Shown here: positions 1 through 64,000 of the stretch, piece after piece
How positions within the stretch are numbered: position 1 is the first letter of the stretch
Layout of the letters: each line of letters starts with the position of its first letter
Assembly (NCBI GenBank): GCA_964019135.1
Contig: OZ025264.1
Span: 3,566,827-3,630,826 of the forward strand
Length of the DNA: 64,000 nucleotides
From: Arenicola marina
Lineage: Eukaryota > Annelida > Polychaeta > Arenicolidae
Reading direction: 5' to 3'
Notes under the pieces: model-generated
The model's input: only the letters and a program-made list of their open reading frames with translations
The model's database searches: none
What the model was told of the DNA's origin: nothing
Made by a program: the position numbers and the translations under genes

Positions 1-3000
1 CACATGCAATGGCCTTATGTTCACTGTACTCCATATAGCATGACCCTTTGTCCACTGTACTCCACATAGCATGGCCCTATGTCCACTGTACTCCATATAG
101 CATGGCCCTATATCCACTGTACTCAACATAGCATGGCCCTATGTCCACTGTACTCCATATAGCATGGCCCTATGTCCACTGTACTCAACATAGCATGGCC
201 CTATGTCCACTTTACTCCATATAGCATGGCCCTATGTCCACTGTACTCAACATAGCATGGCCCTATGTCCACTGCCCTCAACATAGCATGGCCCTATGTC
301 CACTGTACTCCACATAGCATGGTCCTATGTCCACTGTACTCCTCATAGCATGGCCCTATGTCCACTGTACTCCACATAGCATGGCCCTATGTCCACTGTA
401 CTCCACATAGCATGGCCCTATGCCCACTGTACTCCACATACAATGGCCTTATGTCCACTGCACTCCATATAGCATGGCCCTATGTCCACTGTACTCTACA
501 TAGCATGGCCCTATGTCCACTGTACTCCATATAGCATGGCCCTATGTCCACTGTACTCAACATAGCATGGCCCTATGTCCACTGTACTCAACATAGCATG
601 GCCCTATGTCCACTGTACTCCACATAGTATGGCCCTATGCCCGCTGTACTCCACATACAATGGCCTTATGTCCACTGTACTCCATATAGCATGGCCCTAT
701 GTCCACTGTACTCCACATAGCATGGCCCTATGTCCACTGTACTCCACATAGCATGGCCCTATGCCCACTGTACTCCACATACAATGGCTTTATGTCCACT
801 GCACTCCATATAGCATGGCCCTATGTCCACTGTACTCCACATAGCATGGCCCTATGTCCACTGTACACCACATAGCATGGCCCTATGTCCACTGTACTCC
901 ATATAGCATGGCCCTATGTCCACTGTACTCCACATAGCATGGCCCTATGCCTACTGTACTCCACATAGCATGGTCTTATGCCTACTGTACTCCACATAGC
1001 ATGGTCTTATGCCCACTGTACTCCACTTAACATGGTTCCATGCCTACTGTACTCCACATAGCTTGACCCTATGCCCACTGTACTCCACATAGCATGACCC
1101 TATGCCTACTGTACTCCACATAGCATGGTTCCATGCCTACTGTACTCCACAGAGCATGGCTCCATGCCTACTGTACTCCACACAGCATGGCCCTATGTCC
1201 ACTGTACTCCAAATACAATGGCCGCATGTCCACTGTACTCCACATAGCATGGCCCTATGTCCACTGTACTCCACATAGCATGGCCCTATGTCCACTGTAC
1301 TCCTCATAGCATGGCCCTATGTCCACTGTACTCCACATAGCATGGCCCTATGTCCACTGTACTCCACATAGCATGGCCCTATGTCCAATGTTTTCAATAT
1401 AGCATGACCCTATCTCCACTGTACTCCACATAGCATGACACTATGTCCACTGTACTCCACATAGCATGGCCCTATGTCCACTGTACTCCACATAGCATGG
1501 CCCTACGTCCACTTTACTCCACATAGCATGACTCTATGTCCACTGTACTCCTCATAGCATGGCCCTATGTCCACTGTACTCAACATAGCATGGCCCTATG
1601 TCCACTGTACTCCTCATAGCATGGCCCTATATCCACTGTACTCCACATAGCATGGCCCTATGTCCACTGTACTCCACATAGCATGGCCCTATGCCCACTG
1701 TACTCCACATACAATGGCATTATGTCCACTGAACTCCATATAGCATGGCCCTATGTCCACTGTACTCCACATACAATGGCCCTATGTCCACTGTACTCCA
1801 TATAGCATGGCCCTATGTCCACTGTACTCCACATACAATGGCCCTATGTCCACTGTACTCCATATAGCATGGCCCTATGTCCACTGTACTCCTCATCGCA
1901 TGGCCCTATATCCACTGTACTCCACATAGCATGGCCCTATGTCCACTGTACTCCACATAGCATGGCCCTGTGCCCACTGTACTCCACATACAATGGCCTT
2001 ATGTCCACTGAACTCCATATAGCATGGCCCTATGTCCACTGTACTCCACATAGCATGGCCCTATGTCCACTGTACTCCATATAGCATGGCCCTATGTCCA
2101 CTGTACTCACCATAGCATGGCCCTATGTCCACTGCCCTCAACATAGCATGGCCCTATGTCCACTGTACTCCACATAGCATGGCCCTATGCCCACTGTACT
2201 CCACATAGCATGGCCCTATGTCCACTTTACTCCTCATAGCATGGCCCTATGTCCACTGTACTCAACATAGCATGGCCCTATGTCCACTGTACTCCTCATA
2301 GCATGGCCCTATATCCACTGTACTCCACATAGCATGGCCCTATGTCCACTGTACTCCACATAGCATGGCCCTATGCCCACTGTACTCCACATGCAATGGC
2401 CTTATGTTCACTGTACTCCATATAGCATGACCCTTTGTCCACTGTACTCCACATAGCATGGCCCTATGTCCACTGTACTCCATATAGCATGGCCCTATAT
2501 CCACTGTACTCCACATAGCATGGCCCTATGTCCACTGTACTCCATATAGCATGGCCCTATGTCCACTGTACTCAACATAGCATGGCCCTATGTCCACTTT
2601 ACTCCATATAGCATGGCCCTATGTCCACTGTACTCAACATAGCATGGCCCTATGTCCACTGCCCTCAACATAGCATGGCCCTATGTCCACTGTACTCCAC
2701 ATAGCATGGTCCTATGTCCACTGTACTCCTCATAGCATGGCCCTATGTCCACTGTACTCCACATAGCATGGCCCTATGTCCACTGTACTCCACATAGCAT
2801 GGCCCTATGCCCACTGTACTCCACATACAATGGCCTTATGTCCACTGCACTCCATATAGCATGGCCCTATGTCCACTGTACTCTACATAGCATGGCCCTA
2901 TGTCCACTGTACTCCATATAGCATGGCCCTATGTCCACTGTACTCAACATAGCATGGCCCTATGTCCACTGTACTCAACATAGCATGGCCCTATGTCCAC

Positions 3001-4010
3001 TGTACTCCACATAGTATGGCCCTATGCCCGCTGTACTCCACATACAATGGCCTTATGTCCACTGTACTCCATATAGCATGGCCCTATGTCCACTGTACTC
3101 CACATAGCATGGCCTTATGTCCACTGTACTCCACATAGCATGGCCCTATGCCCACTGTACTCCACATACAATGGCTTTATGTCCACTGCACTCCATATAG
3201 CATGGCCCTATTCCACTGTACTCCACATAGCATGGCCCTATGTCCACTGTACACCACATAGCATGGCCCTATGTCCACTGTACTCCATATAGCATGGCCC
3301 TATGTCCACTGTACTCCACATAGCATGGCCCTATGCCTACTGTACTCCACATAGCATGGTCTTATGCCTACTGTACTCCACATAGCATGGTCTTATGCCC
3401 ACTGTACTCCACTTAACATGGTTCCATGCCTACTGTACTCCACATAGCTTGACCCTATGCCCACTGTACTCCACATAGCATGACCCTATGCCTACTGTAC
3501 TCCACATAGCATGGTTCCATGCCTACTGTACTCCACAGAGCATGGCTCCATGCCTACTGTACTCCACATAGCATGGCCCTATGCCTACTGTACTCCACAT
3601 AGCATGGCCCTATGCCCACTGTACTCCACATAGCATGGCCCTACGCCTACTCTACTCCACGTAGCATGACCCTATGTCCACTGTACTCCACATAGCTTGA
3701 CCCTATGCCCACTGTACTCCACATAGCATGACCCTATGCCTACTGTACTCCACATAGCATGGTTCCATGCCTACTGTACTCCACATAGCATGGCCCTATG
3801 CCTACTGTACTCCACATAGCATGGTTCCATGCCTACTGTACTCCACATAGCATGGTTCCATGGCTACTGTACTCCACATAGCATGGCCCTATGCCTACTG
3901 TACTCCTTATAGCGTGGCCCTATGCCTACTGTACTCCTTATAGCATGGCCCTATCTCCACTGTACTCCACATAGCATGGGCCCATACCCACTGTGCTCCA
4001 CATAACATCT
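1..4010. repeat. 31-bp satellite array with higher-order duplication
   Basis: About 130 tandem copies of a 31-bp unit (consensus core gcatggccctatgtccactg followed by tactccacata). Variants include acaatggcc for agcatggcc and gcctactg for gtccactg. A block of about 38 units at 1–1,170 recurs at 2,388–3,560, an offset of 2,387 bp or exactly 77 units, with the same ordered variants. This points to a recent block duplication. Degeneration is greatest towards 3,400–4,010. The array starts before the window, so its full length is unknown. Short open frames in it are by-products of the repeat. Confidence 0.97.
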
Positions 4011-4744
4011 CTTGAGGCAAACGATGACATAAATTAATCAAATGAATGATGGTCTGTTGATGACGGGTGGGCGAAATGGTTTTAGTGCAGGTCATTGAGT
4101 GCAAGCCAATGAGGAGAGAATATCATAATGTCATTTGCGTCTGTGTTGCTTCTCTATAATGTCGCTGTTTATCGCGCTAAGCTTGAAAATGCGCCCTAGG
4201 AAGTGATTTCTGATACCTCGGGGGCAATAGAGCTCAAGAATTGCCCTCTACATCTATTCAAGTGTATTAAAACCAATTTGCAAAAAACTATATACACAGC
4301 ACACCGAAGAGCTAGTAGCTCTTACACTAATCACGAACAGTTTTGTTGGTTTGGCATTATCAATTCAATATCGGACCTTAAATGGTTGATAGCAAGACTC
4401 GACCGTATGATATGGTGGCAGATCTGGAAACGCATCGCAGTGACGTCATCGACTATACGGTTCCATGGCCCTAGCTTAGGAGTGGCGCTTTATAACCACT
4501 ATTGATTTCCTTTCTGCCGGAAATTGTATTCATAAACGAAAGTGTAAGGTGGCACTTATAAGCTTTCTTATTTCTAAGGTCGTATTAATGTACCATATTA
4601 TGGTGGAAAAACTATTTTTTAGCTAAACAGCAACTAGACAAGTATGAAGAAAGGTGGTCGCATTAATCTAATTGAATGGAATATGTTGCCATGTTCGTCC
4701 AGAAACCCTGTGTGTATACTCGCACACGCACTTCATCTGATATA
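4011..4744. other. Unique sequence, no recognisable gene
   Basis: Single-copy looking DNA between two arrays. A 100-codon plus-strand frame at 4,203–4,505 has no motif I recognise and no clear splice context. I see nothing else that can be supported. Confidence 0.5.
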
Positions 4745-5380
4745 GGTAGTCGTGTTGTTCCACATACATGTGGTCATGGACATTGAATTCAGTCCTGGGA
4801 TGGGGGGTTGTCTGTTGTTGGGGGGGGGGTGTCTGTTGTGAGGCGGTCATGTTGTTCCACATACATGTGGTCATGGATATTCAATTCAGTCTTGGGATGG
4901 GGGGGGTGTCTGTTGTGAGGTGGTCATGTTGTTCCACATACATGTGGTCATGAACGGGTCATCCAGTCCTGGGATGGGTGGTTGTCTGATGTGAGGTGGT
5001 CATGTTGTTCCACATACATGTGGTCATGAACGGGTCATCCAGTCCTGGGATGGGTGGTTGTCTGATGTGAGGTGGTCATGTTGTTCCACATACAGGTGGT
5101 TGTGGACGGGCCATTCAGTCCCGGGATGGGGGTGGTGTCTGTTGTGAGGCGGTCATGTTGTTCCACATACATGTGGTCGTGGACGGGCCATTCAGTCCTA
5201 GGATGGGGGTGGTGTCTGTTGTGAGGAGGTCATGTTTTTCCACATTCATGTGGTTATGGACGGGTCTTTCAGTCCTCGGATGGGTGGTTGTCTGATGTGA
5301 GGTGGTCATGTTGTTCCACATACAGGTGGTTGTGGACGGGCCATTCAGTCCCGGGATGGGGGCGGGGGGGGGGGGGTATC
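4745..5380. repeat. ~76-bp tandem array
   Basis: About eight copies with a 75–78 bp period (one spacing is longer). Each contains ttccacatacatgtggtcatg, a short palindrome-like core (acatacatgt), and cagtcctgggatgggtgg. G-runs of 7–11 bases near 4,820 and 5,365 differ between copies. Confidence 0.9.
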
Positions 5381-5551
5381 TGATGTTATTCCAACAGTAG
5401 TAATCACATATCGTCTGTACTTTTAAATTGGAAGCACGTGAGTGTGTCGTCCGTGTTAACACCCAAGTCAAACCGGCAGTGCGCCTTGCCCACCACAGAC
5501 GATCCGACCAAGCATTCTCTTTGTAGCTTGCGCATGGTAATTGCACATGAA

Positions 5552-5766
5552 AAGATGATAACTTCAATGCAAAACAGTTTTTCGAAAAGTGAGATTGTAT
5601 TATACTCGATAACCCAGATAATTGCGATCCCCCATTTGTAGCCTTGCTTCCGGTCCGATAAAAGAGATAACTTCAATGCAAAACAGTTTTTCAAAAAGTG
5701 AGATTGTATTATACACGATAACCCAGATAATTGCGGTCCCCCATTTGTAGCCTTGCTTCCGGTCCG
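5552..5766. repeat. Two-copy ~110-bp tandem duplication
   Basis: A unit beginning gataacttcaatgcaaaac and ending cttgcttccggtccg occurs at about 5,552–5,660 and again at about 5,663–5,766 with few differences. It is followed by a shorter ~37-bp duplication carrying TCTCGCGAG palindromes near 5,785 and 5,822. Just below it, 5,430–5,550 on the minus strand has a protein-like stretch (CLVGSSVVGKAHCRF) that might be an exon, but I cannot join it to anything. Confidence 0.75.
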
Positions 5767-6289
5767 TCCGAGTGACACAGATCTACTCTCGCGAGATGAG
5801 GTAGCGTAGATGAGAGATTTCTACTCTCGCGAGTTGAGGTAGCGTGGATGATAACGGGCAGCCACGCGGTGGCCATAACCGCCGCAAGACAAATATCGAT
5901 CAATAAATGGACGCTGACAACTTGACCTTGGACTCACCTTTGTAGAAAGTCAATTGGCGTGCCAGGTTATGATTATCCCGAGGATTCGAGGTACTTGTGG
6001 AGGGCTGAGTCGTGCCCCCACCCGCCTCCCCTCCGCGTCACCCACTGTCCATCGACCAACCTCCAGAGAGGCCCGTAAGGTGTTAGAGGTTCCACGGGCT
6101 TGGCCCGTCACCCGGATATAACAATGCAGCATGTATTGAAGACGATGCCATCCTTATCCAGGCAGTCTTTCACTCGGCAGGCCCCAGAACGCCACCCTTA
6201 TCTCTGTAGAACCCAGAACGCCATTCTAGACGGTCCAACCACTCCGGTCACAATATGTTAATGTTACACCCACGCGGCGTCCGGGGAGT

Positions 6290-7850
6290 GGGGGTTGAAA
6301 AATGGGAAGGGGGGTGGGGGGTGGGGGGGGGGTCCAGTTCGCAGCAGTAAACAGCTGAAGTCGGCTCAGCTGGGCCCGTGGCACACGTATCTGGTTGAGA
6401 GGGTGGGCTGTTGTGGTTGTGGCAGGCACCGGGGGGGGGGGGGGGGGATGCCGTCGTCTGCCGTCACGGGACGTGGGTTCATGCGCCGTGAATATCGCTT
6501 CCGCGGCTTCCGAGTCTTAATGGAGTTGTCATTATGACGCGAGACGCGAGACGCGGGATTAAGGCATGTGGAGGAGGGCAGTAGTGGTGAGTGAGTGAGT
6601 GCGACCGCTCCACGTAATCTCACCAATAAACCTCGCTCCCGTCAGTGGGCCTCCGTCAGAGGTGCTGCCACTCCCGCCCCTCGGGGCCCGTCCGCCTGGC
6701 TGGTCGCTGCGATGACCCCCGGGTGCGGGGGTATAGGTGGGATCCCCGGGTTTCTCTCCACGGCGTCCGTCGCGGATGTCCGTCTGGCAATGGGAGTTAT
6801 ACACAAAGCACTGATTCACGCCTGGCCGTAAGACTTGCCATTCCGAGTGACAGCGCCGCTGAACGCTCCCCACCACGCACCACAGCTGTTGGCTGGTGGA
6901 AATCGCGCCCCCTCTCGGCGCTGTGGAGAGCTAGAGATGCGAGCTGCCCGGTTGTCCTGATCCCATTGACATTTAGCATCGTAATTATTAATGTGCCTGA
7001 CGGGGGGCTGGGGGGAGCCTGGGCGGGGGCTACGGGGCGGGGGGGGGGTGATGGGGGACGGGGCTGGGATATGATACCCTAGGTGCTGTGTGGGGTGGTA
7101 GGTAGCAAGCTGAGAGCGGTAAGCAGTTGCGGCGACCGCAGCTCGGGCGGGGGATAAAAAAGGCACACCTGGCATCCCCGCTGCGTTCGCCCGGCCTGGT
7201 GACTTAGCGGTGTCAGCCCATGAGTTACAGGCGGGGCCACCAGACGGTGCCACCGGGCGGGCGGGGTCTTTGTGTCGGGATCGTGCGAGAGGGAGGGGAC
7301 GGGGCTGGTGGGCGGCGGGTCTCGGGTGGGACAACCGGATGGCAAGTCGGCAGGGTGGCTAAGACAGCAGGACATCAGGTGGGTTGGGCAGGGGGGGTGG
7401 GCGGCGGGTGTTGGCGGGGCTAGTGGGGACAGGTGGGAAGGAGTCGCGATGGCTGCTGGGTAGGGGGTGGGGAAAGGTGGGCAGGGGGTGGGGGTATATG
7501 GGCAGGGGATGAGAGCATATGGGCAGGGGATGGGGGCTGGCTGGCAGGGGGTGGGGACAGGTGGGCAGGGGGTAGGGGTGGATGGGCAGGGGGTGGGGGC
7601 TGGCGGGCAGGGGGTGGGGCCGTTGTCAACACTGGCTGGTGGTCACGAATGTTGCAACACTGGGCTGTGTGTGATGAGGCAGCGGGTGGGTAGGTGGTGT
7701 TGGGGGTTGGTGGAAGAGGCATATCATATACACACGAGGGTGCGATGGCTTTCAGCGCGTGGGCGGCACGGGTTATTATGCTGAACGACGGAAAGGACAA
7801 GAGGAGGCAGGCGGTGGTGGGGGTGAGGGGGGGGGGGGTCATAGGGGCAT
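6290..7850. repeat. G-rich low-complexity block with short repeats
   Basis: The plus strand is strongly G-rich with many runs of 5–15 G, especially 6,300–6,450 and 7,380–7,620. At 7,480–7,620 the motif gggcagggggtggggg recurs every ~20–30 bp. Overlapping frames on both strands follow from base composition. The run pattern could fold into G-quadruplexes (inference). Confidence 0.7.
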
Positions 7851-8109
7851 ATCAGGTCGCTTCCAACACGAGGACGCAGCCCGAGCCCCTTGGTTGCAGC
7901 CATGGCGACAAGACACAGAATACGCTCTCAGAGGACTGATGCAGTAGCAGACCAGCTGAAGGTCAGTGTCGTCACATGACCACAGCTGTGCATCCATCAC
8001 GAAATATATAAGCGTGTGTGCACCCTTCAGACGGCCACGGCCACAGCTACACCAGTCCCGAAAGATCAGGACGCAGCACAGCGCGGTGACGATATGGACA
8101 CCTGAAAAG

Positions 8110-8390
8110 GAGGCCAGTGGGTTGGTTGTATATGCCGGAAGCTTTAAACCACTTTTGGTCATATCGCGTCAATGGGAGGAGGAAGAGAAGAACGGAGCCT
8201 TGTCTCCGGGGGTAGCCCCCTACTCTTTGCGAAAAAGAACATGGGATCTTTATCTTGCGACCACACAGACATGGCTACAGCGGGGCTCGAACCATCGATC
8301 CACGTGCCGTTAAGCTCTCAGGTGGCCAGAACACTTAAGGCGAGCGCTCTAGCCCACTGAGCTATCGGGCCGGCCCCGTGAGGCCAGTGG
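8110..8390 (-). mobile_element. tRNA-derived SINE, family 1, complete copy with TSD
   Basis: The body is 8,121–8,379, flanked by the 11-bp direct repeat GAGGCCAGTGG at 8,110–8,120 and 8,380–8,390. Read on the minus strand, the head carries an RNA polymerase III A box (TAGCTCAGTGGG) and B box (GGTTCGAGCCC), as in a tRNA-derived SINE. The tail ends with ttgacgcgatatgaccaaa and then a short caacc-type end, without a poly(A) run. Further copies of the family lie at 55,849–56,064 and, truncated, at 32,472–32,670. Confidence 0.88.
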
Positions 8391-8411
8391 AAGCAGTGCA
8401 GGGAACCATGA

Positions 8412-11028
8412 CCCGTATTCTCGAACAAGTTGCGATCATCGCAATATTTAAGAAGAACTATTTGCGAAAAATCGTAGCTGCGAAAAATCGCAAGTTCCTA
8501 TTCTCGAAAGTTTTGCGATTTATCGCAGCTACGAAGTTTCGCAAGTAGTTTTTCGCGGTTGTCAGGGATAATTTTCTCGTAGCAACTGGTCTAAACGAAC
8601 GCGCGCTTTTTTGCAGCGGTGGATATTAACATGCATTGGGCATTAACATTTAGTATTTGCAAATGTGAATAGATATAAAACTCCAGAAATATGACGGTGT
8701 GGGGGGGGGGGGGAACTGGCAAATATGTCTGAGGCTGAAAGCGGAGCCTCTGTGTCTATACCCCCTCCCCTCACATGTACTGCGTAGATCTACAGTGCCG
8801 AACATTGTGATGGGCGGACATCAGGCTCAAATTTAAATTAAGCTCAGGACAATATGCGACTATTCTATACCTATGGTATGGCATGTTTAACAATATCAAG
8901 GCAAAGTAAGCTAAACGACTTACGCACATTAGCCTAACTTACATTGGCAAGCGTAAGTGACGCTGTCGTCGTCGTATGTTGCAGATTTATATAGTATCCA
9001 ATATCATGAATAGATCTACGAGACACGGTCACGGGTGGGACGCTTGGTCATGGTAATCCACTAGCACAGACCATGCAGACACTATCTCAGGTTATTTAAG
9101 ATCTTGTAAAATTGTAATCCATTAATTAGACTTTAGCACTGAGGCACTTTGACAACTGACGCCGTGGCGGCGCGACTAAACGTGTCATGCTTCCAACCTG
9201 AACCACTCAAATGAGTGTAGGAGGCTTTTAGTAACTTAGTTTTTCGCGTGTTGATACCACTGTATACATGGTATACATGGTGTAGCAGAAACAAATCTTT
9301 ACAACATGCACTAGCGCCATTACTTGAAACAAAGTATGGGTAGTCTCTGTGACTAAACACGTACGTGAACATGAACGAAAGCGCACATTTCCACAAAAAA
9401 TTAAGTTCAAAATAAATTTTAAAATAAGAATTATTGTCTGGACTGGATAATTCAACATATGCTCCGTATCTCATATAACAGCAAACAAGCAGCATAGCAA
9501 GAAATAAGTGAGCCCAATCTTCCGAATCTAGAATCTTTAAATTTGCCGATTCAATCCTCATTAACTAAATTAATCCACCTCCGGGGGCAGGCAGGCGACA
9601 CAACTCGCATGCCGGCCCCCAGGGGCGGATTAATTTAGCATATATATATGATCAGAGATTATTCCCTATAGTATACGATCTCTGACATGCAGGCCCCAAC
9701 TCGGTCAGTCGGAATCACATTTTGTAATTGTATGCTACATTTAGCCAAATAAAAGTTATGCAAGAATGACAGCGTGCTCGCTGGTCGTGACGCTCGATAT
9801 GACGTCAATAAAGAAATAAACGATACAAAGTTGCAAAAATCATGAGTGCACATCACGCTCATCACTTCGCCTTGCTAGCAGGAGCAAGGATTTTGGGAAA
9901 GGGCGGGGGCATTGTAGATGTACTGGTAAAGCCTAAAGTATGTACCATGGATACCCAAATTGTCGGAGTGCGTAAACATGGTAAAATATATGTAATAAAT
10001 GGTCGAATGTAGAGTTGTCACAGAATAGCAAACTTAGACATAAGCGATATCGACTTCGCCCATTCACTTGCTGTTCAACTTAGCTTGTCACTTCACCAGG
10101 ACAAATTTAGATAAAATGCTAGAAGTTTAAGAAAATCGAAGCGACACATTCACAGCAACATTGATAGATATATATTATGTTATTGCGCTACATTCACGTG
10201 CAACCCGCGATTCCAGACATCAATATTATTTCAGCGATTACGCAAAAACAGTCGCTTCGATTTTACAAAAACTTCCGCACTTTAAAGGGATTGCCATGAT
10301 CAAGTGACATGCCAAATATTACAGAAATCGTATGGGCAGTTATTGTTTTGTTGCATATAGAGCGTAACATATTCAAGGCACTTACGTACAGCGCCAAAAC
10401 CATCGCTTCGACTAGGGTTAATTTTGAATGCACATTAACAGATAACTTTATTGCTGTACATGTATTAGATCTAAATTTATTTATATGATAATATAAATGT
10501 CTCGCTTCGATTTTCTCCGCTTTATCCTAAATATAATAATATAGGTTAGTAAAGCAGTTGATGATGGGGGGTGTCGGTGTCACTTGTACGTATAGCTCGC
10601 TGCTAAGTAACATCTTTGATGCATTGCGTCACAATACATTTGACGTCACTTAATTAGCAACGCGCGCTTAGATTGGAACAAAGACGCTATTTTAGCCGCA
10701 CTGCGGCCTGATAATGATACCACAACATATCCATATAAACACCTTATTGTTGTTGAGATTCGTGAATAGATCTTCACGAAGCCTAACGATCCGCTGTCGG
10801 AGCCTTCGTCGAAATGCCATGAAAATTGCCACTATGATTACTGACTAGTTGCGACTAGTTGCGAGACGTATGAACCCATCGCAAGTTTTGCGATGAAAGT
10901 TAGGAAGATCTTCATCTTAAGTTTTCGAGAATACCACTTGCGATGAAACGCAACTTTTGCGATTTTTCGCAGCAATATTTGCGAGGAAGTCGAGTTGCGA
11001 AGATCGCAACTCGTTTGAGAATACGGGC
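8412..11028. mobile_element. 2.6-kb TIR element, probably non-autonomous DNA transposon
   Basis: Both ends carry the inverted terminus CCCGTATTCTC followed by subterminal sequence full of TTGCGA/TCGCAA words: left end 8,412–8,570, right end 10,850–11,028. The 6-bp sequence CCATGA flanks both sides (8,406–8,411 and 11,029–11,034), a plausible target-site duplication. The interior has minus-strand frames up to 142 codons but no transposase motif I recognise. It holds a small nested hairpin at 9,565–9,638 and a 12-bp G run near 8,700. Superfamily is uncertain. Confidence 0.72.
9565..9638. repeat. Short inverted repeat (28-bp arms)
   Basis: ctaaattaatcc at the left end matches ggattaatttag at the right in inverted orientation, continuing through a GC-rich inner stem (cgggggcaggc / gccggccccc). 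It could be a tiny foldback element nested in the 2.6-kb element. Confidence 0.7.
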
Positions 11029-11039
11029 CCATGACCGCA

Positions 11040-11390
11040 CGTGTAAGGGGAGGCGATACTCACAAACACGTCCATGCGGTGCCCATCGTTTATTTATTAT
11101 CCGAGTCGGTAAGGTGTGAACCGTGTCAGGCCTTTCCCCGATTGGTTATCAATGGCGCAGTATAGCGTGTCGGGTTGGGGAGGAGGCGTGAGCATATATC
11201 CCTGCCCTGAGGAGCCTCCAATGTTTGTCCCGGTCTTTTATAATCTCTATTCAGAGCGTCCCACCCTCATCAGTCGGGCATAGGAACCACCGATAAGAGG
11301 ATTCGCATAGTCTGAGTATTGTCATTCGCTGGAATGAATTATGCACAAAAAAACTCACACCCGTTGCGGCACTCCCCACAACAACGGGAC
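11040..11390. other. Unique spacer, no gene recognised
   Basis: Sequence between the TIR element and the 32-bp array. No motif or splice pattern I can support. Confidence 0.4.
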
Positions 11391-11870
11391 AGAGAAGGAA
11401 GGTTCTGACGGACACACGGGGCAGAGAAGGAAGGTTCTGACGGACACACGGGGCAGAGAAGGAAGGTTCTGACGGACACACGGGGCAGAGAAGGAAGGTT
11501 CTGACGGACACACGGGCCAGAGAAGGAAGGTTCTGACGGACACACGGGACAGAGAAGGAAGGTTCTGATGGACACACGGGGGCAGAGAAGGGAGGTTCTG
11601 ACGGACACACGGGACAGAGAAGGAAGGTTCTGATGGACACACGGGACAGAGAAGGAAGGTTCTGACGGACACATGGGGCAGAGAAGGGAGGTCCTGACGG
11701 ACACACGGGACAGAGAAGGAAGGTTCTGACGGACATACGGGATGGAGAAGGAATGTTCTGACGGATACACGGTACGGAGAAGGAATGTTCTGACGGATAC
11801 GCGGGACGGAGAAGGAAGTTTCTGACGGGACAGAGAAGGAAGGTTCTGACGGACACATGGGACAGTAAGG
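11390..11870. repeat. 32-bp tandem array
   Basis: About 15 copies of a 32-bp unit (acggacacacggggcagaga then aggaaggttctg). Because 32 is not a multiple of three and the unit lacks stops on the minus strand, all three minus frames stay open for 167–231 codons with the same peptide phrases in rotation. I regard those as artefacts. Confidence 0.95.
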
Positions 11871-11879
11871 AAGGTTTCA

Positions 11880-12690
11880 AGTGGAATAAAGAACGAAACA
11901 ATAGAACCGTCGCTCCTAACAACATGACTACCAGTCAATAAGCAAAGATTAGGCCAGTAAACAGAAACCGACACGTGTGGAATTGTATGATAAGCAGGGT
12001 TTGACGTCAGAACCGAAAACGGAAACCACTGCAATGGATGTTATCTGCCTTCAAGGGGATGATCTTTGTTCTCACGACCTTTCATCCGGTCAGGCGCCAA
12101 TGTCAGGCTCCAAGGTCACACAACTCCATGTGTTAATTAAGGCGTTAGGGCTGAGCTACGACCTCACCGGAAGTCTGCACCATGCACCCTCAGCTTCACC
12201 AGTTAAAACGCCAGCACAGCCGTCCGGCCATCTCATTATGATATAGTTTTTGCGCATGTATATAATTAGCTATGATAAGCCAACATTGCTCCTTGGAACA
12301 AAAGTAGACCACGACATGGAGATGTGTGTCTAATGTCTTATACAATTCCATAATATATATACATTTCTGTATATCCATCCTTAGCATTTGGAAAGGATAT
12401 TCCTTTCTCGAGTCCCACAAGACACATTGCAAGGCGTATGCTATCCATCAACAAAACTTAAAGCGGTTAGGGTTAATTGTATGCAAACACTCTCGCAATT
12501 TCGCTACGATTTTCACAATAACATCATATGCCACCTTGAAGTTGGCAATGATCGCCTGTGTAATAACACATAATCCATGTAAAGTAGCCTAGATGGCCTT
12601 CCCCGAGAAGGACGAACTATTGTTTCAGCTAAATTTATAACATATAAATCAAGGCTAGAATTTACCATGATAATCCATTACTTTCTGCTC
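11880..12690. other. Unique spacer, no gene recognised
   Basis: AT-rich single-copy DNA with short frames on both strands (12,196–12,432 minus, 12,326–12,592 plus). Nothing in them resembles a known family. Confidence 0.4.
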
Positions 12691-12696
12691 ACGTCT

Positions 12697-13432
12697 AGTG
12701 CCCCCTCCAAGTGCCCGCCCTCGGCTCGCATCCAGTGCCCCCTCCCAGTACCCACTTGCGCCTGCCTCATGCGCCCGCCCATTGCGCCCGCCCAGTGCGC
12801 CCGCCCAGTGCGCCCGCCCCATGTGCCCGCCCCCCGTGAACCCGCCCAGTGCACCCGCCCCATGCGCCTGCCCCATGCGCCCGCCCAGTGCGCATGCCCC
12901 ATGCGCCTGCCCCATGCGCCCGCCCCATGTGCCCGCCCCCCGTAAGCCCGCCCAGTGCGCATGCCCCATGCGCCCGCCCCATGCGCCCGCCCAGTGCGCC
13001 CGCCCAGTGCGCCCACCCAGTGCACCCGCCCCATGCGCCTGCCCCATGCGCCCGCCCAGTGCGCCTGCCCCATGCGCCTGCCCCATGCGCCCGCCCCATG
13101 CGCCCGCCCAGTGCGCCCGCCCCATGTGCCCGCCCCCCATGCGCCCGTCCTGTGCGCCCGCCCCATGTGCTCGCCCCCCGTAAGCCCGCCCAGTGCACCC
13201 GCCCCATGCGCCCGCCCCTCGTAAGCCCGCCCAGTGCGCCCGCCCCATGCGCCCGCCCAGTGCGCCCGCCCAGTGCGCCTATCCGGTGGGCTCGCCCCAT
13301 GCCCCCGCCCATGGCCCCGCCCCCATGCCCCCGCCCCGTGCCCCCGCCCCCATGCCCCCGCCCCGTGCCCCCGCCCCCATGCCCCCGCCCCGTACCCCCG
13401 CCCCCATTCCCCCGCCCCGTGCCTGAGGTTCA
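12697..13432. repeat. 13-bp C-rich minisatellite
   Basis: Roughly 55 copies of a 13-bp C-rich unit (agtgcgcccgccc and variants with ccatgcgcc, ccccatgtgcc). It passes into a ccgcccccatgcccccg variant from 13,300. The absence of stop codons on either strand produces five overlapping frames of 77–285 codons, which are not genes. Confidence 0.95.
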
Positions 13433-13472
13433 GTGGCTTAGCGGTACACAGTCTGGTAGCTATCAATATTAG

Positions 13473-13573
13473 ATGGAGCGACGGGAGACGGGCGACGCAC
13501 GGCGAGGGAGCGATTACCCCCTCCTGCTGGCCCACTGGCTTCTGGGTGGCCTCTTCAATTATTCAGTCAGCAG
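13473..13573 (+). CDS. Candidate first coding exon with hydrophobic stretch (tentative)
   Basis: An ATG at 13,473 opens 33 codons plus two bases. These encode an acidic/basic N-terminus, then a hydrophobic run (YPLLLAHWLLGGLF), ending at a consensus-like donor (AGCAG|GTAAGTC). This looks like a signal-peptide or anchor exon on the plus strand. I find no downstream partner exon: the next kilobases are transposon-like. It may equally be chance. Confidence 0.18.
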
Positions 13574-13878
13574 GTAAGTCAACAGACAGAAGTGTGAGCG
13601 GCGGGGGTCACCGGAAGGCGTGCGCCTTCTGACGTCAACTTACATCTCACGTCACCCGCTCCTCCTCCTCCGTCTTTTAGCCGCGTGCTACCTGTGGTAT
13701 GCTATATTATTACGAGTTGGTGGGCATGTTAACTAGTATAATAGAATTACATCTGAAGGCCGCTAAAATGCTGTATTCTGACTCAAAGCGCCCTGCTGCC
13801 CATGCAATCGACAATCGTTGCCATGGCGACGCTGCGTAGAACAATGAAACATGACGTCACGCACAAAAGAATTGTAGT
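13574..13878. other. Unique spacer
   Basis: Short single-copy stretch before the first 0.96-kb element. Nothing recognised. Confidence 0.4.
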
Positions 13879-14836
13879 TATAGGGCTATAAAGTCTCGTT
13901 CGCTTAGACATCCGGTTTACTCATTTTGGGGACAAACAAACGAAGCACGTGTTCGGAACGAGTTTAGAAGCTCTGCGCACACTGGTATCCAGACTATTTG
14001 TGACGTAGGCGTGACGTGTATGTTACGCAAAGAGAGAGACCGGGAACCAGACTACCTGCGCAAAAGCCAGGCGCCGAGGGGTGGGTCCATTGCGGAAGGC
14101 CTTGCGATATGATTCAAAATATTTAAGAAATATAGCTTCACAAAACGGATAGACGACATATTTTGTATTCGTTTGCGCCATCACAATGACGAATATTTGT
14201 TACGACGGGACAATACAACTGAGAAACTAACGTTTTTTTGCATTTCCTACGAAAACGAGGCATTATGACGTCACACGGATTCTCCCCGGTGACAACGTTG
14301 GCGCAACGCTTCAAACAGAAAACTTACAGAAATGAAGAAACTTGGTCTTTTCGTGATCCAAAAGTGATACGAAAACATCCAACTGGTCTTGTATTATCTT
14401 TACCATGTGGTTTTATTACGCATCCGTGTGCTGTTACTCCATGCACTGCACATTTTGACAGCGGAATGGTTAAGTCGATCACTTGCTCTCGCCATTTTTG
14501 TTACCGCGGAGGCACGCGAAACTCTGTGACGTCACTCGCTGTTTGGTGAACTTGCGAAAGCCCGGGCTAAATTTAGAACGTTATTTTTAGCTTTCGAGTG
14601 TTTAGAAGACGGATTTTTCCTTGTATATTTCCAAAGTTCTGCGCTTCATCGCCTCCAAATATTTTAACGTATAAATCTCATAGCCATGTTTAGTGAAATG
14701 GTACTAATAGTCTTTAGAATAAACCTGGAAAGAAATTGACTAATAGCTGCCTATACTTCAACATGGAGCACGTGTGTTTGTTTGTCCCCAAAACTGAAGT
14801 CTCGCGGCCCGATCGCGAGAACTGTATAGCCCTATA
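13879..14836. mobile_element. 0.96-kb TIR element, copy 1 (MITE-like)
   Basis: Ends are perfect 12-bp inverted copies (TATAGGGCTATA at 13,879; TATAGCCCTATA at 14,825–14,836). Pairing extends imperfectly about 70 bp inwards through ttttggggacaaacaaac / gtttgtttgtccccaaaa. A second copy, similar over its whole length, lies 1.28 kb downstream in the same orientation. No transposase is encoded; a 103-codon frame at 14,238–14,549 is not conserved in copy 2. The TATA-palindromic end hides whether a TA target duplication exists. Confidence 0.85.
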
Positions 14837-15160
14837 GCTTTAAATGGTCAAGCAGTTCACGACTTCATTGTAGCCTCCAAACGTTTCCCTTAAATATCAC
14901 GTATCTTAATGTTATGCCTGAATGTATTAATTATCGAATTTCCACTACATTGTGGTGTACGCAACTGTTATGTATATATGTATGTATGAGCAATTGATTC
15001 AAGTTCAGCAAGAGGAATTCACATAGGCAGTGTGCCTGTTTTCCAATTGCCAATAAAATATGTTTAAACTAAATGGCCCGCATACCTACCTAGTTGCCTA
15101 GTTGCACGTGCCATGTTTCTTGGCAACGATATATTTGGTATGAAAAAGCGACTGGCCAAC

Positions 15161-16124
15161 TATAGGGCTATAAAGTCTCGTTCGCCTAGATTTCCGGTTT
15201 ACTCATTTTGGGGACAAACAAACGAAGCACGTGTTCGGAACGAGTTTAGAATCTCTGCGCACACTGGTATCCTGACTATCTGTGACGTAGGGGTGACGTG
15301 TATGTTACGCAAAGAGAGAGACTGGGAACCAGACTACCTGCGCAAGAGCCAGGCGCCGAGGGGTGGGTCCATTGCGGAAGGCCTGGCGATATAATTAAGA
15401 ATATTTAAGAAATATAGCTGCCTAAAACGGATAGACGACATATTTTTCATTCATTTGCGCCAACACAATGTAATATCCGTTACGACGGGACAACACGGCT
15501 GAGAAACCAACGTTTTTTTGCATTTCCTACGAAAACGAGACATTATGACGTCACATAGATTCTCCCCGAGTGACAACGGTGGCGCAACGCTTCAAACAAA
15601 AAACTTACAAAGAATGAAGAACTTTGCCTTTTCGTGATCTAAAACTGATACGAAAACATCCTACTGGTCTCAATTTACCTTTACCATGGGGTTTAATGAC
15701 GCGTCCGTGTGTTGTTACTCCATGCGCTGCACATTTTGACAGCGGAATGGTTAAGTCGATCACTTGCTCTCGCCATTTTTGCTACCGCGGAGTCACGTGA
15801 AACTCTGTGACGTCACTCGCAGTTTGGAGAACACGCAAAAACCCGGGTGCAGGGCTAAAATTAGAACGCTATTTTTAGCTTTCGAGTGTTGTGAAGACGG
15901 ATTTTTCCTTGTATATTCCCAAAGTTCTGCGCTCTATCGCCTCCAAATATTTTGACGTCTATCTTCCATAGCCATGTTTAGTGAAATGCTACGCATAGTC
16001 TTTAGAATAAACCTGGAAAGAAATTGACTTATGGCTGCCTATAGTTCAACATGGAACACGTGTGTTTTTTTGTCCCCAAAGTTGAAGTCTCGCGGCCCGA
16101 TCGCGAGAACTGTATAGCCCTATA
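15161..16124. mobile_element. 0.96-kb TIR element, copy 2 (MITE-like)
   Basis: Same termini as copy 1 (TATAGGGCTATA at 15,161; TATAGCCCTATA at 16,113–16,124) and colinear interior with scattered substitutions and small indels. Two same-orientation copies 1.28 kb apart could be independent insertions or one tandem duplication. The flanking sequences differ, which favours insertion. Confidence 0.85.
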
Positions 16125-16252
16125 TGTGGAAAGGCTTGCGATTTGCGGACAGTCCGTCCCAACATGCTTTACTTTGGTCGTTGCATGCGGAAATTAAACC
16201 AAAGAAGCAGAGACAAGTCAACGCCTTAAATTTAGATTCAACTCCTAATAAT

Positions 16253-16437
16253 AGTAATAGCGCGAGTTTTGTATGGCGTTAGCCATTTTATTGGCCCTTC
16301 ATCAAGCTGTAGCAGCCCTTTATTTTCATTATCCGCCCTCGGTCTAGCGGCCTCGGGCCGATAATGAAAATTGGCGGGCTGCTACAGCTTGATGTCGGGC
16401 CAATAAAATTGCCTAACGCCCCGCAAACTCGCGCTAT
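16253..16437. repeat. ~185-bp near-palindrome (hairpin element)
   Basis: Arms of about 88 bp pair across a very short centre near 16,343. The left arm runs from agcgcgagttttg through catcaagctgtagcagccc to attatccgcc; the right arm is its reverse complement with a handful of differences. This structure is typical of a foldback MITE. It sits directly before the 52-bp array. Confidence 0.85.
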
Positions 16438-16529
16438 TGTCATATCAACACCTCCCTGGCAATGAACACGTGATAATTCGGCAAGACGACCGCCAAATAT
16501 TGGAGTGCTTGCACGATTTGCCGGGGAAT

Positions 16530-19500
16530 GGTCCCTCCACCAACAGAACCGCTTGACGCTAAACTTGAAGGACGGAACAACGAATAGACCACCAACAGAA
16601 CCGCTGGACGCTATCCTTAAAGGACAGAACATTGAATAGACCACCAACAGAACCGCTTGATGCTATCCTTGAAGGAGACAACATTGAATAGACCACCAAC
16701 AGAACCGCTGGACGCTATCCTTGAAGGACACAACAACGAATAGACCATCAACAGAACCGCTGGACGCTAACCTTGAAAGAGAGAACAACGAATAGACCAC
16801 CAACAGAACCGCTGGACGCTATCCTTGAAGGACACAACAACGAATAGACCACCAACAGAACCGCTGGACGCTATCCTTGAAGGACAGAACATTGAATAGA
16901 CCACCAACAGAACCGCTGGACGCTATCCTTGAAGGACAGAACATTGAATAGACCACCAACAGAACCGCTGGACGCTATTCTTGAAGGACAGAACATTGAA
17001 TAGACCGCCAACAGAACCGCTGGACGCTATCCTTGAAGGACAGAACATTGAATAGACCACCGACAGACCCGCTGGACGCTATCCTTGAAGGACACAACAA
17101 CGAATAGACCACCAACAGAACCGCTGGACGCTATCCTTGAAGGACACAACAACGAATAGTCCACCAACAGAACCGCTGGACGCTATCCTTGAAGGACAGA
17201 ACATTGAATAGACCACCAACAGAACCGCTGGACGCTAAACTTGAAGGACAGAACATTGAATAGACCACCAACAGAACCGCTGGACGCTATCCTTGAAGGA
17301 CAGAACATTGAATAGACCGCCAACAGAACCGCTGGACGCTAACCTTGAAGGAGAGAACAATGAATAGACCACCAACAGAACCGCTGGACGCTATCCTTGA
17401 AGGACACAACAACGAATAGACCACCAACAGAACCGCTGGACGCTATCCTTGAAGGACACAACAACGAATAGACCACCAACAGAACCGCTGGACGCTATCA
17501 TTGAAAGACACAACAACGAATAGACCACCAACAGAACCGCTGGACGCTATCCTTGAAGGACACAACAACGAATAGACCACCAACAGAACCGCTGGACGCT
17601 ATCCTTGAAGGACAAAACAACGAATAGATCACCAACAGAACCGCTGGACGCTAACCTTGAAGGACACAACAACGCATAGACCACCAACAGAACCGCTGTA
17701 CGCTATCCTTGAAGGACACAACAACAAATAGACCACCAACAGAACCGCTGGACGCTATCCTTGAAGGACACAACAACGAATACACCACCAACAGAACCGC
17801 TGGACGCTATCCTTGATGGACAAAACAACGAATAGATCACCAACAGAACCGCTGGACGCTAACCTTGAAGGACACAACAACGAATAGACCACCAACAGAA
17901 CCGCTTGACGCCAACCTTAGAGGACTGAAACAACGAATAGACCACCAACAGAACCGCTGGACGCTATCCTTGAAGGACACAACAACGAATAGACCATCAA
18001 CAGAACCGCTGGACGCTAACCTTGAAGGAGAGAACAACGAATAGACCACCAACAGAACCGCTGGACGCTTCCTTGAAGGACACAACAACGAATAGACCAC
18101 CAACAGAACCGCTGGACGCTATCCTTGAAGGACACAACAACGAATAGATCACCAACAGAACCGCTGGACGCCATCCTTGAAGGACACAACAACGAATAGA
18201 CCACCAACAGAACCGCTGGACGCTATCCTTGAAGGACACAACAACAAATAGACCACCAACAGAACCGCTGGACGCTATCCTTGAAGGACACAACAACAAA
18301 TAGACCACCAACAGAACCGCTTGACGCCAACCTAAGAGGATTGAAACAACGAATAAACCACCAACAGAACCGCGGGACGCTACCCTGGAAGGACAGAACA
18401 TTGAATAGACCACCAACAGAACCGCTGGACGCTATCCTTGAAGGACACAACAACGAATAGACCACCAACAGAACCGCTGGACGCTATCCTTGAAGGACAC
18501 AACAACGAATAGACCACCAACAGAACCGCTGGACGCTATCCTTGAAGGACACAACAACGAATAGATCACCAACAGAACCGCGGGACGCTACCCTGGAAGG
18601 ACAGAACATTGAATAGACCACCAACAGAACCGCTGGACGCTATCCTTGAAGGACACAACAACGAATAGACCACCAACAGAACCGCTGGACGCTATCCTTG
18701 AAGGACACAACAACGAATAGTCCACCAACAGAACCGCTGGACGCTATCCTTGAAGTACAAAACAACGAATAGATCACCAACAGAACCGCTGTACGCTAAC
18801 CTTGAAGGACACAACAACGAATAGACCACCAACAGAACCGTTTGACGCCAACCTTAGAAGACTGAAACAACGAACAGACCACCAACAGAACCGCTGGACG
18901 CTAAACTTGAAGGACACAACAACGAATAGACCATCAACAGAACCGCTGGACGCTAAACTTGAAGGACACAACAACGAATAGACCACCAACAGAACCGCTC
19001 GACGCTATCCTTGAAGGACACAACAACGAATAGACCACCAACAGAACCGCTGGACGCTAAACTTGAAGGACACAACAACGAATAGATCACCAACAGAACC
19101 GCTGGACGCTAAACTTGAAGGACACAACAACGAATAGACCACCAACAGAACCGCTGGACGCTAAACTTGAAGGACACAACAACGAATAGACCACCAACAG
19201 AACCGCTGGACGCTATCCTTGAAGGACGAAACAACGAATAGACCACCAACAGAACCGCTGGACGCTGTCCTTGAAGGACGAAACAACGAATAGACCACCA
19301 ACAGAAACGCTGGACGCTAAACTTGAAGGACACAACAACGAATAGACCACCAACAGAACCGCTGGACGCTATCCTTGAAGGACACAACAACGAATAGACC
19401 ATCAACAGAACCGCTGGACGCTATCCTTGAAGGACACAACAACGAATAGACCACCAACAGAACCGCTGGACGCTAAACTTGAAGGACACAACAACGAATA

Positions 19501-19725
19501 GACCATCAACAGAACCGCTGGACGCTATCCTTGAAGGACACAACAACGAATAGACCACCAACAGAACCGCTGGACGCTAAACTTGAAGGACACAACAACG
19601 AATAGACCACCAACAGAACCGCTGGACGCTATCCTTGAAGGACGAAACAACGAATACACCACCAACAGAACCGCTGGACGCTGTCCTTGAAGGACGAAAC
19701 AACGACTAGAACCACCAATAGAACC
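16530..19725. repeat. 52-bp tandem array
   Basis: About 61 copies of a 52-bp unit (gaccaccaacagaaccgctg, gacgctatccttgaaggaca, caacaacgaata). Main variants are cagaacattgaata for cacaacaacgaata and ctaaacttg for ctatccttg, distributed in patches. Short minus-strand frames are repeat artefacts. Confidence 0.97.
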
Positions 19726-19739
19726 GTTGATGCGCTTAA

Positions 19740-20944
19740 GTTATGTTAACAGATAATTAAGTTATGTTAACAGACTTCTGGACAAAGGTACGATACTAAT
19801 TCATTTACGGAAAGTCCAATCGGGGGTAGAAAATGAAACAGACGTTATATTTATGCTTACATAAACTTCATAAGCACATGGCCGTTGCCAAAATACATGG
19901 TGAAACTGTAAACAAATGAAATTATATGTTCGCCTTTAGGTGGGCAAAGCGTTGAAACCGGTTTCAAAACCAGTTCCAGTCGGTTTCAGGTAAATCGAAC
20001 ACGCCCTTAGTGTGACTCCGTCTTCTTTAAGTTGGGTTATAAATATTTCTAATTGATCAATTTGGCAGATAATGAAGCGGTGTTTTGACCAAACACACTG
20101 AAGGTACCTCTTGCCCCCCCCCCCCACCTAAGGCTTTCCATAGAGTCAGTGTATTCGTAATATGGAGAATGATTAATGGTCATCGGGTCTTCCTCAGTGC
20201 ACTCGGGTAAGGAGAAAGCACGAGAAATTGTTGATTCGTTGTTCAGAATCCATCTGAACAAGCATTCAACAAATTTTGAGTGTTTTCTCTTACTTAAAAC
20301 ATGTCACCTATTTTTGTTAAAGAGTAGTAGTATATACAAACTGCGATACAACAGATAATTAAATATTACATCATCCGGTATGTGCTATTATTCGCTCAAG
20401 TAAAGTAGTAGTTTGCTGTTTCTACTTTACTCCAGATAACCTTTGCCCTAGAGCATTCATTAAGAGATGGATTATATCATGTATACTATCACAAATCGTG
20501 CATTGATCAGTCACTTTTACCCCCATCGTATTTTCTTGCATGCTAGGGTCAGGTCTCAAACTTTGTAGTTATTTTCTGCACATTTCGCATCCTTCATCGT
20601 TTTCATCTTAAGACGGTAAACTTCATGGAAATTAACTTCCATTAAGTCATTTTAAACGTATCACATAGTTTGCGCTCCGATACAACCATCTCACGCTTCG
20701 TGTGTACAAAGCAACAGTACAACATGTTGCATTTAAAACTGACTATATCTCTTGCAGTAGAACTCTCGTTTACTGGCAACCTTTTTGGTAAATGATCGCC
20801 TCTATGGCGTTTAAATGTTTTGTTCAACATAGACAGTTCTACTAAAATATTCGTTTTCGATACAATGATATTAAACAGATATTCATTACTCATGCGCCCT
20901 TCATTAAACTTCAAATCTTTTACAAAATCATACCACAGTACATC
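19740..20944. other. Unique spacer, no gene recognised
   Basis: Mostly AT-rich single-copy DNA between two arrays. There is a 12-bp C run near 20,120. Frames of 60–71 codons show no family signature. Confidence 0.4.
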
Positions 20945-23070
20945 GCGCATTGCAAGACGTATCGTAGGGTGTATTGCAAGACATATCGCAGGGTGTATTG
21001 CAAGACGTATCGTAGGGCGTATTGCAAGACGTATCGTAGGGTGTATTGCAAGACGTATCGTAGGGTGTATTGCAAGGCGTATCGTAGGGTGTATTGCAAG
21101 ACGTATCGTAGGGCGTATTGCAAGGCGTATCGTAGGGTGTATTGCAAGTCGTATCGTAGGGCGTATTGCAAGACGTATCGTAGGGCGTATTGCAAGACGT
21201 ATCGTGGGGCGTATTGCAAGACGTATCGTAGGGTGTATTGCAAGACGTATGGTAGGGCGTATTGTAAGACATATCGCAGGGTGTATTGCAAGACGTATCG
21301 TAGGGTGTATTGAAAGGCGTATCGTAGGGTGTATTGCAAGACGTATCGTATGGTGTATTGCAATACGTATCGCAGGGTGTATTGCAAGACGTATCGTAGG
21401 GCGTATTGCAAGACGTATCGTAGGGTGTATTGCAAGACGTATCGTAGGGTGTATTGCAAGACGTATGGTAGGGCGTATTGCAAGACGTATCGTAGGGTGT
21501 ATTGCAAGACGTATGGTAGGGCGTATTGTAAGACGTATCGTAGGGTGTATTGCAAGACGTATCGTAGGGTGTATTGAAAGGCGTATCGTAGGGTGTATTG
21601 CAAGACGTATCGTATGGTGTATTGCAATACGTATCGCAGGGTGTATTGCAAGACGTATCGTAGGGCGTATTGCAAGACGTATCGTAGGGTGTATTGCAAG
21701 ACGTATCGTAGGGTGTATTGCAAGACGTATGGTAGGGTGTATTGCAAGACGTATCGTAGGGTGTATTGCAATACGTATCGTGGGGTGTATTGTAAGACGT
21801 ATCGTAGGGTGTATTGCAAGACGTATCGTAGGGTGTATTGAAAGGCGTATCGTAGGGTGTATTGCAAGACGTATCGTATGGTGTATTGCAATACGTATCG
21901 CAGGGTGTATTGCAAGACGTATCGTAGGGCGTATTGCAAGACGTATCGTAGGGTGTATTGCAAGGCGTATCGCAGGGTGTATTGCAAGACGTATGGTAGG
22001 GCGTATTGCAAGACGTATCGTAGGGTGTATTGCAAGACGTATGGTAGGGCGTATTGCAAGACGTATCGTAGGGTGTATTGCAAGACGTATCGTAGGGCGT
22101 ATTGCAAGGTGTATCGTAGGGTGTATTGCAAGACGTATGGTAGGGTGTATTGCAAGGCGTATCGTAGGGTGTATTGCAAGACGTATCGTGGGGCGTATTG
22201 CAAGACGTATCGTAGGGTGTATTGCAAGACGTATCGTAGGGCGTATTGCAAGGTGTATCGTAGGGTGTATTGCAAGACGTATGGTAGGGCGTATTGCAAG
22301 ACGTATCGTAGGGTGTATTGCAAGACGTATCGTAGGGCGTATTGCAAGGTGTATCGTAGGGTGTATTGCAAGACGTATGGTAGGGTGTATTGCAAGGCGT
22401 ATCGTAGGGTGTATTGCAAGACGTATCGTGGGGCGTATTGCAAGACGTATCGTAGGGCGTATTGCAAGACGTATGGTAGGGCGTATTGCAATACGTATCG
22501 TAGGGCGTATTGCAAGACGCATCGTAGGGTGTATTGCAAGACGTATGGTAGGGCGTATTGCAATACGTATCGTAGGGCGTATTGCAAGACGCATCGTAGA
22601 GTGTATTGCAAGACGTATCGTAGGGTGTATTGCAAGACGTATCGTAGGGCGTATTGCAAGACGTATCGTAGGGTGTATTGCAAGACGCATCGTAGGGTGT
22701 ATTGCAAGACGTATGGTAGGGCGTATTGCAAGACGTATCGTAGGGTGTATTGCAAGACGTATCGTAGGGTGTATTGCAAGACGTATGGTAGGGCGTATTG
22801 CAAGACGTATCGTAGGGTGTATTGCAAGACGCATCGTAGAGTGTATTGCAAGACGTATCGTAGGGTGTATTGCAAGACGTATGGTAGGGCGTATTGCAAG
22901 ACGTATCGTAGGGCGTATTGCAAGACGTATCGTAGGGTGTATTGCAAGACGTATGGTAGGGTGTATTGCAAGACGTATGGTAGGGTGTATTGCAAGACGT
23001 ATCGTAGGGTGTATTGCAAGATGTATCGTAGGGTGTATTGCAAGACGTATCGTAGGGGGTATTGCAAGGC
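20945..23070. repeat. 24-bp tandem array
   Basis: About 88 copies of a 24-bp unit (caagacgtatcgtagggtgt plus attg). The unit length is a multiple of three and the unit contains no stop in several frames. Frames of 473–776 codons therefore run through it on both strands, encoding monotonous 8-residue repeats. Such mirrored frames on opposite strands are the expected by-product of the array. Longer block repeats are visible: a ~264-bp period recurs at 21,313, 21,577 and 21,841. Confidence 0.97.
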
Positions 23071-24392
23071 GAATTGTATCGCATATTACAGGACGTATTG
23101 CCAGACACCATCATTGGGATTTTTTAAAGCGCGTGTCCAACCTAATTTAATCGCGATCTGTACCGAAAGTTTACATCTTAAAATTCAATTGGTGAGTGTT
23201 AACGCTTCGTTTCGGCCGACTGGTAAGGAGAACAAAATTAAGGCAACCCGCAGAGCGCCATTTTGCCGGAAGCAGTGACGCGTATTGTGACTATTCATGT
23301 GGCACGGCCTTACGTTATAACTCGCGGAGACAGTGATCAGGGCCGCGATTTACAGATGAACAGCGGCAGTTCCGAGGCGCGCAGTAGCGCAAGATCTTAG
23401 TGTTTCATGGAAAAGTACCGCCTAAACAAATTGATATACGTCTTGCGACGATTACTCAGCAACAATGCCATTATTGGAGTTAGAATCGCAGCTATTTATA
23501 TTAGCGATTATCACTTCTAAATTGTATTGTGAGCTACAGATAGAACGAAAAATGCTATAATGTGGAGGATAGAAAATTGGGTACTATATGAATCGGTAAA
23601 GCAGCGTTAGAGGCCGGGCTGGCGGTTCCCTTTAAACTGTAAATCTTGAACGGTTGCGTTATGATCACATTACCCTCTATCCGCGACATGTTATTTGGCA
23701 TGCAAGGAAACAAGACCACCCCTCCAGCAGAAACAAGAATGGACTTGTCCTCATTGACGCCCCTAGCAGCCCGTTATTTATTGAAGTCAACCAATGAGGG
23801 GCCAAAGTTCTACCCGGTCAGTCATTCGGACAACAGATGCCGACGAGGCGACCTCCTCCTTCCCACCGCCTCCGTTATAATACGTTTTGCTTGATTTTCA
23901 GTTTTAATCACTACGCAATGAATTATTATATTGATCAGTATATTATGGCTTGTACCATTCAACCCTTTTGTATTTATGAACTCCCGCTGTAAACTGATGT
24001 ATAATTTGATTAATTTGATATATTTGATTAAAAGATATCTGAATATATAAGGATACAGATGACCGTTATTCCTCCTCGTTTTTTTAACACCATTTGCGAA
24101 TGTTATCATACTTTTGATACCCCCAGCTTTCCATTTAAGCGAAATCTGGATTACCAGAGGCTCTCATGAAAGCGTCCAGACTGTTTCAATCTCAATGGGT
24201 CTCCAGACCAAATGTGAATCTTGACCTTGATTCATTTTTAATTTATGTTTTGCCTCGAACTTTTTTGATCAGATCGACAGCATGATTTCGAAACTCATTG
24301 TCAATCTGTAACGTGTATTTAAGTCAATTTGGTGAGAGATCATGTATTGTGTATAGTGTAGCTTACGAATTAACCGAAGTGTTTATAATTTA
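23071..24392. other. Unique spacer, no gene recognised
   Basis: Single-copy sequence. A plus frame at 23,646–23,894 (82 codons) has no recognisable motif. Confidence 0.4.
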
Positions 24393-24960
24393 TAGCGAGC
24401 GCAAGCGAGCTCTTAAGGTAACATGCATGCGTATTCAAAGTCCATTTCAAGCAAATCCTTAGGACTCTCATTTCGCGTAACAGCCCCCATGAGACGTTTT
24501 CGGATTTGGAGTAAATATCAGCCGTACATAAATATATACAAGCAAAGAGAGGTCGAAGCCTATTATGTCATGTCTTTAATAATTAAATCAGCTGCCCCAC
24601 GAAATTAACGAATAAATTATTCAATGTTAACACTGGATGTATACTTTAAGTTAAAGTGAATTTATAAGTGACGGGCTAAATGTCTGTTGCCAAGCAGAGC
24701 GCTCTTGGTGACCGCCCATCGGCTGCTGTCATAGTGAGTGGTTGTGACGTCAAAATGTTATAAACGTGACGTCACAATGAGAGTTCCTAAGCAACCGATT
24801 GATCCAAAGATATCCTTTATGGCAAGCCCAAGTGACTTTAATTTTGAATATTAATCTAGATGTATCCCCTCAGAATATCTGATGAATATAAAATATATAC
24901 GCTCATAATAAATATACGCTCGCATTTTTCAGGTAGCACCTGTCCATATTACATTGAGAT
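24393..24960. repeat. Dispersed ~565-bp repeat, copy 1
   Basis: From tagcgagcgcaagcgagctc to atatacgctcgcattttt and ggtagcac. A similar copy in the same orientation lies at 39,314–39,877 inside intron 1 of carboxypeptidase copy A. It has no coding capacity. It is probably an unclassified transposable element. Confidence 0.8.
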
Positions 24961-25551
24961 GAAATATCTGTTTACGATTATCATTATTAAATGAATGGAA
25001 TGATAAATGAATATGTGTGTAAAATCTCCTTTATGCGTATAACGCAAGCTGTATAATAAAATCTTAGGCCGGGTCTTGTTTTTCACAGGTTTTTATCTTC
25101 GTCTGTTATAATTCACGGATTGTATTATCATGTACTTTGGGCCCCGGTCAAGAGCATGGAGAAACAAACAGTGAACGAGCAATGCCATCAATTCGTTTAG
25201 TATCCTGGGCCCACCCTCACATAGCTACCCAAAAATTGATAACTAGCTTTGATTTGAAACAATGTAATTAATAATCATGTGTTCTGCGCCTGTGTCAGTT
25301 TGGTGCAACGTTTCATCATAGCAGCAAGTGTAACATGGAACTGCTTTTCATCCAAGAGAGAAAAACATTCTTTCACAACTAGAAATGGTTGTAATTCGCA
25401 TACCATGCCGGCACAACCTCCTGGGACAGAAGGTACATAACCATCCGTGCGCCATGTTAAATCGAAGGATCAATGATTCATTCAGTGTAGGCCTACGTGT
25501 ATACTAATATTCCATACCTTTGAAGAAAAAAACATTTGATTATGTCAAGTG

Positions 25552-25557
25552 TTTATT
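25552..25557 (-). terminator. SCPEP1: Polyadenylation signal of carboxypeptidase copy A
   Basis: AATAAA on the minus strand, 100 nt after the stop codon at 25,657–25,659. Confidence 0.7.
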
Positions 25558-28500
25558 GACACACAACATGATAAAGGGAAGCTCAGTTTATCATAGACTG
25601 TCCTTCGGTGGAAGGATGTGCCCCAGTCCAGAGACAAGCAAGCCAGTCATCCGGATTCAGACGTCCACGTTGAGGATGATCCGCTCCAGCAGCCGGTAGG
25701 CGTTCGACGGGTAATCCTTGGGAACCTGGCCGGAGAGGGACAAACATTAATGTTCATTTTATCATTGCCACCACAATTTATCAGAATCGATCCAAACTTG
25801 TGTCACTCGTACATTGTCAATAATTGAAGAACTACCCTTTAAAGTCCAGCTCCCATGGCCAATAGTTCTGTCAACATATTAATCCCAATATACTACGCCA
25901 TCAAAATAGAATATCGGTTACGTTTATTCTGGAGCAGTACCAGAAATATTGACCATTATGCCATATGATGCATGATAACATCAAGAAATGATGGTTCGAC
26001 GTTTCGTGACGTAAACGTAGGGTAGATGTTCCCCTTTGAAGGGACGGTCAGTCATACCATCTCTTTTTGTTAAAAACTACGTTACAAAAACGTCACAGGT
26101 TAAAACGCTAGTCCGGATATTATGAATTAAACACATCGAACATCTACTTGTTACCTCCTTTCGCAAATATACCACTTCTTCTGAATATTTAGACAAACCC
26201 TTCACCTGCCTATAGTTAGCAATTAAACCGGAACATACATCTACATCACTTGGCGCGAACCTTGCGGCATTGATCGTTCAGAGTTGATGCCCGAGTTCGT
26301 ACAGTCATACGAATACGAATTATGTGAGCCACATAATTTAAGTGGGGTATGAAACGACATCTTGAAGACTAAGTTAGGAAGGCCGATTTCACAACATACG
26401 CTAGAGCTATGAACTGTGTGTGTAGAATAAGATGAGGGCAGAGACCCAAAACCTAGTGTGTTCTAATCCTACTTCTGTCTGCAACGGAGACGGTCAGATC
26501 TGCGTTAAGATAAAGCCTGCGTTTTGCACCCCATTCTTGGAAATGAAGAAGTATTGCACCAATTACTATTTAACGTATGTAACACTTCACGTTTCCATAC
26601 TCCGAATGTATCGTATGTCATGCTATGACGTGACAAGTCCTAAATAATAATTATAACTCATCTTTTATGCGCCACGGCGCCTTGCGGTTTAGTTGACAAC
26701 ATGTTTGGTCCCAATTGACAACTTTTGCAATGCTTAACGCTAGTTAAGGTTCTAACAAGTGTACGTCGAAAGGCGTTAATGTGAGTCGCGGAACTTACCT
26801 CACTTGAACATCCTTAGCTAGGAAATAACCAGCTTCACCAATTTTTTTAAAATAAGAAAACATTAGACCCACACGAGGTCATGTTGAATTGTGTGTGTTG
26901 TGTGAGTGTTGAATTCGGCAATCGTGAATGATATCATGAGACTTCATAAAAATTATGAAACGCCAACATTGAGTTCAGTGAATCGTTCTTGGCATCAAAA
27001 TGTGTCAGTTTAGGTTCCTAGTTATATGTTATTACACTGACGACCGTATTCTTCACATGACAGGACTTGGATTTCGTTGAAATTCATAACCTGGCCTTTT
27101 GACCTGACGGACTATAAGCGACTCGGTATGATTCTTCAGGGCATTGGGTGTAGCATGATAACCTGTCCGTCGTGATAAAGTGTCCGGCTGACGTGTGCGC
27201 ATGCGCAGCGAATGAGGTTGTTATGTAAATTGTGCATGTATGTTAGGTTTAGGGTTAGGTTAGGATTAGGTTATGGCCAAGGTTAGGGTTAGGGCCAGCC
27301 TACCGGCGTGATAGCTCATAGGCGCTAATGAACTTCGTATTCGAGACCGTCAGTCGCGGTTCAGATATCAGTGAGTGACAGGCGGTGACCGTCAGTCGCG
27401 GTTCAGATACCAGTGAGTGACAGGTGGTGACCGTCAGTCGCGGTTCAGATACCAGTGAGTGACAGGCGGTGACCGTCAGTCGCGGTTCAGATATCAGTGA
27501 GTGACAGGCGGTGACCGTCAGTCGCGGTTCAGATACCAGTGAGTGACAGGCGGTGACCGTCAGTCGCGGTTCAGATACCAGTGAGTGACAGGCGGTGACC
27601 ATCAGTCGCGGTTCAGATACCAGTGAGTGACAGACGGTGACCGTCAGTCGCGGTTCAGATACCAGTGAGTGACAGGCGGCAACCGTCAGTCGCGGTTCAG
27701 ATACCAGTGAGTGACAGGCGGCAACCGTCAGTCGCGGTTCAGATACCAGTGAGTGACAGGCGGTGACCGTCAGTCGCGGTTCAGATACCAGTGATTGACA
27801 GGCGGTGACCGTCAGTCGCGGTTCAGATACCAGTGAGTGACAGACGGTGACCGTCAGTCGCGGTTCAGATACCAGTGAGTGACAGACGGTGACCGTCAGT
27901 CGCGGTTCAGATACCAGTGAGTGACAGGCGGTGACCGTCAGTCGCGGTTCAGATACCAGTGAGTGACAGGCGGTGACCGTCAGTCGCGGTTCAGATACCA
28001 GTGAGTGACAGGCGGTGGCCGTCAGTCGCGGTTCACATACCAGTGAGTGACAGACGGTGACCGTCAGTCGCGGTTCAGATACCAGTGAGTGACAGGCGGT
28101 GACCGTCAGTCGCGGTTCAGATACCAGTGAGTGACAGGCGGTGACCGTCAGTCGCGGTTCAGATACCAGTGAGTGACAGGCGGTGGCCGTCAGTCGCGGT
28201 TCAGATACCAGTGAGTGACAGGCGGTGACCGTCAGTCGCGGTTCAGATACCAGTGAGTGACAGGCGGTGGCCGTCAGTCGCGGTTCAGATACCAGTGAGT
28301 GACAGACGGTGACCGTCAGTCGCGGTTCAGATACCAGTGAGTGACAGGCGGTGGCCGTCAGTCGCGGTTCAGATACCAGTGAGTGACAGACGGTGACCGT
28401 CAGTCGCGGTTCAGATACCAGTGAGTGACAGACGGTGACCGTCAGTCGCGGTTCAGATACCAGTGAGTGACAGACGGTGACCGTCAGTCGCGGTTCAGAT

Positions 28501-31500
28501 ACCAGTGAGTGACAGACGGTGGCCGTCAGTCGCGGTTCAGATACCAGTGAGTGACAGGCGGTAACCGTCAGTCGCGGTTCAGTTACCAGTGAGAGACAGG
28601 CGGTGACCGTCAGTCGCGGTTCAGATACCAGTGAGTGACAGGCGGTGACCGTCAGTCGCGGTTCAGATACCAGTGAGTGACTGGCGGTGACCGTCAGTCG
28701 CGGTTCAGATACCAGTGAGTGACAGGCGGTGGCCGTCAGTTGCGGTTCAGATACCAGTGAGTGACAGGCGGTGACCGTCAGTCGCGGTTCAGATACCAGT
28801 GAGTGACAGGCGGTGACCGTCAGTCGCGGTTCAGATACCAGTGAGTGACAGGCGGTGGCCGTCAGTCGCGGTTCAGATACCAGTGAGTGACAGACGGTGA
28901 CCGTCAGTCGCGGTTCAGATACCAGTGAGTGACAGGCGGTGACCGTCAGTCGCGGTTCAGATACCAGTGAGTGACAGGCGGTGACCGTCAGCCGCGGTTC
29001 AGATTCCAGTGAGTGACAGGCGGTGGCCGTCAGTCGCGGTTCAGATACCAGTGAGTGACAGGCGGTGACCGTCAGTCGCGGTTCAGATACCAGTGAGTGA
29101 CAGGCGGTGACCGTCAGTCGCGGTTCAGATACCAGTGAGTGACAGACGGTGACCGTCAGTCGCGGTTCAGATACCAGTGAGTGACAGGCGGTGGCCGTCA
29201 GTCGCGGTTCAGATACCAGTGAGTGACAGACGGTGACCGTCAGTCGCGGTTCAGATACCAGTGAGTGACAGGCGGTGGCCGTCAGTCGCGGTTCAGATAC
29301 CAGTGAGTGACAGGCGGTGACCGTCAGCTGCGGTTCAGATACCAGTGAGTGACAGGCGGTGGCCGTCAGTCGCGGTTCAGATACCAGTGAGTGACAGGCG
29401 GTGACCGTCAGTCGCGGTTCAGATACCAGTGAGTGACAGGCGGTGACCATCAGTCGCGGTTCAGATACCAGTGAGTGACAGGCGGTGACCGTCAGTCGCG
29501 GTTCAGATACCAGTGAGTGACAGACGGTGACCGTCAGTCGCGGTTCAGATACCAGTGAGTGACAGACGGTGACCGTCAGTCGCGGTTCAGATACCAGTTA
29601 GTGACAAGCGGTGACCGTCAGTCGCGGTTCAGATACCAGTGAGTGACAGGCGGTGACCGTCAGTCGCGGTTCAGATACCAGTGAGTGACAGGCGGTGGCC
29701 GTCAGTCGCGGTTCAGATACCAGTGAGTGACAGACGGTGAACGTCAGTCGCGGTTCAGATACCAGTGAGTGACAGGCGGTGACCGTCAGTCGCGGTTCAG
29801 ATTCCAGTGAGTGACAGGCGGTGGCCGTCAGTCGCGGTTCAGATACCAGTGAGTGACAGGCGGTGACCGTCAGTCGCGGTTCAGATACCAGTGAGTGACA
29901 GGCGGTGACCATCAGTCGCGGTTCAGATACCAGTGAGTGACAGGCGGTGACCGTCAGTCGCGGTTCAGATACCAGTGAGTGACAGACGGTGACCGTCAGT
30001 CGCGGTTCAGATACCAGTGAGTGACAGACGGTGACCGTCAGTCGCGGTTCAGATACCAGTGAGTGACAGGCGGTGACCGTCAGTCGCGGTTCAGATACCA
30101 GTGAGTGACAGGCGGTGGCCGTCAGTCGCGGTTCAGATACCAGTGAGTGACAGGCGGTGGCCGTCAGTCGCGGTTCAGATACCAGTGAGTGACAGACGGT
30201 GACCCGTGCAAGGTACAATGAGTAGACGGTATTTATGTCACGCCAGCTCCAGCCTATGGTTGATCTCTTATGAATCCATAGTCTACACGTTAATAAGTAT
30301 ATCTCTTTGACTGTCGAAAAGGTACTTTGAGTACGAATAAAAATATATGATATAATAGAGATATATGATATAATAAAGATATATATTATAATAAGATATA
30401 TAATGTAATAAAGATATATAATATATTGCAGATATATAATATAATACAGATATATAATATAATAAAGATATATAATATCTTATTTAAACAGGGCATCAAA
30501 TGGCTGAAGGACGTGGGTGGCCCATGCGACAATATGTGTCAGCATGGGTCTCCTAACCTGATAATTATATGAATGTATTTATTTATGATCGAATTATTAT
30601 TTGGGTTAAATAAACGCTATTGAATCTTGAATCTATATAGAAGTGGAAGCTTAACCTATACACTCACCATGTGTCCGGCGTTGTTAACCCAGTAGTACTT
30701 GAACCCTTGGTTGACCTTGTAATAGAGGTCAGTCTGAGCGGTGTCTGGATCAGTGGTCCAGAACCTCTCGGCAGCATTGAAGTTTGCCAATCCGGGCCAC
30801 TTCAGCTTCTGGACATACCGCATGGCGCCTGGAGAACAGAACGTCATACATATCTCGTCATTGTGACACATATTATAGAGCCTGGCGCCTGGAGGAGAGG
30901 GCGTCATACATATCTCGTCATTGTGACACATCATATAGAGCATGGCGCCTGGAGGACAGCTTATCATACATATCTCGTCATTGTGACACATCATATAGAG
31001 CATGGCGCCTGGAGGACAGCTTATCATACATATCTCGTCATTGTGACACATCATATAGAGCATGGCGCCTGGAGGACAGCTTATCATACATATCTCGTCA
31101 TTGTGACACAGAATATAGAGCATAGCGCCTGGAGGACAGAGCCTCATACATATCTCCTCTTTGTGACAAAATATAAAGCATGGAAGCTGAAAGATAGTGC
31201 GTTCTACATTAGTGTGTGAAGTATTAAAAATGCTCACACCACATCGCTTATGTTACTAACGTCCACTGTGACGTCATGATCGCGCTCACATTATTTGTTG
31301 TCCTTAAAGTCATGAAGGTTCTCACATGGAATCAGGTGCCATAAAAACACGTTATCAAAAAACAAGTTACAACAATTCTCAAATTACATCAGTTGTCAAA
31401 ACACAAACATTGCATCCGTCGTCATCCTCCCCAGATGTTATGTCAAGCGTTGTATCTTGTTCTGAGAAACGGCGTACTGCTTGATAAATAACGTAATGTA

Positions 31501-34500
31501 ACACATCTGTAGATGGTGGCGTGTCAGTCGTTGTCAACAGCCTCGCCATATAGTTTTGTCAGCAGCATTACCCATGTTGAGACAGATTAGATCCAGTTGA
31601 CCCTCGTAGATCACCAGGTTCAGGTTGGTGTTGTTCAAAATATCATCCACTGTAAGCATAAAGTAAGCAATAAAACCATGAAGAACAATTCGCTTTCGGT
31701 ATCATTATGTACAAGAAATGACTTGCACGAGGTATGCATGTGTTACGTCTCATAAATAGAAATAGGCTACTTCGTCTGATATGACAAAATGTTTAAGGAA
31801 TTCACATGACGCTAACTATCTTCCATTCAGGTAGTTAGGCCTCACGAGTTACTCATCAGCTCATTGGAGCGCTGTTTTCATGAAGTAGTTGAATAAATAT
31901 ACTTACAAACATCCAAAACTGGTTTCATGAAGTGTTTTAATTAATCCTGAATTGGTTTCATGAAGTATTGTTTTACTGTATGTTAATATATTTCTAACAT
32001 GCATCATGCGATTCGTGATGCCTAATGCAACATTTGTTTACTGGAAGCTGAGCCAGAATTCATGAAGCATTCTGTTAACATTCCACTTACTGATAATGAA
32101 AACAGTTAAACTCTAACCCTAACCTTAAACTTAGCCCAGAACTTAACCCTAGTTCTAACCCTAGCCCTCGGGTACTTACTGACGTCTAAAACGGGCTTCA
32201 TAAAGTCGCCTTCCAATACGTTAAACACGGCACCTCCCTGCGCTGAAAGGCATAAACAACTTCAAGTAAAACACGACCACAATTAATTCCGTTTTTATTT
32301 ACAGAACTGTAAAATTAAGGCACTCGACATAACTTCGCTGCCGCTGATTCATGGACAGTACGACCGCGACAGTTAGACTTGTTATGATCATAACGGGTAT
32401 GTGACCCGTTATGATCATAACGGGTATGTGACCCGTTATGATCTAATGATAAAAGCCTTACGCGCTGTTACAAGGTTGGTTGTTGTTTATTCAGGACGCT
32501 TTAACCCCTTTGGTCATATCGCGTCAATGCGAGAAAGAAGGGAGACTGGAGCGATATCCCCGGGGTAACCCTCCACTCTTTGCGAAGAAGGACACGGGAT
32601 CTTTATCCTGTGGCCAGGAAGACACAGCGGGGCGAGAGCCACCGACTCACGTGCCTGCGCTGCTATAGGTGTGGCACTTCCGGCGACTAGTAAGATTATC
32701 CGGTTATAGCGTTGCTTGGAAGACGTTTAAAAACGCGTTTATCAAACCAAATCACTTCAATTGTTAACATATACTCGTATAGACACCGAATTCAAGATGC
32801 TGGGGCAAATGAATATTTGGCGCCATGCGTTTTTCTATTTATATGATAATACTACACTTTTGAAATGTATGCAACCAAAGTTGACAAAAATACACACGCA
32901 TGTATGGACGGGAAGTAATATTCGCTAAGCTTACGCATGTATGGCTTATATCACCCGTTATGTTACATGCCTATCCTCGGATAATATCTGTATGAAATGA
33001 TCAAACAATCATTAATTCTTCAGTTATACAGTTTACAATCAAGTATTTCAATGTGAAAAGTACACTTGTTTATATTTGTATTATTGTATAATAATAATGT
33101 CAATAATGATAATAATAATATTAATAGCAAAAATAAGAATGATAATAATAAAACCTTCCTTTAATTAGAGTTTTGAGCTGTGTTAAATTATTAAATAACA
33201 CTTACATCCAAAGACGACATTACTCGGAATTATGCCGAGCTTATCCCTGATTGGTCCGTTCATCAAATCGGTCAGCGGATCTTGCGCAAACGGAGCCAGA
33301 TTAATGTTGTAAGTGGTGGCTGCCAAAGAAGAAACGAAAGGTTAATGTTGTAAGCGGTGATTGTCAAGGAAAGAACGTCAAGATAATTTTGTAAGCGGTG
33401 ATTGCCAAGGAAAGAACGTCAAGATAATTTTGTAAGCGGTGATTGCCAAGGAAAGAACGTTAAGATAATGTTGTAAGCGGTGGTTGTCCAGGAAGAAACG
33501 ACAAGTTAATGTTGTAAGCGGTGCCTGTTAAGGAAGAAACGACAGGTTAATGTCGTCAGCGGTGATTGTCAAGGAAGGAACGACAACCTAATGTTGTAAG
33601 TGGTGGCTGCCAAGGAAGAAACGAAACGTTAATGTTGTGAGCGGCGGCTGTCAAGAAAGGAAAAACAAGTTAATATTGTAAGCGGTGGTTGCCAAGGAAA
33701 GAAGGTCAAGATAATGTGGTAAGCGGTGGTTGCCAAGGAAAGAAGGTCAAGATAATGTGGTAAGCGGTGATTGCCAAGGAAAGAAGGTCAAGATAATGTG
33801 GTCAGCGGTGGTTGTCAATTAAGGAACGACAAGTTAATGTTGTAAGCGGTGGCTGTTAAGGCAGAAAAGACAAGCAGTGTGGAGGAGCAATGTCTGTGGA
33901 AGAAACCAGAATGTATGTGACCCAGGGATGTAGTTTGGACTGATACAAGCCGTAAACTCTCATAAAATGTACAGTGATGTATTACAGCAATTGTGAAGGA
34001 ACATTTGGGGCTGTATTTATGTAGTCGTTTAATATCTTAATACCGTGCCGTCTGGTTTTACACATATATACATCGACTTACGGTCCAAGGGGAATGCCTT
34101 GGCGCCAGTCGGCGCGTCCCTGCTGCCTGGCGTCACGTACTTCAGGATGTTGTAGAAGTCCACATAGTAGGTCCACTGCCAGACCTTGTTCTCCAGTAAC
34201 TTCCACTGCTGAGTGGCTAAGTTCCACTGACCGTTCAGAATGGACTGTGATATCAACAGACTCTGGTCCTTGACGTCTGTGTACCCGTTCTCGTCCAGAT
34301 TGCCCTGTGGAGACCCGATCCATGTCATTGGTACAATTAAACTGAGGCTTAGGACAACAATCGGCGGTGTCAGTGTCTGGAACGCCTCGGGATGAGGTTC
34401 AGGATTGGGTGCCGTATGTGCTAAGGTTTATTTCACATAACGTCGGTCTAATGGTTTCGTAATTGGCGCCATTTTTATGTCTTAACCACATGCACAGGTA

Positions 34501-37500
34501 CCAGAACCATTATAATTATTCTTACGACTTAACGACATACACAAGCTTTGGAATACATGAATCAAAAGTACATTAATGAAAAGTACATGAATGTCAAGTA
34601 CAGCCATGAAATGTACACAGATGGAAACTACAGGAATAAAAAAGTATATGGCATTAAATGAAATGTTGAATATAGCATAATTAATTGTGGCCTCTATTAG
34701 ATCTACCCGTTATTATTTTTATTTATTTTTTTTATTTTTTTTTTTTTATAATTATTTATTTCCAAAAATAGCAGTTTCGTGTCACATTACATAAAATACA
34801 AGGATATAATGTCATTTTCATACATCTGATCATCAAACACAAGAAAAATACAATACAAGAAAGATACCCTACAAAAAGATCCAATACTAGAAAAGTACAA
34901 TACAAATACCCGTTATTATTAGCTATGTTCTCTGGGTCTACGTTCTGCCAACGCTGGTAACAACAATGGTTGCAGCAATATAATATCAAAAGTAGATATC
35001 GTGTAATAATACACAAAATTATTGTTGTAATCAGTGGGTTATGGGTCTGGAACTCACCATGGTGTAGAGAAGCGGCGCCCACTCCAGACAGATGTCCTCA
35101 GCTGACAGCCACGCGTTGCCATTGGCAACCCCTTGCAAATTACACGTCACGGTACCAAGGTCGATTTCCTACGGAGTACCACAAGGGTAATAACAACTTT
35201 GCTTCATTTTATTGTGAAAGTACAAAGAGACGTATGTTTAAACATGAATACTTTCATCTGCTATGCTTTGAAACTTGTTTATTTACAGGTTGCTTTGGCT
35301 CGCCCTATTGGGGGCCTCCCTGGTGTAGTGGTTAGCGCACTAGACCGCAGATCAATAGGTCCTGGGTTCGAATCCGGGCTCGGGCACCTAATCTGGGGCA
35401 TGTTTCATTCCTTCATCCTTCATCGTCCCGGGAGGTTCCTTGGCCCAATTTAGCCTGTATGTGCACAAAAGTGGCCTAAAACACCAACATTCCATTCCTG
35501 GCTCGCCCTCTTGGTTGCATTGACAAAACGATCATTTCCTCGATCAACGTCCTTGTACGGACAGAAGTTTGCTCTTTTGTCCCTATAAAACATTTCGTCG
35601 TCGAAAGGACCTTCTCTTCTTACAAAAGTACATTTCGTCCACTATAGATTTTATTTCTTTCACAGAACCAACTTTTGCATTTGCATTAAATTGATAGAGG
35701 CAGACTCGTTGCTAATGCTAAGATAGCGCCGTCGCCGTGCCGGTCTAGCGGTAGAGTACCACAGACCGTTTGATTTTTCAACTCTTTAATTGTCGCTCTA
35801 CAGTAGGTAATAAGTACACCGGAAGTACTATAGTTAGTAGTAATTGACTGTGTTAGTGGGTAATGATAGATGCCCGGCCGCTTTATAAAGGACGGCAGTC
35901 AGGTCAGTTTTATAAATTACACACATTAGTACGTGATCAATGATAACAAACCTAGGCTAGTGGATACTGTGATCTGTAGTCATCAGGTAATTAAAAATCT
36001 AATGTCAGGCGCCGACTTGTTTTAGTGAGAGATAGAATGGAAGTCAAAGTAATATTGCCTTATCTTGTCAATATGAGGTTGTAGAGTGTTTCAATTTCAT
36101 TACCTGCTTTTCACAGGGTAAATTACGGAGTAAAGGTTGATGAAGGTCGTCCCAGTCGTCACTTTTCTTCTGCTCCCCCATAAACATCCTTAGACATTGG
36201 TGCGTTACCCTGGATGCGTACACTGGATGTGTACACTTGGTGTGTACACTTGGTGTGTACACAGGGTGTGTACACTTAGTGTGTACACTGGGTGTTTCCT
36301 CTAAGTGTCTACACTAGGTGTTTACACTAGGTGTTGACACTATTGTTTACATTAGATGTCGACACTAGGTGTTTACATTAGATGTATGCACTAGGTGTAT
36401 ATGCTAGGTGTTTACACTAGGTGTTTACACTAGTAGTTTAGACTAGGTGTTTACACTAGGTGTTTACACTAGGTGTATATGATAGGTGTTTACACTATGT
36501 GTATATGCTAGATGTTTACACTAGGTGTATATGCTAGGTGGTTACACTAGGTGTATGTGCTAGGTGTATTCACTAGGTGTATATGCTAGGTGTGTACACT
36601 GGGTGTTTACACTAGATGTATGTGCTAGGTGTTTACACTAGGTGTGTGTGCTAGGTGTTTACACTAGGTGCATATGCTAGGTGTATACACTAGGTGTATA
36701 CACTAGGTTATACACTAGGTGTATATGCTAGGTGTTTACACTAGGTTATGTGCTAGGTGTTTACACTAGGTGTATGTGCTAGGTGTATACACTAGGTGTA
36801 TACACTAGGTGTATACACTAGGTGTTTACTCTAGGTGTATACACTAGGTGGTTACACTAGCGTTCCATTGGCTGTATGCTCCAGGCGTGTAACGTTGGGT
36901 ATGTAAATTGAATTCGTAAACGCATTACATTGTGTGTTAACATTAAAATTCAGCTAAGATAAGAATTAGCGTCTTACCCTCTGCAGTTCTCGGCCGAACT
37001 CAGTTCCCATTTTCCCGCCGTAAGATTCGCCAAAAATGTACAACGGAATTGTCTGTAAAAATGATTGAAAGGCGAAGAAATGCACTCACAGGGAAGTCAA
37101 TGATTAAATCAGTAAATTATAGGTGACGTAAATGAGATCGTTACTTTAGTGGCAAAGTATTGATGAGCAACTTCCAGGACCTGAAGGGCAACATGTGCAC
37201 CCCAGATAGCACAACGATGTTGGCCCAAAGCCGGCTACAGTTGGCACGGTTGGGAGTGGTATGCCGGCGGTGTACCCACATTGGCCCGCTGGACAAAACT
37301 ACATTGGCTGAATGATCTTTGCCGGCATGTTGGCCCATCAATGGTTCAATGCTGTGAGCAATTTTATTTCACTGCGCATTGCTCCATCTGGCCAGTAAGT
37401 TAGGAAACAACGACCGTCCCCCTCTGTGGCAGTTTGAGAACAATAATGAAATCCATTTATGGCGAATTTATGTCACCCTTGAACCATGAGATCGTTTACA

Positions 37501-40500
37501 CACTAATGCGTCCATAGTAAACAAACATCGTGATGGCAGCATGTCACGTGACGTCCTCTCACCTGGAACTCCGGGTAGCTGGCGAGGAAGGACTTGATCA
37601 TTGTGACTAGGTCGGCGGCGATCTCGGCGTTTGTCGTGGTGTAGGCTGCCGAGTTGTCCACATAGCTGTAGCCGGTACCCACGGGGTTGTCGATAAACAA
37701 CACAGAGGCGGCACCCACCTGGAGAGGGAGGGAGGGAGGTGAGGGGAGGGGAGTTAGTTGATGAACAACACAGAGGCGGCACCCACCTGGAGACGGAGGG
37801 AGGGAGGGGAGGGGAGTCAGTCGATGAACAGCACAGAGGCGGCACCCACCTCGAGAGGGAGAGAGGGGAGGGTAGTCAGTCGATGAACAGCACAGAGGCG
37901 GCACCCACCTGGAGACGGAGGGAGGGGAGGGGAGGGGAGGGGAGGGGAGTCAGTCGATGAACAGCACAGAGGCGGCACGCACCTGGAGAGGGGGGGGGGG
38001 AGGGAGGGGAGGGGAGTTATCTTATGGTTAATTATCTTAGTCGGCACCTATAGCTAGTCAGGTGATAAGTACATGGCAATTTTAGTTCACCGCCGGGTTC
38101 AATTTGATTACAGATTTATTTCGACGTTTTAAGGATTAAACTGTATGCTTAGCCAGTCTACTTCGAGACCCAGCATTTGACTTAGGGTCTATCCAAATTA
38201 GAAATATAGGTCAGAGCAGGACCTGACCTAATTAGGAAAAAAACGGTTATTTGGGCATCAAGCGTGTGTTTGCGGTTGTGCGTCTAAGTCGCTATAAATA
38301 TAATTCACTTTTCACATTGTTATATTTTCATATTACAGCCAAAATATCTCAAATGAGATATTTATAGGATCATATACTCCATTTGCTTCAACTTGATATC
38401 ACATGCTATGTTCTAGATACAGCATGTATGTTCCTCTCCTCGAATTTGTAAAGACGTACTTTCAGAAAGTCAGTCCGGAACTATAGCATTTGAGATGAAG
38501 GCACATCGCATGGCACGCGTCTGTAACCTGAGGCAAAGTGCGTCACGTGGAGACAAATTCTCACCCAAGTCCAGTTCCTGGGGTTCAGGTTGAGATCCAG
38601 GGGTCCGATGAGCTCGAAGTTACCGTACCCCGTGGAGGAGGAGCCAGGGCCGCCCTGAAACGTCATGTTAATAGTATGAGCTCCAAGTTACCGTACCCCG
38701 TGGAGGAGGAGCCAGGGCCGCCCTGAAACATGATGATAACAGTATGAGCTCCGAGTTACCATACCCTGTTACATGAAGGTAATCAATAGTATGGGTTACA
38801 TCCAAAACCACTACTCTCATAGCATGACAGTCGTCTTCATGTCACACTCGGTTGTGGAAGGACGCTTAGAAAGGGTTTATTTTTAAGCTTTAATGGAAGG
38901 AATAACATTGTATCAACCCCGGCTCTCGTAATGTCCCTGATTATTCATCATTATTATGCAACATTGAAACCTTCGTGTCATAGTAAATATGACATTGCCA
39001 TTCCCAATCCATTCAGTAAAACACCAACCACCGAAGCGCGGATTAGGCTGTGTCTCAAAGCACCTGGAGCCAGATGATCCAGGGTCTGTTGAGGTAGCCA
39101 TCGGCGTGGTAGGTCTTGTAGAGCCACCAGAAGGTGTGGGCGTCCGGGCGGATGTCCACGTACCCCCAGACCTCCGAGCCGTCCGCCGTCCCGTTGTCCC
39201 GCAAAGTCGGCACAAAGTCTGGCAGTCACGTTACGGCATGAAGCAAAGTTCAAAGAACGTATTCGATTAGACATTCTAGAATGCTCAATCGATTGATCCA
39301 TGTCCGATATTAATAGCGAGCGCAAGCGAGCTCTTAAGGTAACATGCATGCATATTCAAAGTCCATTTCAAGCATAGGCTTTCATTTCGCGTAACAACCC
39401 CCATGAGACATTTTCGGATTCGGAGTAAATATCAGATGTACATAAATATATTCAAGCAAAGAGAGGTCGAAGCCTATTATGTCATGTCTTTAATAATTAA
39501 ATCAGCTGCCCCACAAAACTAACGAATAAATTATTCTATGTTAACACTGGATGTATACTTCAAATTAAAGTTAATTTATAAGCGACGGGCTAAATGTCTG
39601 TTGTCAAGCAGAACGCGCTTGGTGACCGCCCATCGGCTGTTGTCATAGTGAGTAGTTGTGACGTCAAAATGTTATAAACATGACGTCACAATGGGAGTTT
39701 CTAAACAACCTAATGATATGACAAGCACGTGCATGGCATACGTCATCACGCCAAAGATATTCTTTATGGCAAGCCGAAGCGAGATTACTTTTAATATTAA
39801 TCTAGATGTATCCCTTCGGAATATCTGACTTATTAAATATACGCTCGCATTTTTTAGGTAGCACTATCCATATTATTTGTTTGTATCATTGGTTTAGATA
39901 TGAATGACCACAGTGATATTGCCAAAAGGCAATATTTTCGGAACTAAAGACCTGAAGAGGTTCGTGTATGGACCTCTCGGAAGCATTCGATTCTTGTCTT
40001 GTCTTCCACACATTATTAATTACCAAGATAACGCTTTTGGCATCAGTAAACCATCATGTTCGCTAGTTGCGAGCTATCTTACGAACCGCAAAAAGAGGGT
40101 AAAACTAGGACATAATCGGCGCGAGTGGCTTTCTCTCGGAAAAGGAGCACACCAGGATCTTGATTTCGGCCCATCTCTCTTTAATATTTTTACGTATGAC
40201 CTGTATCCACCTCACCCGAAACCGATAAGTATAACTATGCTGATGATAACACTGCAGCGGCTCAAGGCAAGGAGTTTAACAAATTTAAGTTAACACTAGA
40301 GAATATATTACCGGAAATAACAACGTGGTTGACCGATAGTTACATGAAGACCAACCCAAGTATATACCAAGTAATCGTGTTTGAGAGGAGAAACGAAACA
40401 GGTGATGATAGATCTTTTGCGGTTTCTAGAAAAAAACTGGCAGCGGAACAGGAAGTAACATTACTAGGTATTCAACTGGATTCCAGATTACATTTCGGCA

Positions 40501-43024
40501 ACCACATTATCAAGTTTATGCAAAAAAATGCCTGCAAAAATGTATGAGCTAGGGTATCTAAATTAATGAATGTTGATAGCAAACTTACTTTATTTCATTC
40601 CTTCATCCATTCACATTCTAATTATTGTCCCGTTGTGTGACATGTTTGTGATATGAAAAACATGCGTAATGTTGAAAGATTAAGATTGATACAGGCGCGT
40701 GCATTTTAATGATTTTAGATCAGAATACGCAGATTTGAGGAAGAGAGCGGGTAGACTATTGCGATATGTTGAACGATCGAGCGGCATAGCATTAGAAGTT
40801 ACAAGAGTATCAACAAGATTGGGCCCAGCTAGTTACCTTCAAGATATGTATATTTAAAAGAAAGCAATTACGTTTTGAAAACCAACTCTAACACATGTAT
40901 GCCGCGCGTTAAGACAACAGATTATGGCCAAAAGTCAGTGAAGTATCAAGGCAGCAAGCTATGGAATATGCTCAACAAGGAAATAAGGTTAGCCAAATCT
41001 GCTAACGAATTCAAAACAATGCTGACAACCTCGGATGTTTTCATGTGTCACTGTAATTCGTGCACATTGTGCAACATAGCTAATGGGTATAACGTTTAAA
41101 TAGATGATAGAATGGTTGTTATATTGTCATTATCATAATTATGTATATTTATCTCACCAGCTCATGTCATTTTATCATTGTCCGTCAAGAGCACTTGTTC
41201 TAATGTTTACTGTTGACTTTTACATACCGACGTTAAATAAAACTTTATCTTATCTCATCTTATGTTATGTAAGCGTGTTGATGTCAGATTGTTTTTTTAA
41301 TATAGGCCTAGATAATATAATAATAAAGTACACGCAAGTCATAAACTGTTGTATAAGTCGTCAGCATGCTTCTATCTATGTTTAATAATGCTTAATATTG
41401 TTTTCTTTACGGAAAACCATGACAGGAATCTGATTCGTTTACTTTCCGAGACCGAGTGTTTCACAATAGCTCACGTATGACTCAAGACTACTATTTATGA
41501 CAATAATGCATTTTGTGCGTTCTAAGATAGGCGGACCGGCTTCAGTCAGCTATGTTATTGTTTTCGGAAGCGAGATATGCAATGTACATGTTGAAAGGAC
41601 TAACATTCAAGCTACGGGGAACAGGTGAGGCTCACCGTAGTTTACGGTAGTACTACGTGGGCAGACTCATAATTCACTTCCCGAGACCGTATTTACGGCT
41701 TAATTATACTTGAAGCACCATGACAGGAATCTCTTTCTTCATTTTCCGAGATCGTCTGTATGCTTTATTAAACCTTGTTTTACGGAGAACCAAGAAAGAA
41801 AGTTATGGCCTTGGAGTACTCTTCATTTAATTTCGTCAACTGGCAGCTATCGAAAAATATGTCCAGACAGTTAATTTTGATTTATTGTGTCACTAACTAT
41901 GATCAAATAGATCGTAAGTGGATTCATCGCCAATACAACAGACCACGAGTTTATTATTTCAAGCAAAACAATTATCTGCTCACTGCTTTTCAAAACAAAA
42001 AATCATAGTTGGTATAAAACAAAAGGCCTCAGATTATTACGTACCATGCTGGGCAGTGCATCCATATGCTTTGTTGCTAACCCTTTCCTCCAATCCCGCG
42101 CGCAACAACACTCTAACATAATAACAATGCGCCATAGAAATGTGACGTCGTATTCCCTATTATATGTGCTCTGATGCGAAATAGACAGATATTTTTAAAT
42201 TGTCATACTTGCCTCCATGACGCCATGCAATCCCCTATGAACTTAATACCCCCCCCCCCTCCCTCCCCTTACCCTCAATTAAACCCCCATGTATTCTCCG
42301 ATTCTCCGATATGTGCTTAATGACATGTGTGCTGTGGAACAGCTCTCTGTTTAGTACTCGATGTAGTGTACTGTATTGACATCTAGATGTATCCCCTTTA
42401 CACTTGTTATATGTTGTTATGTTAATTTGTTATGTTGACTTTCTGAATGATGTGGCGATAAAGACAAATGCAATAAAAAATTATTATGTCCATGCCATTT
42501 TGTAAACAACATTAAATACAGAATCAGCGCAGTATGGTACCTTTGTTCATATTTAATAAAAAAATAAGTGAGTTTTTGTATGCAATAGGGCACCTTGGAT
42601 ATCTATTTAATTCTGTGTCCTGCAAGCAGACCTTGTATCACTGATTAATCTTCGCCGAATACGTCAAACTTCCAATTGAAGATTCAAATACTGTATCAAG
42701 ACACTGTTTGACTATATAACCGAAGATTTATACCAAGTGAGCTTGTCACATATTGTCTCAGTTGTGATACCATTCTTTTATATACAAATTCTGTGAACAC
42801 ATTTTATTCAAAAGACATTAATGTGATCCATAACCTCCGGCATCAAACACCACAGAGGTCATCAACGGGTCTTGCTCAAGCTCTCGGCCTGAGGCGTTTA
42901 TTATGTTTAGGTGTTTATTATGAGACTTGTTGACGTGTCGTTAGCAGGGAATGGCCTCCAGCCTACCTTGTGCGCTGCTGCACGCGCCCAGCGCCAGTAT
43001 TACCACCAACACGTACCACTCCAT
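25552..43024 (-). CDS. SCPEP1: Serine carboxypeptidase, SCPEP1-like, copy A (12 exons)
   Basis: Predicted secreted or lysosomal peptidase of family S10, related to retinoid-inducible serine carboxypeptidase, removing C-terminal residues. Coding exons, in transcript order: 42967–43024, 39064–39218, 38565–38654, 37563–37718, 36978–37052, 35058–35168, 34082–34304, 33206–33319, 32180–32242, 31572–31649, 30668–30828, 25657–25725. They join in frame to 450 residues (human SCPEP1 is about 452), with all introns GT–AG. Residues 1–19 form a signal peptide (MEWYVLVVILALGACSSAQ). Seen motifs: GGPGSSSTGYGN (oxyanion loop), FIDNPVGTGYSY, GESYGGKM with catalytic Ser163, LMNGPIRDKLGIIP, GQLDLI with Asp368, NAGHM with His427; the C-terminus is NVDV. 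It lies 1.8 kb downstream of its paralog B. Exons 3, 4, 8 and 11 are bordered by arrays copying their own splice junctions. Function is by homology; no interruption is seen. Confidence 0.93.
25726..27244. other. Intron 11 of copy A, unique part
   Basis: No exon or repeat recognised apart from short AT-rich stretches. The frame at 26,432–26,647 has six cysteines but no splice context and no family I know. Confidence 0.5.
27243..27297. repeat. Degenerate telomere-like repeats (TTAGGG type)
   Basis: gttagggttagggcc and related ttaggtttaggg/ttaggttagga words over about 55 bp, directly before the 42-bp array. A CCCTAA-oriented counterpart lies at 32,107–32,168. Confidence 0.6.
27345..30203. repeat. 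42-bp tandem array in intron 11 of copy A
   Basis: About 68 copies of a 42-bp unit (gtgaccgtcagtcgcggttc, agataccagtgagtgacagg, cg), very homogeneous. It lies within the intron between exons 11 and 12 of carboxypeptidase copy A. The 42-bp length keeps minus-strand frames open (716 and 206 codons of a 14-residue repeat). I see no similarity to a neighbouring exon junction, unlike the other arrays in this gene. Confidence 0.97.
30345..30480. repeat. AT-rich microsatellite
   Basis: Repeats of gatatataatataataaa-like units of about 20 bp. Confidence 0.85.
30829..31188 (-). repeat. 60-bp exon-11 acceptor array, copy A
   Basis: Six 60-bp units starting at 30,829, 30,889, 30,949, 31,009, 31,069 and 31,129. 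In transcript sense each unit starts with GCGCCATG, the first 8 nt of exon 11, and ends with a pyrimidine-rich acceptor (TGTCCTCCAG). The unit length is divisible by three. A frame continuous with exon 11 is open through all six units, with the repeating peptide CHNDEICMISCPPGAMLYMM. Each decoy acceptor would therefore extend exon 11 by 20 residues in frame. Confidence 0.93.
31899..32090 (-). repeat. Degenerate exon-9 donor-edge copies, copy A
   Basis: Diverged copies of the exon 9/intron 9 junction. 31,899–31,933 matches the donor plus about 30 nt of exon end (cttacaaacatccaaaactg, then gtttcatgaagt). Weaker fragments lie near 31,945–31,970 and 32,040–32,090. The related array in copy B is much cleaner. 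Confidence 0.55.
32107..32168. repeat. CCCTAA-like degenerate repeats
   Basis: ctaaccctaacc, ttaaccctag and ctaaccctagccc words, in the opposite orientation to the TTAGGG-like stretch at 27,243. Confidence 0.55.
32381..32442. repeat. Tandem palindrome repeat
   Basis: Two and a half copies of a 28-bp unit centred on gttatgatcataac. At 32,404–32,425 there is a perfect 22-bp palindrome. Confidence 0.85.
32472..32670 (-). mobile_element. tRNA-derived SINE, family 1, truncated copy
   Basis: Contains the conserved tail (tggtcatatcgcgtcaatg) and middle (cgggatctttatcctg) of the SINE at 8,121–8,379. It stops at about the B-box region; the A box is missing. Confidence 0.8.
33320..33870 (-). repeat. 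~42-bp exon-8 acceptor array, copy A
   Basis: About 13 copies averaging 41–42 bp. In transcript sense each reproduces the exon 8 acceptor region and its first ~19 nt (CCACCACTTACAACATTAA). The acceptor AG is kept only in a minority (copies near 33,523, 33,606, 33,648 and 33,852). In the others a C-to-T or nearby change destroys it. Confidence 0.88.
35296..35509 (+). mobile_element. tRNA-derived SINE, family 2, with TSD
   Basis: Body 35,307–35,498 between 11-bp direct repeats TGGCTCGCCCT (35,296–35,306 and 35,499–35,509). The head has an A box (TGGTGTAGTGGTTAGCGC) and a B box (GGTTCGAATCC). The tail ends caacattccattcc without poly(A). It is inserted in intron 5 of carboxypeptidase copy A, antisense to the gene. 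Confidence 0.9.
36195..36865. repeat. ~13-bp minisatellite in intron 5 of copy A
   Basis: About 50 imperfect copies of ctaggtgtttaca / ctaggtgtatatg, starting with a gtgtacacttggt variant near 36,215. Confidence 0.93.
37190..37345. repeat. TTGGCCCA-rich short element, intron 4 of copy A
   Basis: Repeated gttggccca / cattggcccg words spaced 20–70 bp apart. This pattern resembles short non-autonomous elements seen in several animal genomes (recollection). The boundaries are not defined. Confidence 0.35.
37719..38030 (-). repeat. Exon-4 acceptor array, copy A (59–74 bp units)
   Basis: Four extra copies (junctions at about 37,787, 37,850, 37,909 and 37,983) of the exon 4 acceptor and first ~32 exon nt, which encode VGAASVLFID. 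Between them lie purine-rich ggaggggagg spacers of variable length. On the transcript these spacers are long C/T tracts feeding each decoy acceptor. Confidence 0.9.
38655..38776 (-). repeat. 68-bp exon-3 acceptor duplication, copy A
   Basis: One full 68-bp unit (38,655–38,722) and a decayed second (38,723–~38,776). Each carries the exon 3 acceptor plus about 45 nt of exon 3 including the GGPGSSSTGYGN codons. It has the same unit as the larger array beside exon 3 of copy B. Confidence 0.88.
39314..39877. repeat. Dispersed ~565-bp repeat, copy 2
   Basis: Colinear with 24,393–24,960. It lies in intron 1 of copy A directly upstream of the LINE fragment. Confidence 0.8.
39900..41268 (+). mobile_element. 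CR1-like non-LTR retrotransposon fragment (LINE), 5'-truncated
   Basis: Plus-strand relic, antisense in intron 1 of copy A. The frame from 39,904 gives reverse-transcriptase sequence (LVASYLTNRKKRVKLG, GPSLFNIFTYDLY). A frameshift near 40,205–40,225 puts the catalytic YADDN motif (codons from 40,230) in the next frame, which continues to 40,547 with ITTWLTDSYMKTNPSI and LLGIQLDSRLHF. The C-terminal part at 40,875–41,099 has LWNMLNKEIRLAKSANEFK and a CHCNSCTLC cysteine end typical of CR1/L2-type ORF2. A short ttatctc-type tail follows near 41,245. Frameshift and internal stops make it dead. Confidence 0.88.
41270..42966. other. Intron 1 of copy A, remainder
   Basis: AT-rich, with two related ~60-bp stretches (ccatgacaggaatct… near 41,418 and 41,719) and a C run at 42,250. 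No coding signal. Confidence 0.45.
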
Positions 43025-43089
43025 GCTCAACAGCTGCCCGTTCACGCCTCTATCTGAGCAAAAAATGCACTGGTCTCCCCACCAATGCG

Positions 43090-43097
43090 TTATTATA
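43090..43097 (-). promoter_or_regulatory. Possible TATA box of copy A
   Basis: TATAATAA on the minus strand about 66 nt before the ATG (43,022–43,024), allowing a short 5' UTR. The position is sensible but a motif match alone is weak. Confidence 0.3.
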
Positions 43098-43204
43098 GCA
43101 TGTTATATTGCTATCTTATGACGTGGCGGTTTACTTGCTTAGTCAGAAACCTTGTCCGATAACACAGCCCGTGTTATCAGTGACGGCAGGTGAGCGAAAT
43201 CAAC

Positions 43205-43645
43205 AGTTTATTCAGCCTGATTGACATAGGTCAGGGAGTAGACACGGAGTGGCAGTGACGGAGGTTAGGGAGGGGGGTGACGGCCTGGCAGTGACGGAGG
43301 TTAGGGAGAGGTGAGTGGAGGCACTGACGGAGGTTATGGAGGGGTCAGGGGAGGCAGTGACGGAGGTTAGCGAGGGGGGTGACGGCCTGGTAGTGACGGA
43401 GGTTAGGGAGGGGGTGACGGCCTGGTAGAGACGGAGGTTAGGGAGGGGGTGACGGCCTGGTAGTGACGGAGGTTAGGGAGGGGGGTGACGGCCTGTTAGT
43501 GACGATAGTTAGGGAGGGGGTGACGGCCTGGTAGTGACGGAGGTTAGGGAGGGGGGTGACGGCCTGGTAGTGACGGAGGTTAGGGAGGGGGGTGACGGCC
43601 TGGGAGTGACGGAGGTTAGGGAGGGGCGTGGCGGCCTGGTAGTGA
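43205..43645. repeat. ~36-bp array upstream of copy A
   Basis: About 11 copies of gtgacggcctggtagtgacg plus gaggttagggagggg, located 0.2–0.6 kb upstream of the copy A start codon, in the intergenic spacer between the paralogs. Confidence 0.92.
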
Positions 43646-43649
43646 CTGG

Positions 43650-44790
43650 TACTGGTGACTGATAGATAATTGCTTCACACAAGAGGTTGATATTCTGCAT
43701 TAAGAGAACATGCTAAGAGTCATGAGCACCACGACAACTTGCTGGTAAAGCCAAGACAAAAACGGCGTTGTCGCCGCGAAAGATACGCCATTATGATAGG
43801 GTCTGTAACAGTGTAAGTGACATCCCAGACAGCGCGCTCACCTCCAGCGAATGCGGTGTTAGGTACGCTTCACCGTCCCATGTACAAAGCATTGGGAGCT
43901 CTTTGTAATGGCGTGAGACGCATAAAGCCAGCGTTTTTTCATTCAAAACTAGTATGAGTATGAAGGTACAGCCCTAAACATTTACTCCATATGGTTTTCA
44001 ACTCTAACAGTGCATTCACATCCAAAACATCACTGAGTCTAGTTTAAGGCCCATAGTAAAGTATAGCGACCCGCTGACACGTTCTACCCAGAATGGTTGT
44101 TTCTAGAGGTGAGCGCGCGCTGTCTGTGACGTCACTTACATACCCTATACAAAGGAATGGCTCAGCAATGTCGTACTGGTGCTTACATACGACAGGCGCC
44201 ATGGCAGACTCTGAAGGACAGACTGGTGGGTCACCACGCCATGGTCACATCTATGTGGTGCCACATTTCATCTGCTGAGGTGATATTGCCTATTTTGGTC
44301 GTATAAACGCTTGTCATAGATGGAAGGACCATAGAGCATTAGGAATACTCGTTGTGACGTCTGCACTAATGGGAGCGTATTATTATAGCCCGCTTTGCTC
44401 TCACGACAGATTTCCGAATGCTTAGTGCTTGTAGGGAGAAAACTCGTTTTGGCACTAGGCCTACCGGCTAAGAATGCGAGGACACAAAAAAGCTTAATCA
44501 CTTGCTCAAACGACAAATTTAAGAGTTGGGGGCGATAACTCCCTCTTAATTACGATTCTCCGAGACTAGGACATATTCAAGCTGGGCGCGAAAGAAAACG
44601 CCCTAATGGTAATATCGCGAATATCTAGGAAATCGCGGACTGCTATAACGGATCGCGATAAATAGGCAAAGGGTCAAAAATTGCCAACAGCTGAATCTCC
44701 AAGAATTAGGGGGTGCCAATCGCAGAGATCGGAAAAGGTATCCCCCCATATAACATTCAAGGGCATGGAAGTACAGCCAGTTCTAATCAG
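43650..44790. other. Spacer between the two carboxypeptidase genes
   Basis: Unique sequence, containing the presumed promoter-distal region of copy A and the terminator-distal region of copy B. No additional gene recognised. Confidence 0.45.
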
Positions 44791-44796
44791 TTTATT
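44791..44796 (-). terminator. SCPEP1: Polyadenylation signal of carboxypeptidase copy B
   Basis: AATAAA on the minus strand, 35 nt beyond the stop codon at 44,831–44,833. Confidence 0.7.
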
Positions 44797-47700
44797 GTGC
44801 TGAAATCTGTCGAGAAAATCAGACCCGGGTTCAGACGTCCACGTTGAGAATGATCCTCTCCAGCAGTCGGTAGGCGTTCGACGGGTAATCCTTGGGCACC
44901 TAATGGGCGGCAGCGTTAGTGAGGATCCAAAGTTAACACGCTGTTTCTATTTCAATCCTAAACCTGAGCCATCAGCTTGGACCTCGGGATCAAGACCTCC
45001 TGGTGCTACTCGGTAACACTATTCTTTCTCGTTTTCATTTAAAATTTATCGTTGATTCTATGATAAATATATTTATTTTCTCTTTCAATACTGTGACATA
45101 AATTAAAATCTGACTAAATAATCCTTCCTTTCGTTTGAAGCAGCAATGAATTTCATGAAACTATTGCTAAATCAACATTCCATGTAAACCTTAAACACAA
45201 AAAAAGTTCAATGCTCACCATGTGCCCGGCGTTGTTAACCCAGTAGTACTTGAACCCCTGGTTGACCTTGTAATAGAGGTCAGTCTGAGCGGTGTCTGGA
45301 TCAGTGGTCCAGAACCTCTCGGCAGCATTGAAGTTTGCCAATCCGGGCCACGTCAGCCTCTGGACATACCGCATGGCGCCTGGAGAACAGAACGTCATAC
45401 ATATCTCGTCATTATGACACATAATATAGAGCATGGCGCCTGGAGAACCCGACGTCATACATATCTCGTCATTGTGACACAGAATATAGAGCATGGCGCC
45501 TGGAGGACAGGGCGTCATTCATATCTCGTCATTGTGACACAGAATATAGAGCATGGCGCCTGGAGGACAGTGCGTCATACATATCTCGTCATTTTGACAC
45601 ATATTATAGAGCATTACGCCTGGAGGACAGGGCGTCATTCATATCTCGTCATTGTGACACATACTATAGAGCATTACGCCTGGAGGACAGGGCGTCATTC
45701 ATATCTCGTCATTGTGACACATATTATAGAGCAAGGAAAGGTCGATGCCAAGGCTGGGAGCCGGGTTGGCGGGCGGACGGCAGGCTTTGGGGTAATATTC
45801 ACCCTTGTTGAGACAGATCAGGTCTAGTTGACCTTCGTAGATCACCAGGTTCAGATTGGTGTTGGTCAAAATGTCATCCACTGCAAGTGCATGGGAAAAT
45901 AATTACTAGCAACTAAGACGTGATTCGTAGAATGCAATAAATCTACTTAGTGACGTCCTTGACGTGCTTCTTTTTGTGGTATATGTTGTAAGTAATGTAC
46001 TTACTGACGTCCTGGACGGGTTTCGTGGAATATGTTGTAAGTAATGTACTTACTGACGTCCTGGACGGGCTTCGTGGAATATGTTGTAAACAATCTACTT
46101 ACTGACGTCCTGGACAGGCTTCGTGGAATATGTTGTAAACAATCTACTTACTGACGTCCTGGACAGGCTTCGTGGAATATGTTGTAAACAATCTGCTTAC
46201 TGACGTCCTGGACAGGCTTCGTGGAATATATTGTAAACAATCTACTTACTGACGTCCAGCACGGGCTTCATGAAGTCGTCCTCTAGGTAGAAGAACACGT
46301 CGCCGCCCTGTCCTGTAACACGTTATAATGCACATGAGAATCACATAATGGGGCTGGGGCAAGTCCCCTGCCTGATTCACCATTCTTCGCTTACAAATCG
46401 TGGTACTTTCCCTCGCCAGCGTCGACCGCTACTATGCACCTTATTTGCAGGAAATCACGGTATGGGACCCAGCACAATGCTGTTGTGTATGGCTATTACA
46501 TAAAATAAAATAAAATAATATTCCACACGCAACGTAATTTTATATTACGCTATTTACTTATTTTACTTATGCTAATGTTATATTTACTTACATATTCAAG
46601 GATGACAGATAGTGTAAAATGTATGCCAAGTTGGAGAAATAAATATAGCCTGTCGTTATGCCCCACAACGTTTTTCATAATGTCTTCTCTACATATACTA
46701 AACATATTGAGTTGTTTTGGGTTTTGATGGCATCTTACCCCCCCATATGACGTTCGCTGGGATGATGCCGAGCTTCTCTCTGATTGGTCCGTTCATCAGA
46801 GTATCCAAGGGGTCCCCAGCGCGAGGTGCCAGGTTGATGTTGTACGTAGTGGCTGAGGAGGACACCAGGTAACAAATAGCTCAGAGCGGGTTCAAGTGAT
46901 CCACAAAATGAAATGTTTCATGCCGTGACGCCACATATCTGCCGTCACGACAGTTGACAAGGGATGACAGTCTTGACCTTGAGCTACAGACCTTGACCTT
47001 CCCCGCGCATGCCCCAATCAGCGCACAGCTCGCTTTTTTGTCTTTCGTTTTTTAAGTAAACTTAAACGGAAACTTATCTGCTGGCCACAAAACCTGCCGG
47101 AAATTAAAGTAAGGTGGGTTTAGATGAAACCAGGCTGTCCAGCACACCCTCATGAAAAAGTAGGGCAAAAGTAGGCATGGAAATACAGAAAAAGTAGAAC
47201 AAAAGTAGGAAAATAGAAGCAAAAAGTATAACTCAAATAGCATATGTAGCAACATTATTCCGGATAAACAAATGACAAAAAGTTATATTACTGAGAAAAT
47301 TCTGTTTTAGAACATTTCTTATATGCTGCTCAGCTGTACCTGTATTTTCATTATTAGAACTTGACAGGCACTAGTGTTGATTTAAAGATATATCAGGGCG
47401 CAAAAATAAAATACCTCCGACTTTTGCAATAATAGAAGCGATATGCACACGTGTACAGCAATTCACGACTTTTTGAAATTGCGCCTGGTGAAGCAAATAC
47501 CAAAAAGTAGGAAAATGTAGGTATTTTGGAGAAAAAGTAGGAAAAATAGGATGAAGACAAAAAAGTAGGAAAAGTAGGATCACTGGACAGCCTGTGAAAC
47601 TTGTCCCAGATCTCTGAACACATTAATTGATAAAAAAAACAGGTGTGAAGCGTTCCCAAATCTCTGAACACACTAATGAAGTAAAACAGCGGTGAAGCGT

Positions 47701-50700
47701 GGATCTGAACTGACGGTCAATGGGAAATAGGTGGTCCTTGAGGCTCTGCGGGGCGTTGTACTCGTTGCTGCTGCCGGGCGGCACGTACTTCAGGATGTTG
47801 TAGAAGTCGACGTAGTGGGTCCACTGCCAGACCTTGTTCTCCAGCAGCTTCCATCGCTGGGTGGCCAGGTTCCACTGACCGTTCTGGCAGGCATCCTGCA
47901 CCAGGAGGCCCTGGTCGTTGACTGCATTGTAGCCGTTCTCATCCAGGTTACCCTTTCGTGACACATACATAATATTGTTTGCCAGACATTATATGACATA
48001 TGGGAAGGGGGGCGGGGGTCCTGGACGCGGTGGGGGCTGGAGGCCCGCAACACAGTGTCCGTGGAACGGGTTTGCCACGAAAAAAGAATAAACCAAGCGA
48101 GCCTGCATGGAAATGCGACGTGGGGCGGGTCAAAAGCAAAAAGATACTCCCTCAGAGATGATTTTTGAGGTGAAAACGGGTTCTGATGTCTAGCCAACCG
48201 TCTCGCCTGTAACCCAGCCTGGTGTGTGGTCTGGACTACTATCTAGCCTGTTGACTAGCCTGATGACCAGTTGTGGAACCGACATTTGTCGTAGTTAACG
48301 ACATTTGTCGTAGTTAACATTTGTCGTAATTAACAACATTTGTCGCAACGACATTTGTCCCAACCAAATGTGTCGCCATTACATTGGTCGCAAAAATCGA
48401 CAAATATATAGCGCCATTTGTCGGTGGTTGACGACATTTGTTGCAAAATCGTTCACAACATTTGTCGCAACGCTGTTACAAATGCCCAGCGGTCACCATT
48501 GTAAAGAGACCAACAGTCACCATTTTAAAGAGACCAGTGGTCACCATTGTAAAGAGACCAGCAGTCCCTATTGTAAAGACTCCATCGGTCACCATTGTAA
48601 AGAGACCAGTGGTCACCATTGTACAGAGACCACTGATCACCAATGTAAAGAGACCAGTGGTCACCATTGTACAGAGACCACTGATAACCATTGTAAAGAG
48701 ACCAGTGGTCACCATTGTAAAGAGACCAGCAGTCACCATTGTACAGAGACCAGTGGTCACCATTGTAAAGAGACCAGCAGTCACCATTGTAAAGAGGCCA
48801 CTGGTCACCAATGTAAAGACTGGTACGGACAGTGTGTGTAGGCCTAATTGGTACATTGAACAAAAACTATTTCGACATCCACGTTGGAGCCCAATATATC
48901 TATTCTATAGTAATGTAGTCACCGCACGAGTAATAGTGAGCTACACGGTAACAGACCTTCGCGATGTCAGGGTAAATCTAGTTAAAGAAAATCACAATAA
49001 TCGTTTAGCGGCTTCGGTCCGTAACTCACCATGGTGTAGAGAAGATTCGACCACTCGAGACAGATGTCCTCAGCGGACAGCCACGCGTTGCCATTGGCAG
49101 CTCCTTGCAAGTTACACGCCACGGTACCAAGGTCGATTTCCTACGGAGTACCCCAAAAGTTTCCTTTCAAATATTTCTCAAAGATACAGACATGGCATGA
49201 ATATTGGTGCAAGTACTATTTTTCGCATAAACTATCAAACATAAATTAGTGCGTATAATTCCGGGCTTTAGAGGACTTAATCTATGATTAAATGTAGGTG
49301 CGTAATTGTTAACGTAAGTTACGTAATCATCACATTCAGTTACATAACTGAACCGAATTCACAAGGGGTCATGTAATAGATCTGTAACTGTCATTAACTT
49401 CTTTTCTTTGTTTATCATTGTGGCAACAAGCTGCGGGCAGGAATCTTCGGGGGAATGGTAAGCATAACGTGAATTAACGTTCGTACCCTCTGTAGTTCTC
49501 GGGCGAACTCAGTTCCCATTTTCCCGCCGTAAGATTCTCCGAAGATATATAATGGCAGGGTCTGCAAAGGGATCGCAAAAATACATTAATTGGTATTGCA
49601 GGGTCGGTTCTAGGGTTTTGAAAAATAAAAAGCGGGAGGGGAAGGGGGGCGGGGGGGGGGGGGGAGGAGTCCACGTGGAGTGGCGTGAGCTCTAATAAAC
49701 AGTATAAAACCGAGTATCGCAGGGTGGGGGAGCGCAGTTGAAATGCTAAAGGACAAAACCGGAAAAGGCTTCAATAATGTACACCGCTACATCGGTGTAC
49801 ACGCCGCACCGGTGTACACCGGTCTACCGGTGTACACCGGTCTACCGGTGTACACGGGGCTCAATGCCGCGAATTAAACATTACAGACAATTAGGTCAAG
49901 ACCCACTAAAATAACCAAATAATGAAAACGTCGGTGTTTATTAGTTACAGCCTAATTTGTAGTTATTTACACCCTGGTTTTGAATTTTGCCAAGTTTGAT
50001 TATTTACAATTCGGTCAAAATTAGTTAATCGGGTAAGCCTTACAAATATATGAAGTTAATCTGTCATAGACGCTAGCAGGCACAGTAAAGAGGTATGGGG
50101 GGGGGGGTGGCTCCAATCACGTGACCTCACCTGGAACTCCGGGTAGCTGGCGAGGAAGGCTTTGATCATGGTGACGAGGTCGAGGGCAATCTCGTTGTTG
50201 GTCAGTGTGTAGGCGTTGGCATTGTCCACATAGCTGAAGCCGGTACCCACGGGGTTGTCGATGAACAGCACAGAGGCGGCACCCACCTGAGGAGGGACGT
50301 GGCGTGGAAGGTCCGGTTAAAGCTCTTGTCTTCTTCATATCTTTTCAGGCGGATCATGTATTGTCCAGAAATAACTACTTTAGGTCCCATCGGCAAATAT
50401 TCACTGCCCATCGGCGCCCACCGGCGCCCTTCGACACAAACCCCGCCTACCCACGCCCATCGGTCTTTAGAATTGTAGTCCACAGAATATGTTACATTTA
50501 CGTTTTTGTGCCAAACTATTTTATTATGACATTTATTACTTCGACTGTATTAAAAAAAACTATACGACTGCTTCAGAACATTGATATAGAAATAATGGCA
50601 CTCACCCATGTCCAGTTCCGCCCACCCACGCCCATCGGTCTTTAGAATTGTAGTCCACGGAATATGTTACATTTACGTTTTTGTGCCAAACTATTTTATT

Positions 50701-52642
50701 ATGACATTTATTACTTCGACTATATTAAAAAAAACTATACGACTGCTTCAGAACATTGATATAGAAATAATTGCACTCACCCATGTCCAGTTCCTAGGGT
50801 TCAGGTCGAGATCCAGAGGTCCGATGAGCTCGAAGTTACCGTAACCCGTGGAGGAGGAGCCAGGGCCGCCCTGAAACATGATGGTAATAGTATGAGCCCC
50901 AAGTTACCGTACCCCGTGGAGGAGGAGCCAGGGCCGCCCTGAAACATGATGGTAATAGTATGAGCTCCAAGTTACCGTACCCCGTGGAGGAGGAGCCAGG
51001 GCCGCCCTGAAACATGATGGTTATAGTATGAGCTCCAAGTTACCGTACCCCGTGGAGGAGGAGCCAGGGCCGCCCTGAAACATGATGGTAATAGTATGAG
51101 CTCCAAGTTACCGTACCCCGTGGAGGAGGAGCCAGGGCCGCCCTGAAACATGATGGTAATAGTATGAGCTCCAAGTTACCGTACCCCGTGGAGGAGGAGC
51201 CACGGCCGCCCTGAAACATGATGGTCATAGTATGAGCTCCAAGTTATGCCCCCCCCCCACCTCCACTCCACATCACACTAAAGTAGTAAAGTTAAGTAGT
51301 AAAGTTTGCCCTCGTAGGAATATTTAAAATATGAAAAACAAAAAACGATCTAATTAAATAATAACACATCATTGATGTCCTACTGCGGTCTGCAAATCGC
51401 ACATACTGTATCGAAAAGGAAATACCGCCATAATCCGAAAGGGCCCCAGGGCCTACTCCGATCTTCCGACAGAGGGCGTTACGCTTACGCCATAGTCTCT
51501 CTGCCTCACGTCAAATTTAACCATCAGAAATTGTCCTTCATACGCGAAAATTGAAATGAATCTAATCAAAGATAACTTCGCAATTTTGTCATCAAATACA
51601 CCATTGTTTAGCACTTATCGTGCCATTGGTACCGTTCCTGACGAATTCATTCGAGTTTGATTAACTAGTTTGATGTTACTATATTTTCGAGTTCAAACTT
51701 TGACCCCGAGTTATTTTGAAATATTCTTCCACTTAGTTCTTCCATTGTGATCATTCGACAACGGAATGTCTATATTTTTCAAATTTTGCACCGAAAATAA
51801 AATATTTAACTTATAAAATCCTCTAAAACCATTCGTGACCCCAACACCGTTGAGGTCAACCGTGAGGTGGGCGATTACGTGGAGGAGAGATGATGTGAGG
51901 AACGAGGTTCCTTTGCTGGCAGAGTGGACCTCCGCATGACAATGAGCCCACCTGGAGCCAGATGATCCAGGGTCTGTTGAGGTAGCCGTCGGCGTGGTAG
52001 GTCTTGTAGAGCCACCAGAATGTGTGGGCGTCCGGGCGGATGTCCACGTACCCCCAGACCTCGGAGCCGTCCGCCGTCCCGCTGTCCCTCACAGTCGGCA
52101 CAAAGTCTGGCGTCAAAGTCAGGGAAAGCTTGAATCTCGATCATAATGGCTTTGTATATCACAAATAAATCCTCAGAGGTATATGCAACGCGATAACTTA
52201 ATTGGGTGCAGCACCACTGACTATACAACTGCCAAATAATAATCATAATACCTATATTTAATATGCACGATGTGACTATTTTACCAATGTCATCATAGAT
52301 CATACAAAATACATGTAACACATGTACTTAGATTATTACAGTAAATTAAACATTCTGTCTAGACATACAATTATAGCATAATTCTAGCTAGAGTGAAGAA
52401 GAATAGCTCTGGTGTATGTGGATGCATCAGAAGCATCCATGCTCTCGTTCGGTACCTATTATTATAATGTAATAACGAACTCGATGATTTCTGGTTATTA
52501 AAATTTAACTATATTTTATTTCTTAAGTGTAGAAGTTTTACTATGTGCAGTGAATTATGTTGACCTGTAATCAACAGGGAAACCAACCTTCGGCGCCGTA
52601 GGCACCTGCCACACACAACACCGCTAAGAGAGACCACAACAT
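44791..52642 (-). CDS. SCPEP1: Serine carboxypeptidase, SCPEP1-like, copy B (12 exons)
   Basis: Paralog of copy A with the same 12-exon structure and intron phases. Coding exons in transcript order: 52588–52642, 51952–52106, 50781–50870, 50131–50286, 49487–49561, 49030–49140, 47715–47952, 46739–46852, 46250–46312, 45803–45880, 45219–45379, 44831–44899. They total 454 residues. Residues 1–17 form a signal peptide (MLWSLLAVLCVAGAYGA). S10 motifs: GGPGSSSTGYGN, FIDNPVGTGFSY, GESYGGKM (Ser162), LMNGPIREKLGIIP, GQLDLI (Asp372), NAGHM (His431). Exon 7 is five codons longer than in copy A; its donor is GTCAGT, the others are GTRAGN-like or GTACGA, GTGAAT and GTTGGT. Exon 8 ends in a G run (TGGGGG|G-type), fixed by the phase with exon 9. 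A recent-to-moderate tandem duplication is likely. Peptidase role is by homology. Confidence 0.93.
45380..45739 (-). repeat. 60-bp exon-11 acceptor array, copy B
   Basis: Six 60-bp units (from 45,380, 45,440, 45,500, 45,560, 45,620, 45,680), orthologous to the array in copy A: acceptor plus GCGCCATG. The first two units are open in frame with exon 11. Units 3, 5 and 6 carry an A-to-T change on the plus strand (gtcattcat) that creates an in-frame TGA, so only two in-frame extensions are possible here. Confidence 0.93.
45941..46249 (-). repeat. 49-bp exon-9 donor array, copy B
   Basis: Six extra copies (junctions at 46,201, 46,152, 46,103, 46,053, 46,004 and 45,951) of the last ~20 nt of exon 9 (codons KPV.DV) followed by the donor GTAAGTA. 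Five keep an intact GT and near-consensus donor. The outermost copy has lost it (GACGTCACTAAG). The real exon 9 end is at 46,250. Confidence 0.93.
46320..46738. other. Intron 8 of copy B
   Basis: AT-rich, no exon or repeat recognised. Confidence 0.5.
46860..47714. other. Intron 7 of copy B
   Basis: Contains scattered aaaaagtaggaaaa words at 47,155–47,230 and 47,495–47,580, and a ~60-bp two-copy repeat with tctctgaacacattaat near 47,600–47,680. No coding signal. Confidence 0.5.
48280..48475. repeat. Short cgacatttgtcg repeat
   Basis: Irregular repeats of acatttgtcg(c/t)a, about 18–25 bp apart, containing the small palindrome cgacatttgtcg. Confidence 0.75.
48477..48839 (-). repeat. 24-bp array in intron 6 of copy B, possibly donor-derived
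   Basis: About 15 copies of ggtcaccattgtaaagagac plus cagt. In transcript sense the unit reads TCTCTTTACAATGGTGA and encodes GLFTMVT. The end of exon 6 reads TCTCTACACCATG|GTGA and encodes LLYTM|V. This suggests derivation from that junction, although the array starts 190 bp beyond it. All frames are open because 24 is a multiple of three. Confidence 0.9.
49782..49857. repeat. Nested palindromes cggtgtacaccg
   Basis: Five overlapping copies of ccggtgtacaccggtcta-type sequence, each self-complementary, in intron 4 of copy B. Confidence 0.85.
50443..50793 (-). repeat. 175-bp tandem duplication spanning the exon-3 donor, copy B
   Basis: Two near-identical 175-bp units. The unit nearest exon 3 ends in the true junction (exon 3 starts at 50,781 on the plus strand). 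The other carries the same donor at 50,605/50,606 preceded, in transcript sense, by the last 13 nt of exon 3. It is a second, donor-side duplication at an exon whose acceptor side is also amplified. Confidence 0.9.
50871..51246 (-). repeat. 68-bp exon-3 acceptor array, copy B
   Basis: Five full 68-bp units (from 50,871, 50,939, 51,007, 51,075, 51,143) and a partial sixth from 51,211. Each holds TTTCAG plus about 45 nt of exon 3 (GGPGSSSTGYGN and LELI in place of FELI). The real acceptor is at 50,870/50,871 and five decoys follow upstream. Unit length is not a multiple of three, so use of most decoys would shift the frame. Confidence 0.95.
51250..51951. other. Intron 2 of copy B, remainder
   Basis: Unique AT-rich sequence with a short C run at 51,250. 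No coding signal. Confidence 0.5.
52107..52587. other. Intron 1 of copy B
   Basis: Unique sequence, no repeats recognised. Confidence 0.5.
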
Positions 52643-53696
52643 GACTGCTGGCAGTCCGCTTGTTCACCACCACAATGGAACAGAGCGACTCTTCCTTGTC
52701 CTTTATGCGCTGACCGCGGTGTCAAGTACCTTCCTTGGTGACCCCGCCCAGCAGGGTGATAGCACTCTCCTGTCTGTCCTTATCCGGGGACGGCCATCTT
52801 CAGGCCACGAGGCAGGGGTTACATGCTTCTAGATCGCTCTGGCTGCACTATATCGTCAGCTATGACTCTTAAGATGGGTCACTTGAACGATTGTGATACA
52901 CTCACAGATCCTGGGTAAATAATTAGACACCATATAAAATTCAAGTTACGCGTCTTTCCGTGGTCGGTGTTTGGGGACACGTTGAACCGTTAATTCAGAG
53001 ACCTAGACAGAAACAATCGCGCAGTAACAGCTTCACATCAGGTTGATGATAAGTATATCTGATACCAAGTTTATTTTTTTAGCTCCACCGAATCATCATG
53101 CAGCCTCTCGTTTCTCATGCACTATAGTGATGGTATTACTGAATGGCATGAACCTTGTCGAAACCAGGCCCCCTTCAGATGGTTTAAGAAATAAACGTAC
53201 AGAACCCTATCACTGAATTATGCTGTGCAAACTGTGCAAAGGTTTGTCTTATTCGCTATTAAGATATGGAACTGTCTACATAATTATATACATGTATATA
53301 GATATATGCCCAAGCAAATTAATGAAAAAAGGCTAAATGTTCATACTCTCTTAAAAGCTGCTCAATATCGTCAGGAATGGGAAATGATCTTCGTCTCCGA
53401 CAACGTACACAGTTTGGGTATCTGGTATATAAAGTAAGTTCATGCACAAGAATCGGGGACGGCAATACGTTGAAGCCAGTTTGGTTAGGACCATTGCTAA
53501 TCACATTTAAAGTTTATTTTAAATATTATTAGTCAGCAAGAAGATCTTGAATCTTGATGATGTCGTGAATGGTCCGGTGACATCACCTAATCACATACTC
53601 CAGCTCTTGACTCATGAGCTTTCTGGATTTCCAGATGTGGAAAACATGACGATTTTATTCTATTGGAAATTATGAAAGAATATAAGGCTTACAATT
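52643..53696. other. Upstream region of copy B
   Basis: Presumed promoter region. I see no convincing TATA box. A 70-codon plus frame at 53,225–53,437 has a vaguely LINE-like phrase (IKIWNCLHNYI) that I do not consider enough to call. Confidence 0.4.
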
Positions 53697-54180
53697 ATGT
53701 AACGGCGGGGGCCGGTTTGGTCCCCAGCGGGAGTCGAACTCATGATCTCCCGATCTCAAGTCAACCACTCTACCTCTTCGGCTAAAGGGGTGATCCCTCT
53801 AGTCGAGGCTAGTAGGAAGGGTTTGACTCACTGCTACACATTCCCCCCTCTTTCCGAGAGGGCTGTCCTTAGACCGCTGTCCTCAGACCGCTGTCCTCAG
53901 ACCGCTGTCCTCAGACCAGGACTACTCAGTCTCAGAACCGCCGTGGGTTCTACCTGTGTCGTGCTCCATTGTAACGGCGGGGGCCGGTTTGGTCCCCAGC
54001 GGGAGTCGAACTCACGATCTCCCGATCTCAAGTCAACCACTCTACCTCTTCGGCTAAAGGGGTGATCCCTCTAACCGAGGCCAGTAGGAATGGTTTGACT
54101 CACTGCTACACATTCCCCCCTCTTTCCGAGAGGGCTGTCCTCAGACCGCTGTCCTCAGACCAGGACTACTCAGTCGCAGA
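53697..54180 (-). mobile_element. Two tandem tRNA-derived units (SINE family 3)
   Basis: A 272-bp unit starting taacggcgggggccgg occurs at ~53,699 and again at ~53,971 (second copy shorter). On the minus strand each has an A box (TAGCCGAAGAGG), a B box (AGTTCGACTCC) and ends GGGGACCA. The encoded CCA suggests descent from a mature tRNA. The units contain agaccgctgtcctc microsatellite copies (five in the first, two in the second). No target-site duplication is evident around each unit. Confidence 0.72.
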
Positions 54181-54731
54181 ACATAGACGTCAGGGTCATA
54201 ATGCACAGGTCGGTGACGTTTACGTTGAGAACGCCGTAAAGGCCGTACCTCTTCCGTTTCCCGCTCCTGAAAGTCAACAACCACCAGTGCCTAAGAAACC
54301 AACAAGACCAGCCCCTAGGGCACCACCCGAGCCTGCTCCTCGTGTTGGTCCTTCTTGTGAACCAGGGACGAGCTCAATCCCTTCACCAATTCCTGATAAC
54401 GTTTCTATTCCACGAAATGTTGACCGAGCTGAATGCGCTAGGTCCGCAACAGGATCCATCAATGGATCTGACACCAGTTCTGGGTCGTCTCAGGAAAGGG
54501 AAACGGAAGAGGTACGGCCTTTACGGCGTTCTCAACGTAAACGTCACCGACCTGTGCGTTATGACCCTGACGTCTATGTCATGAAACAGTCAGTGCGACA
54601 GAGGCATAAGATTGAGCGTCAGAATTTATTTCTGAAAGCGTGTTTAAATGCCATTATAAACAGTGAGCGATAATCTATGTCATTGTATTCTATGTAATTG
54701 TCGGGACGCCATTTTCTTCTGAGGGGGAGTA
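54181..54731 (+). mobile_element. Ty3/gypsy-type Pol C-terminal remnant with fold-back
   Basis: The frame ending at 54,673 encodes a proline/serine-rich tail and then a basic end (RRSQRKRHRPVRYDPDVYV), as found after integrase in some Ty3/gypsy polyproteins (inference from composition and context). 54,181–54,262 is an inverted copy of 54,498–54,579 (81 of 82 bases), so the first part of the frame is read from an inverted duplicate. A polypurine tract (gagggggag) lies at 54,721–54,729 just before the LTR. Everything upstream in the element is missing. Confidence 0.7.
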
Positions 54732-55190
54732 TGTAGGCGTGACCTGAAATGGTCCATGTGTAATGGCACTTTTGTGAGAAGGTCACAGGCTGCAGAAGAC
54801 TGGTTTTGCGCCTGCGCAACAGTCCACCTCTTTTGGCGCTAAAACAGGACAGAGAGACAAATGTTGCCGACCAGGCAAGACGTGTTGTATTTTGTCAGAC
54901 AGACAAGACTTTGACTTTGATTTAGATTAATAATCATGTCACTGCAGGTAAGTTTTAATTGTCTTATTATGTAATACAGAGTATAAATATAATAAGTATG
55001 CTACATATGCGATGAATTGTTAACGTTCAATGTATTATCGTGTCAAGTTGTAAATTAATAGCTTTTTATTGCAACTGTCTTACGTGTCATGTTGTGTTTG
55101 TTACAGGTGTTTTAAATTGTATGCACAACCCGAATAAATGATATTATGAAAAGGAAAAGCTCTTATTCGTCCTTACGAACTCCTGCTACA
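54732..55190 (+). mobile_element. 3' LTR (459 bp)
   Basis: Starts TGTAG and ends CTACA (5-bp inverted termini) immediately after a polypurine tract. It contains an AATAAA at 55,133–55,138 near its 3' part. No second LTR is in the window. The base sequence after the LTR begins ATTAT, and ATTA also precedes the tRNA-like units at 53,693–53,696. This could be a target-site duplication around the whole rearranged relic, or chance. Confidence 0.78.
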
Positions 55191-55838
55191 ATTATTTCAG
55201 ACTAAGCCTACTTTGTGCACGTCATACATATTTTTGTCTTCACATATTTTTGCCATGCATTTAATTTCAAATAATCAAAGTAGATTTTATTTGAAACTTC
55301 ATTTTAATTGCTAAATGTAAACAATCCATAACAATACAGTAATCAAGTTATTATGTACTATTATTGCATACTTCCATTCCTTCCTCTGAGTCGCGTTCTG
55401 CCGGTAAAGACCTAAGGACCATGAGCAGGAGGTCATTATTTTCTCAGAGCGGGTCATTATAGGTTCGTCAAAATAATGACCCCTCGTTCACATACTCCAT
55501 GCCATCGCCGCCTCCTCGGAGGAAACAACAGAAGTCAACATTAAGCCATATTAGGAATGAGTTGTAGGTCCTTAGCTATTACGTAAAAGGACGAGCTGGA
55601 GTGCACGACTTCTTTAACTTAGGCTACTTATAAAATTGTTAAAACAAGACTGCTCATGATTTGCATGGTTCATTTTCCATGATTGGAGAAAGGAAATCGG
55701 CTATGGTATCACTTGCACAGCCCGGTTCACACGTGAGCGAGCAATAGAGAAACACCGGTTCGGTTTTAAAATGAAAGTACGACCGATCAACTAATGCACC
55801 AGTCAAAGCGAAGCCCCGGAGGGGAGGGTGTGGGAGAG
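55191..55838. other. Unique spacer
   Basis: Contains two ggtcattat(t)… half-repeats at 55,430–55,480 in opposite orientation to tcaaaataatgaccc. Otherwise nothing recognised. Confidence 0.4.
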
Positions 55839-56074
55839 TAGACATGTTGGTTGTATATTCAGAACACTGTAACCACTTTTTGGTCATATCGCGTCAATGG
55901 GAGAAGAAAGGAAGAGCGGAGCCGGGACAAGGGATCTTTATCCTGGGACCACACAGACATGGCCAAAGCGGGGATCGAACCACCGACCCACGTGCCGTTA
56001 GGCTCAGAATGCAAAGAGCGCTGAATGCCAGCGATCTAGCCCAATGAGCTATCGGGCCGGCCCCTAGACATGTT
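55839..56074 (-). mobile_element. tRNA-derived SINE, family 1, copy with TSD
   Basis: Body 55,849–56,064 flanked by 10-bp TAGACATGTT repeats (55,839–55,848 and 56,065–56,074). It has the A box (TAGCTCATTGGG), a B-box-like GGTTCGATCCC and the same tail as the SINE at 8,121–8,379, with a ~30-bp internal deletion. Confidence 0.88.
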
Positions 56075-56639
56075 AAAAGTCTTGTTTTCTAAATAACTAC
56101 ACAAAGGTCAAGTCAGCCCGGCTAAATTTCTTGAAAGCAACGCCTTTTAGAAAAAGCAATATTATGGATCTGACGCTTCTACTTTAAGGATATATCATCC
56201 ATATCTTTTCCAAGGTCTTTGCCTCGTTGTATACGTTCAAGGGAGAGGGTGCGGTTTCTAAAGGTGTATCGCTATAATAATTCTAATCATTATGTTGTAT
56301 ATTGATTGACGCATTGAATCTTGAATTATCCTGCGTCATTAAATACATATGTGACACCGTCAATAGAAATGAAATGACCAATGTTAGACAGTCTCCCGTT
56401 CATAGCCGGCACGAGAAATATATGCAATCGATTACTGTCGAACTTCCATATATATTAAGCTTCCTGATCTAGCCCTGCGCCCCCCCCCCCCCCCCCCACC
56501 AACGCAGGAGCTTAACATTGACCTCGGCATTGCATTGTTTGCCTTGAGATTTCGCTTTCAGCTACCTCACCTCAGCTTAACTCGAATGATAACGCCGTGA
56601 CACATAGCGGAGAGAAGCGACTCAATATTAACAACAGTT
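56075..56639. other. Unique spacer
   Basis: Unique AT-rich DNA with a 17-bp C run at 56,479–56,500. Nothing coding recognised. Confidence 0.4.
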
Positions 56640-56765
56640 CATTATCAAGAGAGTGCGCAGTTTTTTTTCGTTCATTATCAAGATAATACTATTTTGTCGT
56701 TCATTATAAAGATAATACTATTTTGTTCATTATCAAGATAATACTATTTTGTCGCTCATTATTTA
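56640..56765. repeat. ~30-bp tandem repeat
   Basis: Four copies of gttcattatcaagataata plus ctattttgtc. Confidence 0.9.
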
Positions 56766-57537
56766 AGTAACTTACGTTAATAAAAAACGACTAAAGTCTT
56801 TAGATCTGTTTCCCATTGCATTCTTATGGATAATGAACACTTAAGACAAAGGCGTGACGTCACACATTTTTTAAATTCTATTTAAGTTTGGAATATGTTA
56901 ACATAGAAGCCTATCGAGAATATAAAAAAATCACTCATCGCCCACCAGATGCAAATGAGCTTACCCAAACCAAATTATATCGATTGGAAATATTTATTGT
57001 TTGGAAATAATCTGATATTCTCCGATGACACATCGTGAGTGCACTTTTTTGAGTGAAAATGTTATACTAGAGGGCATAATAGAACATGTTAGCATGCTCG
57101 CGCATTCACCAAAATAAACGGGGTACGTATACATAACTCAAAATGAAACAAATATCAATTTTCGCTTTGAAGGTCACAAAAAAGTTAAATCGGTATGACG
57201 CGAGTGTGTTGCCTATTTCGCCTCTTTGTACTTACAAAAGGGTGAAAGGTGTCGGTGTTCCCTATTTTCGTTTTCTCATTTCAAAAACGGCAATAAATTT
57301 TGTGATGACTGTTACCTTGTTCATGTTTCAAAACGGTAAAGGGAAAGAGAATTGCCGAACCGTTTTCTGCTTTACGTTTTGTGAAATAGAAAATTGAAAC
57401 TGGGAAATTGTATAATGTTCAGAAGCGAAAGGAACAAATCACGATATGTGATAGCGCCGAGTGTTTGGCATGGCGAAATTTGACATTTTGAACATATTGG
57501 TTTCTACATGTGGCACCGTCAGTAGAAAGGGCATATG

Positions 57538-57985
57538 ACCACACACTATAGAACACGGGTGTAGAAATAATAAAGCAACGTACACACTGTAGAACACAGG
57601 TGTTGAAATAATGACGCAACGCACAGACTATAGAACACGGGTGTTGAAATGATGAAGTAACGCACACAATATAGAACACGGGGGGGGGTGAAATAATGAC
57701 GTAACGCACACTATAGAACACGGGGGGGGTGAAATAATGACGTAACGCACACTATAGAACACGGGTGTTTAAATAATGACGTAACGCACACAATATAGAA
57801 CACGGGGGGGGGGTGAAATAATGACGTACCGCACACTATAGAACACGGGTGTTGAAATAATGACGTAACGCACACAATATAGAACACGGGGGGGGGAATA
57901 ATGACGTAGCGCACACTATAGAACACGAGTGTTAAAATAATGACGTAACGCACACAATGTAGAACACGGTTGTTGAAGTAACGGA
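57538..57985. repeat. ~38-bp tandem array
   Basis: About 11 copies of tatagaacacgggtgttgaa plus ataatgacgtaacgcacac. In several copies gggtgttg is replaced by a G run of 7–10 bases. Each unit carries a tgacgta word. Confidence 0.93.
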
Positions 57986-57989
57986 CGGT

Positions 57990-58790
57990 GTTTTTTAATA
58001 GACTGGTGCCCAACCTGCAACTGACTGGGGTTTTTTCACTGACTGGTTCCAATCTCCGTACAGAGTAGGTTGAGTTCGGATATGCGACCGGAGTAATCGG
58101 CGCAGATATTTGAAGCATGCGCACTCATACTTTCCACTCATGTGCAGATAAAGATAAACCGAAAGCAAAATCCGCGGTGCGCGTGAATGTTGCACTTGCT
58201 GAACTGCACAAATCATGAAAATCGTTAAACAGTGTCATAAAATAAATCGACTGATACGTGTCGTGTTCATTATTTTATTCTAGTTGTTATAATATTATTT
58301 AGAGATTTGTTGCAGGTCTAAATACTACTTCATATAGACTTTACGTATTGTTGGGCCTGGACGCCATGTTGGAAGTCCTCGTGATCCTCCTCTGGGTGGG
58401 GAGTAAGGTCCGGGAGTTAAATACACCACGTGACCGCGCTATCGGACCACAATCTCCGCGTTCGGTTATGCGCTTCGCGGAGTCAGACTACTCCGCTGGC
58501 ATACCCGAACTCACCCGTAGTGATTTATGTTGCAGAGTTGCTACATTCAGCGTTTAATATTCTTTTGGTCAAACTATTGGTAACCATATAATCTTAAAAT
58601 TGACTGATTTATCCAGCAATGTGGAAATATAGCTATATTGTCAACTGCTTTATGAACTAGCACTTAATAATTAATATCCTATTAGCATTATATAAAATTG
58701 TCCTTTTTCAATCCGCAAATAGTTGCGCTCGTCCTCTTAGGCTTTACCTAGACGACATATTATGCTACAAATAACAAGTAAAGATACATA
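57990..58790. other. Spacer downstream of SELENOF
   Basis: Unique sequence. A 69-codon plus frame at 58,348–58,557 shows nothing recognisable. Confidence 0.4.
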
Positions 58791-58804
58791 ATAAATCAGA
58801 ACCA

Positions 58805-58810
58805 TTTATT
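58805..58810 (-). terminator. SELENOF: Polyadenylation signal of SELENOF
   Basis: AATAAA on the minus strand, giving a 3' UTR of about 1.1 kb after the stop at 59,954–59,956. The SECIS candidate lies between. Confidence 0.6.
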
Positions 58811-58988
58811 CAAAATGCAGATGCATTCGACACAGAAAAAAATGTAGATGATATATATGGCAAGGACAAGGATGTTACAATATAACTACAATTTACTTCT
58901 TGTATAAGACATTCATACAATGTTTCCTGTTGTGTCATGCTGTTATTGACTCACACAGGGACAACCTGGGATGTATTCCTCCGCCCGA

Positions 58989-59058
58989 CCGTGTCTCGCT
59001 AAAACATCCGGCTGCGCACACCTTGCGGGTTTGCTGCGCTGCCTTCATACAGAGACGC
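58989..59058 (-). ncRNA. SECIS element candidate in the SELENOF 3' UTR
   Basis: In transcript sense, ATGA (59,045–59,048) begins the quartet. It is followed by a 12-nt 5' stem (AGGCAGCGCAGC), an AAA loop, a mini-stem CC…GG (CCCGCAAGG), and the 3' stem TGCGCAGCC with one A·A mismatch. The 3' quartet is GGAT (59,006–59,009). Below it, CGTCTC pairs with GAGA. The ~12-nt quartet-to-AA distance and the extra mini-stem fit a form 2 eukaryotic SECIS. It would recruit SBP2 and the Sec-specific elongation factor to decode the TGA at 61,308–61,310. Confidence 0.8.
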
Positions 59059-59953
59059 GGGCGGGGTGGTACGTAGAGGCAAACCACCCAATGCTGAGAA
59101 AGAAGCACCCTACAGCCCCAGAGATGTCTACAGCCTTGGGGGCCAATGGAAGAACGAGTTCTCCATTCTCCGCAGTGGGTGATTTGACCCTGGGTTGAGA
59201 GGAAAACGCCCCTGGGCGGCAGAGAGTACAGGCCAGAGGCTGAGGTCGGTCCGACAGGGAAAGGCAAAGAAAGTTGGCACATACTAGTAGAGGTCAGCAC
59301 AACTACAGAGACGTCTCTAATACTGCTGGGTGTCAACATGGAGATACGTTGCATAGATACAAAATGACACACCTCGTACGAGAAACACCGGCGAACCATA
59401 CAGGCAAGATACGAGGTCTCGGTGGAAAGTGATCAGAATCTAAACTGGTTCGTTTACTTCCTTCGACAGTTTGTGTGTAACCTTAACCACAACCAATATT
59501 TGAATCATAGACTGCGGTAAAATTGATGGCAAATAAACTTGTCAACAAACTTGTCAAGATTGTGTACAACGCAACCAAACGTCTTGATTTTCGAAACACA
59601 TAAATGGTATGTTTACCACTCACTCATATTATTGAGCGGTCGGTGGTCGTGTCTGTTTAAGCCTTTGCACTTTGTACCGGTAACATTGCCTATGGGGCCA
59701 TTACCATTTACTGTAGTACATAAATACATTTAGGAACATAACTGTGCGCTGGACTGGACTGGATACTGTATCAACATGAAGAATATGGCCTTGTATAATG
59801 TATAATGGATAATACACAAATCGGCGGCAAGTAAAAATTGCTAGGAAATTAGTCTACACAGATTTGAGTAAGGACATCCCCGGATAGACCCTGCCCTACC
59901 ACCCAACCTCCTCTATTCACGGCCTGACTCCCAACCTTGGATTTACTCCAGAT

Positions 59954-62900
59954 CTATTTCCGAAGTCTCTCGGCGAGGAATTCCTCCACAGAGTCCGTGT
60001 TCCATTTCTCGATGCTGAGCTCCTCTGCCACTTCCTTGCGGTCATTCAGCAGCTTCAGCACGGGGTCTGCACCCCGCACGTAGCGCACCGTCAGACCGGG
60101 AAACTGGTTGGGCCGCTCGCTCTTCACGAACGCTGCAAGCAAAAAGGGGTTAATATTGAAGGCCAACAGACCGAAAACTGGTTGGGCCGCCCACTCTTCA
60201 CAAACGCTGCGAGGAAAAGGGGTTAAAGTTGAAGGCCAACAGACCGAAAACTGGTTGGGCCGCTCGCTCTTCACGAATGCTACCACCAAAAAGGGTTAAA
60301 GTTGAAGGCCAACAAACCGGAAATTGGTTCGGCTGCTCGCTATTCATGTATGCTGCAAGTAAAAAGGCTTAAAATTGAGGGCCAACAAACCGGAAACTGG
60401 TTGGGCCGAGTGCTATTCATGTATGCTGCAAGCAAAAAAGCCTTAAAGTTGAGGGCCAACAAACGGAAAACTGGTTGGGCCGCTCGCTATTCATGTGTGC
60501 TGCAAGCAAAAAGGCTTAAAATTGAGGGCCAACAAACCGGAAACTGGTTGGGAAGAGTGCTATTCATGTATGCTGCAAGCAAAAAGGCTTAAAGTTGAGG
60601 GCCAACAAACCGGAAACTGGTTGGGCCGCTCGCTATTCATGAATGCTGCAAGCAAAAAGGCTTAAAGTTGAGGGCCAACAAACCGGAAACTGGTTGGGCC
60701 GAGTGCTATTCATGAATGCTGCAAGCAAAAAGGCTTAAAGTGGAGGGCCAACAAACCGGAAACTGGTTGGGCCGCTCGCTATTCATGTATGCTGCAAGTA
60801 AAAAGGCTTAAAATTGAGGGCCAACAAACCGGAAACTGGTTGGGAAGAGTGCTATTCATGTATGCTGCAAGCAAAAAGGCTTAAAGTTGAGGGCCAACAA
60901 ACCGGAAACTGGTTGGGCCGCTCGCTATTCATGAATGCTGCAAGCAAAAAGGCTTAAAATTGAGGGCCAACAAACCGGAAACGGCTGCTCGCTCTTCACG
61001 AACGCTGCGAGTACGAGTATAACACCGTCAGACCGTAACACATAGATGTAAAAAAGGTCGCTACAGTATAATATTAAATTTATATAGTTTGGTGGTATAA
61101 CCTTTATGTAATAGAATTTCCAAAGCAAAGAAAATACATAAAGATTAGAAATATGATAGCATCACGCACAGTGTGTCTACACAAAGCAATGCAGTTGTAA
61201 CATAATGTCATGCGATACTTAACAAGAATACAACAATGGGTATAATTTGTTCTTGAAGAGCCATAACCCACATACATACCTTGGACCTGCGGGTATTTCC
61301 CCAACTTTCATCCACACACATGAAGCTCAGCAAAGGGATAAAGCTGGAGGAAAGAACAAGTATGTAATTATTTTACTAGCTTCATATCGAACCAGGCATA
61401 AATCACTGAACTTATTTTTCATGCTTGTTAAGTTTCACCCTCAAGAAAGATGCCTAGTCTCATATATTTTCACTGGTAATGTAAATTGTTTTGTTAAAAC
61501 TGCTCTTATTAGTATTTGCAAAATAAAATTGTTTTGTGAGTTAAAGATCACTAGAATAATACTTATAGCTTGATGACACCTAAGGACTTAGTCAAAATCT
61601 TTTAAAAAATTTGTCTCTATATTTTGTTGTTTGTCTACAAATGCTGACCAGTTATCATGCTTACCACTTTGGCTTCATCCTCTGCGCCATCGTCCTGACA
61701 GCATTGCCTACAGGTTGATACCAACGGCGTCAGTTTGAACTGCTCCAGCTCCCTACAGGAGCTGCATATCAGGCTGGGAGAAAACCCCTTTAGTTGGCAT
61801 TCCTCTAAAGACAAGTCTTGACACCAAGCCACAACAGCCTGCAAAAATAGTACAGTACAGTTTTAAATTTTACTTAAAAACTAGGCCCCTAGGGCATGTA
61901 TAGTCCCCAAAGAGCAGGGCCCTAAAATAGCCTCGGGAGACAGAGTGAAGAAGCTTTTGCGAAGTTTTATAAGCTTACCCTAAAATTTAAAAAGCACAGG
62001 CACAGTAAATCAGTGGAGGGGGGAGGGCGGGGGGGGATGGGGGGCCCATAACATTAGTATACGTTGTGCCCTCCGCCCCCCCGGCCGGTGTACACTCATA
62101 ATGGCCAAATGGTCAAACGGCTGAAGGATTTAAGGGGGAGGAAGGGGGTGGGGGTGTAGCGGGCCAGCAGATCGGAGTCTGCCGTGCCTCGACGATTGGG
62201 TGTCAGCCTCGGCTTCCTGAGGGAATATCACTTTTTGCACATTTTTGGGGGAATCCCTTAGAGCCCCATAATGAGCATGGATAATGCAGATTTTTGCACA
62301 CAGCCAATTTATCGCGGGGAGCACCGTAATGAGCATTGACAACGCAGATTTTAATGGTAATGATGGTGTAGAGCATGGATTTTTGTGGATATTCACACAG
62401 CCCAAATTTCATGCACTCTCGTTTATGATTATGAATTCTCATTTAATTTTTGGTTTTCACCCATTTACTGGCGGATATAGAGTTAACTTGTATAGCCAAT
62501 TGAGAACAGCATTATAACAATCCACAACAGAATGCCACATCCTTTGATAACAACTTGTTAAATTCACTGGCTTATCTATTTAGTTTCGACTTGCCTGCCA
62601 TCTGGAACTGGTAGTCCTTTGATAACAACTCCATAGTCACAGTGGCATGTAATTAAATCCTGGCTTCTTCTTTGCCAAAGCTGTCTTTAGCGGTTGTCAC
62701 TGTCTAATTGCCTAAACTAAAGGTTTAAATACAGCAATCCAACCAATTGGTTGATTATGGATATCATAGATAAATTGGGTATAAGAGGAGTTGTTGGTCT
62801 TTGTTAAATCTCTATAAACTTTCGCTGCCTATTCTTCCATACAATCGATCACACCAACCCAGACCCTTGTATACAACTCCACAATAGTCTCGCGGCCACT

Positions 62901-63369
62901 CTGGCGAGACAGACTGAACAACAACACTCAACAGACAGTCCAATCGCCGCAGGCTAATCCCCTCCCCCCACTCAATCGCCACGGACCAATTTCCATCGCG
63001 GCTCAACCAACCCCAACCACCCCCCCATCCACCTATGATAGGGGGTGGTAAGAGCGACTCGGCCGTTATGCCGTTCGGCCATTATGCATAGCTATAACAT
63101 TCCCCCGGCCTCCCCCCTCCACTGATTTACACTGTTTACTGTCCCAGTGCCAGTGGATGTGCCTGTGCCAAAAAGTGACGTGTCACTTTCATATTGACAA
63201 AAATCATGCAATTTTTAGCAGATTTTGACCAAATCTGTATTTATATGATTGTGAAACCTTAACTTAAAAAGCAACAAACAGAATGATACAAAGTATTTAG
63301 TTTGTTGGTCCCTATACTTACAAAAAGTGCCAATAAAAGCGATAACAGACCCCACGGGTCCGCCATCAT
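59954..63369 (-). CDS. SELENOF: Selenoprotein F (15-kDa selenoprotein), 4 exons
   Basis: Endoplasmic-reticulum thioredoxin-like selenoprotein; family members bind UDP-glucose:glycoprotein glucosyltransferase and act in glycoprotein quality control. Coding exons: 63322–63369, 61665–61838, 61280–61343, 59954–60132, phases 0, 0, 1, total 154 residues including Sec. Exon 1 is a signal peptide (MMADPWGLLSLLLALF). Exon 2 has the cysteine-rich region (LICSSC, TCRQCC). Exon 3 has CGU at residues 84–86, the Sec codon TGA at 61,308–61,310, then KLGKYPQVQ. Exon 4 has AFVKSERPNQF, YVRGADPVLKLL and the KWNTDSVEEFLAERL end. An alternative ATG one codon downstream gives 153 residues. A SECIS candidate lies in the 3' UTR. 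A standard six-frame reading would break at the TGA. The exon 4 acceptor is amplified into a 73-bp array. Confidence 0.95.
60133..61012 (-). repeat. 73-bp exon-4 acceptor array in SELENOF intron 3
   Basis: About 12 copies at ~73-bp spacing (junctions near 60,206, 60,279, 60,352 … 61,003). Each holds the acceptor (TTTTGCTTGCAG) plus about 37 nt of exon 4 (codons AFVKSERPNQF) and then intron sequence. 73 is not a multiple of three. Most copies keep the AG; two (near 60,279 and 60,206) are altered around it. Confidence 0.94.
61308..61310 (-). other. SELENOF: Selenocysteine (TGA) codon of SELENOF
   Basis: In-frame TGA between GGA (Gly85) and AAG (Lys87) in VCGUKLG, the redox motif position of the family, with flanking codons and splice phase intact. 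Confidence 0.93.
61994..63175. mobile_element. Candidate 1.2-kb TIR element in SELENOF intron 1
   Basis: The left end has gcacaggcac…agtaaatcagtggagggg. The right end, inverted, has ggcacaggcac…gtaaatcagtggagggg with a ~25-bp insertion. The interior has no transposase-like frame. Flanks are A-runs, so a target duplication cannot be judged. Confidence 0.5.
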
Positions 63370-64000
63370 GACTGGCTCAACGAAAGATTCGCTAGGTGGA
63401 GCTCCGTCGGCTAGTCGTAATGTGAGGAGAGAGCTCCCTCTGCTGGCAGAGTGCGCGGGGCTAACATGGCGCCTAAATACCAAAAAGTCGTATTGCTTCC
63501 AGCTGAATAATATTTGTCCGCCAGTGAAGACTGAATAATCTTGTGATGCTGCTGTTCCGTGAGAAAACCACACGTTCTTATATGTTATGTATTTTGTGAG
63601 CGCATCACTGAGACCGTAACGTAGGCCAAACTTGGCCAAATTCCGGGATAGGCCTATACCGTTTACGCGTTTTTTCTTGTTGCTTCTGAACCTCTTTCAA
63701 ATAACATTTGGTCCGGTAGGTATAGTGCTTGATGAGCGTCGGAGGTATCTTAATTGTCATAGCCACTAGCCTTCGACACGCCAATGCCTCTAAGTACGGT
63801 GTATGTTTCGTGGTTAATTACTGCCTAAAAGTTAAAAGCTTACGTCATGTTTTGGTTACCGTCCCGTTTATAGCCATACCGCATTAATATTTTATGGCCT
63901 TTGTGATAAAGTAGGGGTTCGTCTCTTGGTTGATCACTGACCGAGTATGTAATCTCGTTGGCCTGTCTATCACTCACCGAGACCGTACCGTAGGCCAAAT
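63370..64000. other. Upstream region of SELENOF
   Basis: Presumed promoter. Short repeated phrases gagaccgta(a/c)cgtaggccaaa at 63,610–63,635 and 63,978–64,000. A 14-codon plus-strand frame from 63,463 (MAPKYQKVVLLPAE) with a good start context ends quickly in TAA and is not called a gene. Confidence 0.4.

Follow-up and report, generated by a model that had tools for sequence, protein, structure and literature searches.

Why should an intronic minisatellite carry a copy of the exon edge beside which it lies? The window analysed here is a 64,000-nucleotide stretch of an annelid genome, in which an initial inspection of the letters alone (the sequence-only reading) had described eight tandem arrays in two SCPEP1-like genes, A and B, and in SELENOF, each with units made of a splice site and the adjoining exon edge. 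That reading proposed independent events driven by one process at exon edges, with R-loops or replication slippage at GT/AG boundaries, or selection for arrays that start inside exons, as possible mechanisms; it pointed to "mirage" minisatellites of an amphioxus Adh gene and suggested that the phenomenon is widespread. Its interpretation is partly supported by the analysis below.

Gene models in the window

Both SCPEP1-like genes were rebuilt in frame. Gene A matches PF00450 (E 1.3e-76) with a frame that is open throughout, and gene B likewise carries a PF00450 domain match. The top-ranked match in a protein search with gene B is 52% identical, with at most 54% among the 120 matches listed and 42% for the listed Branchiostoma match. 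The SELENOF reading frame contains an in-frame UGA, taken as Sec. The name SELENOF is our assumption, following the sequence-only reading and a likeness of sequence, and is backed by a SECIS_1 (Rfam) match of 37 bits against a cut-off of 35. All 25 introns of the three rebuilt genes, including every intron of A and B, are of the GT-AG type. A cephalochordate host for the arrays was rejected, the best COX1 match being the phyllodocid annelid Pilargis wolfi (91% identity). The named COX1 matches among the first 49 of the 120 listed are presumably all annelids, judged by their names and taxonomy.

Junction-spanning arrays in the window

Nine tandem arrays cross splice junctions in the window genes (Table 1). 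Tandem Repeats Finder recovered all eight arrays of the sequence-only reading and added a ninth, the twofold 175-bp duplication. Seven arrays lie at acceptors and two at donors, with unit lengths of 41, 49, 59 (59-74), 60, 68, 73 and 175 bp. The copies begin at the edge of the exon and share its orientation, and their splice sites are mostly intact. The GT is intact in the five distal full copies of the B exon 9 array, and in the A exon 8 array the AG is retained in 4 of 13 distal copies and lost in the other 9. A full reading frame in the window genes requires the exon-adjacent copy of the junction.

Table 1 Genes, junction-spanning arrays and related features of the window (positions count from its first nucleotide).
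Feature	Position	Strand	Details
SCPEP1-like gene A	25657..43024	(-)	12 coding exons, 450 aa; E1 42967-43024, E12 25657-25725
60-bp x6.1 array, A exon 11 acceptor	30820..31183	(-)	9 exonic nt per unit
Single degraded copy of A exon 9 donor edge	31897..31935 (approximate)	(-)	downstream of true donor
41-bp x14 array, A exon 8 acceptor	33301..33874	(-)	19 exonic nt
59-74 bp x ~5 array, A exon 4 acceptor	37689..38017	(-)	30 exonic nt
68-bp x2.3 array, A exon 3 acceptor	38608..38766	(-)	47 exonic nt
SCPEP1-like gene B	44831..52642	(-)	12 coding exons, 454 aa; E1 52588-52642, E12 44831-44899
60-bp x6.1 array, B exon 11 acceptor	45371..45733	(-)	9 exonic nt; homologous to A E11 array
49-bp x6 array, B exon 9 donor	45976..46269	(-)	20 exonic nt; additional degenerate copy at 45935-45975
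175-bp x2 duplication, B exon 3 donor	50443..50794	(-)	14 exonic nt; absent from the sequence-only reading
68-bp x6.2 array, B exon 3 acceptor	50824..51246	(-)	47 exonic nt; homologous to A E3 array
SECIS_1 match	58993-59056	(-)
SELENOF	59954..63369	(-)	4 coding exons: 63322-63369, 61665-61838, 61280-61343, 59954-60132
73-bp x12.1 array, SELENOF exon 4 acceptor	60099..60982	(-)	34 exonic nt

The exon matches survive careful alignment. In an exon-only test, 45 nt of each exon edge were compared with the exon's own intron, with 60 shuffles and the antisense strand as controls, and 8 of the 50 window junctions beat all of these, in agreement with the claim that the arrays adjoin the true junction in its own orientation. 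One of the eight is the donor of A exon 9, whose single degraded copy, about 246 nt into the intron, had been missed before (score 15; the best shuffle reached 11 and the antisense strand 9.5). The two exon 11 arrays, with 9 exonic nt, fail this stricter test. Of the 14 gene-body arrays with a period of at least 20, nine lie across a junction, where uniform placement without GC weighting predicts 1.4 (P 5e-7); when only independent events are counted, 7 of 12 do so against 1.15 (P 2e-5). These P values are not unbiased, since the window was selected for its arrays, and the fair test is the sample outside it.

Sharing between paralogues and array turnover

The claim of independent origins holds for about seven births, but not for every array, since the 60-bp exon 11 and 68-bp exon 3 arrays occupy the same junctions in A and B with homologous units. 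At least one array is of shared ancestry between the paralogues. The exon-adjacent exon 11 units of A and B differ at 2 of 60 positions, and some distal units are identical or one difference apart within one gene, as concerted turnover predicts. The far-edge unit of A shows 11-14 differences, and inner units are homogenised within a gene. The exon 3 units do not show this pattern clearly: there, unlike at exon 11, the units next to the exon in the two genes show 4 differences and are no closer than distal pairs. Beyond the exon flanks, no intronic stretch other than the exon 3 and exon 11 arrays aligns well between A and B. Exons 4 and 8 carry an array in A and none in B. Further S10 genes of the genome are distant members with a different exon structure, and are therefore uninformative on the recurrence of the exon 3 and exon 11 arrays in paralogues.

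A gene sample outside the window

The sample was drawn by Pfam matches to myosin, CCT and kinesin rather than by arrays, and comprises 137 exons and 231 called junctions in 213 kb, from about 36 gene clusters on many chromosomes. The matches used, those within fetched sequence, number 45 of 77 for myosin, 41 of 61 for CCT and 51 of 133 for kinesin. Twelve kinesin regions were chosen by eye for dense matches before their arrays were seen; at least two fitting ones (near C19:22.19 Mb and C1:12.28 Mb) were left out. One kinesin match with several stops was excluded and other stop-bearing matches were kept. Two segments (L043 and L061) were dropped for having no usable exons; they hold three long single-exon matches, which we take to be HSP60-type. 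The 75 aminopeptidase M1 matches stand outside the count. Exon edges were defined by HMM matches and a splice matrix built from the 25 window introns, not by RNA; a splice-site call was given to 231 of 274 edges and the other 43 were dropped. An in-frame stop in 14 of the first 85 matches indicates that these overrun an exon edge. The edge-copy test, end profile, GC preference and site-integrity count were made on a slightly earlier set of 229 junctions.

Enrichment of arrays at exon edges

Minisatellite arrays take up 19.7% of the sequence in the sampled gene regions, and 21 of the 105 sampled minisatellites span one of the 231 junctions, so that the phenomenon is indeed widespread within this sample of the genome. 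The spanning arrays have units of 29-423 bp in up to about 47 copies and lie at 13 donors and 8 acceptors, and all three families contribute (myosin 6/54, CCT 6/24, kinesin 9/27). The comparison with random placement that had been suggested for the arrays was run on this sample with a 10-nt cut-off. Uniform placement predicts 7.29 spanning arrays (P 3.2e-6), GC-weighted placement over the whole sample 9.60 (P 2.4e-4; bootstrap ratio 1.32-3.06), and GC-weighted placement within the same segment 12.24 (P 0.0038). The observed count lies above all 12 null versions (P 0.017 to 2.9e-7), the weakest of which, GC-weighted within the same segment with at least 6 nt of overlap, gives 1.5 fold (P 0.017). 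The proposed enrichment at exon edges thus stands above random, but outside the window it is far weaker than within it, at about 1.5-3.4 fold according to the null used, and is partly driven by GC, since arrays favour GC-rich intron. Junction-spanning arrays occur at about 9-10% of sampled junctions, an enrichment of about two-fold, and GC and array density account for roughly half of them.

Exon-edge copies with a score of at least 15 were found on the sense strand at 23 of 229 junctions and on the antisense strand at 0 of 229, and 22 of the 23 extend to within 3 nt of the junction. Deep in introns the density of exon-facing array ends is 0.17-0.55 per kb; no more than 60 nt from a junction it is 1.1-2.0 per kb, with a peak 10-30 nt inside the exon, and in the part of the exon 60-100 nt from the junction it is 0.21. 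The clustering of array ends extends to the intronic side, over the 60 nt next to the exon.

Splice-site integrity of the copies

Of 237 distal copies across the sample, 217 retain the splice dinucleotide, where identity elsewhere predicts a fraction of 0.83. This count overstates the evidence, because the copies of one array depend on one another and had been selected by at least 62% likeness to the junction. In some arrays the junction copies outnumber the units reported by Tandem Repeats Finder, so nested sub-repeats are counted too. Two arrays with intact donor copies retain the site in 24/24 and 35/38 distal copies. Loss of AG was seen in distal acceptor copies of the kinesin array at C14:38582733 (4/4) and of the arrays at C14:21551927 (10/45) and C17:1217664 (1/1). 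Donor copies in the sample lose the site less often than acceptor copies, a difference that carries no claim, given the non-independence of copies within an array. Most unit lengths are not divisible by three; among the spanning arrays, 4 of the 21 periods are.

Origin of the arrays

We postulate that these arrays are mirage minisatellites, that is, junction-spanning duplications expanded within the intron, with selection acting as a filter and a residual excess at exon edges, and we consider this account probable. If a short stretch is duplicated in tandem between a breakpoint within the exon, mostly 10-60 nt from its edge, and one within the intron, the complete junction would be copied with it, and slippage or unequal exchange could then multiply the unit. 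The true junction would stay with the copy that adjoins the full exon, and all further copies would be intronic; as these leave the coding sequence untouched, the array should be tolerated in the mRNA. Duplications within exons would be removed by purifying selection. Since minisatellites account for about 20% of the sequence sampled from genes, many junction-spanning arrays would arise by chance. The residual excess of about two-fold, at donor and acceptor edges alike, may reflect extra duplication or longer array survival near exon edges, and may derive in part from the preference of arrays for GC-rich sequence.

Pure chance in a minisatellite-saturated genome, where a predictable fraction of arrays straddles exon edges and the edges themselves are irrelevant, would draw on the same high array coverage, and uniform or GC-weighted placement does predict 7-12 of the 21 spanning arrays. 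We nevertheless regard it as unlikely, as no null version reaches the observed count and array ends are most frequent close to exon edges, at distances of up to 60 nt. That clustering would also suit a process tied to transcription or splicing, such as R-loops or spliceosome pausing, that duplicates GT/AG boundaries, as would the start of nearly all exon copies at the junction; such a start, however, follows from any duplication across a junction and is by itself no proof of targeting. This targeting appears improbable, and more so than chance. Sense-strand G skew in the 24 exon-overlapping arrays is not significant (mean 0.036, P 0.13 versus intron background), which speaks against the R-loops that the sequence-only reading had invoked, and its suggestion that GT/AG boundaries are specifically hit is not borne out, as donors and acceptors are both affected and the ends that cluster just outside the exon imply that the dinucleotide need not be the target.

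Selection might instead keep the extra splice sites because they modulate splicing. The retained dinucleotides and the alignment of the exon 3 and exon 11 arrays between A and B would agree with such a function, but the retention count is weakened by its non-independent, likeness-selected copies, AG is lost in A exon 8 and in three arrays of the sample, B lacks the arrays that A carries at exons 4 and 8, and few units are multiples of three; we therefore hold this explanation very unlikely. False tandem duplication during assembly is hardly credible, given several substitutions between copies in most arrays and the recurrence of the pattern on many chromosomes.

Beyond the account of duplication and filtering, we tentatively raise a broader possibility, which we hold with clearly less confidence, that minisatellites by nature arise, or find refuge, at exon edges, through a general seeding process in amphioxus and this annelid at least, two distant lineages. 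If so, around one in ten splice junctions would be accompanied by a row of nearly perfect decoys, a lasting source of new introns or exons and a natural test of site choice by the spliceosome.

Relation to known systems

Mirages themselves have already been described in amphioxus, and the Adh case named by the sequence-only reading does exist in print. They are reported there for Adh3 (Canestro et al. 2002, cited in PMC3087553), the globins BflGb6 and BflGb9 (PMC3087553), and PGBD5 and TnC (PMC3902484). As far as the excerpts of these articles go, the amphioxus arrays resemble ours in their tandem copies over the intron-exon boundary, on 5' and 3' sides, in keeping many splice signals and in the intronic placement of exonic parts. 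They differ in that our host belongs to another phylum, Annelida, and is a protostome, and in that 231 junctions were measured here instead of proceeding gene by gene. A search of the open-licence literature found no mirages outside amphioxus.

Tandem duplication bearing splice signals is also the basis of intron gain through AG/GT proto-splice sites (Rogers; Gao and Lynch, cited in PMC3087553), although the annelid copies sit in existing introns. Mirages, too, have been suggested to give rise to new introns (PMC3087553). The earthworm metallothionein gene wMT-2, with exon 4 duplications and minisatellites in intron 1, is a further annelid gene with large intronic minisatellites, and its extra exon copies are absent from its transcript; it differs in having two duplicates of one exon, one inverted, and the excerpted text describes no junction-spanning array (PMC12783039). 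Internal tandem repeats in human segmental duplications, according to the excerpted text, are similarly minisatellite expansions that alter gene structure, but concern recent human paralogues (PMC2812944). With annelid mirages at 21 of 231 sampled junctions, above chance, a curiosity becomes measurable across genomes. Arrays of intact donors beside one real donor provide natural experiments in splice-site choice, and raise the questions why the decoys are ignored and why some acceptor arrays lose AG.

Splice-like sites in purely intronic arrays

In the 81 purely intronic arrays, splice-like sites with a score of at least 7 were more frequent on the sense than on the antisense strand, for donors (14 vs 7) and for acceptors (12 vs 4). 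Comparison of sense and antisense means gives a weak hint in the same direction (P 0.44 for donors, 0.047 for acceptors). These sense-biased sites may represent unannotated exons or detached mirages.

Junction-spanning minisatellites in the window

Splice junctions of the three gene models in the window, the SCPEP1-like genes A and B and SELENOF, are crossed by nine minisatellite arrays. The sequence-only reading listed eight arrays, and all are present at the exons it named; the B exon 3 donor adds one more, a 175-bp duplication. Unit by unit, the exon 3 acceptor junction tttcag/GGCGGCCC and the exon 9 donor junction GACGTCA/gtaagt recur cleanly along their arrays. Exonic sequence alone was compared with its own intron, the bar being all 60 shuffles and the antisense score. 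At 8 of 50 junctions a copy exceeds every one of these and starts no more than 2 nt from the junction; the exon matches thus hold under careful alignment. The A and B exon 11 arrays, with 9 exonic nt, fail this exonic-sequence-only test. The A exon 9 donor has one decayed copy and no array, its B equivalent six copies; the A copy is either an old array in the process of decay or an ancestral array.

Both A and B were rebuilt on the minus strand with 12 exons apiece, an open ATG-to-stop frame, GT-AG introns throughout and a Peptidase_S10 domain match. The last exon of A lies to the left of the interval originally read, so that the last intron measures 4942 nt and contains a wholly intronic array. 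In SELENOF, which has four coding exons, exon 3 carries the UGA; a SECIS element lies downstream. By eye, A intron 1 holds a reverse-transcriptase-like remnant and intron 5 a tRNA-like stretch, at which ARAGORN called no tRNA.

Coordinates of features in the window and of loci elsewhere in the genome
Feature	Location	Strand	Description
A last exon (exon 12)	25657-25725	minus	
Large array	1-4008		31 bp x129; off modelled exon edges
Large array	16537-19726		52 bp x61; off modelled exon edges
Large array	20949-23068		24 bp x88; off modelled exon edges
Large array, A last intron	27345-30204		42 bp x68; off modelled exon edges
Exon 11 region, A vs B	30663-31185 vs 45214-45738		exon 11 98% identical; other exons 61-96%
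A intron 5	35310-35390		tRNA-like (SINE-like), TGGTGTAGTGGTTAGCGC box
A intron 1	39950-41100		YADD-like motif
Duplicated segment	53690-54170		~275 bases in two similar copies, each with GCTGTCCTCAGACC repeats; neighbour retroelement-derived in appearance (by eye)
Myosin gene	G000:C2:59155064-59156614		long junction array, 203 bp x7.6
Kinesin gene	G000:C14:6740240-6742354		long junction array, 69 bp x29.9
M1 aminopeptidase cluster	G000:C2:35692000-35766000		12 tandem matches, scores identical or nearly so; spacing mostly ~6.1 kb

Shared history of the A and B arrays

Exon 11 and its entire 60-bp array align between A and B over 525 bp (90.7%), and exon 3 with its 68-bp array over 207 bp (93.7%); at E 1e-3, no further intron match was found beyond exon flanks. 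At exon 11, the exon-adjacent units of the two genes are separated by 2 differences in 60 sites, and the inner units are homogenised within each gene. The exon 11 array therefore either predates the A/B duplication or has moved by conversion. The same probably applies at exon 3, where distal copies of both genes read TTGGAG and both exons TTCGAG; by unit distances, the exon-adjacent copies do not pair. Since the exon 11 and exon 3 arrays are common to both genes, the number of births in the window is put at about seven, not eight or nine. Similarity at exon 11 ends abruptly at the donor and at the array's far end, a pattern resembling a conversion tract confined to exon and array.

Generality in sampled genes

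Exons of families unrelated to the finding (myosin, CCT chaperonin, kinesin) were drawn by Pfam HMM, and splice sites were placed with a matrix built from the window's 25 introns. The sample comprised 137 exons, 231 called junctions and 105 minisatellites (period at least 20, score at least 80) in 212,772 bases. Of these minisatellites, twenty-one cross a junction and extend 10 nt or more to both sides of it (13 donors, 8 acceptors); binned at 200 kb, the genes form about 36 clusters, 13 of which contain such an array. Uniform placement, one unit per array, predicts 7.3 (P 3.2e-6), weighting by the GC preference of intronic arrays 9.6 (P 2.4e-4), and GC weighting within the same segment 12.2 (P 0.0038). 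Over twelve variants (three overlap cut-offs, four nulls), observed/expected ranges from 1.52 (P 0.017) to 3.35, and the count exceeds chance in all. A second test, independent of any repeat finder, looked for copies of the exon edge in the neighbouring intron: 23 of 229 junctions have one on the sense strand, 22 of these reaching the junction, and 0 of 229 on the antisense strand. Taken together, 21/231 and 23/229 place such structures at roughly 1 in 10 splice junctions in this sample, for which the suggestion that they are widespread is borne out. The window, with 9/50, lies above the sample average, which is to be expected for a picked window.

Origin and maintenance

Mirages, minisatellites whose unit spans an exon-intron boundary, are established in amphioxus for Adh3, globins, TnC and PGBD5 in passages of PMC3087553 and PMC3902484, so the Adh case named in the sequence-only reading is in print. 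The annelid arrays are alike in kind and differ in phylum. For earthworm metallothionein genes, passages of PMC12783039 note duplicates of exon 4 that are unexplained, along with minisatellites in introns. Open-licence literature, searched mostly at title level, yielded no mirage outside amphioxus and no genome-scale count; as far as could be seen, this is a known phenomenon in a new phylum with a quantitative test. Amphioxus as host, suggested by the analogy, is ruled out: COX1 on the mitochondrial contig of this 867-Mb genome shares 91% identity with that of Pilargis wolfi, and among the best 49 of 120 listed matches all those with a name are annelid.

We favour ordinary tandem duplication followed by expansion, with selection acting as a filter and a moderate bias towards exon edges. 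R-loops had been proposed as a mechanism; strand asymmetry was looked for in the arrays and not seen. The density of exon-facing array ends is 0.17-0.55 per kb in deep intron and 1.1-1.3 between the exon edge and 60 nt outside it; inside the exon, with ends counted only in its near half, it is 2.0 at 10-30 nt, 1.4 at 30-60 and 0.2 at 60-100. The drop past 60 nt is as expected if duplications that disrupt exons are removed. Chance and filtering leave the rise on both sides of the exon edge unexplained; some of this rise reflects intronic arrays (mean GC 0.50) being richer in GC than introns (0.435; exons 0.563). In this one genome, the bias may be either mutational or due to longer survival beside a conserved anchor.

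In the sample, GT or AG is intact in 217 of 237 distal copies, including 24/24 of one myosin and 35/38 of a CCT donor array. AG is kept in only 4 of 13 distal copies of the A exon 8 acceptor array and in 0/4 of one kinesin acceptor array, whose remaining junction context is unchanged. Under the scanning model, upstream acceptors are encountered first; if this holds, AG loss is the expected product of selection against wrong splicing, though the arrays are too few for a claim.
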